NCBI RefSeq assembly: GCF_015752205.1
Contig: NZ_JADOVG010000003.1
Coordinates: forward strand, 1-64,000
Source of the DNA: Polaromonas sp. CG_9.7
GTDB lineage: Bacteria > Pseudomonadota > Gammaproteobacteria > Burkholderiales > Burkholderiaceae_C
Length of the DNA: 64,000 bases
Direction: 5' to 3'
Each line of letters opens with the position of its first letter. The stretch's first letter is position 1. Both the position numbers and the translations under genes were made by a program. Under the pieces are notes generated by a model that had not been told where the DNA came from, searched no databases, and saw only the letters and a list, made by a program, of their open reading frames with translations. This document shows positions 1 through 64,000 of the stretch, piece after piece.

Positions 1-53
1 CCAATACGCTGGCAATTCAACTTAAGCAAGGCACGCCAAAAAATGGCTTGGGT

Positions 54-323
54 CTATCCGCACGCAGACAACGAATCAGGTTGACTGTCTACTAGTAACT
101 TGAAGTCTGTGCCGCCGCCTGCCCACACCGTGATACGCGCATCGGGTCCGGCTCGAATTGTTTTGAAACCGGAGTCAGCGTCGATCAACAAGGCAGGAAA
201 TTCCGCAAAATCACCCTGATCGCTTAGCTTTTTGAAGAATTTTTTACATCCCGATGAGCTGTCTCTGATGCGCACAGGCAACACAGGAAGGTTCAATTTG
301 CTGCTAATACGAAAGGCAGACAC
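54..323 (-). CDS. hypothetical small protein (uncertain)
   Basis: Open frame of 89 codons from a GTG start. No domain, signal peptide or membrane segment is recognised. The product is mixed polar and hydrophobic, with a Lys-rich stretch (KKFFKK) and a Gly-rich WAGGGTDF stretch. No opposing or overlapping gene is better supported here. There is no clear ribosome binding site at a good distance, so it may be a chance frame or the remnant of a gene whose context lies left of the window. Confidence 0.25.
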   Translation of the reverse strand: MSAFRISSKLNLPVLPVRIRDSSSGCKKFFKKLSDQGDFAEFPALLIDADSGFKTIRAGPDARITVWAGGGTDFKLLVDSQPDSLSACG

Positions 324-404
324 CGCCTTATCGCGTCCTTCGGCGCGCGCCTACAAGCACTTGGCGTTGTCTGAGGCACAGTGGGTTCTTTTAGGAGACT
401 GACG

Positions 405-1013
405 GTGAAAAAATGGAAACTAATCCTGACCCAAGGGGTTGTGGCGGGCAGTCTTGCCAGCCTGATTTCCACAACCGTGCTGGCACTTGCCGGCCGTCGC
501 GAATCAGGCAGCGCTGCGGCTCCGCTGAACGCCGTCAGTCACTGGTACTGGGGTGACGAAGCCTTGCGCCACGACAAAACCGACCTTACGCACACAGCGG
601 CGGGCTACCTGACGCACCATGTCGCGGCCACCTTCTGGTCCACGCTCTATGCGGCCCTTGCCAGCAACCGGCCGGCTTTGCGCACCACGCCCGGCATCGT
701 CCTGGGTGCAGTGGCTACCAGCGCCACGGCGGCCTTGATAGATTTCAAATTCACGCCACAGCGCTTTACACCCGGCTACGAGCATCGCCTGTCAACCGGC
801 GCGCTGCTGGGGGTGCATGTCGCGCTTGCGATTGGCCTGGCTGCTGGCGCCCTGGCCCTTCGCAGCCAGTACCGGGACGGTGAACGGCCAGATGCAAAGG
901 ATCCTGAAGCTTTTGAAATCCCCGAGCCGCGCATTGTTCGGCATGTCAGAGCCGGCCGGGCAAGGTATGTCGAAGACGACGACACAAGCAGATTTTTGAG
1001 CAAATCTCCTTGA
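405..1013 (+). CDS. small multi-spanning membrane protein, function unknown
   Basis: The frame is open from 381, but GTG at 405 is preferred because AGGAG lies at 393-397, seven bases upstream. The 202-residue product shows about four hydrophobic segments: near residues 8-28, then a segment with AATFWSTLYAAL, one with GIVLGAVATSATAALI, and one with GVHVALAIGLAAGALAL. A charged cytosolic-looking tail of about 45 residues is rich in Arg and Asp. A His/Tyr-containing loop (HWYWGDEALRHD) lies between segments 1 and 2. I do not recognise the family for certain; it resembles uncharacterised inner-membrane proteins annotated only as hypothetical. It stands alone and is followed by a dispersed repeat. 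Confidence 0.6.
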   Translation: MKKWKLILTQGVVAGSLASLISTTVLALAGRRESGSAAAPLNAVSHWYWGDEALRHDKTDLTHTAAGYLTHHVAATFWSTLYAALASNRPALRTTPGIVLGAVATSATAALIDFKFTPQRFTPGYEHRLSTGALLGVHVALAIGLAAGALALRSQYRDGERPDAKDPEAFEIPEPRIVRHVRAGRARYVEDDDTSRFLSKSP

Positions 1014-1058
1014 CACCATACGAGGCCTGAACTGATGCACAAGCGCGTGAATCCGTCT

Positions 1059-1116
1059 GCTACTCTTTAAATAGCAAGCTTTTCTTTACCCTAAAGCGCA
1101 AAATTCCATTTTTTTC
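1059..1116 (+). repeat. dispersed 58-bp repeat, copy 1
   Basis: Core GCTACTCTTTAAATAGC (1059-1075), then 19 nt, then an AGCGCAAAA box and a T-rich tail. It lies between the convergent membrane-protein gene and maoC-like gene. The core and spacing match ten other copies in this window. Confidence 0.65.
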
Positions 1117-1205
1117 AGTATTTCACAGCATGGCGGCGCAAGCACCGCCGACAAGGGGAAAACCGTCAGGCTCGGCAAACTCCCTGCACAGCCATTTCGC
1201 TTGCA

Positions 1206-1691
1206 TCATTGCGCCTTGCGCGGCACCACCAGCTTGTAGACTGAAAGCTGCAGCACATGGCCGTGCTGGTTTTGCGTTGTGCTGCGCACCACCACCAAGC
1301 CGCGTTCTGGCCGCGAACGCGAAGGCGTGACGCTGACCACTTCGGTCTCGACCTGCAGGATATCGCCGGGCCGTGTGGGCTGGGGCCAGCTGATTTCGCC
1401 GCCAGCGCCGATGATGCCGCCCGCCAGCGGCAGGCCGCCGCCAACCAGCAGGCGCATGGTGACGGCCGCTGTGTGCCAGCCGCTGGCAGCCAGGCCGCCA
1501 AACAGCGTTTCTTTGGCCGCCTCGTGGTCCAGATGGAAAGGCTGGGGGTCGAACTGCAAGGCAAAGGCCTTGATCTGTGTCTCGTCAAGCAAGAAGCCGG
1601 CGCTGGAAAAACGATCCCCAACCTGCAGATCATCAAGGTAGCGAAGTGGAGCGGCAGGGGTTTGGGACAGTTCGGACAGCGTGGAATTCAT
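1206..1691 (-). CDS. MaoC-family (R)-specific enoyl-CoA hydratase-like protein
   Basis: The 161-residue product starts at MNSTL. It carries a single hot-dog MaoC dehydratase domain: DLQVGDRF near the N terminus, then the FDPQPFHLDHEAA segment with the Asp/His pair typical of the hydratase II active site, and GLAASGWHTAA for the helix. It probably hydrates or dehydrates an acyl-CoA; the substrate cannot be read from the sequence. It is the last gene of a minus-strand run after marR and a MATE transporter, 38 bases downstream of the transporter. Longer frames upstream overlap the MATE gene and are not needed. Confidence 0.85.
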   Translation of the reverse strand: MNSTLSELSQTPAAPLRYLDDLQVGDRFSSAGFLLDETQIKAFALQFDPQPFHLDHEAAKETLFGGLAASGWHTAAVTMRLLVGGGLPLAGGIIGAGGEISWPQPTRPGDILQVETEVVSVTPSRSRPERGLVVVRSTTQNQHGHVLQLSVYKLVVPRKAQ

Positions 1692-1729
1692 GATGATGTG
1701 CTTTCTGATGATGCAGTTTTTTAGCTCAA

Positions 1730-3142
1730 TTAGAGTGATTTCACTTGCTCCAGGCGGCGCAGCAGCGTGGCCGGTGCGCAAGGCCAGCCCAGACGGCCAA
1801 ACCAGGCCCCCCCGGCAATCGCCGCTGCAATCACGACGCCATACACCACCAGGGCCGCAGCCTGCGCCATGAAGACACCGACCAGTCCGCCGCCCCAGCG
1901 GATCACCAGCCAGCCACCGACGGCGGCCACAGCCAGCCGCGCGACATTGCCGGCCACGGGCCAAAGCAGCCGGCCGGCACCCTGCGAGGCGAAGTACAGC
2001 ACCAGTCCGACACCGAAAAAACCATAGAACGGCGCCACCGTGCGCAAGTAAAGCGTTCCGGCGTCAAGCATCGCCGGGTCACTGCCGAACAGGGACAGCC
2101 ATGCCCGGGGGAAAAGGGCCGCAGCCAGGCCAATCCCTCCGGTCAGGGTGAACGCCATGGCCGCGCCTGTCCACGTGGCACGCAGCGCGCGCGCATGCTG
2201 GCCGGCCCCCATGCAGGTGCCGACCATGGCCACCAGCGGCGCACCCAGGCCGAACACCAGCGGCACCAAAAGGTATTCCAGCCTGGATGCCGTGCCGTAA
2301 CCGGCAATCGCGGCCGGACCGAAACCACCCGCAAGCGTCGTGGCCACGCCAATCGACAGGTTGGTTGCCACGGTGGAGATCGAGCCGATCAGACCGATGC
2401 GCAGAATGTCGCGAAACAACCGCCAGCGCAGCCCGGACCATGCCAGCGACGGCTTGAGCAGGCTGCGGCGGGAGCACAGGTAAGCCGCCAGCGCCAGGGT
2501 GCCCAGCGCGTAGTACAGCAGCAGCGCGATGGCCCCACCGGCAATGCCCAGCGCCGGCACCGGGCCCCAGCCAAAAATCAGCAGCGGCGACAGCGGGACC
2601 AGTGCCACCACGCCGGCCACGGTCACATTGGCTGGCACCGTCATGTTGCCGGTGCCGCGTATCACCGCCGCCAGCGAATTGAACAGCCACACCAGTACCG
2701 CACCGCCGAACACCCAGTGCGAATAAGTCAGCGCCGCCTCCAGCGAGGCGCCACTGCCGCCCATCAACGCAAACAGCCAGCGCCCGCCGAGCAGCAACGC
2801 CAGCGAAAACGCCAGGCCAAAGCCCAGCGCAATCACCAGCGCATGCAGGACCAGCGCGTTGGCGTCCTCGCGCCGCCCACCCCCAAGGGCGCGCGCAATC
2901 GACGAGGCAATGCCGCCACCCATCGCACCGGCCGAGGTCATCTGCATCAGCATCACGACCGGAAACACCAGCGCCATGCCGGCGAGCGCGTCCAGGCCGA
3001 GCTTGCCGACGAAATAGGTTTCGATCAGGCCGACGCAGGCCTGCGCCACCATCACCACCACATTGGGCAGGGCCAGGCGCAGCAGCGTGCGGCCAATCGG
3101 CGCTTCCAGCAGCAGGCGGGTGCGCGGGTCAATGGCGGTCAT
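1730..3142 (-). CDS. MATE-family multidrug/Na+ efflux transporter
   Basis: The 470-residue, highly hydrophobic protein has the two-fold MATE layout of about 12 membrane helices. Its N-terminal GRTLLRLALPNVVVMVAQ and the YFVGKLGLDALAGMALVFPV segment are typical of MATE helices 1-2. A second half begins near ILRIGLIGSISTVATNL. It should export cationic compounds or drugs against Na+ or H+. It lies 41 bases downstream of a MarR regulator on the same strand, so a drug-inducible marR-MATE operon is likely, with the MaoC gene following. Confidence 0.88.
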   Translation of the reverse strand: MTAIDPRTRLLLEAPIGRTLLRLALPNVVVMVAQACVGLIETYFVGKLGLDALAGMALVFPVVMLMQMTSAGAMGGGIASSIARALGGGRREDANALVLHALVIALGFGLAFSLALLLGGRWLFALMGGSGASLEAALTYSHWVFGGAVLVWLFNSLAAVIRGTGNMTVPANVTVAGVVALVPLSPLLIFGWGPVPALGIAGGAIALLLYYALGTLALAAYLCSRRSLLKPSLAWSGLRWRLFRDILRIGLIGSISTVATNLSIGVATTLAGGFGPAAIAGYGTASRLEYLLVPLVFGLGAPLVAMVGTCMGAGQHARALRATWTGAAMAFTLTGGIGLAAALFPRAWLSLFGSDPAMLDAGTLYLRTVAPFYGFFGVGLVLYFASQGAGRLLWPVAGNVARLAVAAVGGWLVIRWGGGLVGVFMAQAAALVVYGVVIAAAIAGGAWFGRLGWPCAPATLLRRLEQVKSL

Positions 3143-3183
3143 TGATTTCTCCGTGGGCAGGCAGTGCGCCAGGGACTGGAAAT

Positions 3184-3690
3184 TTATTCATCATCGGCGC
3201 CCGTGCCACTGTCGACAGGCACCAGCAACTCAAGGGATTCATTGATCAGGCCGTGAAGCGCCAGCACGCGACTCGCACCCAGACGTTGGTTCAGGCTTTC
3301 CTGGGCAATCTTCCAGTGGCCCAGCGCTTCCTTGCGCTTGGCATGGCCGGCCGGCGTGATGCTGACGGTCCGGCTGCGCGCATCGCTGCCGGTGGCCAGT
3401 TCGACCCAGCCGGCGTCCACCAGCGGCTTGAGGTTGCGTGTCAGGGTGGAGGCGCTCATCCTCATGCGCCTGGCCAGTTCGCCCGGCCGCAGCGGGCCGA
3501 GCTTGAGCACATGACTGAGCAGCGAATACTGCGTGGTCTTGAGTCCGGCGCCCACCATTTCCACGTCGTAATGCTGGGCCACCTGGCGCATCAACTGGCG
3601 CAGCTTGAAGTTGGTGCAGCCCAGAGTTTTTAGTGCGGCCAGGAGTTCGGCGTCAGGCAGGCTTTGAACAGGTTCTGGCTTGTCGTGCAT
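3184..3690 (-). CDS. MarR-family transcriptional regulator
   Basis: The 168-residue winged-helix protein. The N-terminal helices carry the dimer surface (LRQLMRQVAQHYDVEMVGAG). The central part has the MarR DNA-binding pattern: YSLLSHVLKLGPLRPGELARRM, MSASTLTRNLKPL, then the wing VELATGSDARSRTVSITPAG. It is the first gene of a minus-strand run with MATE and MaoC genes and is divergent from a thioesterase gene; the 53-base gap contains nested palindromes. It probably represses both directions until a small aromatic or lipophilic ligand binds. The ligand is unknown. Confidence 0.9.
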   Translation of the reverse strand: MHDKPEPVQSLPDAELLAALKTLGCTNFKLRQLMRQVAQHYDVEMVGAGLKTTQYSLLSHVLKLGPLRPGELARRMRMSASTLTRNLKPLVDAGWVELATGSDARSRTVSITPAGHAKRKEALGHWKIAQESLNQRLGASRVLALHGLINESLELLVPVDSGTGADDE

Positions 3691-3731
3691 AATTTAATTG
3701 TAGCTGCAACTGTTGCATATGCAAATTAATT
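3690..3731. promoter_or_regulatory. candidate MarR operator in divergent intergenic region
   Basis: A perfect 12-bp palindrome TTGCATATGCAA (3713-3724) sits next to the near-palindrome GCAACTGTTGC (3706-3716). Outer AATTTAATT and AAATTAATT arms flank them. The site lies between the divergent marR and thioesterase genes, the usual place for MarR autoregulation. Promoter elements were not mapped. Confidence 0.55.
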
Positions 3732-3743
3732 CAGAGGAATGAC

Positions 3744-4295
3744 ATGACTGGCAAGCGGGACACATTGGCCGAATGGATGGAAGAAAGCGCGGCGGTGCGC
3801 ATCAAGATGCTGGCCGGCGGCGGCAAGCCTGGCCTGGCCAGCACCGAAGGGGTCGCCGGCAAGACCGGCATGCAAATCATGCAGGCCATGCTGGATGGTG
3901 AACTGCCCTACCCGCACATCGCCGAAACGCTGGACTTCGCGCTGATCGCTGTCGAGCCCGGCAAGGCCACCTTCCAGGGCACGCCGCAACTCAAGCACTA
4001 CAACCCATTGGGCACGGTGCATGGCGGCTGGTATGCCACGCTGCTCGATTCAGCAGTCGGCTGCGCGGTGCACACCATGATGCCGGCGGGCCGTGGCTAC
4101 ACCACGGCTGAGTTGAGCATCAACATCGTTCGGGCAGCCTCGCACCAGACCGGGCCGCTGCGCGCCATCGGCACGGTGATCCACTGCGGCAAGCAACTGG
4201 CCACGGCCGAAGGCCGCATCGTCGGGCCGGACGGCAAGTTGTACGCCCATGCCACGACCACCTGCCTGGTGTTTGAGTTGCCAAAGCGGCAGTAA
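3744..4295 (+). CDS. PaaI-family hot-dog thioesterase
   Basis: The 183-residue product begins after a good AGAGGA site (3733-3738). The hot-dog core is in the C-terminal two thirds: LKHYNPLGTVHGGWYATLLDSAVGCAVHT is the HGG(x)xxxxxD helix region of PaaI/YbgC-type acyl-CoA thioesterases, followed by YTTAELSINIVRA. An N-terminal extension of about 60 residues is less typical. It should hydrolyse aromatic or medium-chain acyl-CoA. Its divergence from marR suggests joint control with the MATE and MaoC genes, so the cluster may deal with an aromatic or acyl compound. Confidence 0.85.
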   Translation: MTGKRDTLAEWMEESAAVRIKMLAGGGKPGLASTEGVAGKTGMQIMQAMLDGELPYPHIAETLDFALIAVEPGKATFQGTPQLKHYNPLGTVHGGWYATLLDSAVGCAVHTMMPAGRGYTTAELSINIVRAASHQTGPLRAIGTVIHCGKQLATAEGRIVGPDGKLYAHATTTCLVFELPKRQ

Positions 4296-4391
4296 AAAGC
4301 CAGAGCGCTATATCACCCTGCACTTGCTGCATGGCGTTGAAAGCATGCCAGTCCACTGAGCAACCAAGGTGTCCCAACCTGCGAAAAAAAG

Positions 4392-5195
<804 letters not shown>

Positions 5196-5199
5196 AGAT

Positions 5200-6885
5200 T
5201 TACCGGAGCGATGGCGGTTGGGTTTGCAGGTGCGGCGCATTCGCATTCGTGGCGCTGTCGATCTGCATGAAGGTCAGCGGGCCGGGTTGCCCGTCGGCTT
5301 CCAACCCCTGGGCGCGCTGGAAGGCGCGCACACGCGCCCTGAGGAACGTATCCAGCAGCGGCGGTGAGGCATAAGCGAGCGGCACGGGCGCGCCTTCCAG
5401 CACGGCCAGTTGACTGGCCAGCTGGCGGATCACCGGAACGGCGCTGTCGCCCTGCAGTCCCGGCGTGTAACCCGGAGGCGGGCGCCAGTAAGTGGCGAAC
5501 TCGCCGCGCCACAGCCGACCCAGCGACACCAATCTGACGGTGTGCAGGCCGGCAGCGTCCTGCAGCGTGGCGGTCTGGTCGTCCAGCCCCACTAGGATGG
5601 CATGCACCGGCGGACCGTTGCCTGTATGCAGCGTCAGGATGCCGGGGCGGTCAAGCTGGCGCAGCAGCGGCACGCTCAGGTTACTGGTGCGGTAGCACTG
5701 CAACTGCTGCGCGCTGGCGGCCAGGCACGGGTCGCCGTCAGAGGCGGGCAGCTTCCAGGCGGGCGCCAGCGCACGCCAGGCCGTGTTGATGTCGGCCGGG
5801 AATTGCGCCACAAGGGTATCGAGTTCTTCGGCAGGCCGCAGGGCCGGCGGCTTTTCAGGTTCAGGTGATGAAGCGCCAGCCTGGGGCGCCGGCGCGCTTG
5901 AAGCCAGGGACGGCGCCAACTCTTTTTGCGCTGGATTGACCAGCAAAAAACCCGCCACCACGGCACCGGCCAGCAAGGCCAGGCCGCCCAGTGCGTAGGA
6001 AACTGGCCGCTTGCCGACGCCCCTTGCCTGCCCGGCATCCAGCCCGAACACCTCGACCGCCGCCTTGTCGACCACGGGCCGGTTCACGCGAAACAGGCCA
6101 TTGGCCCAGGCGCCCAGCAGCGCGCGCCCGCACAGCAGGTTGATGCGGCGCGGCACACCGCGTGTGAGGCGGTGAATGCGCTGGATCGCGGAACGGTCAA
6201 ACGGCAGCGGGCCGGTGAACCCGGCCACCGACAGGCGGTGCTCGATGTACTGCGCGCTCTCGGCCTCGGTCAGCGCGTCGAGGTGAAAGCGGGCAATCAC
6301 GCGCTGCGCCAGTTGCTCCATTTCAGGGCGGGCCAGCAGCGTGCGCAATTCGGGCTGGCCGATCAACACGATCTGCAGCAGCTTGCGCTCGCTGGTTTCC
6401 AGGTTGGTCAGCAGGCGCAGTTGCTCCAGCACATCGGCGCTGAGGTTCTGCGCCTCGTCGATGATCAACACGCTGCTTTCCCCGGCGGCATGGCTCTTGA
6501 GCAAAAAGCTGTTCAGCGCATCGATGTAGTCCTTCACCGTCGGCGCGCCTGAAGCCGTCGCCGCCGCCGCCGTGATGTGGAATTCCTCGCAAACCGACTG
6601 CAGCAGCTCGGTCACGGTGAGCTTGGGGTTGAAGATATAGGCGACATGGCAGCCGGCGGGAATCTGCTCCATGAAGCAGCGGCAAATCGTGGTCTTGCCG
6701 GTGCCGATGTCACCCGTGAGCAGCACAAAACCGCCGCCCGTGCCGCTGCCAGCGCCGTGCGGCCCGGCCACGCCATACAGCAGATGCGCCAGCGCCTCGC
6801 GGTGGCGCTCGCTCATGAACAGGTAACGCGGGTCGGGCGCGATGGAAAACGGGTCCTGGCTCAAGCCGAAATGGTGCTCGTACAT
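5200..6885 (-). CDS. gspA: GspA/ExeA-type AAA+ ATPase of type II secretion
   Basis: The 561-residue protein starts at MYEHHFGLSQDPFSIAPDP, the family signature. Residues about 30-280 form the AAA domain: Walker A GDIGTGKTT, Walker B SVLIIDEAQ, then LRLLTNLET and the GQPELR sensor region. A membrane segment follows (GGLALLAGAVVAGFLLV, near residue 300). The periplasmic C terminus ends in a peptidoglycan-binding-like stretch (FQRAQGLEADGQPGPLTFMQID). It energises secretin assembly across the wall together with GspB, whose start lies just beyond this stop. The three codons upstream of this ATG are unlikely to be used. Confidence 0.9.
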   Translation of the reverse strand: MYEHHFGLSQDPFSIAPDPRYLFMSERHREALAHLLYGVAGPHGAGSGTGGGFVLLTGDIGTGKTTICRCFMEQIPAGCHVAYIFNPKLTVTELLQSVCEEFHITAAAATASGAPTVKDYIDALNSFLLKSHAAGESSVLIIDEAQNLSADVLEQLRLLTNLETSERKLLQIVLIGQPELRTLLARPEMEQLAQRVIARFHLDALTEAESAQYIEHRLSVAGFTGPLPFDRSAIQRIHRLTRGVPRRINLLCGRALLGAWANGLFRVNRPVVDKAAVEVFGLDAGQARGVGKRPVSYALGGLALLAGAVVAGFLLVNPAQKELAPSLASSAPAPQAGASSPEPEKPPALRPAEELDTLVAQFPADINTAWRALAPAWKLPASDGDPCLAASAQQLQCYRTSNLSVPLLRQLDRPGILTLHTGNGPPVHAILVGLDDQTATLQDAAGLHTVRLVSLGRLWRGEFATYWRPPPGYTPGLQGDSAVPVIRQLASQLAVLEGAPVPLAYASPPLLDTFLRARVRAFQRAQGLEADGQPGPLTFMQIDSATNANAPHLQTQPPSLR

Positions 6886-7097
6886 AGGGTGCAAGCATAG
6901 CCGGCACGGGACTGGCCGTTAACCCCCGTGGGCAGGAGGAACGTGCGGCGGCTGCCGTTATGTGCGTTTGATCCATGATTCAGGCACTTGTCCGCAGTGA
7001 TCCCGCAGGCTGATGACTGTGCTTTCGTAGCTCGGCATTCCCTGTTCCAAAATGAGAGGTCTGCGGTTTCCTCACTTTTGGCTTGCTATCCAACCCC

Positions 7098-8288
7098 TCA
7101 ATCCGGCGCAGCCGGGTCAGTGGACGCTCCGGGCTTCAACAGCGTGTCGGCCTGCAAACGTGTTCCCCAGGCTTTTTCGACAAAGCTGTCCGTGACACCA
7201 TAGTGCCCGTGCTTGACGCGCATCAGCAAGTTGGCCGAAGTCATCAAACCCAAAACGCCCTGAACTTCCTGGGTGGTGGTTTCCCGGCCGATCCGGGCTG
7301 AGTATTCCTTCAGCGCGTCGGCGGTGAACACGCCCTTGACGTTGCCGCCGATGCCGCAGATGCGCGAAAAGACGGCTTGCGCCAACGGGCCGAAGGCTTC
7401 AATTTTTTGCAGCTCGATGTCCGCCGCCGCAGCACCAAACGACTGGGCGATGGTCGGCAAATGCTCGTCGGGGTTGGCGCCCTGCGGCAGGGCGCGCAAG
7501 ACATTGAGGGCTTTCATCAGTTCCTCGGGCCGGCTCCCCATTCTTTTGAACGCCGCTTCAGTGACGCCGGCCGAGGGCGCCATGACGCCCAGTTGCGGCG
7601 TGACTTGTGCCAGGACGTATTCGACAAATTCAAGCCCCAGCACCGGAAACTCGTGCGTCACCGCGCCGTTGAACGCCTGGTTGCCCTTCAGCGAGAGTTC
7701 CTGCACGCGCGCGCGATGCGAGCCGGTCCCGACAAACAAAAAGTAGCCCGGCGTTGCGGGCCGCGTGTTGATGGCGTCGCGCGCGGCTTTCAGCGCGTGC
7801 AGCATGTTGTCGCCCTCGGCGCTGCCCAGCGCATGCTGCACCTCGTCAACAATCAGCACCAGGTCGGTTTTGGACTGGGCGATCAGTTCGGTGAACGCCT
7901 GCGCCAGGCTGACGCCGCCTTCCTTGCCCACATCGGCGAGCTTGAAGCCAAACTTGAAGCCCGCCGCCCCTGCTTCGACGCTGGCAACCCGTTTGAGGTG
8001 CTGGAGCATCGCTGAACCGGAGGTTTGTAACTCTTTCAGGCATGCGCGGATGGCGCCGTGCACCAGGTCCGCCGGGTTGGCCTGCGGCTGGCTCCACAGG
8101 TCCACATAGATGACGATGGCCCCCAGGTCCTGCAGCGCCGGGATCAGGTCGGTGGCGAGAAACGTGGTTTTGCCGACCCGCCGCTGCCCGGAAAGAAAAA
8201 GCCCGGAGCGCAATGAGGTGTCAAGAAAAGTGGGCCGGAGCAACTGCTTGGCCATTTCCTGCGCGAGGGCGGTGCGGCGAAAGGTCAT
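7098..8288 (-). CDS. stand-alone P-loop ATPase (AAA/STAND-like)
   Basis: The 396-residue soluble protein has Walker A GQRRVGKTTF near residue 34, Walker B DLVLIVDEVQ and a sensor-like YFLFVGTGSHRARV. The C-terminal third looks like a winged helix (EVQGVLGLMTSANLLMRVKHGHYGV). This resembles the archaeal-type/Orc-like ATPases annotated as ATP-binding protein, whose roles are mostly unknown. It is monocistronic, with AT-rich upstream DNA and a dispersed repeat behind its start. No toxin, nuclease or transposase partner is adjacent, so a defence or mobile-element role has no local support. Confidence 0.75.
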   Translation of the reverse strand: MTFRRTALAQEMAKQLLRPTFLDTSLRSGLFLSGQRRVGKTTFLATDLIPALQDLGAIVIYVDLWSQPQANPADLVHGAIRACLKELQTSGSAMLQHLKRVASVEAGAAGFKFGFKLADVGKEGGVSLAQAFTELIAQSKTDLVLIVDEVQHALGSAEGDNMLHALKAARDAINTRPATPGYFLFVGTGSHRARVQELSLKGNQAFNGAVTHEFPVLGLEFVEYVLAQVTPQLGVMAPSAGVTEAAFKRMGSRPEELMKALNVLRALPQGANPDEHLPTIAQSFGAAAADIELQKIEAFGPLAQAVFSRICGIGGNVKGVFTADALKEYSARIGRETTTQEVQGVLGLMTSANLLMRVKHGHYGVTDSFVEKAWGTRLQADTLLKPGASTDPAAPD

Positions 8289-8760
8289 GGTTTATGGATT
8301 TCTGGAGAAGTTTGATAATTATGGCATTTGCATAATTTTAAATAAAGTGGGGAGTTTTTTCCTTCGAGTCGCCTTGCGCTAGGCGCTCATCGGCGTTCCA
8401 CAGCTGCTTTTCAAACAAGGTTTTTGGATTAAATCGGGCGTTTACGCAATAGGCATGGGCGTTAGCAGCTATCTTTTTTGTATCGATGAGAAGCGTCAAA
8501 ATGGTTTTTCCAGTGGCTCCTTTGCAGCGTTTGCGGCCCTTCGCATTTCGGATTCGACGGGCCTCAAAGGGCTAATAAGCGACACTCAGGAGCCGTCTTC
8601 AGAGACGTACACTCATTCGGCTCCAGCCAGAGCCAAACCAGGCATTTCGACCGCCATCGCTCCTCAAGTGGTGGCGGTTGGATGGCGCAGCGCAGAATGG
8701 CGTGCGACTGAACCTGAAGGCCGCAATGCAGTGGCGCAATTCCCGTACCTACAAGGATGT
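8289..8760. other. divergent intergenic region
   Basis: The 470 bases lie between the ATPase and the sensor kinase. The left part (8300-8360) is AT-rich and may hold the ATPase promoter. A dispersed repeat occupies 8427-8484. The frame of the kinase is open back to 8455, but those 102 codons encode no recognisable domain and begin inside the repeat, so they are treated as leader. Confidence 0.5.
8427..8484 (-). repeat. dispersed 58-bp repeat, copy 2
   Basis: Read on the minus strand: core GATACAAAAAAGATAGC (8468-8484, one arm imperfect), 19 nt, then TGCGTAAACGCCCGATTT. Its middle part TGCTAACGCCC is shared closely with other copies. Confidence 0.55.
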
Positions 8761-12984
<4,224 letters not shown>

Positions 12985-13615
12985 TGGTTCACCCCGACGG
13001 CACGCTTGTCTAACCTCAACGTGTTGAAGACTGCCCAAGAGGGGCACACCCGCCTGCGCACTGTTTTGCTCCCGCATGACAGATGAAAAGCGAGGTTTGA
13101 GTTGCATGAAAGGGCCGAGCAAAACTCGATAGACAAAGCGATTCATTGGGCACTTGCACGGGCAATGCGCTTGATCGATGAACGTCTTCTTCCCCATCCT
13201 TGCAGGAACTGCGGACATGGTGCTTCAGTCAATCCTGCTCCATCTGGCGAGCGGCAACTTCGAGGAAGCCAACAGAGCCGCTGGCCTGGCCGCTTTGTCG
13301 TCGTGTGCTGTCCGGGACGCTCCGCGGCTAACTGACCGCAAATAGTCTAAAGATCGAACTGCGCCACTTTCCCGTAAAACGGCGCCACATCCTGTGATCG
13401 CTACTGGTTGAAATTAACTAATTGTTTTAACCATATCAGGCATCAAATCGGCCTCTGGCGCAATACAGGCATTCGCAAACAGCTATATTTTCAATAGCAA
13501 AAATTTCCACCCACGTCTTCTCTGCCGAAAAAGCCGGCGGCCCATCTTGCCCGGCCCGCTGCGATGTGTACGATGACGTCGAGCGCTTCAACATCGCAAC
13601 CAAAGGGAACAATCC
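12985..13615. other. 630-base intergenic region without a supported gene
   Basis: No convincing gene is seen. A 55-codon frame at 13178-13345 (MNVFFPILAGT...) has ordinary composition but no ribosome binding site. A dispersed repeat lies at 13441-13498. The section nearest the phosphofructokinase gene should contain its promoter. Confidence 0.5.
13441..13498 (-). repeat. dispersed 58-bp repeat, copy 3
   Basis: Minus-strand core GCTATTGAAAATATAGC (13482-13498), 19 nt, then TGCGCCAGAGGCCGATTTG. Intergenic, upstream of the phosphofructokinase gene. Confidence 0.65.
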
Positions 13616-14836
13616 ATGGCATCCGGAAAAATTCTTGTCGCCCAGGGCGGCGGCCCGACGGCGGTGATCAACCAGTCGCTGGTCGGCGTGGCGCTGGAGG
13701 CGCGGCGCTTTGGCGAGGTCACACGCATCTACGGCGCGCGCCACGGTGTGCGCGGCATCGTCGATGAAGACTTCGTGGACCTGACGCAGGAAACCAGCCA
13801 CAACCTTGAACTCGTCGCCAACACGCCGTCGTCGGCGCTCGGCTCGACGCGTGACAAGCCCGACGTGCGCTATTGCCAGGAGATTTTCAAGGTGCTGCAG
13901 GCGCACCAGATCGAGCACTTTTTCTACATCGGCGGCAACGACTCGTCGGACACGGTGCGCATCGTCAGCCTGGAAGCGCAAAAGGCCGGTTACCCGCTGC
14001 GCTCCATCCACATTCCCAAGACCATCGACAACGACCTGGTGGGGAGCGACCACACGCCGGGCTTCCCGTCTGCGGCGCGCTTCGTGGCGCAGGCGTTTGC
14101 CGGCGCAAACCTGGACAACGCCGCCCTGCCCGGCGTGTACGTGGGCGTGGTGATGGGCCGGCATGCCGGATTTTTGACGGCCGCCTCGGCGTTGGGCAAG
14201 AAGTTTCCCGACGACGGCCCGCACCTGATCTACCTGCCTGAGCGCACCTTCGTGCTGGAGAATTTCCTGGCTGATGTGAAGGCGACTTATGCGCGCTTCG
14301 GGCGCTGCGTGGTCGCCGTGTCCGAAGGCATCCACGATGCGTCGGGCGCGCCGATTGCCAGCCTGCTGGCGAAAGACCTGGAACATGACGACCACGGCAA
14401 TGTGCAGTTGTCGGGCAACGGCGCACTGGCCGACCTGCTGTGCGAGGAAATCAAGGCCAAGCTCGGCATCAAGCGGGTGCGTGGCGACACCTTTGGCTAT
14501 CTGCAGCGCTCGTTCATCGGCTGCGTGTCCGACGTGGACCAGCGCGAAGCTCGCGAGGTCGGCGAAAAAGCCGTGCAGTTCGCCATGTGGGGCGCGCAGG
14601 ACGGCTCGGTCGCCATCAAGCGGACGGGCTTTTATTCGGTCGATTACGAGCTGCTGCCTCTTGAAGCCGTGGCCGGCAAGACGCGGGTGATGGAGGATGA
14701 ATTCATCAGCGCCAGCGGCACCGACGTGACCGATGCGTTCAGGATGTACCTGCGCCCGCTGCTCGGCTCAGGCATGCCCGACGCGTTCAGGCTGCGCCAC
14801 CATCCGGTGGCCAGGGTGCTGAACCGCAACCCTTGA
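13616..14836 (+). CDS. pfp: 6-phosphofructokinase, probably pyrophosphate-dependent
   Basis: The 406-residue protein has the PFK fold: [12 protein letters not shown] (phosphoryl-donor loop), [20 protein letters not shown], then IPKTIDNDL. Lys in PKTIDND and the non-Gly residue after GG are the features of pyrophosphate users; ATP enzymes usually have GGDGS and [15 protein letters not shown] is the fructose-6-phosphate contact. It would run reversible F6P + PPi to F1,6BP + Pi. The same window holds the Entner-Doudoroff genes, which fits use in gluconeogenesis or balancing. The gene is monocistronic. Confidence 0.85.
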
Positions 14837-14897
14837 AGCGGCCTTCCATGCGGCAGTGCCGCCTGCACAGTTCTCACGCCGACGTGATAATCCGGTG

Positions 14898-15308
14898 ATG
14901 CGATTACTTCATACCATGCTCCGCGTTGGCAACCTTCAGCGCTCGATTGATTTTTATACCCAGGTTCTGGGCATGCAGCTGCTGCGCCAGTCAGAAAATC
15001 CGGACTATAAATACAGCCTGGCCTTTGTCGGTTACGAGGGCAATCCGGCGCAGGCCGAAATCGAGTTGACCTTCAACTGGGGAACGGAAAGCTACGAGAT
15101 GGGCACGGCTTACGGCCACATTGCCCTGGGCGTTCCCGACGCGTATGCCGCCTGCGAAAAGATCAAGGCCGCCGGCGGCAACGTCACGCGCGAAGCCGGT
15201 CCGGTCAAGGGCGGCAGCACCGTGATTGCCTTTGTCACCGACCCGGACGGCTACAAGATCGAGCTGATCCAGCGCGTCGAGGGTGCCAGCGGCGGCGGCC
15301 TGCGCTGA
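14898..15308 (+). CDS. gloA: lactoylglutathione lyase (glyoxalase I, Ni-type)
   Basis: Start at [13 protein letters not shown] gives 136 residues, the standard bacterial length. All four metal ligands fall at the same positions as in the E. coli enzyme: His5, Glu56, His74 and Glu122. It converts the methylglyoxal-glutathione hemithioacetal to S-lactoylglutathione. The short form without long insertions is the Ni/Co-activated class. It is the second gene after phosphofructokinase, 61 bases downstream, and may be co-transcribed, which would pair a glycolytic enzyme with methylglyoxal removal. Confidence 0.95.
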
Positions 15309-15341
15309 TTTGTGGGGGCTGAGGCGACGGCAAATGCCATT

Positions 15342-15399
15342 GCTATGGTTTAAATAGCTGTCAGCGCACGTCCCATGTGCGAAAACCGCCTTTTACATG
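15342..15399 (+). repeat. dispersed 58-bp repeat, copy 4
   Basis: Core GCTATGGTTTAAATAGC (15342-15358), 19 nt with GCGCACGTCC, then TGCGAAAACCGCCTTTT. Lies between convergent gloA and the YeiH-like gene. Confidence 0.7.
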
Positions 15400-15456
15400 C
15401 TTGATTCGTAACTACTCAGGTCACTTTTCAGTTTAAAGCGCAATGAAATCAGCCTC

Positions 15457-15578
15457 TGTCATCCCGGCCCCGGATCAAGCCCGGGGTTTCAGCACCCGGG
15501 AACCATGACTTCTCCCCAAACGGGGTCATGGATTGCCCCGGATCAAGTCCGGGGCAGGCTCATCAAGTAAGCAATGAC
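15457..15578. repeat. compound REP-like palindromic element
   Basis: It opens with GTCATCCCGG and ends near GCAATGAC. Inside are two near-identical hairpins, CCCCGGATCAAGCCCGGGG and CCCCGGATCAAGTCCGGGG, around a third one made of CCATGAC/GTCATGG with CCCC/GGGG. The layout resembles a bacterial interspersed mosaic element. Confidence 0.65.
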
Positions 15579-15650
15579 AAAAGAGATTACGGAGAGCTTC
15601 GAGGGAGCTGAGTAATTACCTTGATTCAGTCCTTTAGCGAATTCAACCAG

Positions 15651-16805
15651 TCAACCGGCCAGCAGCGCCGGCACCCAGCGGTTGATCAGCGCACCGCCAA
15701 CCACCAGCCAGGCAAACAGGATCAGCGCCAGCAGCATCGGCTTGAAGCCGGCCTTGCGAATCGCCGACATATGCGTTGACAAACCCAGCGCAGCCATGGC
15801 CATGGCCAGCAGCGCCGTGTCGATATCAGTCATCACGGGCAGCACTTTGGCGGGCAGCAGGTTCAGCGAGTTGAACAGCACGACGGCGACAAAACCAAGG
15901 GCAAAGCCGGGAATGGCCAGTTTGGTCTTTGACGGCTTGCCTGACGTGTTCGACGCGGCGCTGGCGTCGCCAGACCGAGCGGACGAACGCGCCTCGTCGC
16001 GTGCCAGCCAGGCCGACAGCATGATCAGGAACGGCGCCAGCATCATCACGCGCACCATCTTGGCGATCACCGCCGTGTCGGCGGCCTCGGTGCCAATCGA
16101 GCGCGCGGCGGCCACCACCTGCGCCACCTCGTGAATGGTCGAACCGACGTAAATGCCAAAGCCCTGCGTGCCGCCGCCAATGAAATGGAAGTGCTGGTTC
16201 AGCTCGAACAGCAGGGGGTACAAAAAGATCGACAGCGTGCCAAACATCACCACCGTGGCCACGGCCACCGTGACCTGCTCGGCGCGGCCCTTGACCACCG
16301 GCTCGGCCGCCATCACCGCCGCCGCACCGCAGATCGAGCTGCCCGCGCCTATCAGCATGACGGTCTTGCGGTCCATCCCCAGCCAGCGCGTGCCGACCCA
16401 GCAGGCCAGCGCAAAGGTCGAGCCCAGTACCAGCGCATCGATCGCCACACCGGCCATGCCGACCTGCCCCACGTCCTGCACCGTCAGGCGCAGGCCGTAC
16501 AGCACCACACCCAGGCGCAGCAGCGTTTGCTTGGAAAAGTTGACGCCCGGCCCGCTGACACTGGCAAAACGCGGGTAAACCGTGTTGCCGACCAGCATGC
16601 CGAGCACGATGGCGAGCGTCAGCGCGCTCAGGCCATGGTCCTGCAGCCAACGGATGTTTCCCAGCGAAACGGCGGCAGCCGCCAGCGCGGCACTGAGCGC
16701 CAGGCCGGGCAGCATGCGCCGTGCCCATGACGGCGCGGGCGGCGATGGCGCATGGTGACGGGCTTGGCTGGCCAGGCTGGACAGGGGGTTGCCGGGGGTG
16801 CTCAT
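15651..16805 (-). CDS. YeiH/UPF0324-family membrane transporter (putative sulfate exporter family)
   Basis: The 384-residue protein has about ten hydrophobic segments. Family marks include ILGMLVGNTVYPRF, the FSKQTLLRLGVVLYGLRLT stretch, GAGSSICGAAAVMAAEPV and STIHEVAQVVAA. The family is annotated as putative sulfate exporters; transport has been tested for few members. It is divergent from a LysR regulator and near a sulfite-oxidase-like operon, so export of sulfate or sulfite made from sulfonates or thiosulfate is a fair inference. A less hydrophilic His/Ser-rich N terminus precedes the first helix. Confidence 0.85.
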   Translation of the reverse strand: MSTPGNPLSSLASQARHHAPSPPAPSWARRMLPGLALSAALAAAAVSLGNIRWLQDHGLSALTLAIVLGMLVGNTVYPRFASVSGPGVNFSKQTLLRLGVVLYGLRLTVQDVGQVGMAGVAIDALVLGSTFALACWVGTRWLGMDRKTVMLIGAGSSICGAAAVMAAEPVVKGRAEQVTVAVATVVMFGTLSIFLYPLLFELNQHFHFIGGGTQGFGIYVGSTIHEVAQVVAAARSIGTEAADTAVIAKMVRVMMLAPFLIMLSAWLARDEARSSARSGDASAASNTSGKPSKTKLAIPGFALGFVAVVLFNSLNLLPAKVLPVMTDIDTALLAMAMAALGLSTHMSAIRKAGFKPMLLALILFAWLVVGGALINRWVPALLAG

Positions 16806-16940
16806 GGCGTTTTCCTCTCAAAAGCAGGAGTCGAATAATGTTCAATGCAACTTTAGGAAAATTCACGCAACCCGTCCAACGGCTAGTTTCAGTAAGATTT
16901 ACCCATTCAATCGCTATCAAGAACGATCAGGAGGTTTTAA

Positions 16941-17933
16941 ATGGATGTCTTGCGACTCACCCTGCGCCAATTGCAGATTTTTGCCGCTGTGGCGCGCAAC
17001 GGCAGCACCACGGCGGCCAGCGCCGACATTGCGCTGTCGCAGTCGGCCACCAGCTCGGCGGTCAACGAGCTGGAGCGCTTGCTGTCGTTGCGCCTGTTCG
17101 ACCGCGCCGGCAAGCGCCTGCTGCTCAATGACAACGGCCGTGCCCTGCTGCCGCGCGCGCTGGCGCTGCTTGACGGCGCGGCCGACATCGAGCACATGGC
17201 GCGCGACGCAAGCGCGCAGACGCAGTCACTGCGCATAGGCGCCAGCACCACCATTGGCAACTATGTCCTGCCGGCTTTGCTCGGGCAGTTCCTGGCGGCC
17301 AGCCAAGCCGGCAGCGCTACCGCCTGGCGCTCGCGCGTCAGCATCGGCAACACCGAAACCATCTGCGATGCGGTGGCGGCCTTTGAACTGGACATTGGCC
17401 TGATTGAAGGGCCCAGCAATCAGGCGGCACTGGCGATCACGCCCTGGCTGCAGGACGAACTGGTGATTGTGGCCAGCCCGCGCAGCGAACTCGTCGCGTC
17501 AACGCAGGGCGCTACCGACGAAAATATCCGCGTGCCACTCAAGGCGCTGCGGGGCGCCCTGTGGCTGCTGCGAGAGGCCGGCTCGGGCACACGCGAGGTC
17601 ACCGACCAGCTGCTGCTGCCGCACCTGCACACTTACCGGCGCAGCATCGAGCTGGGCAGCTCTGAAGCCATCAAGCATGCCGCCGCCGAAGGCCTGGGCG
17701 CAGCCTGCCTGTCAATGCTGGTGGTGCGCGACCTGATGGCCACCGGGCGGCTGAGCCCCGTCCGCACCACACTGCCGCGCATGCTGCGGCAGTGCTTCCT
17801 GGTCGTTCACCGCGACAAGCAGCCTACGGCAGCGCTGGAAGCCTTTATGACGCAAGCCCAGGCTTTTCCGTCCGCCCATTTAGGCCCATTGAAGGGTAAA
17901 CCCCATGCAAACAAACTGAAACCGAGGGAATAA
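16941..17933 (+). CDS. LysR-family regulator (YeiE/CbbR-like)
   Basis: The 330-residue product starts after an AGGAGG site (16929-16934), six bases upstream. The helix-turn-helix spans residues about 1-60 (LRQLQIFAAVARNGSTTAASADIALSQ in part, then SATSSAVNELERLL). An effector domain of type-2 periplasmic fold follows (LRIGASTTIGNYVLPALLGQFL, VSIGNTETICDAVAAFELDIGLIEG). The divergent YeiH gene matches the yeiE-yeiH arrangement of enterobacteria, where YeiE has been linked to sulfite response. The likely target is that divergent gene and perhaps the downstream sigma-factor operon. Confidence 0.88.
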   Translation: MDVLRLTLRQLQIFAAVARNGSTTAASADIALSQSATSSAVNELERLLSLRLFDRAGKRLLLNDNGRALLPRALALLDGAADIEHMARDASAQTQSLRIGASTTIGNYVLPALLGQFLAASQAGSATAWRSRVSIGNTETICDAVAAFELDIGLIEGPSNQAALAITPWLQDELVIVASPRSELVASTQGATDENIRVPLKALRGALWLLREAGSGTREVTDQLLLPHLHTYRRSIELGSSEAIKHAAAEGLGAACLSMLVVRDLMATGRLSPVRTTLPRMLRQCFLVVHRDKQPTAALEAFMTQAQAFPSAHLGPLKGKPHANKLKPRE

Positions 17934-17960
17934 AGCGCCTTTGCCAGTGCTCTTGTACAC

Positions 17961-18521
17961 ATGATCCAGACGGCCGAGTCCCGGTACAACCAATGGGTGC
18001 GCGAGCACTACCGCTTTTTGCTGCGCAGCGCCTGGGGCCTGACGGGTTCGCGCGCCATTGCCGAGGATGTGGTGCAGGACTGCTTCACCAGCGCCTGGCA
18101 ATACCGCAGCCAGCTGCGCCAGCCCGAATTGGCGCGCGCCTGGCTGTTTCGCATCATGCGCCGGCATGTGCTGCGCCATGTGGTACCGGGCCCGCAACGG
18201 CTGGATGAGGACTATGGCGAATTCGATGCCGCCGAACCGCAGGCCAGCACGGAGCGCCTGGACAACCAGCGCGACGTGGTGCAGGCTTTGGGCCGCATCG
18301 CGCCGATTCACCGTGAGGTGCTGGTGCTGTTTTACTTTGACGACATGCCGACGGCGCAAATGGCCGAGGCGCTCGACATTGCGCCGGGCACTGTGTTGTC
18401 ACGCCTGTCGCGCGCCCGCGAGGCCCTGAAGGCGGCGCTTGATGGCCATTCCCGGACAGATGCGCCCGGGGCCGCTGCCCTCGCTCCGGCTTCCAGCGTG
18501 CGCCAGTTCAGAAAGATTTGA
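17961..18521 (+). CDS. ECF RNA polymerase sigma factor
   Basis: The 186-residue protein has sigma region 2 (YRFLLRSAWGLTGSRAIAED, then VVQDCFTSAWQYR, about residues 17-75) and region 4 (LGRIAPIHREVLVLFYFDDM, then TAQMAEALDIAPGTVLSRLSRARE, about 108-155). It starts 27 bases after the LysR gene and its stop directly abuts the next start. It likely drives its own operon, which includes the sulfite-oxidase-like enzyme. The inducing signal is not visible. Confidence 0.9.
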   Translation: MIQTAESRYNQWVREHYRFLLRSAWGLTGSRAIAEDVVQDCFTSAWQYRSQLRQPELARAWLFRIMRRHVLRHVVPGPQRLDEDYGEFDAAEPQASTERLDNQRDVVQALGRIAPIHREVLVLFYFDDMPTAQMAEALDIAPGTVLSRLSRAREALKAALDGHSRTDAPGAAALAPASSVRQFRKI

Positions 18522-19121
18522 ATGACGGACTTTGAGCTTCCGCCCGACAGTGCCTTTGACCTGCGCGCCCGCGCAGAGATGGCGCTGGCCTTTGACCCTG
18601 GCCAGCCCCCGGCGCATCTTTTCAGGCACACCCCGTTGTTGTCGCGGCGCAGCTTTCAACGCGGTCTGGTCGCGACGCTGCTGGCGGCCACTGGCACCGG
18701 TGCGGTATTTGCAATGCGTCCGCCCACGCTGGTTCGCGGCGCCATCGAGCACGAGTATTACGAACGCACGCTGCGCGGCAGCTTCATGCAAACCAGCCAG
18801 TTGCTGGCGCACCTGGGGTTAAACCAGCAGCAGCCGGTTCCGGGCTACCCGCAGTTGATGCGGCCCTGCGACATCGACGGCCGCCTGGCCTACCACCTGA
18901 CCACTTTCCTTGAAAAAGGCGGCATGGTCACGGTGTTTGCCTTTGACCAGCCGGTGACACTCAAGACCGGCAGCGGCTGGTGGAACGACATGTACTGGCA
19001 GGTCATTGATTCGCGCCAGGGCAAGCCACTGGTGTTGGTGGCGCAGAAAAAGAAGGCGCTGGCCATGGCAAACCACCATTTCGGCAAACCGTCCGGCCAA
19101 ACTGCCCACGTGGGCGGCTAG
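18522..19121 (+). CDS. anti-sigma-like membrane protein (DUF3379-like)
   Basis: The start codon directly follows the sigma-factor stop, which suggests translational coupling. The 199-residue product has an N-terminal cytosolic part of about 45 residues, one membrane segment (RGLVATLLAATGTGAVFAM) and a periplasmic domain with HLTTFLEKGGMVTVFAFDQPV and GKPLVLVAQKKKAL. This two-part layout is that of DUF3379-type partners of ECF sigma factors. There is no HxxxCxxC zinc anti-sigma motif, so the way it holds the sigma factor is unclear. Assignment rests on position and topology. Confidence 0.6.
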   Translation: MTDFELPPDSAFDLRARAEMALAFDPGQPPAHLFRHTPLLSRRSFQRGLVATLLAATGTGAVFAMRPPTLVRGAIEHEYYERTLRGSFMQTSQLLAHLGLNQQQPVPGYPQLMRPCDIDGRLAYHLTTFLEKGGMVTVFAFDQPVTLKTGSGWWNDMYWQVIDSRQGKPLVLVAQKKKALAMANHHFGKPSGQTAHVGG

Positions 19122-19210
19122 GCAGATTCTTGAGTTATTCAGCAAGCCCGTTTTTCGTTCGTACTCACGTTTCTTTTCACGTTCCCTTTCAACAACTCAC
19201 GGAGACACAC

Positions 19211-20419
19211 ATGATCGACACCCCCAGCTCATTGCCCCGCCGCCACCTGCTGACCCGCAGCGCCACCGCGCTGGCGGCCGCCGGCCTGGCGACATGGAGC
19301 CACGGCGCCATGGCGCAAGCGGCAGCCGCCAAGCCATTGCCCACCGACCTCGCCTGGAAAGACCTGAACAGTGTCATCGTGCACAGCGGCAACACCATCG
19401 AGACCAAGCGCGGTGCTTTTGGCACCAGCGTCATCACGCCGGCCGATCAGCTCTACATTCGCAACAACCTGCCCACGCCTGACGCCTCGATCGTGGCCGA
19501 CCGCGACGCCTGGGTGCTGACGCTGGACGGCGTGAAAAATCCGCGCTCGCTCACCGTGGGCGACCTCAAGACCATGGGTCTGGAGACCGTTGCCATGGTG
19601 CTGCAGTGTTCGGGCAACGGCCGGGGCTTTTTCCCCTCCAAGCCCAGCGGCACCGGCTGGACGGTGGGCGCCGCCGGCTGCGTGGTCTGGAGCGGTGTGC
19701 CGGTGCGCGAAGTGGTGCAGGCGCTGGGCGGCGTCAGCCCCGGCATGAACTACATGACCAGCACCGGCGGGGAGAAGCTGCCAGCCGGACTCGACCCGAA
19801 AAGCATCATCGTCGAGCGCTCGGTGCCCGCTGCCGCCATGCAGGACGCGCTGCTGGCCTGGGAGATGAACGGCGCGCCGATCCCGCTGGCCCACGGCGGC
19901 CCGCTGCGCTTGATCGTGCCGGGTTTTACCGGCGTGAACAGCATCAAATACGTCAAGCAACTGGCCTTCACCGCCAAGGAAAGCGATGCCCGGATCATGG
20001 CGCACGGTTACCGCCTCACGCCCCCCGGCCAGAAAGCCGACCCGAGCCAGCCGTCGGTGCAGGAAATGTCGGTCAAGTCCTGGGTCAACTCACCCAGCCC
20101 CGACGATGGCGCCCACCGCGAAGGCTGGATGCAGATCAACGGCGTGGCCTTTGGCGGCATGCATGCCGTCAAGGGCGTGGAAGTGTCGATTGACGGCGGC
20201 AAAACCTGGCAACAGGCACGCCTGGTCGGCCCCGACCTCGGCAAATACGCCTGGCGCCAGTTTGTGCTGCCCGCGCACTTTGCGCGCGGCAACTACGTCG
20301 TCACCAGCCGCGCCACCGACAGGGCCGGCAACGTGCAACCCGAAACACGCGGCGAGAACGTCAGCGGCTACAACAACGCCAGCTGGCAGGACCACGCAGT
20401 GAAGGTCAGCGTGGCGTGA
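19211..20419 (+). CDS. Tat-exported sulfite-oxidase-family molybdoenzyme (SorA-like)
   Basis: Start at MIDTPSS is backed by GGAG six bases upstream. The 402-residue precursor has a twin-arginine signal (RRHLLTRSATALAAAGLA, cleavage near AMAQA). The Moco domain contains VLQCSGNGRGFF, whose Cys is the expected Mo ligand, then AAGCVVWSGVPVREV and AHGGPLRLIVPGFTG. A Mo-co dimerisation domain follows (GVEVSIDGGKTWQQA, SRATDRAGNVQPE). It probably oxidises sulfite, or a related substrate, in the periplasm and hands electrons to the cytochrome encoded next. Related enzymes acting on other S or N oxides cannot be excluded. Confidence 0.88.
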   Translation: MIDTPSSLPRRHLLTRSATALAAAGLATWSHGAMAQAAAAKPLPTDLAWKDLNSVIVHSGNTIETKRGAFGTSVITPADQLYIRNNLPTPDASIVADRDAWVLTLDGVKNPRSLTVGDLKTMGLETVAMVLQCSGNGRGFFPSKPSGTGWTVGAAGCVVWSGVPVREVVQALGGVSPGMNYMTSTGGEKLPAGLDPKSIIVERSVPAAAMQDALLAWEMNGAPIPLAHGGPLRLIVPGFTGVNSIKYVKQLAFTAKESDARIMAHGYRLTPPGQKADPSQPSVQEMSVKSWVNSPSPDDGAHREGWMQINGVAFGGMHAVKGVEVSIDGGKTWQQARLVGPDLGKYAWRQFVLPAHFARGNYVVTSRATDRAGNVQPETRGENVSGYNNASWQDHAVKVSVA

Positions 20420-20469
20420 TGCGTTTCAACCTGTTCCCACTTTTAAAACTTTACAGGCCCAGTGATGCC

Positions 20470-20850
20470 ATGACCCCATCCCCTTTGCTTTCAAGGTTTT
20501 CGGCGCAACCCTTGCGACTGCTGCTGTCGCAAGGCCTGCTGCTGGCGGCTGCAACCGTCATCAGCCTGCCGGCCAGCGCCGCTGAGGACGCCGACAAGAT
20601 GGCGATTGGCAAACAGCTGTTCACCGCCGGGGCCGTTCCGGCCTGCGCGCTGTGCCACACCCTGAAGGACGCCGGCAGTGAAGGCGCGGTCGGGCCCGTG
20701 TTCGACGACCTCAAGCCCAACGCCGCGCGGGTAAAAAAAGCGCTGTACGACGGCCTGGGCGCCATGCCCTCCTACAAGGCCACCTTGACCGAAGCCCAAA
20801 TCGACGCGCTGTCGTTTTACGTGTCCAGGGCATCAGGCGCGGAGAAATAA
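20470..20850 (+). CDS. periplasmic c-type cytochrome, partner of the sulfite-oxidase-like enzyme (SorB-like)
   Basis: A signal peptide (LLLSQGLLLAAATVISLPASA) precedes a mature domain of about 90 residues with one haem site CALCH and a distal Met in LGAMPSYKATL. It should accept electrons from the preceding molybdoenzyme. The frame is open to an ATG at 20419 that overlaps the upstream TGA, which would add 17 residues before the signal; the start at 20470 gives a normal signal length. Neither start has a strong ribosome binding site. Confidence 0.85.
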   Translation: MTPSPLLSRFSAQPLRLLLSQGLLLAAATVISLPASAAEDADKMAIGKQLFTAGAVPACALCHTLKDAGSEGAVGPVFDDLKPNAARVKKALYDGLGAMPSYKATLTEAQIDALSFYVSRASGAEK

Positions 20851-20886
20851 GCCACCGCCGGTCAACCGGAACCAAAGCGGCATGAA

Positions 20887-20926
20887 CGGGCGCTTTCAGC
20901 TACTTTTTTGATAGCTCAAAGCGCCC
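20887..20926. repeat. extended hairpin around repeat copy 5
   Basis: CGGGCGCTTT (20887-20896) pairs with AAAGCGCCCG (20917-20926), with the repeat arms AGCTA/TAGCT inside. The stem of about 15 bp could end transcription of the operon, although no long T run follows. Confidence 0.5.
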
Positions 20927-20956
20927 GTCCTTTATGCGCAAATGGATGATTTCATT
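20899..20956 (+). repeat. dispersed 58-bp repeat, copy 5
   Basis: Core GCTACTTTTTTGATAGC (20899-20915), 19 nt with GCGCCCGTCC, then TGCGCAAATGGATGATTTC. Between the convergent cytochrome and eda genes. Confidence 0.7.
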
Positions 20957-21101
20957 AAAAATCGTACCGATTCACACGCTCATGCTCTGCAACTTGGCTT
21001 CAGCACCTTCATCGCAAGGCCGCAGGTCATGGCGATGCCGGGCCGATGAGGCGCCAAAAGATGGATTTCCGCGTTGCGCTCACCACCATGCATGCGCTGC
21101 T

Positions 21102-21754
21102 TCAGACCGCGCGGCGTGTCAAAAGGCAGGCCTGACGCGCCAGGTCGGTCACGCGGTCCCAGTCGCCAGACGCCAGTGCATCGGCGGGCGTGAGCCACGA
21201 GCCGCCAACGCAGGCGACGTTGGGCAGCGCCAGAAACTCGGCGGCATTGGCCATTGACACACCACCCGTGGGGCAAAACTTCACATCGCCAAACGGCCCG
21301 CCCCAGGCTTTGAGCATGGCCGTGCCGCCAGCCTGCAGCGCCGGAAAAAACTTCAGTTCGGTCAATCCGTCTTCCTGCGCCATCATGATTTCGCTGCCGG
21401 TGGCCACGCCGGGCAGCAGCGCCAGTCCGGCATCGCGGCAGGCCTGGCCAACCGCATGGGTGTAGCCGGGGCTGACGACAAAGCGCGCGCCGGCCATGGC
21501 ACACGCCTGGGCGTCGGCGGCGCTGCGCACTGTGCCTGCGCCCACCACCGCCTCGGGCACATCGCGGGCAATCGCCTCGATGCAGGCCAGCGCCTGCGGC
21601 GTGCGCAGGGTGACTTCAAGCATGCGGATGCCGCCCGCCACCAGGGCGCGGGCCAGCAGCACCGCCTGGCCAATATCGTTCAGCACGATGACCGGAATCA
21701 CGGGCGCATCCTGCATCACCTGCAGGGCACTGAGTTTTTGGCTGATGTTCATCG

Positions 21755-21764
<10 letters not shown>
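21102..21764 (-). CDS. eda: KDPG/KHG aldolase
   Basis: The 220-residue class I aldolase starts at MDVTMNISQ, seven bases after AAGGAG. The catalytic residues Glu50, Arg54 (LEVTLRTP) and Schiff-base Lys138 (TELKFFPA) sit five positions after those of E. coli Eda. GAGTV, SPGYT and CPTGGV loops line the phosphate site. It splits 2-keto-3-deoxy-6-phosphogluconate to pyruvate and glyceraldehyde-3-phosphate. It overlaps the end of edd by ten bases, so the two form an edd-eda operon. Confidence 0.95.
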
Positions 21765-23596
<1,832 letters not shown>

Positions 23597-23794
23597 GGTG
23601 AAACCTTTCAATTTAGCCATCCCGGACACGGGGATGTAACTTTATTACGGCGTCCATGGTAACTAATATCGCGGCTGTTTTCACCCCGAATGGTTACTTT
23701 GCGGTTACCAAACGAAGGACAGGCAAAAAAAATCCGCCGGGCGCAAAGCACTGCGGATTCATTTCGCCCGCCATGCGGGCCGCAAGCGTGCGAG

Positions 23795-24334
23795 TTACTG
23801 CAGGCTGATTTCGACGCGGCGGGCTTCGGCATCGCTACCCGTGGCGCTGGAGGCGATCGGCTCGGGCTTATTGAGTTCGATCTGGCTCTCAGGCACGCCC
23901 GCCGTCGTCAGCGCATCGCGCACGGCCAGCGCGCGCTGCTTGGCCAATTCGGCATTTTGGTCAGCATCGCCAGTTGCGTCGTGAAAACCAGAAATAGCGA
24001 CCTTGCGGCCAGCCTGCGCGCCCTTGACCACATCAGTCAATGCTTCGCTGGCGCCAGCGGCCAGGTCGGCCTTGCCCGAAGCAAAGTAAAACTTGACGAT
24101 GCCCTGCTCGACCTTGACGCTGGCTGCGTCGGAAGCTGCCTGCGCCATTGCAATGGAGGCATCAGCTGGCATGGCCGGCGCAATAGCCACCCCGGCAGCC
24201 GGGGCGACTGCCTGGGCCGGAGCGCCGCGATGCTTCACGGCAAACACCAGCACCGAGGCAACCACGATGGCAATCAATCCAAACACCAAAAACAGCGCCA
24301 CGCGTTGCGGGCTGTCGTCACTCTGAGAAACCAT
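23795..24334 (-). CDS. OmpA-family protein with N-terminal membrane anchor
   Basis: The 179-residue product starts at MVSQSDDSP after AAGGAAG. It has one membrane segment (VALFLVFGLIAIVVASVLVFAV, about residues 12-33), an Ala/Pro-rich spacer, and an OmpA-C domain (VKFYFASGKADLAAG, VAISGFHDATGD, NAELAKQRALAVRDAL). The domain binds peptidoglycan in relatives. SGFHDATG replaces the usual GYTDxxG, a change seen in one subgroup. It stands alone, divergent from the ChaC-like gene. Confidence 0.82.
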   Translation of the reverse strand: MVSQSDDSPQRVALFLVFGLIAIVVASVLVFAVKHRGAPAQAVAPAAGVAIAPAMPADASIAMAQAASDAASVKVEQGIVKFYFASGKADLAAGASEALTDVVKGAQAGRKVAISGFHDATGDADQNAELAKQRALAVRDALTTAGVPESQIELNKPEPIASSATGSDAEARRVEISLQ

Positions 24335-24381
24335 GGAAAACTTCCTTTTTAAAAAACGTGGCGATATTGTAAAGTGAGGCT

Positions 24382-24990
24382 GTGACCACTCTAGCAAACG
24401 CCCCTGACGAATTGGCTTACAAAGCCCGTGACCCCGCCACAATGCTCGACGCTACCATCCGGCAATGGGGCGGCCAGACCGACTTGTGGGTTTTTGGCTA
24501 CGCATCGCTGATCTGGCGACCCGAATTTGAATCAGCCGAGCAGCGCTTTGCCACGTTGCACGGCTACCACCGCGCGCTGAAAATGTGGAGCCGCGTCAAC
24601 CGCGGCACGCCTGCCCAGCCGGGCCTGGTGTTTGGCCTGCTGTCGGGTGGCAGCTGCAGGGGAATGGCCTATCGGCTGCCCAGGGACCATGTGCCCGCTG
24701 CCCTGCCCGCCCTGTGGGCGCGCGAAATGCCCAACGGCATCTATGACCCCAAGTGGCTGCGCTGCCGCACGGCGCAGGGCGACATCAAGGCACTGGCCTT
24801 CACGCTGTCCCGCCGCAGCCCCAACCACACCGGTGTGTTGAGTGAAGACCACTACCGGCAAATATTCTCCAGTGCCTGCGGCCGTTATGGCACGACGCGT
24901 GACTATGCGCAGCTGACTTATGACAAACTGCGCATGATGGGCATTGACGACCAGGCGCTTGGCAAACTGCTGCAACTGGCCAGGCACTGA
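24382..24990 (+). CDS. ChaC-like gamma-glutamylcyclotransferase
   Basis: The 202-residue product begins at a GTG with GAGG upstream; an ATG at 24442 is a possible alternative. The WVFGYASLIWRPEF stretch is the nucleotide-like loop of the ChaC/GGCT fold, followed by HGYHRALKMWSRVNRGTP and PGLVFGLLSGGSCRGMAYRL. Relatives degrade glutathione to 5-oxoproline and Cys-Gly. The C terminus (YGTTRDYAQLTYDKLRMMGI) is typical of bacterial ChaC. It is probably expressed alone. Confidence 0.85.
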   Translation: MTTLANAPDELAYKARDPATMLDATIRQWGGQTDLWVFGYASLIWRPEFESAEQRFATLHGYHRALKMWSRVNRGTPAQPGLVFGLLSGGSCRGMAYRLPRDHVPAALPALWAREMPNGIYDPKWLRCRTAQGDIKALAFTLSRRSPNHTGVLSEDHYRQIFSSACGRYGTTRDYAQLTYDKLRMMGIDDQALGKLLQLARH

Positions 24991-25075
24991 CAGGCCTCGC
25001 GCATTGGGCGGCGCTGGCTTGAATCGTCAGATGCCCCAGCCTTGCATATTGAACAACAACCCTCCGGGAGTCTTC

Positions 25076-25594
25076 ATGACACGCACTTTCATCTTGCTGG
25101 CCAGCGTGCTGGCACTTGGCGCCTGCGCCAGCACCGCCACCACCGGTCCGCGCGCCGTGGCCCAGCTGCAAAGCACCACTGGCAATACAGCCAGCGGCTC
25201 GGTCACCTTCACCCAAAGCGGCGACAAGGTTCTGGTTTCTGGCATGGTCAGCGGCCTCAAGCCGAATGCCGAACATGGCTTTCACCTGCATGAAAAAGGC
25301 GACTGCTCCAGCGGCGACGGCGTAAGCGCAGGCGGCCACTTCAACCCAACCGGCCAGCCCCACGGCCAGCATGCCGCCATGCATCACCATGCAGGCGACC
25401 TGCGCAGCCTCACAGCCGATGCCAACGGCGTCGCCCGGTTCAGTTTCGAAGCCGCAGGCATTTCTGTCGGTAGCGGCACCGGCAACATCATCGGGCGGGG
25501 GCTGATCGTTCACCGCGATCCTGACGACTACACCACCCAGCCCACCGGCAACTCCGGACCGCGCCTGGCCTGCGCCGTGGTGACCCCAAGCTGA
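25076..25594 (+). CDS. sodC: Cu/Zn superoxide dismutase, predicted lipoprotein
   Basis: The 172-residue precursor starts after CGGGAG. The signal LLASVLALGAC gives a lipobox Cys near residue 17, so the enzyme should be lipid-anchored in the envelope. Metal ligands are seen in HGFHLHEKGDC, GGHFNP, HHHAGDL and LIVHRDPDDY. The catalytic Arg lies in GPRLAC, whose Cys should pair with that of GDC. It removes periplasmic superoxide. An MHHH run at the Zn site gives an extra His, as in other bacterial forms. Confidence 0.93.
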   Translation: MTRTFILLASVLALGACASTATTGPRAVAQLQSTTGNTASGSVTFTQSGDKVLVSGMVSGLKPNAEHGFHLHEKGDCSSGDGVSAGGHFNPTGQPHGQHAAMHHHAGDLRSLTADANGVARFSFEAAGISVGSGTGNIIGRGLIVHRDPDDYTTQPTGNSGPRLACAVVTPS

Positions 25595-25639
25595 GCCTGA
25601 AACGGCGCGAATCGGACGCCGGACTTTATACTCCGGGCC

Positions 25640-26287
25640 ATGCTTGACCACACCTCCATCGCCGACCTTCGCAAAAGCTATGAGCGCGCCGAACTCAATG
25701 AAGACGCCTCGCATGCCGATCCGCTCAAGCAGTTCGACCAGTGGCTTGGCGAAGCCATTTCAGCCCAGGTGCCCGAACCCAATGCCATGACCCTGGCCAC
25801 CGTGGGCAGCAACCTGCGCCCATCCACCCGCGTGGTGCTGATCAAGGGCCTGGATGCGCAAGGCATTGTCTGGTACACCAACTACGCCAGCCGCAAGGGG
25901 CTGGAACTGGCCGGCAACCCGTATGCAGCGCTGCAGTTCCACTGGGTCGAGCTCGAACGGGTGGTGCGCATCGAAGGCGTGGTGGAAAAAATTGCGGACG
26001 AAGAAAGCGACGCCTACTTCAACAGCCGGCCGCTGGACTCGCGCATTGGCGCCTGGGCCAGCCCGCAAAGCGAAGTGATCTCCGGCCGAGGCGTGCTGGT
26101 GGCCAACGCCGCCAGGTACGGTGCCAAGTTCATGCTGAACCCACCGCGCCCGCCGCACTGGGGCGGCTACCGCCTCAAGCCGGACAACTGGCAGTTCTGG
26201 CAAGGCCGCAAAAGCCGCCTGCATGACCGCCTGCGCTATACGCTGCAGGACGATGCCAGCTGGCTGCGCGAACGTCTAGCGCCCTGA
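25640..26287 (+). CDS. pdxH: pyridoxine/pyridoxamine 5'-phosphate oxidase
   Basis: The 215-residue protein matches the standard family length. FMN-site stretches include [21 protein letters not shown] and [21 protein letters not shown]. The substrate loop [17 protein letters not shown] follows. The C-terminal [19 protein letters not shown] and RLHDRLRY motifs are diagnostic. It makes pyridoxal phosphate from PNP or PMP with O2 as acceptor. It lies 45 bases after sodC and is convergent with folK. Confidence 0.95.
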
Positions 26288-26299
26288 AGGCTCAGGCGG

Positions 26300-26848
26300 T
26301 CAAGCCGTCATCAAGCCGCCCAGCCGCTCGATGGCCTGGTGCTTGACCGAATCGAGCGCGCCAGCGCTGACCTGATCAGGCGCAATCTCAGCCAGCGGTG
26401 CCAGTACAAAAGCGCGCTGGTGCATGCGCGGATGCGGCACCGACAGCCGGGCCGAGTCGATGCGCGCGCTGCCATACAGCAATAAATCCAGGTCCAAGGT
26501 GCGGGGCGCATTGCGAAACGGCCTCTCGCGCCCGGCTTGCAGTTCCAGCTGCTGCAACCCGTCAAGCAAGGCGCATGCATTCAGGCCGGTTTCAATTTCC
26601 ACCACGGCATTCAGGTAATCCGCCCCGGGCGCTGGCGCTTCATGGCCGGTATCGGTGTTTAGCGGTGCGGTTTTATAAAGTCCGGACTGCTGGCGAACTT
26701 GCGTCAGGGGCAGCCCGTCAAGGGCTTGCACCGCGTGACGCAGTGCAGCACGTGCATCGCCAAGGTTGGCACCCAGCGCGATAAAGGCCGTGACCGGCTC
26801 GCGCCCTGCCCTGGCCGCTTTTTTTTCATCCGTAGCGGCTGTGGCCAT
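26300..26848 (-). CDS. folK: 6-hydroxymethyl-7,8-dihydropterin pyrophosphokinase
   Basis: Start at MATAATDEK gives 182 residues. The core begins at TAFIALGANLGDARAAL, with YKTAPLN and the diagnostic PRTLDLDLLLYG and PHPRMHQRAFVLAPLAEI. It transfers pyrophosphate from ATP in folate synthesis. A longer upstream frame overlaps pcnB and is not needed. It follows pcnB by 16 bases, the usual pairing in Burkholderiales. Confidence 0.93.
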   Translation of the reverse strand: MATAATDEKKAARAGREPVTAFIALGANLGDARAALRHAVQALDGLPLTQVRQQSGLYKTAPLNTDTGHEAPAPGADYLNAVVEIETGLNACALLDGLQQLELQAGRERPFRNAPRTLDLDLLLYGSARIDSARLSVPHPRMHQRAFVLAPLAEIAPDQVSAGALDSVKHQAIERLGGLMTA

Positions 26849-26864
26849 GTCGCAGCGTTGGCGC

Positions 26865-28508
26865 TCAGTCACCGCCAAGCGGGGAAGCACCGGCGGGCGG
26901 TAGCGACTCGCTGCCGCTCTCCTGGCCCTCGGCGGCACGGCTGACGGGTTTGCGGCGGCGGCGGCGTTTTTTGGCGGGGGCGGCATCGCCTTCTGGCAAG
27001 GCCAACTCCAGTCCGTCACCGTCAACCCGATTGCTGGCCGGCGACAGCGCTGGTGCCGTGTCGGAAGGTCGACCATCCTCGACATCGGCACGCTTGACCC
27101 GGGTGCGCGCCTGCGGTTTTTTCTGCTGCGTTTCGCGCATTGCCTCGATCATGTCGTGGCGCTCGTCGTCGTAGGCGGTGCTGAACTTTTCCCACCATTC
27201 GCCCAACGCCGGATCGATTTCGCCGACCTGGCCGCGCAGGCGCAAAAAGTCAAAGCCGGCGCGAAAGCGCGGCTGATCCAGCAGCGAATACGGCGCATTG
27301 CCGACGCGTTTTTCAAAACGTGGCTGCATGGTCCAGATTTCGCGCATGTCGATGCCCAGCTTGCCGCGTCCCGACACATCGCCGATCTTGCTGTTGAACG
27401 CTTCGTCAATCGCGTCCTGCAGCGCCGGCATCGGGGGTTCATTGCGCTTGAGGCGCCGGTCCCAGCCGCTGCGCACATCATTCCAGAGCACGCACGACAG
27501 CAAAAAGCTGGGCGCGACCGGCTTGCCTTCACCAACGCGGCGATCGGTGTCCTGCAAGGCCAGTTTCAGGAACGGATCGTCGGACATTTCAACCACCACG
27601 TCGAGCAGCGGATAAATGCCGGTGCCCATGCCCAGCGCCTTGAGCTGCGCAATGCTGGCCAGCGAATGGCCGGTCTGCAGCAGTTTGAGCATTTCGTCGA
27701 ACAACCGTGACTGCGGAACGTCGGCCAGCAGGCCGCACATTTCCTTCAGCGGCGCCACCGTTTTTTCCTCGTACCTGAAGCCGAGCGCATTGAGCTTGGC
27801 GCCAAAACGCACGGCGCGAATGATGCGCACCGGGTCTTCGCGGTAGCGCAACGCCGGGTTGCCGATCATGCGGACAATTCTCTTTTTCGAGTCGCCAATG
27901 CCGTTGTGGTAATCAACGACTACTTCAGTTTCCGGGTCGTAGTACATGGCGTTGATGGTGAAGTCACGCCGCGCAGCGTCTTCTTCCATCGGTCCCCAGA
28001 CGTTGTCGCGCAGCACGCGGCCCGACGCATGCACGGCATGCTTCATGCCGGCGAGTTCGCTCTTGCTGGTGCGCTCGTTGCCGCCGACCTGCTCGGCCAG
28101 GGCACTGTCCATGTGGGCACGAAAGGTCGAGACCTCGATCACCTCGTGCTCGCGACCCCGGCCATAAATGACGTGGACGATGCGAAAGCGCCGGCCGATG
28201 ATGAAGGCGCGGCGAAACAGCGACTTGACCTGTTCCGGCGTGGCATCGGTGGCCACATCGAAGTCTTTCGGCTTCAAGCCCACCAGCAGGTCGCGCACCG
28301 CGCCGCCGACGATATAGGCCTGGAAACCGGCTTGCTTGAGCACATGCACCACGTCCATGGCGCGTTCGTCCACCAGCTTGACATTGATGCCGTGGTCCTT
28401 GAACTCGATGTCGTGGCGCTTGCCGAAGGGGGACTTTGGAACCCGTTTGGAGAGGGATTCGGCGCTGTCGGATTTGCCGAACAGTTTGTCGATGAATTTT
28501 TTGATCAT
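26865..28508 (-). CDS. pcnB: poly(A) polymerase I
   Basis: Start at MIKKFIDKLFGK gives 547 residues. The nucleotidyltransferase domain has YIVGGAVRDLLVGLKPKDFD, the GG...(DxD) site, then ATDATPEQVKSLFRRAFIIG and the RNA-binding region DFTINAMYYDPET. The C terminus is Arg/Lys-rich (KKRRRRRKPVSR), as in PcnB. It adds 3' A tails to RNA and so promotes decay. It lies between the HAD phosphatase and folK on the minus strand. Confidence 0.94.
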   Translation of the reverse strand: MIKKFIDKLFGKSDSAESLSKRVPKSPFGKRHDIEFKDHGINVKLVDERAMDVVHVLKQAGFQAYIVGGAVRDLLVGLKPKDFDVATDATPEQVKSLFRRAFIIGRRFRIVHVIYGRGREHEVIEVSTFRAHMDSALAEQVGGNERTSKSELAGMKHAVHASGRVLRDNVWGPMEEDAARRDFTINAMYYDPETEVVVDYHNGIGDSKKRIVRMIGNPALRYREDPVRIIRAVRFGAKLNALGFRYEEKTVAPLKEMCGLLADVPQSRLFDEMLKLLQTGHSLASIAQLKALGMGTGIYPLLDVVVEMSDDPFLKLALQDTDRRVGEGKPVAPSFLLSCVLWNDVRSGWDRRLKRNEPPMPALQDAIDEAFNSKIGDVSGRGKLGIDMREIWTMQPRFEKRVGNAPYSLLDQPRFRAGFDFLRLRGQVGEIDPALGEWWEKFSTAYDDERHDMIEAMRETQQKKPQARTRVKRADVEDGRPSDTAPALSPASNRVDGDGLELALPEGDAAPAKKRRRRRKPVSRAAEGQESGSESLPPAGASPLGGD

Positions 28509-28619
28509 GAAATTTAAATTTTTGAGGGAGATGCCGCCCCTTGGCAGCAAGCGTTGTCCCTGCCTTTTTCAGGCCGGAGGCGGCCGCCGCTGCCCGGCGG
28601 CAAGCGCCATTCGCGGCGC

Positions 28620-29339
28620 TTAAAACAGGTCAAGTATGCGCCATCCGCGGTCAAGGGCCAGCGCCCGCAGGCGAGCATCCGGGTTGGTGGCGACCGGATG
28701 GTTGACCTTTTCCAGCAGCGCCAGGTCATTCATTGAATCGGTATAAAACGTCGTGTGCACGTCGCCCCAGCCCAATTGGCGGGCAGCCAGCCATTGTTCC
28801 ATGCGGGTCACTTTTCCTTCGCGGGCCGATGGCGTGCCCTGGATCTCGCCGGTCAGGTTGCCTTGGGCGTCACGTTCCAGTTGAACGGCGATCAGTTCGG
28901 ACACGCCAAAAGCATCGGCAATTGGCCGCGTCACGAACTCGTTGGTGGCCGTCACGATAAGCACTTCGTCGCCGGCAGCGCGGTGCCGTTCGACCAGTTC
29001 CAGCGCCTGCGGCTTGATAGCTTTATGCACGATATCGCTCATAAAACGGGCGTGAGCAGCTATTGAATTAATAGTACCCTGTTCGCGAATAGCCTGCGTG
29101 GCAAAACGCACATAGTCCTGGATATTGAGCGTTCCAGCCCGGTATTGCTCGAAAAACTCGGCATTGCGGCGCTTGAATTCGGTCGCGTCGCACCAGCCCA
29201 GCGCAATCGTGAACTCGCCCCATTCGTAGTCAGAGTCCATCGGGATCAAGGTATGGTCCAGATCAAACAATGCCAATTTCCGGAGAGTTTGCGCGTTGTT
29301 CACGGCTTCTTTCCTGTCAACACTCACATCAACCGTCAT
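28620..29339 (-). CDS. HAD-IB phosphatase (SerB-like)
   Basis: The 239-residue protein has HAD motif I LALFDLDHTLIPMDSD, motif II VLIVTATNEF, motif III Lys in GKVTRMEQW, and motif IV YTDSMNDLALLEKV. It belongs to the HAD-IB group with an alpha-helical cap. Phosphoserine-like or other small phosphates are possible substrates. Its start overlaps the hda stop (ATGA), and pcnB-folK follow. Residues about 89-107 use AT-rich codons and match the dispersed repeat, though protein length looks normal there. Confidence 0.88.
   Translation of the reverse strand: MTVDVSVDRKEAVNNAQTLRKLALFDLDHTLIPMDSDYEWGEFTIALGWCDATEFKRRNAEFFEQYRAGTLNIQDYVRFATQAIREQGTINSIAAHARFMSDIVHKAIKPQALELVERHRAAGDEVLIVTATNEFVTRPIADAFGVSELIAVQLERDAQGNLTGEIQGTPSAREGKVTRMEQWLAARQLGWGDVHTTFYTDSMNDLALLEKVNHPVATNPDARLRALALDRGWRILDLF
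29018..29075 (-). repeat. dispersed 58-bp repeat, copy 6, inside the HAD phosphatase gene
   Basis: Minus-strand core ACTATTAATTCAATAGC (29059-29075), 19 nt (TGCTCACGCCCGTTTTATG), then AGCGATATCG. It is in frame and on the coding strand. The middle section TGCTnACGCCC is the same as in copy 2 at 8427-8484. Confidence 0.5.
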
Positions 29340-30022
29340 TCCGTCTCCAGCATGGTTTTGATCAGCGGGATGGTGATGGCCCGCTTGGTTTGCAGCGCGT
29401 AGCTGTCCAGTTTGTCGAGCAGTTGCATCAGGCTGCCCAAATCACGTGAAAAGCGCGTCAGCATGAAATCCACCACCTCGTCATTGAGCAAAAAGCCGCG
29501 TGCGTCGGCTTCCTGCTTGATCACGGCGCGCCGTTCGTCGTCGCTCAGCGCCTGCAGCGCAAACACGTGGCCCCAGCCCAGGCGGGTCCGCAGGTCTTCG
29601 CGCAGCGGCAGGTCGGCAGGCGGCACATTGCCGGCAGCCACCACCCAGCGCGGCTGGCCGTCGTCAGTGCTCAGCGCATTGACGAACCAGTTGAAGGCGC
29701 TGCGCTGCTGCGCGGCGTTATAGAGATGGCATTCGTCCATGATCACGGCGGACCAGGCTTCGTTGAACTCGGGGGGCTCCAGCATCGATGCGTCCATCCA
29801 GCCGCTTGAAGCACCCTGGTCGCGCAAGGCTTCGCTGACCGCCTTGAGCAGATGCGTCTTGCCGCTGGCTTCACCGCCCCACAGGTAAGTCGGCACCGGC
29901 GAATCCGGCAGGCTTTGCGCCCACGACGCCAGTTGCCTGACGGCCGCTTCATTCGGTCCGATGAAAAAATTGGCAAACGAGGGGTCGGAAGCAAGTCCGA
30001 TGTCCAGGGCGAGTTGTTTCAT
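29336..30022 (-). CDS. hda: DnaA regulatory inactivator Hda-like AAA+ protein
   Basis: Start at MKQLALDIG gives 228 residues; QLALDI is a beta-clamp-binding motif at the extreme N terminus, the mark of Hda. DnaA-like AAA parts follow: FFIGPNEAAVRQL, YLWGGEASGKTHLL (Walker A), AVIMDECHLY (Walker B), LREDLRTRLGWG. It should act with the clamp to hydrolyse DnaA-bound ATP after initiation. It is the first gene of hda-HAD-pcnB-folK and is divergent from purM. Confidence 0.9.
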   Translation of the reverse strand: MKQLALDIGLASDPSFANFFIGPNEAAVRQLASWAQSLPDSPVPTYLWGGEASGKTHLLKAVSEALRDQGASSGWMDASMLEPPEFNEAWSAVIMDECHLYNAAQQRSAFNWFVNALSTDDGQPRWVVAAGNVPPADLPLREDLRTRLGWGHVFALQALSDDERRAVIKQEADARGFLLNDEVVDFMLTRFSRDLGSLMQLLDKLDSYALQTKRAITIPLIKTMLETE

Positions 30023-30298
30023 GGCGGGTTTGGCAGGCCGCATCCCGGTTTCAAAGGCCATGCGAACAGCGCCTGGCCGCCGGTGCGCAGGTTGTGCACC
30101 AGGTTTCGGCGCGTTGGAATGTCAGGGTAGGTTGCATGAAGCCTTGGAATGCGCTGGTCCGCAAGGGACCGGCAGAAGCTAGGAGGTATAGCCTTTAGAA
30201 TCTCAGGCTGGATTCTATCGGGCTTGGCCAGCGGCCTCCTGACCACCGCCCTGCCCCTTCGAGCTGTCCCGGCTCCCACCGCATTACCTCCCGACACC

Positions 30299-31330
30299 AT
30301 GACCACTACCCCCCTTTCCTACAAAGACGCCGGCGTTGACATCGACGCGGGCGACGCCCTGGTTGAACGCATCAAGCCACTGGCCAAAAAGACCATGCGC
30401 GAAGGCGTGATGGCCGGCATTGGCGGCTTTGGTGCGCTGTTTGAAGTGCCCAAGCGCTACAAGGAACCGGTGCTGGTGTCTGGCACCGACGGCGTGGGCA
30501 CCAAGCTCAAGCTGGCGTTTGAATGGAATATGCACGACACCGTTGGCATCGACCTGGTCGCCATGAGCGTCAACGACGTGCTGGTGCAAGGCGCCGAGCC
30601 GCTTTTTTTCCTCGACTATTTCGCCTGCGGCAAGCTTGACATCGACACCGCTGCAGCCGTGATCGGCGGCATTGCCAAAGGCTGCGAACTCTCGGGTTGC
30701 GCCCTGATTGGCGGCGAAACCGCCGAGATGCCCGGCATGTACCCGGCTGGCGAATACGACCTGGCTGGTTTTGCCGTCGGCGCGGTCGAAAAATCCAAAA
30801 TCCTGACCGGCAAGGACGTGACGCCCGGCGACGTGGTGCTGGGCCTGGCCAGCAGCGGCGTGCATTCCAATGGTTTCAGCCTGGTGCGCAAATGCATCGA
30901 GCGCGCTGGCAGCGACCTGCCCGCCACGCTGGACGGCAAGCCGTTCAAAGAGGCGCTGATGCAGCCGACCCGCCTGTACGTCAAAAACGTGCTGGCCGCG
31001 CTGGCTGCGCACCCGATCAAGGCGCTGGCGCACATCACCGGCGGCGGCTTGCTCGAGAACATTCCGCGCGTGCTGCCCGAAGGCACGGCGGCGCACCTGA
31101 CCAAAGGCAGCTGGCCGCAGACCGAGCTGTTCGCCTGGCTGCAAAAGACCGCCGGCATCGACGACATCGAGATGAACCGAACCTTCAACAACGGCATCGG
31201 CATGGTGGTGGTGATTGATGCGGCCAGTGCCGCCGCTTGTGCCGCCATGCTTCGTGAGGCTGGCGAGCAGGTCTACGAAATTGGCGTGATAGCCGAGCGC
31301 GGCGACGGCGCGGCGGTCATCGTCGTCTGA
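30299..31330 (+). CDS. purM: phosphoribosylformylglycinamidine cyclo-ligase (AIR synthetase)
   Basis: The 343-residue protein starts at [18 protein letters not shown]; the frame extends 50 codons further without homology. Diagnostic stretches: [57 protein letters not shown] and [17 protein letters not shown]. It closes the imidazole ring in purine synthesis using ATP. A strong intrinsic terminator follows at 31352-31378. No riboswitch-like structure was seen upstream. Confidence 0.96.
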
Positions 31331-31351
31331 ACGCAAACGCATTTCCCGCAC

Positions 31352-31378
31352 AAAAAAGCCGCTTCGAGCGGCTTTTTT
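31352..31378 (+). terminator. intrinsic terminator after purM
   Basis: AAAAAAGCCGCT-TCG-AGCGGCTTTTTT: a perfect stem with a three-base loop and a T run on the plus strand. The flanking A run could make it work on the minus strand too. Confidence 0.93.
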
Positions 31379-31598
31379 CATTTTCAGGCGTCCGCTGTAG
31401 TTGGAGATGCGCCTGCGCGCTGTCACCCTGCGACAGGCAGCATGGATAAACCCCACCGCATGCGCAAAGTACTCTTTTCGCGCCCAATGGGGTATTGAGT
31501 GTGTCCCGGCTTGGGCGCTTGCAGCCGCTTTAGCACCTGACTGCCACATGTCACACACCCAACCGAACGCGCTTCCATTCATTGTTGAAAGAACACCC

Positions 31599-32267
31599 AT
31601 GCGCATCCACGCCGATTTTTCATGCCGCGCCATCGTCACACCCGATCAGCACCAATGGGTGCCCTCGCCCATGGCCGGTGTCGAGCGCGTGATGCTGGAC
31701 CGCGTGGGCGAAGAAAAAGCCCGCGCCACCAGCATCGTGCGCTACGCACCCGATTCACACTTTGCGCGCCACCTGCATCCCGGCGGCGAAGAAATCTTCG
31801 TGCTGTCTGGCACCTTTTCGGACGAGCATGGGCACTATCCGGCAGGCTGGTATTTGCGCAATCCACCCGGATCGTCCCACCAGCCTTTCAGCGTCCCCGG
31901 CGCCACCATCTTTGTCAAGCTGTGGCAGATGCAGCCAAGCGACAGCCACACCGTGCGCGTCGACACGAACGACCCCGCGGCTTGGAAGCACCAGGAAGGG
32001 CGAGAGGTCTGCCCGCTGTTCTCAAGCGACATCGAACAGGTCTGCCTGCAACGCCTTGGGCCTGGCCAAAACGTGTTCGCCGAATCCGCCAACAGCGCTG
32101 AACTGCTGGTGCTGGACGGCAGCGTGGCAATGGCTGGCCAAACCTGCGCGCCCAGAAGCTGGATACGCCTGCCCGAGGGCGACCCTTCAAAAATCGCGGC
32201 CAACGCACAGGGCGCTACCGTTTACCTCAAGACCGGTCACTTGGTCCGCATGACTGAGACGGCATGA
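31599..32267 (+). CDS. ChrR-like double cupin protein
   Basis: Start at MRIHADF gives 222 residues; the longer frame upstream overlaps the purM terminator region and lacks homology. The first cupin carries HLHPGGEEIFVLSGTF with the His/His/Glu metal set and YLRNPPGSSH with the distal His, as in ChrR-type cupins. The second half (LGPGQNVFAESANSAELLVLDG) is a weaker cupin with few metal residues. It may be an anti-sigma-like sensor or a small dioxygenase-type enzyme. Its stop overlaps the next start (ATGA), so it should work with the flavin oxidase. Confidence 0.75.
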   Translation: MRIHADFSCRAIVTPDQHQWVPSPMAGVERVMLDRVGEEKARATSIVRYAPDSHFARHLHPGGEEIFVLSGTFSDEHGHYPAGWYLRNPPGSSHQPFSVPGATIFVKLWQMQPSDSHTVRVDTNDPAAWKHQEGREVCPLFSSDIEQVCLQRLGPGQNVFAESANSAELLVLDGSVAMAGQTCAPRSWIRLPEGDPSKIAANAQGATVYLKTGHLVRMTETA

Positions 32268-33427
32268 ACCTGCAGACAACGCGCATCGCCATCGTCGGTG
32301 CAGGCTTGAGCGGCCTGTATGCCGCCTATTTGCTAGAGCAGCAAGGCATCAAGGACTATGTGCTGCTGGAAGCTCGAGACACCCTGGGCGGGCGTATTGC
32401 GTCCGTTGCGGCTTCGGGACCACTGGCAACCGGGACAGCGACAAGTGCAGCCAGAATCGACCTTATTGACCTTATTGACCGTATTGACCTGGGGCCAGCC
32501 TGGTTTTGGCCCGGCTACCAGCCCCAGCTGGGGCGCCTGGTTGATGAATTGAACCTGGCGAGCTTTGAGCAACATGAGGTCGGCGACACGGTGATGGAGC
32601 GTTCGCCCCACGAGCCGCCTGCGCGGGTGCGCGGTTATGCCAATTCGCCTGCCTCGATGCGCCTGACAGGCGGCATGGGCGCGTTGACCGACGCGCTGCA
32701 CCGCCGCCTGGACGCCACGCGAATTCACACCGGGCAAGCGGTGCGCCGCCTGCGCAGCACGGCGCAGCATGTGGAGCTGGACAGCCAAGACGTGACTGAC
32801 GCGCAAGGCCAAACAACCACTTGGCGTGCAGAACACGTGTTGCTGGCGCTGCCGCCGCGCCTGCTGGAAAGCAGTATTGAATTCGTGCCTGCCCTGCCGC
32901 CAGCGCTGGCCCGGCAATGGCGCGCAACCGCCACCTGGATGGCGCCCCATGCCAAGTACATCGCCACTTATGACACCCCGTTCTGGCGCGAACAAGGCTT
33001 GTCCGGCGAGGCCAGAAGCGCACGCGGGCCACTGGGTGAGATTCACGATGCGTCCATGCCGGGCGGCAGCGCTGCCCTGTTCGGCTTTTTTGGCGTCCCT
33101 TCGCACGTCCGCCAAAGCTTGCCCGAGGCCGGACTGAAGGCGCATTGCCGCGACCAGCTCGTACGCCTGTTCGGCAGCCAGGCGGCCACGCCCAAGGCCG
33201 AATTCATCAAGGATTGGGCACTGGACCCGTTCACCGCCACCGCTGCCGATTTGGAAGGCACGGGCCAACACGCCCAAGCGCCCGCCGCTACTGCCACGTC
33301 TGGCCCGTGGGCAGGGCGCCTGACCGGCATCGCCAGCGAATGGTCGCCGCAGTTTGCGGGGTATGTGGCTGGGGCCGTTGAGGCAGCGGGCTTGGGCGTG
33401 GAGGGATTGCGTCCATTGGCTGCGTGA
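32264..33427 (+). CDS. flavin-dependent amine-oxidase-family protein
   Basis: The 387-residue protein has the Rossmann FAD motif IAIVGAGLSGLYAAYLLEQQ, then VLLEARDTLGGRI, the GMGALTDALHRRL segment and a C-terminal FAD contact EWSPQFAGYVAGAVEAAG. It is shorter than most monoamine oxidases (about 450). Between the GGRI motif and DLGPAWFWPG it has an IDLIDLIDRIDL run coded by a 9-bp tandem repeat. Substrate unknown. It is translationally coupled to the cupin gene. Confidence 0.8.
   Translation: MNLQTTRIAIVGAGLSGLYAAYLLEQQGIKDYVLLEARDTLGGRIASVAASGPLATGTATSAARIDLIDLIDRIDLGPAWFWPGYQPQLGRLVDELNLASFEQHEVGDTVMERSPHEPPARVRGYANSPASMRLTGGMGALTDALHRRLDATRIHTGQAVRRLRSTAQHVELDSQDVTDAQGQTTTWRAEHVLLALPPRLLESSIEFVPALPPALARQWRATATWMAPHAKYIATYDTPFWREQGLSGEARSARGPLGEIHDASMPGGSAALFGFFGVPSHVRQSLPEAGLKAHCRDQLVRLFGSQAATPKAEFIKDWALDPFTATAADLEGTGQHAQAPAATATSGPWAGRLTGIASEWSPQFAGYVAGAVEAAGLGVEGLRPLAA
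32457..32492 (+). repeat. 9-bp tandem repeat within the flavin oxidase gene
   Basis: About four units of ATTGACCTT (with ATCGACCTT, ATTGACCGT and ATTGACCTG variants) encode Ile-Asp-Leu repeats. It looks like recent slippage or duplication that stays in frame. Confidence 0.85.
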
Positions 33428-33584
33428 TGCAACGAGGAAGGCGATGCCCCTGCCCTTGCGAAGACGACAAGGGCCGGGCGAGTCACGCAGTTGACCCTTG
33501 AGACAGTGCAGTCCTTGCAGAATGTGACAGCAGCCAACCAGCGGCGCCGCACGGGCCGCATACTCCCAACGCCAAGAGACCCCC

Positions 33585-34262
33585 ATGAAATTTGACGACG
33601 TCATCCGGCAGCGCCGCAGTATTCGCGGCTACCTGAACAAGCCCGTGCCCAAGGCGCTCATCCGCGAGGTGCTGGAACTGGCCATGCGCGCCCCCACCTC
33701 GCTCAACACCCAGCCCTGGAATTTTTACGTGGTCACCGGCGAGGTGCTGGACCGCATTCGCGCAGGCAACGTGGAGCGCAATCTGGCAGGCGTGCCCGAT
33801 TCACGCGAGTTTCGCCTGGGGCCGAATTACGCAGGCCCGCACCGCGAACGACAGATTGGCGTTGCCAAGCAACTGTTCGCCGCCATGGGCATTGAGCGCG
33901 AGAACAAGGAAAAACGGCAGGACTGGGTGCTGCGCGGCTTTCGCCAGTTCGACGCACCTGTCTCGATCGTGGTGACATACGACCGCGCCATTCAGGGCAG
34001 CGACATTGCGCCCTTCGACTGCGGCGGCGTGGTCAACTGCATCGTCAATGCCGCCTGGGCGCGTGGCCTGGGCTGCGTGATCAACAGCCAGGGCATCATG
34101 CAGTCGCCCGTGGTGCGAGCTGAGGCCGGCATTCCCGACGACCAGGTGATTCAGACCTGCATCGCCATGGGCTGGCCCGACGAGAGCTTTCCGGCCAACG
34201 CCGTGGTCTCGCAGCGCAAGCCGGTGGATGAAGCGGCGACGTTTCTGGGGTTTGGAGATTGA
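33585..34262 (+). CDS. nitroreductase-family FMN oxidoreductase
   Basis: The 225-residue product has the NfsB/NfnB-type fold: RQRRSIRGYLNKPVPKALI near the N terminus (FMN phosphate), APTSLNTQPWNFYVVTG, and GVVNCIVNAAWARGLGCVIN. The C-terminal IAMGWPDESFPANAVVSQRKP is typical. It reduces nitroaromatics, quinones or similar with NAD(P)H; the physiological substrate is unknown. It is monocistronic, 160 bases after the flavin oxidase. Confidence 0.88.
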   Translation: MKFDDVIRQRRSIRGYLNKPVPKALIREVLELAMRAPTSLNTQPWNFYVVTGEVLDRIRAGNVERNLAGVPDSREFRLGPNYAGPHRERQIGVAKQLFAAMGIERENKEKRQDWVLRGFRQFDAPVSIVVTYDRAIQGSDIAPFDCGGVVNCIVNAAWARGLGCVINSQGIMQSPVVRAEAGIPDDQVIQTCIAMGWPDESFPANAVVSQRKPVDEAATFLGFGD

Positions 34263-34426
34263 GTCAGTGAGTAAAGCAGCACGACAGCACGACTATCGGG
34301 TCCTGCCAAAACGCCGACGGATGAACAATAGCGATCGCTCTGGAACCAGACAAGTCATATTTTTTGACGTAACGTTGCAACCCTAAAACCCGCATACTTC
34401 GAATCGCGCGCTTCAAAGCAAATCCC

Positions 34427-35644
34427 ATGTCTGATTCCCCCCGCCAGCCAGTCCCCACCTCCCCCGGTTCGCGGCGTCTGCCCGCCGCCATCTGGGCGCT
34501 GGGCTTTGTCAGCCTCTTGATGGACATTTCTTCCGAGATGATCCACAGCCTGCTGCCGGTCTTCATGGTCACGGTGCTGGGCACCAGCATGTGGGCTGTC
34601 GGGATGATCGAAGGCGCGGCAGAAGCCACGGCCCTCATCGTCAAGGTGTTTTCTGGCGTTCTCAGCGACTACTGGGGCAAGCGAAAGCCGCTGGCGGTGC
34701 TGGGCTATGGACTGGGCGCGGCGTCCAAACCGCTGTTTGCGCTGGCATCCACGACCGGCCTGGTGCTGGCTGCGCGTTTGATTGACCGCGTCGGCAAGGG
34801 CATTCGCGGCGCGCCACGCGATGCGCTGGTGGCCGACCTGGCACCGCCCGGCATGCGCGGCGCGGCGTTCGGCCTGCGCCAGTCGCTCGACACCGTGGGC
34901 GCCTTCGTCGGCCCGCTGATCGCCATGGGCCTGATGCTGCTCTGGGCAAATGACTTCCGGGCGATTTTCTGGGTGGCGATGGTGCCAGGCTTCATGGCGG
35001 TGGCGCTGCTGCTGTTCGGCGTGCAAGAGCCGGAGCGTGTGCGCCTGCCCAACGAGGCGGCGCGCGTCAACCCGATCAGCCAGGCCAACTTGCGCCGGCT
35101 GAGCGCGCCGTACTGGCGCGTGGTCGCCATTGGCGCGGTGTTCACGCTGGCGCGTTTCAGCGAGGCGTTTTTACTGCTGCGTGCGCTGCAGGGCGGCTTG
35201 CCGGTGGCGTACACGCCGCTGGTGCTGATCGGCATGAACATCGTCTATGCCCTGGGTGCCTATCCCTTTGGCAAGCTGTCGGACGCCGTCAGCCACCGCG
35301 CGCTGCTGGCATGGGGCCTGGTGGTGCTGATCGCTGCTGACGCCCTGCTGGCGTCAGGCAGCAGCCTCATCTGGATCGCAGCCGGCATTTTGCTGTGGGG
35401 TCTGCACATGGCGATGACCCAGGGCTTGCTCGCCACCATGGTGGCCGATACGGCGCCACCCGACCTGCGCGGCACGGCCTTTGGTTTTTTCAATTTGATG
35501 AGCGGGCTGGCGATGCTGCTGGCCAGCACCGTGGCCGGCGTGCTGTGGGACCAGCTGGGCGCGCCGGCCACGTTTGCGGCAGGCGCTTTTTTCAGCCTGG
35601 CGGCGCTGGGATTGTTGTGGCACTGGCGCGGCATGACGCCATGA
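34427..35644 (+). CDS. major facilitator superfamily transporter
   Basis: The 405-residue protein has about 12 membrane helices in two bundles. The loop 2-3 signature is seen as GVLSDYWGKRKPLAVLGYG, and helix 4-5 as RLIDRVGKGIRGAPRDALVADL. A central loop with EPERVRLPNEAARVNP separates the halves. The RxGKGxRGxPRDAL stretch is found in MFS drug or metabolite exporters of this subgroup. Substrate unknown. It is convergent with the SirB1-like gene. Confidence 0.88.
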   Translation: MSDSPRQPVPTSPGSRRLPAAIWALGFVSLLMDISSEMIHSLLPVFMVTVLGTSMWAVGMIEGAAEATALIVKVFSGVLSDYWGKRKPLAVLGYGLGAASKPLFALASTTGLVLAARLIDRVGKGIRGAPRDALVADLAPPGMRGAAFGLRQSLDTVGAFVGPLIAMGLMLLWANDFRAIFWVAMVPGFMAVALLLFGVQEPERVRLPNEAARVNPISQANLRRLSAPYWRVVAIGAVFTLARFSEAFLLLRALQGGLPVAYTPLVLIGMNIVYALGAYPFGKLSDAVSHRALLAWGLVVLIAADALLASGSSLIWIAAGILLWGLHMAMTQGLLATMVADTAPPDLRGTAFGFFNLMSGLAMLLASTVAGVLWDQLGAPATFAAGAFFSLAALGLLWHWRGMTP

Positions 35645-35648
35645 CAGT

Positions 35649-35706
35649 GCTCCTTTAAAGATAGCTACCAGCGCCCTTGCCACCTGCGGAAATGGCCTTT
35701 TTTGTC
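35649..35706 (+). repeat. dispersed 58-bp repeat, copy 7
   Basis: Core GCTCCTTTAAAGATAGC (35649-35665, one mismatch), 19 nt with GCGCCCTTGCC, then TGCGGAAATGGCCTTTTTT. Between convergent MFS and SirB1-like genes; it could also end transcripts on the plus strand. Confidence 0.65.
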
Positions 35707-35712
35707 TAAATA

Positions 35713-36564
35713 TCAGTTGCCAGCGCGGCGCAACTGGCTCACACGCGCAGCAATCGCGTCGGTATCCAGCGCATCGTCGGCATGCGCCAGGTAGGTTTCC
35801 AGGTCGGCCACCGCTGAACCCACGTCGCCCTGCGCCGCCCAGGCCAGGCCCCGGTCGCGGTATTCGGTCCAGGCGTCGGGCTGCAGCACGATGAGCCGGT
35901 CCTGCACGGCAATCAGGCGGGGCCAGTCTTCCTGGGTTTTGTGGATGTCCTGCAGGTTGCGCAGCATGCGGGCAATGATCTCGCGCGGCGGCGCTGACTG
36001 CAGGTACAGCCCCATCGGCACTTCAAACTCTTCGCTGACAGGGCTGCGCTGGCGAAAAGGCTCCAGCCGCTCGGCCAGCTCCTCGCGGCTCAGCGACTGG
36101 CCATTGAACGGGTCGATCACCACCTGGCCCTTGGGCAGGTTGACCTTGACCATGAAATGCCCCGGAAAAGCCACGCCACGCGCGTTCAGCCCCAGGCCAA
36201 CGGCCAGTTCCAGCCACAGCACGGCCAGCGTGATCGGGATGCCGCGCCGGGTGCGCAGCACGGTGTTCAGGTAGCTGTTGTCGGGGTCGTAGTAGTCGTT
36301 GATGTTGCCGCCAAAGCCCAGGTCGCGGAAAAAGAACTGGTTCAGCGCGCGCAGGCGCTGCAGTTCGGGGGCATCAAGGGGCAGCCGGCGCTTGAGGCGG
36401 GCCAGCAACTGGTCCACATCGCCCAGCACCTGCTCGACGTCCAGGTCGGGGTATTCATCCTGCGCCAGGCTGACGGCGGTTTCCAGCAAGGGAAAATGCG
36501 CATCGCTTTGCACCAGGCTGGAAAAGTATTGAAGCGGCGACGGAACGGCGAAATTTAATGGCAT
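35713..36564 (-). CDS. SirB1-family (transglutaminase-like fold, TPR) protein
   Basis: The 283-residue product has the SirB1 N domain: LPLDAPELQRLRALNQFFFRDLGFGGNINDYYDPDNSYLN in short pieces, then RRGIPITLAVLWLELAVGLGL and VAFPGHFMVKV. The C terminus has tetratricopeptide-like helices (EDWPRLIAVQDRLIVL, WTEYRDRGLAWAAQGDV). The catalytic Cys of true transglutaminases is absent. Function is unproven. Position beside murJ is conserved in relatives, as far as I know. Confidence 0.85.
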   Translation of the reverse strand: MPLNFAVPSPLQYFSSLVQSDAHFPLLETAVSLAQDEYPDLDVEQVLGDVDQLLARLKRRLPLDAPELQRLRALNQFFFRDLGFGGNINDYYDPDNSYLNTVLRTRRGIPITLAVLWLELAVGLGLNARGVAFPGHFMVKVNLPKGQVVIDPFNGQSLSREELAERLEPFRQRSPVSEEFEVPMGLYLQSAPPREIIARMLRNLQDIHKTQEDWPRLIAVQDRLIVLQPDAWTEYRDRGLAWAAQGDVGSAVADLETYLAHADDALDTDAIAARVSQLRRAGN

Positions 36565-36657
36565 GGCACTACTTTCTCACAAACCGAACCCCGGTGTGTA
36601 TTGGTAAATATACCGCTGCTTGCGGTGCTTCAAGTGCAAACCAACCGATAGGCTGCG

Positions 36658-38223
36658 TCAGCGTTTAAGCAATTTTCGCAGGTTCAGGCCCGACACCCGG
36701 AGGACTATGAAATATATAGCGCCTGATGCAGTCAGGACAAGCGCAAGCAGCCCGATTCGCTGAAAGTATTGGTGCTTCAGGCCGATCCAGTTCACACCCT
36801 CGGCAGCCCAGAGCAAAAACACCGCCAGCAGTGCGCTGGCTGAAAAAACCTGCAGGCCAAACAGCACCCAGCCCGGCGCCGGCGTGAAGCTGCCGCGCTT
36901 GATCAGCCCGACCAGCAGGCTCAGCGCATTGATCAGCGCGCCGATACCAATGGCCAGCGCCAGCCCGGCATGCTGAAAATACGGCACCAGCGCCAAATTC
37001 AGCAGTTGCGTAATGACCAGCACGACCACGGCAATCTTCACTGGCGTCTTGATGTTCTGGCTGGCATAAAAACCCGGGGCCAGCACCTTGATGGCCACCA
37101 GCCCGACCAGGCCGGCGCCGTAGCCCATCAGCGCAGTGGTGGTCTGCTGCACGTCACGGTCGGTGAACGCGCCGTAGTGATACAGCGTTGCCACCAGCGG
37201 TTCCGAGAACGTCAGCAGCGCCACCGCGCAGGGCACAGCCAGCAGCACGACGATGCGCAGCCCCCAGTCGAGCATGGCCGAGTATTTGACGTCGTCACCC
37301 TCACCCCTGGCCGCCGCCAGTTGCGGCGTCAGCACCACGCCGATGGCCACGCCCAGCATGGCGGTCGGGAACTCCATCAGCCGGTCGGCGTAGGTCAGCC
37401 AGCTGACACTGCCGGGCGTCAGGTGCGAGGCGATCTGGGTGTTGATCAGCAACGAGATTTGCGCAACGCTGACGCCCAGCAGGGCCGGCAACATCAGCTT
37501 GGCAATGTTCTTGCTGCCGGGCTCGGCCCAAGCCGTTCGCAGCGCCGACAGGCTGAAGCCGATTTTCGGCAGCAGCCCCAGCCTGAGCAACGCCGGCACC
37601 TGCACGCCAAGCTGTAGCACGCCGCCCAGCATCACGCCGACGCCCAGCGCATACACCGGCTCGATGCCCAGCGACTTGAACCACGGCGCGCCCAGCCAGG
37701 CCGCGCCAATCATGGACACGTTGAGCAGCACCGGCGTGGCAGCTGGAACGGCAAAACGCCGCCAGGTGTTAAGCACACCGGACGACAGCGCCACCAGCGA
37801 CATGAAGGCGATGTACGGAAACATCCAGCGCGTCATGACCACGGCGGCGTCGTAGCCGCGCGGCGCCTGCTGCAAGCCGCTGGCCATGGCCCAGACCAGC
37901 AGTGGCGCAGCCGCCACGCCCAGCACGCAGGTCAGCAGCAGCACCCAGAACAGCAGCGTGGCAACGCGGTCGATCAGCAGCTTGGTGGCGGCTTCGCCAT
38001 GCTGCGCCTTGTTCGCCGCCAGCACTGGCACGAAAGCCTGGCTGAATGCGCCTTCGGCAAACAGGCGGCGAAACAGGTTGGGAATGCGAAAGGCCACATT
38101 GAAGGCATCGGTCATGGCGCTGGCGCCAAAGCTGGAGGCAATCAGCAGTTCACGCACCAGGCCGGTGACGCGGGACAGCAAAGTGAACAGGGAGACGGTG
38201 GAGGCGGATTTGAAAAGTGACAC
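36658..38223 (-). CDS. murJ: lipid II flippase MurJ (MviN)
   Basis: The 521-residue protein begins at a GTG with the typical MSLFKSASTVSLFTLLSRVTGLVREL. About 14 membrane helices are seen. Diagnostic stretches: FGASAMTDAFNVAFRIPNLFRRLFAEGAFSQAF in pieces, SSGVLNTWRRFAVPA, and PTAMLGVAIGVVLTPQL. It flips lipid II to the periplasm for wall synthesis. In many betaproteobacteria rpsT is its direct neighbour; here 5.5 kb of accessory DNA lies between. Confidence 0.95.
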   Translation of the reverse strand: MSLFKSASTVSLFTLLSRVTGLVRELLIASSFGASAMTDAFNVAFRIPNLFRRLFAEGAFSQAFVPVLAANKAQHGEAATKLLIDRVATLLFWVLLLTCVLGVAAAPLLVWAMASGLQQAPRGYDAAVVMTRWMFPYIAFMSLVALSSGVLNTWRRFAVPAATPVLLNVSMIGAAWLGAPWFKSLGIEPVYALGVGVMLGGVLQLGVQVPALLRLGLLPKIGFSLSALRTAWAEPGSKNIAKLMLPALLGVSVAQISLLINTQIASHLTPGSVSWLTYADRLMEFPTAMLGVAIGVVLTPQLAAARGEGDDVKYSAMLDWGLRIVVLLAVPCAVALLTFSEPLVATLYHYGAFTDRDVQQTTTALMGYGAGLVGLVAIKVLAPGFYASQNIKTPVKIAVVVLVITQLLNLALVPYFQHAGLALAIGIGALINALSLLVGLIKRGSFTPAPGWVLFGLQVFSASALLAVFLLWAAEGVNWIGLKHQYFQRIGLLALVLTASGAIYFIVLRVSGLNLRKLLKR

Positions 38224-38420
38224 CGCAGGAGTTTATGCGCTGCTTGCGCCAGCAACGTCCGAAAACAAATTTGTCGGGCGCAGTCCATGCCGGCACCGGC
38301 CCGGCGCAAGTATTATCAAATGGGTGTTTCCCCTGTGGCGAACCATGCCGCAACGGAGTCCACTTCGTGTTTCGATGCATCCTGCACCCATACACCACGC
38401 AACATTCAGCGACCACATAC

Positions 38421-40559
38421 ATGATCCTTTCCTGCCCATCGCGCACATTGACGTCTCGATTCATGCCTCGCGCAGCCTTTGCCCCTTTCACTCCTGCGCG
38501 TCATGGCGTCAGTCTGGCCTGCGCTGCGTTTCTTGCCATCGCCCTGGCGCCTGTCAAGAGCCAAGCGCAGGAAAGCGCAAACCCCGCACTGCAGGAGGTG
38601 GTCGTCAGCGCCAGCCGGGCCGAGCAGCGCCGCTTTGATGCGCCGGGCGCCATTGACGCGGTACAGGTCGATCCGTTTCGCACCGCCTCCCCGCTGGTCA
38701 ACCTGTCCGAACTGATGGGCAGCGTGCCCGGCCTGCAGATTCGGGACCGGCAGAACTTTGCGCAGGATTTGCAGGTGTCGGTGCGCGGTTTTGGCACGCG
38801 CTCGACCTTTGGCGTGCGCGGCGTGCGCATCCTGGTCGACGGCATTCCGGCGACCATGCCCGATGGCCAGGGCCAGGCGGCCACCGCCAGCCTGACCTCG
38901 GCCAAGCGCATCGAACTGCTGCGCGGGCCGCTGGCCCAGCTGTATGGCAACGCAGCGGGCGGCGTGCTGCAGGTGTTCACCAAAGACCCGCCGGTGACGC
39001 CGGACAAGCCCGAATACAGCCTGTCCGCCGGTGCCGGCTCGGACGGCCAGCGCCGCATCGCCGCCGGCATTGCGGGCGGCAGCGACACGCTGGGCGGACT
39101 GCTGGATGCATCGCGCTACAGCACCGACGGTTTTCGCGACCACAGTGCGGCACGGCGCGAGCAGCTCAATGCCAAGGTCGTTGCCAAGCCGTCGGCGGAC
39201 ACCACCCTTACCGGCATCGTCAATCTGTTCCGCCAGCCACTGGCCGAAGACCCGCTGGGTCTGACGCGTTCGCAGTTCCAGCAAAACCCGCGCCAAGTGG
39301 TGCCGGGCGCCATCACCTTCAACACGCGCAAGACCATCGAGCAAGACCAGGCCGGGCTGGTGGTCGAGCACAAGCTGACCGCCAGCGACACGCTCAATGC
39401 GCGCCTGTACGGCGGCACGCGCAAGGTGGACCAGAAACTGGCCTTCCAGACCAATGGCGTAGTGAACCTGGACCGCAGCTACGGCGGCGTCGGCGCCAGC
39501 TGGACGCATGCCATGCAGGTCAACCAGTTGCCGGTGCGCTGGACGGTGGGCGTCGAAGCCGACCAGTTGCGCGAAACCCGCAAGGGCTTTGACAACCTCG
39601 CCGGCAACAACGGGGCGCTGCGCCGCAACGAAGACGACACCGCGCGCAACAACGATGTGTTTGGCCAGCTTGACTGGACCTTTTCGCCCGACTGGCAGGC
39701 GATTGCCGGCGTGCGCGCCAGCCGGGTGAAGTTCAGCGTCGATGACCGCTTCAACCCGGCGGCCAGCAGCACCAGCGGCAGCGTGGAATACCGCAACACG
39801 AGCCCGGTCATTGGCCTGGTCTGGCATGCCGCCGAAACCCTCAATGTGTACGCCAACCTGGGCACTGGATTCGAAACCCCGACGCTGGCCGAAAGCGCCT
39901 ACCGTCCGGGCGGCGCACCCGGACCGAACTTTGCGCTGAAAGCCTCTAAAAGCACGCAGGGCGAAATAGGCGTCAAGCTGCGCAGCGGCCCGCACAGTTT
40001 TGACGCGGCGCTGTTTGAAGCCAGAAGCAAGGACGAAATCGTGTCGTCACTGTCGAGCGGCGGCCGGGCGATTTTTCAGAACGCCGACAAGACCACCCGG
40101 CGTGGCCTGGAAGCATCGTGGTCTGCCCACTGGACCGGCGGCCTGGATACGCGCCTGGCCTACACGTTGCTCGATGCACGCTTCGAGTCGGCCTATACCG
40201 GCGCGCAAGGTCCGGTGCCTGTCGGCAACCGCCTGCCCGGCGCCCCACGGCACAGCCTGTTTGCCGATGTGCAGGCCAGCATTACCGAATCGGTCAAGGC
40301 CGGACTGGAAACGCGCCTGGAAAGCAAAACGTATGTCAACGACCTGAACACCGACGCAGCGCCGGGTTACGCTGTCTTCAATGCGAGCCTGAGCCGCGAA
40401 TTCCGCTTCAACGGCGCCAAGATGCTGCTGTACGGCCGCATCGATAACCTGCTTGACAAGACCTATGCCGGATCGGTGATCGTCAATGACAACAACGCGC
40501 GTTATTTTGAAGCGGCGGCTGGCCGGCGTCTGTTTGTCGGCGTTCGCAGCAAGTTTTAG
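38421..40559 (+). CDS. TonB-dependent outer-membrane receptor
   Basis: About 712 residues. A signal peptide (VSLACAAFLAIALAPVKSQAQ) is followed by a TonB-box-like EVVVSASR, a plug domain (LMGSVPGLQIRDRQNFAQD, VRGFGTRSTFGVRGVRI, IELLRGPLAQLYGNAAGGV) and a beta-barrel ending in GRRLFVGVRSKF with terminal Phe. Start could also be 38463, which gives a cleaner signal. The ligand (siderophore, vitamin or sugar) is not evident. No Fur box was seen immediately upstream. The nearby sugar dehydrogenase suggests a carbohydrate or PQQ link, but this is conjecture. Confidence 0.88.
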   Translation: MILSCPSRTLTSRFMPRAAFAPFTPARHGVSLACAAFLAIALAPVKSQAQESANPALQEVVVSASRAEQRRFDAPGAIDAVQVDPFRTASPLVNLSELMGSVPGLQIRDRQNFAQDLQVSVRGFGTRSTFGVRGVRILVDGIPATMPDGQGQAATASLTSAKRIELLRGPLAQLYGNAAGGVLQVFTKDPPVTPDKPEYSLSAGAGSDGQRRIAAGIAGGSDTLGGLLDASRYSTDGFRDHSAARREQLNAKVVAKPSADTTLTGIVNLFRQPLAEDPLGLTRSQFQQNPRQVVPGAITFNTRKTIEQDQAGLVVEHKLTASDTLNARLYGGTRKVDQKLAFQTNGVVNLDRSYGGVGASWTHAMQVNQLPVRWTVGVEADQLRETRKGFDNLAGNNGALRRNEDDTARNNDVFGQLDWTFSPDWQAIAGVRASRVKFSVDDRFNPAASSTSGSVEYRNTSPVIGLVWHAAETLNVYANLGTGFETPTLAESAYRPGGAPGPNFALKASKSTQGEIGVKLRSGPHSFDAALFEARSKDEIVSSLSSGGRAIFQNADKTTRRGLEASWSAHWTGGLDTRLAYTLLDARFESAYTGAQGPVPVGNRLPGAPRHSLFADVQASITESVKAGLETRLESKTYVNDLNTDAAPGYAVFNASLSREFRFNGAKMLLYGRIDNLLDKTYAGSVIVNDNNARYFEAAAGRRLFVGVRSKF

Positions 40560-40835
40560 ACCCGCTTATTTTTGATACTGTTGCTGGAATTCTGTGAGAA
40601 CGATGATCACATTAAAGTATTCGTCTGCCATGCTGAGTGTCTAAAACATCTCCGCAGCAACACTGACGCAAAAGGGAGCAAACCAGATCAACGTCGATGC
40701 TGGTTTGATGCCAACAGTCAAGTTCGTCCATACATAACGCGCGCCTGCTTTGGGGACACAGGTTGCGCCGTCAACTCAGGATACAAAAACGCTAAAGAGG
40801 TGGTCACGTTCACTTCCGCTAGGGTGACCGTCGGG
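40560..40835. other. gap between convergent receptor and cytochrome genes
   Basis: No gene is supported. One inverted repeat is visible (AAACCAG near 40683 with CTGGTTT near 40700). GC is lower than in the receptor gene. Confidence 0.5.
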
Positions 40836-41171
40836 TTAATTTATTGTCAGGATGTACTCAGCCAGCGTCTTAGCGTCAGCCTCGGTGACTTGAAGCTGCG
40901 GTGGCATGGCCATCTGTCCCCAAACACCGCCTCCGCCAGCTCGGATTTTCTTGGCTAACATCTCAGCGGCACTGCCATCGCCCTTGTATTTGGCAGCCAC
41001 TTCCTTCATCGACGGCCCTAGCCGTCTTTGATCAATGGCGTGGCAAGCCATGCAGTTGGATTTTTTAAACAATTCTTCGTTTGCGAAAGCCAATCCAGCG
41101 GAAAACAGGGCAGTAGAGGCCAATCCGACGGTTACACCTTTACGAATTGTCAATTTCATATTCATATTCAT
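40836..41171 (-). CDS. cytochrome c551/552-like electron carrier
   Basis: The precursor of about 111 residues has a signal peptide (GVTVGLASTALFSAGLAFA) and a mature domain of about 80 residues with haem site CMACH, GPSMKEVAAKYKG, and the distal Met in MAMPPQLQVTEADAKTLAEYI. This is the small class I cytochrome of the c551 type. The N terminus carries three or four repeats of ATGAAT, so the exact start is ambiguous (41159, 41165, 41171, or GTG at 41177). It is followed by a PQQ-type dehydrogenase transcribed in the same direction and may take its electrons. Confidence 0.88.
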   Translation of the reverse strand: MNMNMKLTIRKGVTVGLASTALFSAGLAFANEELFKKSNCMACHAIDQRRLGPSMKEVAAKYKGDGSAAEMLAKKIRAGGGGVWGQMAMPPQLQVTEADAKTLAEYILTIN

Positions 41172-41299
41172 ATTCACTTCATATAAAAAAGCTCTGAGAG
41201 ACCTGCTGGCCCTGCAGCTGTTCTCATGGGACAGAAATTAATGGGTAAGCACCCTGGTACCCGGCCGCACTGGCATTCAACCGTGCGGCCGGGAACACA

Positions 41300-42628
41300 T
41301 CAAATGGGCGTCATTCGGTAAATTTCACCCTCGTCCGTGGCGACGTACAAGTTTCCATCCGGTCCCTGAACCACAGAGCGGAAACGGCCCGCTGGCATAG
41401 GCAGGGACACGGTACTTCTTTTGGCCGACAAGCCGTCAGTGCTGATGTCCAGAATGTCAAGGCGGTTGCCGACCGGCGTGCCGTGAATACCGATGCCCAT
41501 AAAGGACACAACCATCTTTCCGTCCCAGTTCTTCCATTGCTTGCCACTCAAGAACGTCCCTGAAGACATGCCCTGGGACAAGCCCTCGTTGTTCCAGGCG
41601 GGTTTCATCGCACTCGGATAGGCGCGAAGGTCGGTCATGGACATGAATGAGGATCGTTCTTTGGGGTCCATGGCACCCATCTGGTTGGGGCTGTAGCCGC
41701 AGTAATTGGCAGGACAATCTCCCCGACCATTTTTGTTTGGCCGCGGATCCCATCCGCCGTTTCCACCCGGCACCAGCGCCGTTACCTCATCCGAATGCCA
41801 AGGGCCATTTTCGGCTGTGAAGGGTTGGTTGGTTCCCGGACGGAATGTAATGCCTTGGGGATTGCGGTGCCCATAGGTATAAATGCGCGGATCGAATCCC
41901 TGCGGCGGGTTGTTCCCCGCTGCAGCCTTGCCTTCACGGTCGATGCGCAAGACCTTGCCACCGATGCGCGTCGGGCTCTGAGGCACTTCGCCGTTGTGAG
42001 TATCACCCGTGGTTACATAAAGAAACCCGTCGCTGGGGCCGAACCGCAGGCGCCCGCCATTGTGGGCACCTGGCCCACCGAAAGGAAGATCGCTTGCCGC
42101 TACCTTGTAAGGAATTCCGGTCACGATGTCCTTGCGGTCTGCCAGTCGACTCCCGTCGGCACTGACCGTAAAGCGCATGACGCGGTTGTCAGCGGGCGAC
42201 GCCATGCTTGAAGTGGAATACACGTAAATGAAACGATTTGAAGCAAAGTCGGGGTCGACAGCGACACCGGCCATGCCCGCTTGGCCCTCGCAGAACAGGT
42301 CATTGGCCGTGGTGGCGTAGCCCTGCGCATCTTTCATCCCGAGCAGACGATTGACGGAGCCCGATGGCATCCGGGCCGACAAGCCTTTGCATTTCTCGGT
42401 AAAAAACATCGTCCCGTCAGGCAGGAAAGCCATATCCCACGGACTGCTCAACTTCGACAACACGGTGGTTGAGGATAAATTTGGCGCTTGTACCGGCCCT
42501 TGACCCAGTTGGGGTCCTGCCGCACAAGAAGCCAGAATGCCAGTACCTGCCAAGAGCATATAACTGGTAAGTCTTCCAAAACGCCCGGACGGCGTATGGT
42601 TTTTATTTTTGCGAATCCACTTATTCAT
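41300..42628 (-). CDS. PQQ-dependent aldose-sugar dehydrogenase-like lipoprotein
   Basis: Start at MNKWIRKNKN follows GGAGAC. A signal with lipobox (LLAGTGILASC) gives an envelope lipoprotein of about 420 residues. The beta-propeller of soluble glucose dehydrogenase type is shown by LSSPWDMAFLPDGTMFFTEK, GPGAHNGGRLRFGPSDGFLY, YTYGHRNPQGITF and SVVQGPDGNLYVATD. HNGG and GHRNPQG carry the expected PQQ-contact His and Arg. It likely oxidises aldose sugars in the periplasm and passes electrons to a cytochrome such as the one encoded downstream. Cys-rich inserts (GDCPANYCGYS) are unusual. Confidence 0.85.
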   Translation of the reverse strand: MNKWIRKNKNHTPSGRFGRLTSYMLLAGTGILASCAAGPQLGQGPVQAPNLSSTTVLSKLSSPWDMAFLPDGTMFFTEKCKGLSARMPSGSVNRLLGMKDAQGYATTANDLFCEGQAGMAGVAVDPDFASNRFIYVYSTSSMASPADNRVMRFTVSADGSRLADRKDIVTGIPYKVAASDLPFGGPGAHNGGRLRFGPSDGFLYVTTGDTHNGEVPQSPTRIGGKVLRIDREGKAAAGNNPPQGFDPRIYTYGHRNPQGITFRPGTNQPFTAENGPWHSDEVTALVPGGNGGWDPRPNKNGRGDCPANYCGYSPNQMGAMDPKERSSFMSMTDLRAYPSAMKPAWNNEGLSQGMSSGTFLSGKQWKNWDGKMVVSFMGIGIHGTPVGNRLDILDISTDGLSAKRSTVSLPMPAGRFRSVVQGPDGNLYVATDEGEIYRMTPI

Positions 42629-42907
42629 TTTGTCTCCAATATAAAAGTAATTACCGCTTGAACAAGAACCCAGTCTCCAAAACATTTGTGCAGTCACCAA
42701 AAATTGGTTTTAACCTAACCATGGCCCCTTCGCTCCCCGGGTTTACTCTAGGTAAGGTTCCAACAACACAAAGTCAGGCGTTTTAGCGGCATGGTATTGC
42801 TCATTCGAGGCAATTGGCTTTCAATTCAGGCTTTTTGGAGACCATTTTGAAGTGGTAATGGAGAATTTTTCCCCTATTCACTGCGGCTCGCTTGTGTTGG
42901 GACGAAC

Positions 42908-43512
42908 TCATGCCTGTGCGGCTGTCAGCTGGTGCCGGGCCATCCACAGGTCGGAGAGTGTTTTGAGTTCCAGCGTTTTTTCTTCAATCCCGGATTAGCG
43001 CATTTTCACAAACCTGAACTGGGGCTTGACCTTGGCCCGGATGCCAGCATTGCACCTCCCGATTTTGTCAATGAGCGCATCGACAGGATTGCCCGCCTTA
43101 TCAAACTCTCGACGCTTGCCTGGACGCATGGCGATGCTCATGCGCGCATCAGGCGTGGCATCGGGCCGCTTGTCGGCACCTTGACACCCTCCATCGAAAT
43201 AAACACCAGTTTCTTCTCCGTGCGCCGGCGCGTTGCCATCGGTGACGTCGGCCACATGATCGGCTGTGCCGCGCAGGGTGGGCCCTAGACCGTAGTCGGC
43301 ATCTACGCAAATATGCGTCTTCCTCCCGAAGTGCCACTGGTTGACCTTCTGGCTCGAACGCATCTCCGCGCCACGCTTGCCCGGTTCGGCCCCTGGCGAA
43401 ATACGGCACGATCAGCGCGTCCCAGGGAGAACATGCTGCATCTGCTCCAGGAACTCGAGCTTGCGCGTTCTTTTAACGTTCAGTTTCAGTTCAAGGCTTG
43501 TTTGTCTCATGA
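42908..43512 (-). pseudogene. decayed IS5-family transposase
   Basis: Read on the minus strand, fragments in changing frames line up with an IS5-type transposase. The N terminus is MRQTSLELKLNVKRTRK...FLEQMQHVLPGTR. The middle has QWHFGRKTHICVDADYGL, then ADHVADVTDGNAPAHGEETG and GGCQGADKRPDA. The end has ALIDKIGRCNAGIRAKV and EKTLELKTLSDLWMARHQL. At least two frame changes and a shortened middle make it inactive. It lies in the accessory block between the PQQ dehydrogenase and rpsT and may mark how that block arrived. Confidence 0.8.
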
Positions 43513-43705
43513 CAAGAAAAGATGCTACTGAGCGCTTACAGCCACCCGACAAAGGACGGGGTTTTGCTGTGTGTCCCTCAATGAATACCGCCGGGCGCTG
43601 TGTGACGGCGTTGCAGCGTGCCAGAGGTGTCTGAGAGAATTTTGAAGGTGCCGACACTCTGGGTGGTTGTTGGTGCTCTAGTACAGACCTGGAAAAGCTT
43701 CGTCG

Positions 43706-43711
43706 TATAAT
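43706..43711 (+). promoter_or_regulatory. -10 box of rpsT promoter
   Basis: Perfect TATAAT 56 bases before the rpsT start. The -35 region is poor (TACAGA at 43682-43687, 18-base spacing), so the promoter may rely on flanking elements or growth-rate control. Confidence 0.55.
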
Positions 43712-43766
43712 CGGAGGCTTTGCTGCATCATCCACAGACTCCTCCCAGGATTAAAGGAAATTTATT

Positions 43767-44087
43767 ATGGCAACCGCCAAACCCAAGAAAAAGAACCCCC
43801 GTCTCGCCTCCGGCCGCAAGCGCGTCCGCCAGGACGTCAAACTCAATGCCGCGAACACCTCGCTGCGCTCGAAATACCGCACTGCTGTCAAGAACGTCGA
43901 AAAAGCTGTTCTGGCCGGCGACAAAGACAAAGCCAAGGACTTGTTCGCCAAGGCCCAAAGCATTGTGGACACGATTTCCGACAAGGGCATCTTCCACAAG
44001 AACAAGGCCGCGCGCGACAAGAGCCGTCTGTCCGCCAAAGTGAAAGCCCTGGCCCTGAAGCCCGCCCCGGAAACCGCAACCGCCTGA
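43767..44087 (+). CDS. rpsT: 30S ribosomal protein S20
   Basis: The 106-residue basic protein starts after AAAGGAAA. It opens with [19 protein letters not shown] and includes [20 protein letters not shown] and [26 protein letters not shown] in parts, the S20 signature. It is about 19 residues longer than the E. coli protein, mainly at the C terminus, as in other Burkholderiales. It binds 16S rRNA early in assembly. A clear intrinsic terminator follows. Confidence 0.97.
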
Positions 44088-44164
44088 TCATTCAGGCAAA
44101 TCGCCCGGACTGATTTTTCATAAAAGCCAGTCTGCCGTTTTGTCGGGTGCGCTGCAGCAAAAGT

Positions 44165-44191
44165 AAAAAACCGCCTTCGGGCGGTTTTTTT
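44165..44191 (+). terminator. intrinsic terminator after rpsT
   Basis: AAAAAACCGCC-TTC-GGGCGG followed by TTTTTTT; strong stem-loop with T run 78 bases past the stop codon. Confidence 0.93.
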
Positions 44192-44211
44192 ATGGGTGAA
44201 CTTCTTTGATC

Positions 44212-44269
44212 GCTATAAAATTAGTAGCTGCTTAACCAAGAAACGCTTGCGCAAATAGGCTTTTTGACA
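44212..44269 (+). repeat. dispersed 58-bp repeat, copy 8
   Basis: Core GCTATAAAATTAGTAGC (44212-44228), 19 nt, then TGCGCAAATAGGCTTTTT. Directly behind the rpsT terminator, between convergent genes. Confidence 0.7.
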
Positions 44270-44335
44270 TCAAACCAGACAAGTTGAACCAACTGACGAC
44301 TGACGGTTTAAGGCAAATGACGCTGCAATCGAAAC

Positions 44336-44653
44336 TCAGCGTTCGGGCACATCAGGAATCAGGCAGGCCTCGACCAGTTGCAGACTGTTGTCCTTGGCAA
44401 AGTTGATGGCAAAGTCCCAGGCCATGGGTTCGGCGTCGCGCAGTTCGGCATTCACCACCACACATTTGATGCCGTTGACGACCGTCGGCACGCACCAGGG
44501 TGAATACGTCAGATGGCTGCCAGGTCGTGGACCGCCCGGGCGAAACTGGCTCATCACGCCGCACAGCCTGTCTGCCCAGTCACTGGGGCGGAAGGTTTTG
44601 CCATCAAGCGTGATGCCCTGAATAAAGACTTCTTTAGGGGAATTGGAGACCAT
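44336..44653 (-). CDS. DUF3579-family protein
   Basis: Start at MVSNSPKEVFIQGITLDGK gives 105 residues, the usual length for this betaproteobacterial family. Other family stretches are FRPSDWADRLCGVMSQF and WCVPTVVNGIKCVVVNAEL, with MAWDFAINFAKDN. No catalytic motif is known to me. It is typically found between rpsT and argD, as here. A short AT-rich stretch upstream (TATCTTATATAAG) could be the promoter. Confidence 0.88.
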   Translation of the reverse strand: MVSNSPKEVFIQGITLDGKTFRPSDWADRLCGVMSQFRPGGPRPGSHLTYSPWCVPTVVNGIKCVVVNAELRDAEPMAWDFAINFAKDNSLQLVEACLIPDVPER

Positions 44654-44903
44654 CGGATGGAAGGTTTTTGTACGTGCCAGGGGTGAGGATAAACCCCATG
44701 CTGCGCCGCACAACAATTCTATCTTATATAAGACTCAGCCCTTATCCGGCAATCCCCAGCGCCTGTTGGGGCCACTCGCAGAGCGCATGACAGTGATGCG
44801 GCATGGTCACGAAAGCGTGTGAAGTCTGCGCCTAAAATAAACTTCAGACCCGCTCAATTTATCGCGGCCACCTTGTTGCTTGCCACTGTCCCGGAGTTTT
44901 CCC

Positions 44904-46118
44904 ATGACCGCTGCCCTTCCCGATCACATCGAAGCCGCTTCCCCGCATGTGATGAACACCTACGGCCGCTTGCCGATTGCCCTCTCGCACGGCCAGGGCT
45001 GCCGCGTCTGGGATGTGAACGGCAAGTCATACCTCGATGCGCTGGGCGGCATTGCCGTCAATACCGTGGGCCATAACCACCCCAAGCTGGTGGCGGCATT
45101 GCGCGATCAGGTCGGAAAGATCATCCACAGCTCCAACTACTACCATGTGCCGCTGCAGGAAACGCTGGCGGCCAAGCTGGTGGAACTGTCAGGACTTGAA
45201 AACGTGTTTTTCTGCTCGACCGGACTGGAAGCGAACGAAGCCGCACTCAAGCTGGCACGCAAGTTCGGTCACGACAAGGGCGTTGAACGCCCGGAGATCG
45301 TGGTGTACGAAAAAGCCTTCCACGGCCGCAGCATCGCCACGCTGAGCGCCACCGGCAACCCGAAGGTTCAGGCCGGTTTTGGCCCGCTGGTCGAAGGATT
45401 CATTCGCGTGCCGATCAACAACATCGACGAACTGAAAGCGGCTACAGAAGGCAATCCGAATGTGGTGGCGGTGTTTTTTGAAGCCATTCAGGGCGAAGGC
45501 GGCGTTCACCCGATGAACAACGAGTATTTGCAACAGGTGCGCGCCCTGTGCGACGAACGCGACTGGCTGCTGATGATTGACGAAGTGCAATGTGGCATGG
45601 GCCGCACCGGCAAATGGTTTGCGCACCAGTGGGCCGGCATCAAGCCCGACGTCATGCCACTGGCCAAGGGGCTGGGTTCGGGCGTGCCGATTGGCGCGGT
45701 GGTGGCGGGCGCCAAGGCAGCGCATATTTTTGGCCCTGGCAACCACGGCACGACTTTTGGCGGCAATCCGCTGGCCATGCGTGCCGGCGTGGAAACCATT
45801 CGCATCATGGAAGAAGAAGGCCTGATGGCCAATGCGGTGATGGTGGGCGACCATTTGCGAACTGCGTTCACCCGCGAACTCGGCGATCTGCCGGGCTTCA
45901 AGGAAATTCGTGGTCTTGGCCTGATGCTCGGCATCGAACTGACAAAGCCTTGCGGCGTACTGGTTGGCCGTGCTGCCGAAAACGGCCTGCTGATCAGCGT
46001 TACCGCCGACACCGTGATCCGCATGGTGCCTTCGCTCATCATGACCATGGCCGAGGCCGATGAAGTCGTGGCGATCTTGTGTCCGCTGATCAAGCAACTG
46101 CTGCAGGAAGGTGCATGA
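44904..46118 (+). CDS. argD: acetylornithine aminotransferase
   Basis: Start at MTAALPDHIEAAS after GGAG gives 404 residues. The class III aminotransferase motifs are present: VWDVNGKSYLDALGGIAVNTVGH in parts, FFCSTGLEANEAALKLARK, LLMIDEVQCGMGRTGKWFAHQ, and the PLP Lys in DVMPLAKGLGSGVPIGA. NHGTTFGGNPLAM follows. It transaminates N-acetylglutamate semialdehyde, and probably succinyldiaminopimelate semialdehyde, in arginine and lysine synthesis. argF follows with an ATGA overlap. Confidence 0.93.
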   Translation: MTAALPDHIEAASPHVMNTYGRLPIALSHGQGCRVWDVNGKSYLDALGGIAVNTVGHNHPKLVAALRDQVGKIIHSSNYYHVPLQETLAAKLVELSGLENVFFCSTGLEANEAALKLARKFGHDKGVERPEIVVYEKAFHGRSIATLSATGNPKVQAGFGPLVEGFIRVPINNIDELKAATEGNPNVVAVFFEAIQGEGGVHPMNNEYLQQVRALCDERDWLLMIDEVQCGMGRTGKWFAHQWAGIKPDVMPLAKGLGSGVPIGAVVAGAKAAHIFGPGNHGTTFGGNPLAMRAGVETIRIMEEEGLMANAVMVGDHLRTAFTRELGDLPGFKEIRGLGLMLGIELTKPCGVLVGRAAENGLLISVTADTVIRMVPSLIMTMAEADEVVAILCPLIKQLLQEGA

Positions 46119-47056
46119 CCATGAGCATGTCCAGCCCCCCTACGCCTCTCAAGCATTACCTCCAGTTCAGCGACCTGAGCGCTGATGACTATGCCTACGT
46201 GTTCGCGCGTGCCGCGCTGATCAAGAAAAAATTCAAGGCCTACGAAAAGCACCAACCGCTGATCGACCGCACGCTGGTGATGATTTTCGAGAAAGCCTCG
46301 ACCCGCACCCGCGTGAGTTTCGAGGCCGGCATGTACCAGCTGGGCGGCACGGTGGTGAACCTCACCACCGAAGGCAGCCAGCTGGGCCGCGCCGAACCGA
46401 TCGAGGACAGCGCCAAGGTCATTAGCCGCATGGTCGACCTGGTGATGATCCGCACCTTCGAGCAAACCAAGATCGAGCGCTTTGCCGAGCATTCGCGGGT
46501 GCCTGTCATCAACGGCCTGACCAACGAATTTCACCCCTGCCAGATCCTGGCTGACATCTTCACCTACATCGAGCACCGGGGCTCGATCAAAGGCAAGACG
46601 GTGGCCTGGGTCGGCGACGGCAACAACATGGCCAACACCTGGCTGCAGGCCAGCGAAATCCTTGGCTTCAAGGTCCACCTGAGCACGCCCGGCGGATATG
46701 AAGTGGACCAGTCGATTGCCGGCATTCGCTCGACCGAAAGTTACCAGGTCTTCAAGGACCCGATGCAGGCCTGCCTTTGTGCCGACCTGGTGACCACCGA
46801 CGTCTGGACCAGCATGGGCTACGAGGCAGAAAACGAAGCCCGCAAGGCAGCCTTTGCCGACTGGTGCGTGGACAGCGACATGATGCGCGCCGCACAGCCC
46901 GATGCGCTGTTCATGCACTGCCTGCCGGCGCACCGGGGCGAGGAGGTCGAAGCCGACGTAATCGACGGCCCGCAATCGGTGGTCTGGGACGAGGCGGAGA
47001 ACCGCATGCATGTGCAGAAAGCCCTGATGGAATTCCTGCTGCTCGGACGCCTGTAG
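46115..47056 (+). CDS. argF: ornithine carbamoyltransferase
   Basis: The 313-residue enzyme has the carbamoyl phosphate loop KASTRTRVSFEAGMYQLGG, the FHPCQILAD site with its Cys-free HPxQ core, VAWVGDGNNMANTW and the ornithine site MHCLPAHRGEEV. It makes citrulline from ornithine. ATG at 46115 overlaps the argD stop; ATG at 46121 is an alternative with AGGAAGG upstream of both. Translational coupling with argD is likely. Confidence 0.95.
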   Translation: MTMSMSSPPTPLKHYLQFSDLSADDYAYVFARAALIKKKFKAYEKHQPLIDRTLVMIFEKASTRTRVSFEAGMYQLGGTVVNLTTEGSQLGRAEPIEDSAKVISRMVDLVMIRTFEQTKIERFAEHSRVPVINGLTNEFHPCQILADIFTYIEHRGSIKGKTVAWVGDGNNMANTWLQASEILGFKVHLSTPGGYEVDQSIAGIRSTESYQVFKDPMQACLCADLVTTDVWTSMGYEAENEARKAAFADWCVDSDMMRAAQPDALFMHCLPAHRGEEVEADVIDGPQSVVWDEAENRMHVQKALMEFLLLGRL

Positions 47057-47084
47057 CAACGCAATAGCGTCGAGAATCCCGACG

Positions 47085-47321
47085 TCAACGCTCCGGCTTC
47101 ATCCACAGCGGCTGGCGTTGCCCTTCAACGTTAACCGCTGCAGGGCGCTTTCCAGCCGTTGCGCAGCCGCCGCAACTGCTGCAAGCACCGCAACCGGGTT
47201 TTTCACCCAGCTTTTTTTGCAGCCGCCCCAGCCGGCGGCGCAGGCCGGCGGGCATCCAGTACCACAGCGCATAGGCAGCGGCAAAAGCCACCATGATTCC
47301 GGTAATCCATTGCTGCAGCAT
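47085..47321 (-). CDS. FeoB-associated Cys-rich membrane protein
   Basis: The ATG at 47321 has GGGGAGG eight bases upstream; a GTG at 47330 overlapping feoB is less likely. The 78-residue product has one membrane helix (WITGIMVAFAAAYALWYWM), a basic stretch (LRRRLGRLQKKLG) and a Cys cluster CGACSSCGGC, the pattern of small proteins encoded after feoB. The cysteines could bind Fe or an Fe-S cluster and link to iron uptake; direct proof is lacking in this group. Third gene of the feo operon. Confidence 0.8.
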   Translation of the reverse strand: MLQQWITGIMVAFAAAYALWYWMPAGLRRRLGRLQKKLGEKPGCGACSSCGGCATAGKRPAAVNVEGQRQPLWMKPER

Positions 47322-47322
47322 C

Positions 47323-49208
<1,886 letters not shown>

Positions 49209-49212
<4 letters not shown>

Positions 49213-49511
49213 GCGGCGCAGGCCGCAACAGCGGCCAGCGGGCCCACACGAATCAGCGCGGCCTCATGGCTCCGAAGGGCAAACGTCGTATGCCCCACCC
49301 TGACCGCCAGCGGATCGTTGCCCGGAAAACCACGCGCCATGACCTGCACCGGCTCGCCGGGCAGAAAACCGATTTCCAGCAGGCGCAGCAAGACTTCACG
49401 CTCCTCCTCATCGCCTGGCGGCATCAGCCTGAGCACCTGAGCGGGCAAGCGCTGCGGCCATTCATCGAGTCCGATGTCTGCCGTACCAGAGGATAAATGG
49501 GCCAGGGTCAT
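49209..49511 (-). CDS. feoA: ferrous iron transport protein FeoA
   Basis: The 100-residue SH3-like protein has LRLMPPGDEEEREVLLRLLEIGFLPGEPVQVMAR in parts and a C-terminal VGHTTFALRSHEAALIRV. It supports FeoB at the cytoplasmic face. It is the first gene of the operon and lies right behind a Fur-box-like palindrome. Confidence 0.92.
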
Positions 49512-49532
49512 GGTTGCCGCACTCTATTAAAT

Positions 49533-49551
49533 GAAAATGATTCTCATTGTA
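49533..49551. promoter_or_regulatory. Fur box upstream of feoAB
   Basis: GAAAATGATTCTCATTGTA matches the 19-bp Fur consensus at 14 of 19 positions. It lies about 20 bases upstream of the feoA start, so Fe-Fur should repress the operon. Confidence 0.88.
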
Positions 49552-49682
49552 TAAGTAACAGATGGCATCGTGATGCCCGTCAGCCTGAATCACCTTGATG
49601 CAGATCATCCTGCCAAGCCGAAGCGCCGGCCTGATGGCGATCTGAAGCCGTCAAGGCCCTTCAGGAGAGTGCTTTGGCGGCA

Positions 49683-50435
49683 TCAGCCCCGGCCGACAAA
49701 TGGCATTTTCGTCGCCATGATGGTCATGAACTGGATGTTGGTGCTCAGCGGCAGCGCTGCCATGTGGACCACTGCATCGGCCACTTCGCTCGCGTCCATC
49801 ATCGCTTCGATGGCGATCTCGCCATTCGCCTGCGGCACGCCGGTCGCCATGCGCGCCGACAACTCGGTCAGCGCATTGCCAATGTCGATCTGCCCGCAGG
49901 CGATGTTGTACTTGCGGCCGTCAAGCGAAATTGCCTTGGTCAAGCCCGTGATGGCATGCTTGGTTGACGTGTAAGGCGCCGAGTTGGGCCGGGGCGCATG
50001 CGCCGAAATCGAGCCGTTGTTGATGATGCGGCCGCCCTGCGGCAATTGATTTTTCATCATCCTGAAAGCGCCCTGCGCGCACAGGAAGGAACCGGTCAGG
50101 TTGATGTTCACAACGTTTTGCCACTGGTCGTACGTCAGGTCTTCAAAGCCGGCGCGTGGCGAATTGACGCCAGCATTGTTGAATAAAACGTCCAGGCGGC
50201 CAAATTTTTCCTTGATGGTGGAAAACAGCGCATCGACCGACTCGGGCTGGCTGACATCGGTGGCGACGGGCAGGATACGGTCGCGGCCAGCAGCCTTGGC
50301 AACCTCTTGCAGCAGCTCGATGCGGCGCCCGGCCAGCACCACGCGATAGCCTGCCGCCAGCAGCGCCAGCGCTACCGCCTTGCCGATGCCGGTTCCCGCG
50401 CCAGTCACGAGGGCCACTTTGTCGATTGAAGTCAT
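49683..50435 (-). CDS. short-chain dehydrogenase/reductase
   Basis: The 250-residue classical SDR has cofactor loop [13 protein letters not shown], active-site Ser in [12 protein letters not shown], and the YTSTK catalytic Tyr/Lys pair. Arg/Arg after beta 2 (AGRRIELL) points to NADP(H). Substrate unknown. It sits alone between the feo operon and the Fe/2OG-oxygenase-like gene, about 170 bases downstream of the feoA promoter region but on the same strand. Confidence 0.9.
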
Positions 50436-50586
50436 GAAAAAACCTTTGTCTTTTATAAGTCAACGTGAAACAACGCAGCCCTGTGGCCGCACGAGCAAGG
50501 ATTCTCGCCCATGCTTGTCAAAATGATGAATACGAAAAATCAGCCCATGGTGGTCGGCCAGCTGGCTATTTTTTCAGGTTGGGGGA

Positions 50587-51327
50587 TTAATCAACGCGGC
50601 GCCAACGGCCGGAAGCCGGACACACTTCGGCCCGTGCGCCGTAAAGCCAGACTTGCTCCTCATCCAATGGCAGACATGCTGCCTTGTCGATGTCGAATTT
50701 GATCCCGAGCACGCGCGCCACGTCGGCATGCTCGATGGCAAGCTCCCAGGTCAGGAATACCTGCGTGCAGTCGAGGTCGTTCGGGAAATCGCCAATATCA
50801 AAGTCGCTGCTGTCGCGCGGAACAACCGCATGCGGCTGGCCGGTGTCGAAGATCACCAGCGTTCCCTTTGTCAGGGGAATTCGATGGCCGCTCGACGGAA
50901 AATGCAGGTCCAGGCCCTTGTCGTCGCTCAGAAAAAGATTGCAAAACGCAGCGCTGCCGTACTGCGCGCCGTCATGGTGGTAGCGTGCGCCGCGGCAGAC
51001 CATCAGCGCGACGTCGCATTGGGCAAGCATGCCAGGCAACCCGATCGAGGTCGTCCAGCCGGACACCGCTTGCACGCATTGCCGGTAGTCCGGCCAGCGC
51101 GCACGGGCGCGCGGCAAAGGCAGGGACTCGACGTCACCGGGGACCAATTGCAGGCGCAGCGAGATGTCCGTGTTCCAGTCGGCCATCAGCCTGGCAGGCA
51201 GCACAGGCACATCGACCGTGCCAGACAGCACGACGCTGCTGACGCTTCGGCTGCGAAGGGCGTCGCCGCTCCAGTAATACGAAACTGGCCGGTGCTGTAC
51301 CAAAGGCGATTCATAAGGGTGGCTCAT
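50587..51327 (-). CDS. putative Fe(II)/2-oxoglutarate oxygenase-like protein
   Basis: The start at MSHPYESPL is preferred to the longer frame from 51465. The 246-residue product has a jelly-roll-like core. YHHDGAQYGSAAFCNLFLSD holds an HxD pair, and GTLVIFDTGQPHAVVPR holds a distal His with a following Arg, the expected 2-His-1-Asp and 2OG-Arg set. Spacing of about 50 residues fits the superfamily. Substrate unknown. It is divergent from the kynBUA operon with a perfect palindrome between, so a link to tryptophan or kynurenine chemistry is possible but unproven. Confidence 0.6.
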   Translation of the reverse strand: MSHPYESPLVQHRPVSYYWSGDALRSRSVSSVVLSGTVDVPVLPARLMADWNTDISLRLQLVPGDVESLPLPRARARWPDYRQCVQAVSGWTTSIGLPGMLAQCDVALMVCRGARYHHDGAQYGSAAFCNLFLSDDKGLDLHFPSSGHRIPLTKGTLVIFDTGQPHAVVPRDSSDFDIGDFPNDLDCTQVFLTWELAIEHADVARVLGIKFDIDKAACLPLDEEQVWLYGARAEVCPASGRWRRVD

Positions 51328-51429
51328 CGGGACCAGTGTAGTCACGGCGACACGCCAGGTTTTTCGAATCCATCGCACGCGCACCGCCCTTCCCCGACGC
51401 TGCGCAACTGCCCGGTCTGTGGCCTTCAC

Positions 51430-51441
51430 TGTAAATTTACA
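51430..51441. promoter_or_regulatory. palindromic operator candidate upstream of kynB
   Basis: TGTAAATTTACA is a perfect 12-bp palindrome 57 bases before kynB and 103 before the divergent start. In Burkholderia and Pseudomonas, kyn genes are controlled by the Lrp/AsnC-type KynR, which binds AT-rich palindromes. No kynR gene is in the window. Confidence 0.45.
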
Positions 51442-51497
51442 AAATAAGTTGGAAATAACCGACACCGCGGCTTTTTCTTAAATGCTACCTTTGCCGC

Positions 51498-52181
51498 ATG
51501 ACGCAACCCGCTTCCCCTCTTGCTTCCCCTTTTTCCGCCGCTGCTGCTCCCGCCAGGCGCCTGAAACTCTGGGACATCTCGCCTGCGGTGGACGCGCATT
51601 CCGACGTCTTTCCCGGCGACACCGCTTATTCGCAGCAACTGCATTTTTCGCTCGCGCCCGAGTGCCCGGTCAACGTCAACCGCATCACGCTGTCGCCGCA
51701 CACCGGCGCACATGCCGATGCGCCACTGCACTACGCCAGCGGCGAAGCGGCGATTGGCGCGGTCGATCTGCAGCCTTACCTTGGGCCGTGCCGCGTCATC
51801 CATTGCCTGGACAGCGGACAGCTGATCGAGCCCGCGCACCTGGCCCACGCACTTGAAAACCTGCCCGCCCGAGTGCTGCTGCGCACATCCCGCGCCGCCA
51901 GCCAGTCCTGGGCATCGTTTAGTGCGATTGCGCCCGCCACGCTTGCGCTGCTAGCTAGTAAAAACATAGCGCTTATCGGTATTGACACGCCCAGCGTGGA
52001 CCCGGCCGCCAGCCAGGACCTGCCCTGCCACCACCTGCTGCTGGCGCACGGCCTGCGGGTGCTGGAAAACCTGGTGCTCGACGACGTGCCCGAAGGCGAC
52101 TACGAACTCATCGCCCTGCCCCTCAAGCTGATGCAGGCCGACGCCTCGCCGGTTCGCGCCATCCTGCGCGAACTGCCCTGA
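51498..52181 (+). CDS. kynB: kynurenine formamidase
   Basis: The 227-residue cyclase-family protein has the metal site HTGAHADAPLHY (HxGxHxDxPxH), preceded by WDISPAVDAHSDVFPGDTAY in parts, and IGIDTPSVDPAASQDLPCHHLLL near the C terminus. It hydrolyses N-formylkynurenine to kynurenine. The N terminus is some 20 residues longer than usual and Ala/Pro-rich, so a later start is possible. It heads kynB-kynU-kynA. Codons 153-158 coincide with the core of the dispersed repeat. Confidence 0.94.
   Translation: MTQPASPLASPFSAAAAPARRLKLWDISPAVDAHSDVFPGDTAYSQQLHFSLAPECPVNVNRITLSPHTGAHADAPLHYASGEAAIGAVDLQPYLGPCRVIHCLDSGQLIEPAHLAHALENLPARVLLRTSRAASQSWASFSAIAPATLALLASKNIALIGIDTPSVDPAASQDLPCHHLLLAHGLRVLENLVLDDVPEGDYELIALPLKLMQADASPVRAILRELP
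51954..51970 (+). repeat. repeat core only (GCTA-N9-TAGC) inside kynB
   Basis: GCTAGTAAAAACATAGC, coding Ala-Ser-Lys-Asn-Ile. The 19-nt spaced TGCGC box of full copies is missing, so it may be a partial copy or a chance match. Confidence 0.35.
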
Positions 52182-52200
52182 ACCCTGAAAGACCGCCGAC

Positions 52201-53478
52201 ATGACGCCCACCCTGCAAGACTGCCGCGCCCTGGATGCGCAAGACCCGCTGCGCGCGCTGCGCCAGCAGTTCACGCTGCCCGAAGGCGTGATTTACCTCG
52301 ATGGCAATTCGCTCGGCGTGCTGCCCACCGCCACCGCCTCCCGCGTGGCCGAGGCGGTGACGCAGGAATGGGGCCAGGGCCTGATCCGCTCCTGGAACAG
52401 CGCCGGCTGGTTCGATGCGCCGCAGCGCCTGGGCGACAAGATTGCACGGCTGGTGGGCGCCGCGCCCGGCGAGGTCGTGGCCACCGACAGCACGTCGGTC
52501 AACCTCTACAAGGTGCTGAGCGCCGCGCTCAACATCGCCCGCGAGGATGCGCCAGTCCGCACCGTGCTGGTCAGCGAACGCAGCAACTTTCCGACCGACC
52601 TCTACATCGCCGAGTCGCTGTGCCGGGAACGCGGCTTGCAACTGCGGCTGGTCGAGCCCGAGGACATGGCCGGCGCCTTGACCGCCGAAGTTGCCGTGCT
52701 GATGCTGACGCATGTCAACTACCGCACCGGCGCGATGCACGACATCGCGGCCGTGACCCAGGCCGCCCACCGAGCCGGCATCCTGGCGGTCTGGGACTTG
52801 GCGCACAGTGCCGGCGCGGTGCCGGTGGACCTGAACGGCGCGCAGGCCGACTTCGCCGTGGGCTGCAGCTACAAATACCTGAATGGCGGCCCCGGCGCAC
52901 CCGCCTTTGTCTGGGCGCATTCACGGCACGCCAGCCGTTTCTGGCAGCCGCTGGCCGGCTGGTGGGGCCATGCCGCGCCCTTTGAGTTCACGCCCGACTA
53001 TCGCCCGGCCCCCGGCATCACGCGCTTTTTGTGCGGCACGCAGCCAATCCTGAGCCTGGCAGCGCTCGATTGCGGGCTGGACACCGTGCTGGCGGCCGAA
53101 CCATTGGGCGGCATGGCGGCGCTGCGCGCCAAGTCGCTGGCGCTGAGCGAGCTGTTCATCGCGCTGGTTGAAGCGCGCTGCGCCGGCCACGGCCTCGGGC
53201 TGGCAACGCCGCGCGACCCGGCGCAGCGCGGCTCGCAGGTCTGCCTGACGCGCCCCGAAGGCGCCTATGCCATCGTGCAGGCGCTGATTGCCCGGGGTGT
53301 GATTGGCGACTTCCGCGCGGGCGACGGCAACCGGCACCTGGACATCCTGCGCTTTGGATTGACGCCGCTGTACATCGGCTTTGAAGACGTGTGGCAGGCG
53401 GTCGAGCATTTGCGGCAGGTGCTGGAATCCGGCGAGTGGCAGCAAGCCCGGTTCAACCAGAAGCAGGCGGTGACCTGA
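52201..53478 (+). CDS. kynU: kynureninase
   Basis: The 425-residue PLP enzyme has [12 protein letters not shown] near the N terminus, [35 protein letters not shown] and the Schiff-base Lys in [17 protein letters not shown]. The [19 protein letters not shown] stretch completes the substrate site. It cleaves kynurenine to anthranilate and alanine. It begins 19 bases after kynB, with kynA next. Confidence 0.96.
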
Positions 53479-53479
53479 C

Positions 53480-54328
53480 ATGACCCCAACCGCCCAACCC
53501 GCCGACATCGTTCGCGAAGAAAAAGCGCAGCTCGACTTCAGCCGGAGCATGAGCTATGGCGACTACCTGCACCTGGACGCCCTCCTCGGCGCGCAGCAGC
53601 CGCTGTCGCCGTCGCATGACGAGATGCTGTTCATCATCCAGCACCAGACCAGCGAACTCTGGATGAAGCTGATGCTCCACGAGCTGCATGCGGCGATTGC
53701 CAACGTGGCGCAGGACGAACTTGGCAGCGCCTTCAAGAAGCTGGCGCGCGTCAGCAAGATCATGGAGCAACTGGTCCACGCCTGGGACGTGCTGGCCACC
53801 ATGACGCCGCCCGAATACAGCGCCATACGGCCCTACCTGGCGAACTCCAGCGGTTTTCAGAGCGCGCAATACCGCTGCATCGAGTTTGCGCTGGGCAACA
53901 AGAACGCCGCCATGCTCAAACCCCACGCCCACCGGCCCGACCTTTTGGCACAGGTGCAAGCCGCTTTTGAAGCGCCGTCGCTGTACGACGAAGCATTGCG
54001 CCTTTTGGCCCGGCGCGGGCTGGATGTGCCCGCCAGCCATACCGAGCGCGACTGGACCCAGGGCTACCCGGAAAACGATGCGGTGCAAAGCGCCTGGCTG
54101 ACGGTTTACCGCAACCCCGAGAAGTACTGGGACCTGTACCAGCTGGGCGAAGAACTGACCGATCTGGAGGACGCCTTCCGGCTCTGGCGCTTTCGCCATG
54201 TCACCACCGTCGAGCGCGTGATCGGCTTCAAGCGCGGCACCGGCGGGACCGGCGGCGTGAGCTACCTGCGCAAGATGCTCGACGTGGTGCTGTTTCCCGA
54301 AATCTGGAAGCTGCGCACCGATTTGTAG
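53480..54328 (+). CDS. kynA: tryptophan 2,3-dioxygenase
   Basis: The 282-residue haem enzyme shows [37 protein letters not shown] (with the conserved His of the active site), [16 protein letters not shown], and [20 protein letters not shown] with the haem-ligand His. It opens the indole ring of tryptophan to N-formylkynurenine. It starts one base after the kynU stop codon ends, so it is coupled. The operon yields anthranilate; downstream anthranilate genes are not in the window. Confidence 0.96.
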
Positions 54329-54520
54329 CCGGCCAGCATCGGCCAGAAACCCCTTGGATGCATCAAGCGTCTCAGCCCTAAACCGCAGGCGCTGGCCGAA
54401 AAGAAATGCGGCACGACAGACAAGCGAAAAAATTTTGCCGACGGACAGCCCTGCCTGCGCAGTCAAACGTGCGCTGGGTTCCAGCCGCTGCCTGGCTGCG
54501 GCCTGGCTGGGATGCCATGG

Positions 54521-54541
54521 ATTGCGGGTCAGGCCCGCAAT
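54521..54541. repeat. REP-like hairpin
   Basis: ATTGCGGG-TCAGG-CCCGCAAT, a perfect 8-bp stem followed by GACAGGG. It belongs to the same general family as the elements at 15457, 55254 and 61664. Confidence 0.6.
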
Positions 54542-54588
54542 GACAGGGAGGGCAAAGGCGTTTCAACCGTGAATCTTTGCAAAATTTT

Positions 54589-54646
54589 AACCAAATAGGC
54601 CTTTTGCGCACGTCCCGTATGCTTAATTAGCTATTTATTTAATAGC
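54589..54646 (-). repeat. dispersed 58-bp repeat, copy 9
   Basis: Minus-strand core GCTATTAAATAAATAGC (54630-54646), 19 nt, then TGCGCAAAAGGCCTATTTGG. Its core holds the TAA that ends the restriction-modification pseudogene. Confidence 0.7.
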
Positions 54647-55158
54647 GCCCTGCGTCTTGGCGCGCTGCAGGTTCAGCGCCAGCAGGCGCTTGAGGATGTC
54701 TTCGTCCGGCAAGTCGGCGCGGTAGTCCAGCCAGCCATAGGCGGCGGCCACGGCGGCGTCGAGCGCCTGGTGGGCGGCGTCCAGCCACGCCGGGCGCTGG
54801 TTGTAGAGCTTGGTCAGTGTGCGCTCGGCCAGCAGCACCGTGTGCATTTCGCTCGGGTGGCCGGTGAACTGGGTGTGAATGCGGATCGTCAGGCGGTCGC
54901 AGACCACCAGAATCGGCGGGTTGCTTAGGGCGAGGCTGTAGCTGAGCTGTTGCTTGAGCGCGCGTCGAGGTTCTTGCCCGGCGCCTTGTTTTCCGAGGCG
55001 AAGGCGCCGCGCCGGAACACGTCGGCATAACCCGTGCGCCCGCCGATGACGCTGTTCTTTTCCTCGAACAGATAGCCCGCTTCGCTGCCGGGCTTGGGTA
55101 CGGCCAGCAGCTCGCACAGGTCCAGGAAATGGCTTTGCGCGCCCTGCTCTTCATTCAT
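54635..55158 (-). pseudogene. remnant of a class I SAM DNA methyltransferase / type II restriction fusion (YeeA/PglX-like)
   Basis: The 5' part (from MNEEQGAQSHFLDLCELL) matches the nuclease-side N terminus of these large enzymes, with the PD-(D/E)xK-like pattern D...FASENK in YADVFRRGAFASENKAPG. A one-base loss near 54960 shifts the frame from NLDAR... to ALKQQLSYSLALSNPPILVV. The 3' part (AERTLTKLYNQRPAWLDAAH, DEDILKRLLALNLQRA) is the C-terminal end of the same family. The methylase centre of several hundred residues is deleted. Stop codon comes from a dispersed repeat. Confidence 0.75.
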
Positions 55159-55253
55159 GCCGTGCGCCGGGCCGCCGGGACTTCATTTTTGAATAAAGTC
55201 CTGGGGCGTCATGGCGTGGGAAGAAAAAGGTGGCGGGGACAGAGGTTCCGTTC

Positions 55254-55279
55254 GTCATTCCCGCCTTCGCGGGAATGAC
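55254..55279. repeat. REP-like perfect hairpin
   Basis: GTCATTCCCGC-CTTC-GCGGGAATGAC: 11-bp perfect stem and four-base loop, between the pseudogene and the DUF349 gene. This hairpin type is widespread in proteobacteria. Confidence 0.75.
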
Positions 55280-55340
55280 AGCGCTGATCGAGGCCGGGTC
55301 ACGCGGCATCGACGCTGCGTTGTGGACCTGGCCCGCGGCT

Positions 55341-58202
55341 TCAGCGCTTGAGCAAGGCCTTCAGCGCGTTTTGCAGGCGTCGGGCATTGCTGGCGTCGAA
55401 CTCGGCGGCCAGCACCTTGGCGGTGTCCTCGCCCCAGGTCTCGGTTGGCGCCGGCGCATTGCGGCGGGTCAGCAGTTGCAGCTGCAACATGCGGCGCGCG
55501 CTGATGTGCTCGGCCGGTGTTGGCAGCTCGGCGGCCATTTCCAGGCGCAGCAGCGATTCAGCGGCCTCTTTTCCGGCTGGCTCGCCCAGCGCCTTCACCC
55601 AGCTGGTGCGCACCGCTGGCGCAACCTGCTTGCCCAGTTCCTGCGCGGCAGGCAGTTGCTCGGGGTCGCGCTTTTCCCACGCGGTCAAGAGGTTGGTCAG
55701 CACTTCGCCGTGCGCCTGCATGGCGAGCTTTTTCAGCGCATGGTTAGCGGCCTCGAAAGCCTCGCGCTGGGCGCGGAAGGCGGCATCGCCCAGGCGCGGG
55801 CCGCGCTCTTCAAATGCCGGACGCTCGCTGCGTTCGCTGAAACGCTCGGTGCGCTCGGGACGGTAAGGCTCGAACTTGTTGTCGGTGCTCTGGCGCGGGC
55901 CGCTGGGCTTGCCGCTCGGTCGCGCGTCTTTGCGGTCGCCAAACTTGCCGCCACGGCCTGCGGACGCGGGCTCGGCACGGCGGGCGCCGGGGCGGTCGTC
56001 GCCGCGCATGGCGACGATCTTCTTGGGCGCCGGCTTGGGCGGGGCGACCGGCTCTGCGGGCGCGATGGCGGGTTCCGAGGACTCGGAAAAACCCTCTTCA
56101 ATGGCTTCGGCGGTCGGGTTGCCGTCGGCATCGACAGTCGCCTCGGTTGCTACGCTTTCGATAGCTTCCTGTATAGGCGCGTCCTGCGCGGAAGGCTGAT
56201 CTGATTCGGAAACCGGGGCCGCAGGCGCGGCATCGGCGGCGGTTTTGGCTTGGGCTGCGGCGGCGACCTGTCCGCGCACGGCGGCTTCCAGTGCCTTGGC
56301 GGCGGCATGGATTTTTTGCGCGTCGCCGCTGGCGGTGGCCTGCTCGACGGCCTTGGCGGCTTCGAGCACGTAGCGGTCGTGCTCGCCCAGCGCGGCGGCA
56401 GATTTTTCGCGCTCGACAGTCTTGCGCTGGAAGGCGTCGTCAATCGGCTTGCGGAAAGCGTCCCAGAGCTTTTGCTCCTGCTTGCGCTCGATCGGCACGC
56501 TTTGCGCCTCATGCTGCCAGCGCTGCTGCAGCGACTTCACGGCGTCGATTCGCAGCTGCGGCTCGGCGCCCAATGCTTGTGCTTCCTCAATCATCGCGCG
56601 GCGGCGCGCCAGGCTCGCGCCTCGGGCGGCGGTCAGGCCGGCGTCGGCCTGGTCCATGGCGGCTTTCCAGAGCGGCTGGATTTCGGCGAACGCCTTGTCG
56701 CCCAAGTGGCCGGCTTCGCGCCATTTTTCGACAAAGCCGTTCAGGCTGCGAATGTGCATCTTCCAGTCGCTGTTGTCCTTGTGGGCTTCGGCCCAGGCCA
56801 GCACTTCGTCGATCAGCGCCTGACGCTGAGCCTTCTGGGCTTCGGCCTGTTCCTTGACCTTTTCCAGCCAGGCTTCGACGACCTTGTGCGCTTCGTTGCA
56901 GGCATCGTCAAAACGCTTCCACAGCGCGTGGTTGGGCGTGCCGCCCTGGTCGCTGGTCTTCCATTGCTCGCGCATGTGGCGCAGCGCGTCCTGTTGCTTG
57001 CGACCGCCGAGTGGCTTGACGAGCAATGCCTCGGCCTTTACGACCAGTTCCTCGCGGATCTGGTCGGCACGCCAGCGCTGCCAGCCTTCGAGTTCGCCAG
57101 CAGCGGTCAGCGCGGCATGCGCGGCGGCTTCCAGCTTGCTGTCGATGTTGCGGATGTTGTCCTTCAGCGCCTGGCGCAGCTCGGCGGCCACCTTGGGCGT
57201 GGACTTGCCGTGGCCTTCGGTGACTTCGTGTTCCAGCCTGGCGAGGGCCTGCTGCACGAAGGCGGAGGACTTGGCGCGCAGGTCGTTCAGCGCGGCCGGG
57301 TCCATCCGGGTCTTGGGCGCGCGGGCAGGCTGGCCGGCGTCGGCAGCGCCCTGCTGCTCGGATTTCAAAGTTGGCAGGCCGCGCGCGGCGCGCAGCTCGT
57401 CGGCCCAGACCGGCACGGTAGGCAGCGGCGCAGCGCTGTCTTCAGCAGCCTTCATGGCCACGGCCAGGGCGCTTTGAAACGCATCCCAGACCGCCAGCAA
57501 CTGGCCGCGCGAGGCGTCGAGCAGCGGCGGGAACTTGGCATCGACGCTGGCCCAATTGGCGTCCTGCGCCACTTCGTCAGCCTGTGCCTGCCAGTGCGCC
57601 ACGTCGGTGCGCAGCGTTTCAAGCACGGACTCGGCGTCGCGCCACGGCTTGATCGACAGCACTTCAATGCGCTGGGCGATCAACACGGCGGCTTCGCGTT
57701 GCACCTGGGTGCGGTGCTGCAGGTCTTCAATCGTCTTGACGCGCTCGGCGAGCTGCACCTTCAGTCCGGCCAGCGGCTCTTTGGACAGAGGCGCACCGGC
57801 TTTGGCGGCGTCGCGCTGCCAGGCCAGGGCATTGGCCAGGTTGAGCTTGGGCAACGCCAGCAGCGCCTGGGCTTTTTCAGCCCATTCGGCGGCGACAGCT
57901 TCCTGGCCTTTGCTGCGCCGGGCTTCGTCAAGCTTTTCCTTCAAAGGCTTGGCCGCGCCCTTGTCGCGGTTGGCCAGGTCTTTGTACACCTCGGCCATCT
58001 GCTCGACGCTGGGATCGGTGGTCAGCCACTGACGGATGCGGGAAGCCCGCTCGCCCGAGGTGGAGGCTGAAAAAGCGCCGCCGGTCAGGCCATCCAGCGG
58101 ATGGGCTTCTGCGGTTTTGGCGGTTTTGGCAGTGCCGGTTTTCACGGCGGCGGCCGGCGTGGCGTCGGCTTTGGAAGATTTGGACAAGGGAAAGCGCAGC
58201 AT
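55341..58202 (-). CDS. large DUF349-domain coiled-coil protein
   Basis: Start at MLRFPLSKSSKAD gives 953 residues. Several DUF349 units of about 75 residues are seen (KSLQQRWQHEAQSVPIERKQ, LWDAFRKPIDDAF, HMREQWKTSDQGG, ALWKRFDDACNEAHKVVEAW), separated by helical Ala/Glu-rich stretches. A linker of residues about 640-800 is Ala/Pro/Glu-rich, then Arg/Gly-rich (PGARRAEPASAGRGGKFG). No enzyme motif is present. The family is annotated as of unknown function. It carries a full dispersed repeat at 56149-56206 in its linker. Confidence 0.85.
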   Translation of the reverse strand: MLRFPLSKSSKADATPAAAVKTGTAKTAKTAEAHPLDGLTGGAFSASTSGERASRIRQWLTTDPSVEQMAEVYKDLANRDKGAAKPLKEKLDEARRSKGQEAVAAEWAEKAQALLALPKLNLANALAWQRDAAKAGAPLSKEPLAGLKVQLAERVKTIEDLQHRTQVQREAAVLIAQRIEVLSIKPWRDAESVLETLRTDVAHWQAQADEVAQDANWASVDAKFPPLLDASRGQLLAVWDAFQSALAVAMKAAEDSAAPLPTVPVWADELRAARGLPTLKSEQQGAADAGQPARAPKTRMDPAALNDLRAKSSAFVQQALARLEHEVTEGHGKSTPKVAAELRQALKDNIRNIDSKLEAAAHAALTAAGELEGWQRWRADQIREELVVKAEALLVKPLGGRKQQDALRHMREQWKTSDQGGTPNHALWKRFDDACNEAHKVVEAWLEKVKEQAEAQKAQRQALIDEVLAWAEAHKDNSDWKMHIRSLNGFVEKWREAGHLGDKAFAEIQPLWKAAMDQADAGLTAARGASLARRRAMIEEAQALGAEPQLRIDAVKSLQQRWQHEAQSVPIERKQEQKLWDAFRKPIDDAFQRKTVEREKSAAALGEHDRYVLEAAKAVEQATASGDAQKIHAAAKALEAAVRGQVAAAAQAKTAADAAPAAPVSESDQPSAQDAPIQEAIESVATEATVDADGNPTAEAIEEGFSESSEPAIAPAEPVAPPKPAPKKIVAMRGDDRPGARRAEPASAGRGGKFGDRKDARPSGKPSGPRQSTDNKFEPYRPERTERFSERSERPAFEERGPRLGDAAFRAQREAFEAANHALKKLAMQAHGEVLTNLLTAWEKRDPEQLPAAQELGKQVAPAVRTSWVKALGEPAGKEAAESLLRLEMAAELPTPAEHISARRMLQLQLLTRRNAPAPTETWGEDTAKVLAAEFDASNARRLQNALKALLKR
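56149..56206 (+). repeat. dispersed 58-bp repeat, copy 10, inside the DUF349 gene
   Basis: Core GCTACGCTTTCGATAGC (56149-56165), exactly 19 nt, then TGCGCGGAAGGCTGATC. It runs antisense to the gene and falls in the low-complexity linker (about residues 666-685) without breaking the frame. Confidence 0.5.
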
Positions 58203-58683
58203 AGTTAACAATCGTTTCGGAAAAAAAGCCGCCAGCAACAGCACCTGCGCCACGCATTCAAAGCCCCCGACGGGCGTGCCTGCCGGCAGCGTCAAGACTC
58301 AAGGGGCGAAGAGCAGGAAGTTCTGTCAGCGAAGAAAAATTTGGTTTGTGGCTTGCAAGGCCTGGCTACCTACAACTTTAGACATTAAAGCAATCCACGT
58401 ATTTTCGCTGTTTTTATGGCATTGCCAAATTAAGTTCGGTGTACGGTGTCCATTTTGCGTCTGGCGGCTTGGTCCGGGCAGTTCTCAAAACAGCCGGAAG
58501 GCGGCAAATCACTAAAAACCAAGTGTTTCTTGACCATCTTGCACTTTGCGAAGAAGCAGACAAGCTCCCGCAGTACAGGTCACACGTTGATGTCAGCGAA
58601 GTGAATGAAGCACCGAACTGGCCCAAGAACAAAAAATGTTCAGACAGTTTGGCCGCGCAGAATTGCATGCCGAAAGAAATCAA

Positions 58684-58980
58684 TATAAAAAAACCCCGGT
58701 CAGCATGACTGACCGGGGTTGATGGCGGGCATAAAACCCATGCCATCTGGCTACGCAAAAGGAGAGATGAATCGTCCCCAGTGCGATGGAAGCAAGTGAT
58801 TGCTTCCAGGCATTACCGGGATTGGTTACCCGGTTGGCGTCCGAAAACCCGGACAAGTGAAGATTAAAACCATCGCTTTACAACGGCAAGTCTAAGTTTT
58901 CAATCACGTAAACCGAATTGATTGAGATTTTCTTTGGATCATTTTGGGTCCTTTTCAAAAAATCTCCAACCGATCAGCAC
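58684..58980 (-). ncRNA. candidate small RNA ending at an intrinsic terminator
   Basis: On the minus strand a 12-bp stem is followed by TTTTTTT, a textbook terminator at about 58692-58685, with no protein gene leading into it. Upstream are a stable hairpin (GGAAGCAA-TCAC-TTGCTTCC) and GC-rich segments (CCGGGTTTTCGG) that could fold. TTGAAAA near 58900 might be a -35 box. It matches no RNA family that I can name. The 5' end is a guess. Confidence 0.3.
58685..58720 (-). terminator. intrinsic terminator, minus strand
   Basis: AACCCCGGTCAG pairs with CTGACCGGGGTT around a short loop; on the minus strand the stem runs straight into seven T residues. No annotated minus-strand gene precedes it. Confidence 0.8.
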
Positions 58981-59286
58981 AAGACGTTACATGAAGCAAG
59001 CATTGCAAAGAAACGCTCGAATTCGGAAAATAACGAGATTTTCGACAAAAAAGGTCTTTTTTAAACATTTTTTCATATATTGAAGTAAATCTTTATGATT
59101 GACAGGTTATTTAACGCGTAATTAGAATGCGACCAAGTCCTGCAAAGCAAGGGCTTACCCGAACGCGCTGCCTTTCCAGGCAGCATCCTCGAGGGTCAAC
59201 AACCTGCAGACAGCTGCATGGTTTGATGGCGACCCGATCAAAGCCTGCTCCGCCTCAAAAGGTTTGCATGCAAAGAAAGGAGTGCT

Positions 59287-60171
59287 ATGACAGCGCTAGC
59301 GAATAACCGTTTTGATTTCAACGTCAAGACTTGTCTGAGTAATTTGAAAAGCAGCTTTGGAACAGTTGCCGACGACATTGCCCGCGGATTTTTTGTGATT
59401 ACGCACAGCAGCTTTGCCCTTTTGGGCCTGGCCGTTGTCTTTGCCGTTGTCACGCTGATGGCCCGACCCGATCTGCGCGACACAAGCGAAGTCAAGCTGA
59501 TGGCCTGGCTGCAGGAGCGGCGCGGCACTGCGGTGGAATCCGAAAGCATCGTGCCCGCACAACAGGCTACGGCCGAACCTTCACCTGCCGACAAGCCAAA
59601 GGTTCTTTCCAGCCAACAGGCGGCAGTCGCTTTATGGATCAGCAAGAAGTATTCGGTGGCGCAGGAACCCGTCGGAACATTGGTGGCTGAAGCTTTCGAT
59701 ATTGGCCACAAGGTCAAGCTTGATCCGACCTTGATCCTGGCGATCATGGCGATTGAATCGGGCTTTAACCCATTTGCACAAAGCCCGGTCGGCGCCCAGG
59801 GCCTGATGCAGGTAATGACGCAGATTCACCATGACAAATATGCCAAGATCGGCGGCCGGCTCGCCGCCTTTGATCCGGTGGCCAACCTGCGTGTTGGTGT
59901 CAAGGTGCTGCAGGAGTGCATCACGCGCGCTGGTTCCATCGAAGGAGGACTGAAATACTATGTTGGCGCTGCCAACCTTGAAAGCGATGGCGGCTATGCC
60001 AACAAGGTCATGGCCGAACGTGCCCGACTGCTGGCTGTGGTGGGCGGCCAGCGCCCACCAACGACTGCACCGCGTTTTGTGGCAACACCAGCCCCTGCGC
60101 AAACCACGTCTGTGTCCTTTCCTGCTGAGCGCAAACCCGCACAGGACATGGTGCAATTGGACGAATCGTAA
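59287..60171 (+). CDS. membrane-anchored lytic transglycosylase (SLT domain)
   Basis: The 294-residue protein has one N-terminal membrane helix (FALLGLAVVFAVVTLMA, about residues 43-60), a Pro/Ala-rich spacer and a family 23 SLT domain. The catalytic Glu is in ILAIMAIESGFNPFAQS, followed by GAQGLMQVM and NLRVGVKVLQECI; KYYVGAANL replaces the usual YNAG motif. A Pro/Thr-rich tail follows. It cleaves peptidoglycan glycan chains to anhydro-muropeptides. It is preceded by AAAGGAG and appears to be monocistronic. Confidence 0.9.
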   Translation: MTALANNRFDFNVKTCLSNLKSSFGTVADDIARGFFVITHSSFALLGLAVVFAVVTLMARPDLRDTSEVKLMAWLQERRGTAVESESIVPAQQATAEPSPADKPKVLSSQQAAVALWISKKYSVAQEPVGTLVAEAFDIGHKVKLDPTLILAIMAIESGFNPFAQSPVGAQGLMQVMTQIHHDKYAKIGGRLAAFDPVANLRVGVKVLQECITRAGSIEGGLKYYVGAANLESDGGYANKVMAERARLLAVVGGQRPPTTAPRFVATPAPAQTTSVSFPAERKPAQDMVQLDES

Positions 60172-60212
60172 AGCCCTTAACGTGTCGGCCGGACACGCTA
60201 CGCTACACTAGC

Positions 60213-60338
60213 GCGGTGCGCGACTGGCGATAGGCATCCAGGTTTTACAACCATTGATGCGGACGTGGGACACCACGGGGAAGCGCACCGTTTGCGGCCA
60301 TTGGGCCAAAAAGCGTTTAGCCGTTCGCCTGGGCAGCC
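60213..60338 (+). promoter_or_regulatory. ZTP (pfl-motif) riboswitch upstream of glyA
   Basis: The conserved parts of the pfl RNA are present in order: stem strand GGTGCGC (60215-60221), CGACTGGCGA, a variable arm, GGACGTGGGACACCACGGGG, closing strand GCGCACC (60283-60289), a variable linker, and CCGTTCGCCTGGGCAGC (60321-60337), whose CGCC can form the pseudoknot with GGCG. ZTP riboswitches are known to turn on one-carbon and purine genes such as glyA, purH and folD when ZMP/ZTP rises. A CTTTG/CAAAG hairpin downstream may be the expression platform. Confidence 0.85.
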
Positions 60339-60400
60339 CTTGCTTCCTTTGCTTTGCATCAAAGCCAAAGGACAAGGAACCAAAGTCTTGAAGGACTGCC

Positions 60401-61645
60401 ATGTACCACCGCAATATTCTCATCGAACAGACCGATCCTGAAATTTTTGCTGCCATCGAGGCTGAAAACGCCCGCCAAGAGCATCACATCGAACTGATCG
60501 CCAGTGAAAATTACGCCTCGCCTGCCGTCATGGCCGCGCAAGGCTCGCAACTGACCAATAAATACGCCGAAGGCTACCCCGGCCGCCGCTACTACGGCGG
60601 CTGCGAACACGTCGATGTGGCCGAGCAACTCGCCATTGACCGCGTCAAGCAGATTTTTGGTGCCGATGCCGCCAACGTGCAACCGCATTGCGGCGCTTCT
60701 GCCAACGAAGCCGTCTTCCTTGCCTTCCTCAAGCCCGGCGACACCATCATGGGCATGAGCCTGGCCGAAGGCGGTCACCTGACGCATGGCATGTCATTGA
60801 ACATGAGCGGCAAGTGGTTCAACGTCGTGTCCTACGGCCTGAACGACAAGGAAGAAATCGACTATGACGCGATGGAGCGTAAGGCCCACGAAAGCAAGCC
60901 CAAGCTCATCATTGCAGGCGCATCTGCCTACAGCCTGCGCATTGACTTCGAGCGCTTCGCCAAAGTCGCCAAGGACGTCGGCGCGATTTTCCTGGTGGAC
61001 ATGGCGCATTACGCCGGCTTGATTGCCGCTGGCATCTATCCGAACCCCGTGCCGTATGCAGACGTCGTGACCTCGACCACCCACAAGAGCCTGCGCGGCC
61101 CACGCGGCGGCATCATCCTGATGAAGGCCCAGCACGAAAAAGCAATTAACAGCGCCATCTTCCCTGGCCTGCAGGGCGGCCCGCTGATGCACGTGATTGC
61201 AGCCAAAGCCATCGCTTTCAAGGAAGCGCTGACGCCCGAGTTCAAGACCTACCAGCAGCAAGTCCTGAAGAACGCCCAGATCGTTGCCGAAACGTTGACC
61301 GAGCGCGGCCTGCGCATCGTTAGTGGCCGGACCGAAAGCCACGTCATGCTGGTGGATTTGCGCGCCAAGGGCATCACCGGCAAGGAAGCCGAAGCCGTGC
61401 TGGGCAGCGCCCACATGACCATCAACAAGAACGCCATTCCAAACGACCCGGAAAAGCCGATGGTCACCAGCGGAGTGCGCATCGGCACCCCGGCCATGAC
61501 CACACGCGGCTTCAAGGATGAGGAAGCGCGCATGACGGCCAATCTGATCGCTGACGTGCTGGACAATCCGCGCGATGCGGCCAATATTGAAGCGGTTCGC
61601 GCCAAGGTCCATGCATTGACAAGCCGGTTTCCGGTTTACGGCTGA
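60401..61645 (+). CDS. glyA: serine hydroxymethyltransferase
   Basis: The 414-residue PLP enzyme has [58 protein letters not shown] and the Schiff-base Lys in [16 protein letters not shown]. It interconverts serine and glycine while loading one-carbon units on tetrahydrofolate. The start follows AAGGA. The leader carries a ZTP riboswitch, so expression should rise when folate one-carbon supply limits purine synthesis. nrdR follows 127 bases later, with two repeats in the gap. Confidence 0.97.
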
Positions 61646-61663
61646 TCGATTTATCGAGTCTGT

Positions 61664-61684
61664 CATCCCGGCCCTGTGCCGGGA
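61664..61684. repeat. REP-like hairpin
   Basis: ATCCCGGC-CCTGT-GCCGGGAT, preceded by GTC. Same family as 15457; here it could also end glyA transcripts. Confidence 0.6.
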
Positions 61685-61693
61685 TCCACGACT

Positions 61694-61751
61694 GCTACGT
61701 TTTCAGTAGCTATAGCCCTCCGCTGGCATTAGGCCAAAGGGCAGTTTAATC
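61694..61751 (+). repeat. dispersed 58-bp repeat, copy 11
   Basis: Core GCTACGTTTTCAGTAGC (61694-61710), 19 nt, then TAGGCCAAAGGGCAGTTT (box diverged). Between glyA and nrdR, abutting the REP-like hairpin. Confidence 0.6.
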
Positions 61752-61772
61752 AAATAAATCGGGGTTAAACAA

Positions 61773-62222
61773 ATGAAATGCCCTTTCTGCGGCCACCTTG
61801 AAACCCAGGTCGTCGAAACCCGGATTTCAGAAGACGCCGACTTTATTCGCCGCCGCCGCCAGTGCGCGGCCTGCGAAAAGCGTTTCACCACCTATGAGCG
61901 CGCCGACGTCAGCTTTCCGTCCATCGTCAAGAAAGACGGCCGCCGCACCGATTACCAGCGCAGCAAGATTCTTGGCTCCATGACCCTGGCGCTGCGCAAG
62001 CGTCCGGTCGGCACCGCGCAAGTGGATGCAGCCGTCGAACAGATCGAGGAAAAGCTGCTGAACCTGGGCCTGCGCGAGGTGGCGTCGGCCCACTTGGGCG
62101 AACTGGTGATGCAGCAACTCAAGAAACTCGACAAGATTGCCTATATCCGCTTTGCCAGCGTGTACCGGAGTTTTGAGGATATTGACGAGTTCAAAGCGAT
62201 GGTGGATGAGGTAGGGCGGTAA
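61773..62222 (+). CDS. nrdR: transcriptional repressor NrdR
   Basis: The 149-residue protein has the zinc ribbon MKCPFCGH...[13 protein letters not shown] and an ATP-cone ([53 protein letters not shown]). It represses ribonucleotide reductase genes when dATP is bound. It is often found after glyA in beta- and gammaproteobacteria. A palindrome (TACCGCT/AGCGGTA, 62234-62269) follows the stop. Confidence 0.97.
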
Positions 62223-62309
62223 CCCTTTCCCGTTACCGCTCAGCTATTGAAAATAACCTTTCAGCGGTATGCCGACAGTGCAATGTAAATTTTGTTTTAT
62301 ATTGAAAGA

Positions 62310-62864
62310 ATGAAATGCTGGCCCCTAAATCACCACACTAAATCTGTCCATTCTGGTTTTACCCTGATCGAACTTATGGTGGTGATGACGATGGTGGCAA
62401 TCATTGCTGCATTGGCCACACCATCATGGAACGCAATGGTCGTGAGCAACCGAATTCGGGTTTCGGTAAACGATTGGACTCAGTCGTTTTATTTCGCGCG
62501 CAACGAGGCCGTTCGGCAAAATCTAGCTATAACTATTTGTGCGAGCAGCGATGGGGCTATTTGCACCGCCTCAGGTTATGAGATGGGCTGGATCGTCGTA
62601 ACGGCAGTTGGTGGCAACATATTGCAAGACACGCTGCCTGTGAACCGAGCGACCCTTACCCCAAATATCAACGCAGCCCGCTCCATTACCTTTTTGCCCA
62701 ATGGGTTGCCTGTTGGCAACTTTGCAGGAGCTCATTTGATGGTGAGAGACTTTCCAGCTGTCGACAGTTCGCTATCCAAATATATATGCATTGCTAGGAC
62801 GGGCCGGCTCAGGGTCTACAACAATGACCAGTTTTTAAATTTAACCACAACCTGTGGCGCATAA
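62310..62864 (+). CDS. type IV minor pilin, FimT/GspH family
   Basis: The 184-residue prepilin has a leader ending in Gly followed by FTLIELMVVMTMVAIIAALA, with the +5 Glu of the mature pilin. The GspH/FimT domain follows (SNRIRVSVNDWTQSFYFARNEAV and RARTGRL-like ending as CIARTGRLRVYN). Processing by PilD is expected at HSG|FTLIE. It starts the minor-pilin cluster fimT-pilV-pilW. Base composition is a little lower in GC than the surrounding housekeeping genes, common for pilus genes. The start could be the TTG at 62292. Confidence 0.85.
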   Translation: MKCWPLNHHTKSVHSGFTLIELMVVMTMVAIIAALATPSWNAMVVSNRIRVSVNDWTQSFYFARNEAVRQNLAITICASSDGAICTASGYEMGWIVVTAVGGNILQDTLPVNRATLTPNINAARSITFLPNGLPVGNFAGAHLMVRDFPAVDSSLSKYICIARTGRLRVYNNDQFLNLTTTCGA

Positions 62865-62883
62865 GCGGACGACGGTATTCAAA

Positions 62884-63474
62884 ATGACGCTGAATACATC
62901 CATAAAAAACCAGCAAGGGGCCACCCTGATCGAAATTTTGGTGACCATGCTCGTCGTCGCGATAGGCTTGCTTGGTGCGGCTGGTCTTCAATTGGCTGCC
63001 ACCCGCTATCAGCAAACCGCACAGATGCGCAACCAGGCCGTGATGCAGGCTCAATTCATCACCGAAAAAATCAAGGCAAACAGCAATGCGGTCATCGACG
63101 CTACTCCACCCAATCCGACCAGCACCTATCTTGCCCCCCAGGCTTATGCAGCTGCAACACTGGCTGCCTTACCTGCTGACCCTGTCTGCGGTTTGACGAC
63201 AGCTTGCACATCAGCACAGTCAGCCGTCAAGGACATGCGTGACTGGCGCTTGTCACTTCAAGCGTTGCCTGACGGTCGAGGTGCTATTTTCCCACTCACA
63301 GGTGCTGGCGGGGAAACCGATCGAACCGCGCGGCAGGTGATCGTCATGTGGCAGGAAAAGCAGCAGAACGAAGTCGGCACGGCGGCCAATCCCGATCCAG
63401 TACCGGTCGATCAAGGCTGCCCTGCACCTCGGGTAGGAGGTGTTCGATGCCTTACCGTGCTGGTAACTCCATGA
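62884..63474 (+). CDS. pilV: type IV pilus modification protein PilV
   Basis: The 196-residue prepilin has leader cleavage at QQG|ATLIEILVTMLVVAIGLLG; Ala instead of Phe at +1 is unusual but accepted in minor pilins. The PilV pattern is seen in GLQLAATRYQQTAQMRNQAV and AQFITEKIKANSNAV, then DMRDWRLSLQALPDGRG and RQVIVMW. It is a minor pilin that primes pilus assembly. It overlaps pilW by ATGA. Confidence 0.9.
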   Translation: MTLNTSIKNQQGATLIEILVTMLVVAIGLLGAAGLQLAATRYQQTAQMRNQAVMQAQFITEKIKANSNAVIDATPPNPTSTYLAPQAYAAATLAALPADPVCGLTTACTSAQSAVKDMRDWRLSLQALPDGRGAIFPLTGAGGETDRTARQVIVMWQEKQQNEVGTAANPDPVPVDQGCPAPRVGGVRCLTVLVTP

Positions 63475-64000
63475 CAAACGAAAAAACCCGCAAGCTTGAT
63501 CAACGCCAAAACGGGATGACGCTAATCGAGGTACTGGTTGCACTCACGATAGCACTGGTCATTCTGATTGCTATCGGCACAGCCTATCTCAACAGTACCA
63601 ATCTTGCGAGGCAACGGGAAAATCAGTCAGAACTCAATGAACCTGCTTCTATCGTCCAGCGGCTGCTGCAGCATGACCTTTCCTTGGCAGGCTATGTCGA
63701 CATTTTCGACTTCGATATTTCCGGTCAACCCCAGGCTGCGTCCCTGTTCAATCCAGGGAATGCCAAGTTGTCGAACCTTTACCAGCGCGTACCAGAAGCC
63801 GCAGCCCTCGAAGCGCCGCTGACACAGTTTTTCCCAGGCCTGTTGCCGGTCTTTGGCTGCGATGGCGCAATGACCGGCACACCCAATGCCATCATGATTG
63901 CAGGAACAGCAGCGCCGGCATGCGGCGCCGCCAATGCCACACAGCAATCCCTGCAGATAGCATTTCAGGCGGCTCCCAGTGCAACCGCTAATCCCATCAA
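63471..64000 (+). CDS. pilW: type IV pilus assembly protein PilW, 3' end outside window
   Basis: ATG at 63471 overlaps the pilV TGA. The first 176 residues are visible. The leader ends QNG and is followed by MTLIEVLVALTIALVILIAIG with the +5 Glu. The next section (LNEPASIVQRLLQHDLSLAGYVDIFD) is the PilW pattern. It is open to the end of the window, so length and C terminus are unknown. pilX, pilY1 and pilE may follow beyond. Confidence 0.88.
   Translation, partial: MTNEKTRKLDQRQNGMTLIEVLVALTIALVILIAIGTAYLNSTNLARQRENQSELNEPASIVQRLLQHDLSLAGYVDIFDFDISGQPQAASLFNPGNAKLSNLYQRVPEAAALEAPLTQFFPGLLPVFGCDGAMTGTPNAIMIAGTAAPACGAANATQQSLQIAFQAAPSATANPI

What the first reader, a model, noticed from the sequence alone, without database searches (positions are those of the whole stretch)
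1059..61751. Dispersed 58-bp repeat: 17-bp core GCTA-N9-TAGC, fixed 19-nt gap, TGCGCAAA box, AGGCCTTTT tail
Nine exact GCTA-N9-TAGC cores plus near matches are seen at 1059, 8468, 13482, 15342, 20899, 29059, 35649, 44212, 51954, 54630, 56149 and 61694, on both strands. About one is expected by chance in 64 kb of random sequence, since eight fixed bases give 1 in 65,536. In eleven of these twelve the box begins exactly 20 bases after the core, and the middle 19 nt share an ACGCCCGTCC-like stretch. A fixed layout like this means one ancestral element that spread, such as a MITE or REP-type repeat, or a common RNA or protein-binding unit. If the density holds genome-wide there would be several hundred copies. 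I know of no published name, but similar intergenic sequences may exist in other Comamonadaceae.
Basis: seen in the sequence. Interest (0 to 1): 0.8.

Follow-up and report, generated by a model that had tools for sequence, protein, structure and literature searches.

The report
Genome-wide 70-bp DNA label with dialects
Many bacteria of the Comamonadaceae carry hundreds of copies of the same 70-letter DNA mark, which inside genes is written in place rather than inserted, comes in species dialects, and resembles a self-DNA label read by a still unknown protein.

Summary
The repeat is real and larger than described: a rigid, ungapped site of about 70 bp, with 13 copies in the window and 76 in 464 kb of this genome, against 0 in five shuffles. 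The genome is a Polaromonas; the site recurs in other Comamonadaceae, and most genomes tested have either many copies or almost none. It does not behave like a MITE or REP: copies inside genes are not insertions (trpF aligns without gaps in 14 genomes with the site and 10 without or nearly without it). The motif's informative columns change about three times less than its other columns, third codon positions included. Pairs do not covary within this genome, so it acts as DNA and not as an RNA hairpin. Species use different dialects (TGCGC or TGGGC at the same place), and shared sites carry the local dialect. This points to a trans-acting DNA-binding reader whose sites evolve in place, working most like DNA uptake sequences (DUS, USS). 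At 70 bp with three dyads it is longer than those, and the uptake role is inferred. No reader was found and ComEC presence does not track the site. A chromosome-binding protein is the main rival. My searches found no published name.

The parts
1055..1124 (+). 70-bp site, convergent intergenic region; also present in G045 and G036
8419..8488 (-). 70-bp site, intergenic; no ortholog found in the held DNA
13433..13502 (-). 70-bp site, intergenic; present at the same place in G036
15338..15407 (+). 70-bp site, convergent intergenic region; no ortholog found in the held DNA
20895..20964 (+). 70-bp site, convergent intergenic region; GCGC(CCG) boxes on both sides of the core (head-to-head half unit); a copy lies beside the orthologous left flank in G045
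29010..29079 (-). 70-bp site inside an HAD-family hydrolase ORF (28620-29339, -); no inserted residues against a solved homologue; scored in G036, not in G045, where the stretch has the same length
35645..35714 (+). 70-bp site filling the gap between two convergent genes; present in G045 and G036
36700..36769 (+).
44208..44277 (+). 70-bp site, convergent intergenic region; absent from the orthologous region of G045 and G036, which differs over more than the site
51905..51974 (-). 70-bp site inside a cyclase/kynurenine-formamidase-type ORF (51588-52181, +); no inserted residues against a solved homologue; present in G045 and G036
54581..54650 (-). 70-bp site, convergent intergenic region; the highest-scoring copy of the 464 kb scanned
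56145..56214 (+). 70-bp site inside a DUF349 ORF (55341-58295, -); present in G045
61690..61759 (+). weak 70-bp site, intergenic; its G045 counterpart keeps only the left part

Best explanation
The repeat is a DNA recognition site of about 70 bp, made of three dyads centred at +8, +31 and +56.5, with GC boxes alternating with A/T tracts. An unidentified trans-acting DNA-binding factor reads it at several hundred places per chromosome. Shown here: the informative columns are under DNA-level constraint; copies inside genes differ from site-free orthologs by base substitution, not by insertion; the site comes in species dialects that rarely mix in one genome; sites shared between species carry the local dialect. 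Inferred: a reader exists, and the sites accumulate and keep in step with it by biased spread of matching DNA, as DNA uptake sequences do. The label would mark self DNA for a dispensable DNA-handling step, most likely preferred uptake or recombination during natural transformation.
For: In-place evolution: trpF aligns gap-free at the site in all 24 genomes examined; 14 site-bearing genomes score +19.5 to +46.5 bits, 10 site-poor genomes (0-13 model hits each) score -29 to -74, with the same number of residues. In 5 of 6 ORF copies compared with solved homologues (PdxJ, TrpF, HAD, citrate-lyase-like, formamidase) no residues are inserted; the sixth (PALP) was uninformative. DNA-level constraint: between orthologous copies, high-information columns differ at 43/726 positions against 153/759 in low-information columns (33 pairs); without 4 pairs whose flanks are out of register, 36/638 against 118/667, flanks 199/1566. 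Third codon positions: 9/137 against 45/161, flanks 113/390. Dialects: 4 Polaromonas genomes have 300-383 exact ATAGC-N19-TGCGC and 7-14 TGGGC; 15 have 87-385 TGGGC and 1-30 TGCGC. In G180, +38 is G in 102 of 105 copies and the mirror position +24 is C in 65 of 105. Six of 9 G180 sites with orthologous flanks are shared, all six with G at +38, while 12 of 13 partner copies have C. Rare in viral contigs: 4 matches in the collection, 3 with profile support. No clear orientation preference.
Against: At 70 bp and 53 bits it is far longer than the 10-12-bp DUS or the 31-bp USS. The three-dyad symmetry suggests dimeric proteins inside the cell rather than a pilin. ComEC was found in 33 of 37 site-rich and 19 of 23 site-poor genomes, so it does not separate them. 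Weak, half-made sites are rare (5 between 12 and 18 bits), so how a 50-bit site builds up step by step is unclear. Of the 37 site-rich Polaromonas genomes, 18 have fewer than 80 of either exact dialect form, some with no clear majority (G028 24/20, G010 9/6, G042 25/37; TGCGC/TGGGC). In non-coding pairs the informative columns are only a little below the flanks (15/198 against 51/486) although well below the low-information columns (34/207). One P. glacialis pair is 80% alike over exactly the 70 bp with unlike flanks, a hint of some copying. No reader gene was identified and no uptake assay was found.
Confidence: 0.5

Rival explanations
1. The site binds a chromosome-organising or supercoil-related protein (nucleoid protein, gyrase-type wrapping, BIME-like role) at gene ends; each copy is kept by ordinary selection and the dialects reflect slow co-evolution of reader and sites.
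For: Convergent gaps are occupied most (54 of 126 against 98 of 559 tandem and 33 of 160 divergent); median distance to a neighbouring gene's 3' end 41 bp, to a 5' end 122 bp; three dyads and A/T tracts that may be runs of A or of T suit a wrapped nucleoprotein complex; one copy per about 5-8 kb in the Polaromonas regions of G000, G045, G036, G023 and G180.
Against: The set is missing or nearly so in 23 of 61 Polaromonas genomes, so the function is dispensable; no ori-ter trend and no strong strand bias (44:57 relative to the G-rich strand) in G180; even spacing holds only against looser nulls; density is not constant (G042 and G103 have 3-5 copies in 100 kb, G113 30); hundreds of sites would have to change dialect under selection one by one.
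Confidence: 0.3
2. A mobile repeat (MITE, or REP moved by a tyrosine transposase) spread once, and the copies are now relics or domesticated.
For: 53 bits is far more than the roughly 13 bits needed to address 700 places in 8.3 Mb of strands (own arithmetic), which suggests copying; one P. glacialis pair is 80% alike over exactly the unit with unlike flanks; whole units, few truncated pieces.
Against: The ORF copies examined are not insertions; joined flanks of the copies in 1.66 Mb gave 2 junction-spanning hits, one where G036 holds a copy itself and one self match, so no empty site; Y1_Tnp is present in 60 of 61 Polaromonas genomes, rich or poor in the repeat; informative columns do not decay neutrally.
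Confidence: 0.12
3. A structured RNA element, such as a terminator, 3'-UTR hairpin or small RNA.
For: Dyads could pair; enriched near gene 3' ends; in one other genus (G113) the consensus of the central dyad is a perfect GCGCTTG...CAAGCGC stem.
Against: No covariation of dyad partners in 64 copies of G000; broken pairs are common in G180 (GG at +24/+38 in 30 of 105); no clear orientation preference relative to genes (55 anti, 46 sense; in ORFs 41, 35); no Rfam family at the copies.
Confidence: 0.05

Closest known systems
DNA uptake sequences (DUS) of Neisseriaceae, PMC3630211
   Same: Hundreds to thousands of copies, dialects conserved within species and differing at few bases, one main dialect in most genomes, some genomes of the family without the repeat (seen: outline with abstract, and the section 'DUS dialects').
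   Different: DUS is found there as 10-mers; its receptor is the minor pilin ComP (abstract of PMC3868556 in a search listing). Here 70 bp, three dyads, reader unknown, uptake role untested.
Uptake signal sequence (USS) of Haemophilus influenzae, PMC7811141
   Same: GC-rich core (GCGG) plus A/T tracts with narrow minor groove; high-scoring sites stand clear of background (seen: passages only).
   Different: USS is treated as 31 bp there, with 1,941-2,248 sites in one strain; no dyads mentioned in the passages seen.
REP/BIME elements with RAYT transposases, PMC2817692
   Same: More than 100 copies, extragenic, suggested role in chromosome organisation (seen: outline with abstract).
   Different: RAYT genes there are flanked by two inverted REPs and correlate with REP abundance; neither holds here, and the ORF copies examined are not insertions.
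Beta-proteobacterial repeat element BRE, PMC3110155
   Same: Dispersed in Comamonadaceae including Polaromonas, usually intergenic, some entirely inside coding sequences (seen: section 14 in full).
   Different: BRE is 75-91 bp, average 69% GC in Bordetella, partly tandem, 29 copies in Polaromonas sp. JS666; this site is 70 bp, mean 44% GC in the window, hundreds of copies. The BRE letters were not available, so no sequence comparison was made.

Membership tests
DNA uptake sequence (DUS/USS) | Motif strongly over-represented on both strands of the genome | tested here: met
   157 forward and 143 reverse exact ATAGC-N19-TGCGC in G000, control 3 and 1
DNA uptake sequence (DUS/USS) | Species dialects, one main dialect per genome | tested here: met
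   19 of 19 Polaromonas genomes with 80 or more of either form have at most 30 of the other; 18 further site-rich genomes have fewer than 80 of both and some no clear majority
DNA uptake sequence (DUS/USS) | Sites inside genes arise in place, not by insertion | tested here: met
   trpF gap-free in 24 of 24 genomes; 5 of 5 informative ORFs without inserted residues
DNA uptake sequence (DUS/USS) | Short motif (10-12 bp, or about 31 bp for USS) | tested here: not met
   70 bp, 53 bits
DNA uptake sequence (DUS/USS) | Occurs in naturally competent species | tested here: inconclusive
   ComEC family in 53 of 61 genomes: 33 of 37 site-rich, 19 of 23 site-poor, and G003
DNA uptake sequence (DUS/USS) | Promotes uptake or transformation of DNA that carries it | not testable with these tools
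   needs an uptake assay
MITE | Insertion with target-site duplication and clean empty sites | tested here: not met
   intergenic copies remain open
REP/RAYT | RAYT gene flanked by two inverted copies | tested here: not met
   0 of 4 Y1_Tnp loci examined in site-rich genomes (about 1.5-2 kb either side): L036 one weak copy, L215 none, L216 one, L217 one
REP/RAYT | Repeat abundance correlates with presence of the transposase | tested here: not met
   Y1_Tnp in 60 of 61 genomes; repeat abundant in 37, nearly absent in 23
BRE | 75-91 bp, GC-rich repeat | tested here: not met
   70 bp and 44% mean GC over 13 window copies
BRE | Sequence similarity to the BRE consensus | not tested
   letters only in a figure and supplement not held
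Structured RNA | Compensatory base changes in stems within a genome | tested here: not met
   (64 copies, strongest Watson-Crick excess not at dyad partners)

The most novel reading that the evidence does not exclude
A third, independent family-wide uptake-sequence system, in Comamonadaceae, with an unusually long, multi-dyad uptake label whose dialects act as recombination barriers between environmental species.
Probability: 0.35. Interest if true: 0.9.

Novelty: new variant of a known kind. Interest (0 to 1): 0.78.

Why it matters
A 70-bp site present hundreds of times per chromosome in many genera of a common freshwater and soil family appears to be unnamed. Because it is written in place, even inside genes such as trpF, and changes dialect as a set, it is a natural experiment on how a genome-wide code and its reader change together. 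If it governs uptake it sets who exchanges genes with whom in these communities; if it organises the chromosome it is a new architecture element.

Tried and rejected
RNA or ssDNA hairpin: rejected because pairs do not covary within G000. The strong +24/+38 covariation in the pooled set turned out to be a lineage dialect and not pair-by-pair compensation.

Mobile repeat: searched for empty sites by joining flanks and by aligning syntenic regions. Regions lacking a copy differ over more than 70 bp, so no boundary or duplication could be read. A first impression that an 86% pair in G045 showed copying was dropped: its upstream flanks are 92% identical, so it is a duplicated segment; the 83% pair in G036 has weak similarity upstream; only the 80% pair is limited to the unit.

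RAYT partner and competence marker ComEC: no correlation with the repeat.

Replication polarity and ori-ter gradient: none seen in G180. An early impression of strand polarity from the listing was dropped, because that listing may be truncated by strand.

Even spacing: CV below random placement (P 0.027, 0.079, below 0.0005), below gap-weighted placement in 5 of 6 regions, but against one copy per gap only in 1 of 6 at P below 0.05 (P 0.02 to 0.6). I do not rely on it.

Flank comparison: the flank rate (312/1782) is inflated by 4 of 33 pairs with flanks out of register; one search gives the rates without them.

Plasmids: 2 of 72,556 records by similarity, but the copies are so diverged that this search is insensitive.

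The trpF tree rests on about 200 bp outside the site. It puts site-poor genomes on several branches, G031 among TGGGC genomes; treat it as a hint only.

A name in print: searched by topic and by literal strings of two dialects. No relevant paper was listed other than the one on BRE (PMC3110155); one search gave one unrelated plasmid paper.

Script failures: one search stopped on a key error and was rerun; one search stopped half way and its remaining part was redone.
Full report
Observation. An ungapped profile built from exact cores and iterated over the window and the first 400 kb of contig C1 of the same genome finds 76 copies above 18 bits; five dinucleotide shuffles give none above 15 and one hit above 12 in all. 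Information runs from -4 to +65 relative to the core start, 70 bp, and sums to 53 bits. All twelve listed places are copies; a thirteenth is at 36704, and the exact core at 59284 is not one. The whole genome (4.15 Mb, 55 contigs) has 396 exact cores, 126 for the reversed pattern. The consensus in this genome is about atttGCTATtaAATtaATAGCTgcttgcGCacGtnngacaTGCGCaAaaGgCctaTTTnattnatAAatn.

Anatomy. The pooled profile has three symmetry centres, +8, +31 and +56.5. The A/T tracts (6-9, 50-53, 60-63) are occupied by runs of A or of T, which suggests reading of DNA shape. Parts of the unit rarely occur alone: outside full copies, 2 left, 2 middle and 1 right parts score above 18 in 400 kb.

Where it sits. 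With a simple gene caller of my own, 52 of 76 copies in the first set are intergenic, 19 inside ORFs and 5 overlap an end. In six regions totalling 1.66 Mb from four genomes, 76 of 276 copies lie inside ORFs. Convergent gaps are occupied in 54 of 126 cases, tandem in 98 of 559, divergent in 33 of 160. Orientation shows no clear preference (tandem 55 anti and 46 sense; inside ORFs 41 and 35). In a complete related chromosome (G180), 40 sampled 20-kb stretches hold 101 copies with no ori-ter trend. Three stretches hold none: the two with GC below 0.57 and one of normal GC.

Not an RNA. Over 64 copies of this genome no dyad pair shows compensation; the strongest mutual information and Watson-Crick excess fall on unrelated column pairs. 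In the pooled set (505 distinct copies) the pair +24/+38 does covary, because one lineage has changed both.

Kept in place. Of 68 comparisons with orthologous flanks (36 distinct copies), 58 have a copy in the stretch between the flanks, 46 of them at the expected spacing; 10 have none, all with loosely aligned flanks; of 38 with tightly aligned flanks all have a copy, 37 at the expected spacing.

DNA-level constraint. In 33 gap-free ortholog pairs from 17 copies, high-information columns differ at 43/726, middle at 156/825 and low at 153/759 positions; the profile score falls by 4.1 bits on average where 25.2 would be expected (non-coding pairs, n = 11), and by 1.7 against 21.5 (coding pairs, n = 22). 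Four pairs have flanks out of register; without them the figures are 36/638, 138/725, 118/667 and flanks 199/1566; for the 9 non-coding pairs 15/198 high, 34/207 low and 51/486 flank, so there the contrast is with the low-information columns more than with the flanks. Third codon positions in ORF copies: 9/137 in high-information columns, 75/223 in middle, 45/161 in low, 113/390 in flanks. The constraint therefore follows the DNA motif.

Not inserted in genes. One ORF copy lies in trpF (phosphoribosylanthranilate isomerase). I fetched this place from 20 further Polaromonas genomes, 10 site-rich and 10 site-poor (0 to 13 model hits; G003 has the 13), chosen without knowledge of their state at this place; with G000, G023, G036 and G180 that makes 24. 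All align without gaps at the site, with 18 residues between FVN and QFHGDE in each. The 14 site-rich genomes score +19.5 to +46.5 here, the 10 site-poor ones -29 to -74. Six of the 10 already have GCCTGCGC where the left box lies, a natural starting point. Against solved homologues, the residues encoded by the site align without insertion in PdxJ, TrpF, an HAD protein, a citrate-lyase-like protein and a formamidase; a PALP enzyme was uninformative. Several ORF copies fall in linkers or tails (MetG, NuoF, RNase E). The HAD copy scores in G036 but not in G045, where the stretch has the same length, as loss by substitution would leave it.

Dialects. Counting exact ATAGC-N19-box in 60 relatives of the genus plus this genome: four genomes (G000, G023, G036, G045) have 300, 383, 308 and 340 TGCGC and 14, 12, 7 and 12 TGGGC; fifteen genomes have 87 to 385 TGGGC and 1 to 30 TGCGC. 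Reversed-pattern controls within the genus were at most 8 per strand for TGCGC and 6 for TGGGC. The other 18 site-rich genomes have fewer than 80 of both; most lean to one form (for instance G001 39/6, G006 6/55), some do not (G028 24/20, G010 9/6). The form AGCGC is a minority partner of TGCGC (89 in G000). In G180, scanned with a matrix blind to the central dyad, 104 copies give the consensus ...GCCCAgG...TGGGCTgGAG...; in the iterated set of 105, +38 is G in 102 and +24 is C in 65. In another genus (G113) the form is GCGCTTG...CAAGCGC. Nine G180 copies have orthologous flanks in the held DNA of the other species; six are shared, all six with G at +38, and 12 of 13 partner copies have C; the exception is the weak copy at window 61690. 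So the same sites carry different dialects.

Distribution. Named genera among the rest include Polaromonas, Rhodoferax, Acidovorax, Ottowia, Simplicispira, Giesbergeria, Comamonas, Xylophilus and Alicycliphilus; a MAG labelled Rubrivivax (L107) and one labelled Alphaproteobacteria (L102) also score. Viral contigs: 4 matches, 3 with profile hits.

Interpretation. DNA-level constraint, in-place origin inside genes, shared sites that follow a species dialect, and near all-or-none presence together call for a trans-acting reader. Molecular drive by biased uptake explains the coordinated dialect change most simply and has a published parallel in DUS dialects (PMC3630211). The length, the dyads and the missing link to a competence gene keep a chromosome-binding protein in play. 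Excess information and one look-alike pair limited to the unit (80%) leave room for some copying.

Noticed in passing
60210-60341: ZMP/ZTP riboswitch (RF01750, 56 bits), the only Rfam family above its gathering score in the window.
   Followed up: no
15454-15589 and 61663-61690: A different repeat, GC-rich palindromes of the type CATCCCGGC...GCCGGGATC; the first stretch has short matches of up to 92-100% identity scattered in relatives; the second abuts the site at 61690.
   Followed up: partly
4834-4953: 12-bp tandem GTCGGT-type repeat.
   Followed up: no
L036 1501-1830 (G000:C6:97396-97725): A Y1 transposase-like gene occurs, mostly in single copy, in 60 of 61 Polaromonas genomes, as if domesticated, unrelated to the abundance of the 70-bp site.
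   Followed up: partly
L224 and L225: Two copies of the site in P. glacialis (contigs C2 and C4) are identical including the 12-base flanks seen, so probably part of a duplicated segment.
   Followed up: no
L300 (G031 trpF): A site-poor genome that groups with TGGGC genomes in a weak tree keeps fragments resembling the site (CACGGCTTT, CAATTTCA), perhaps a relic after loss.
   Followed up: partly
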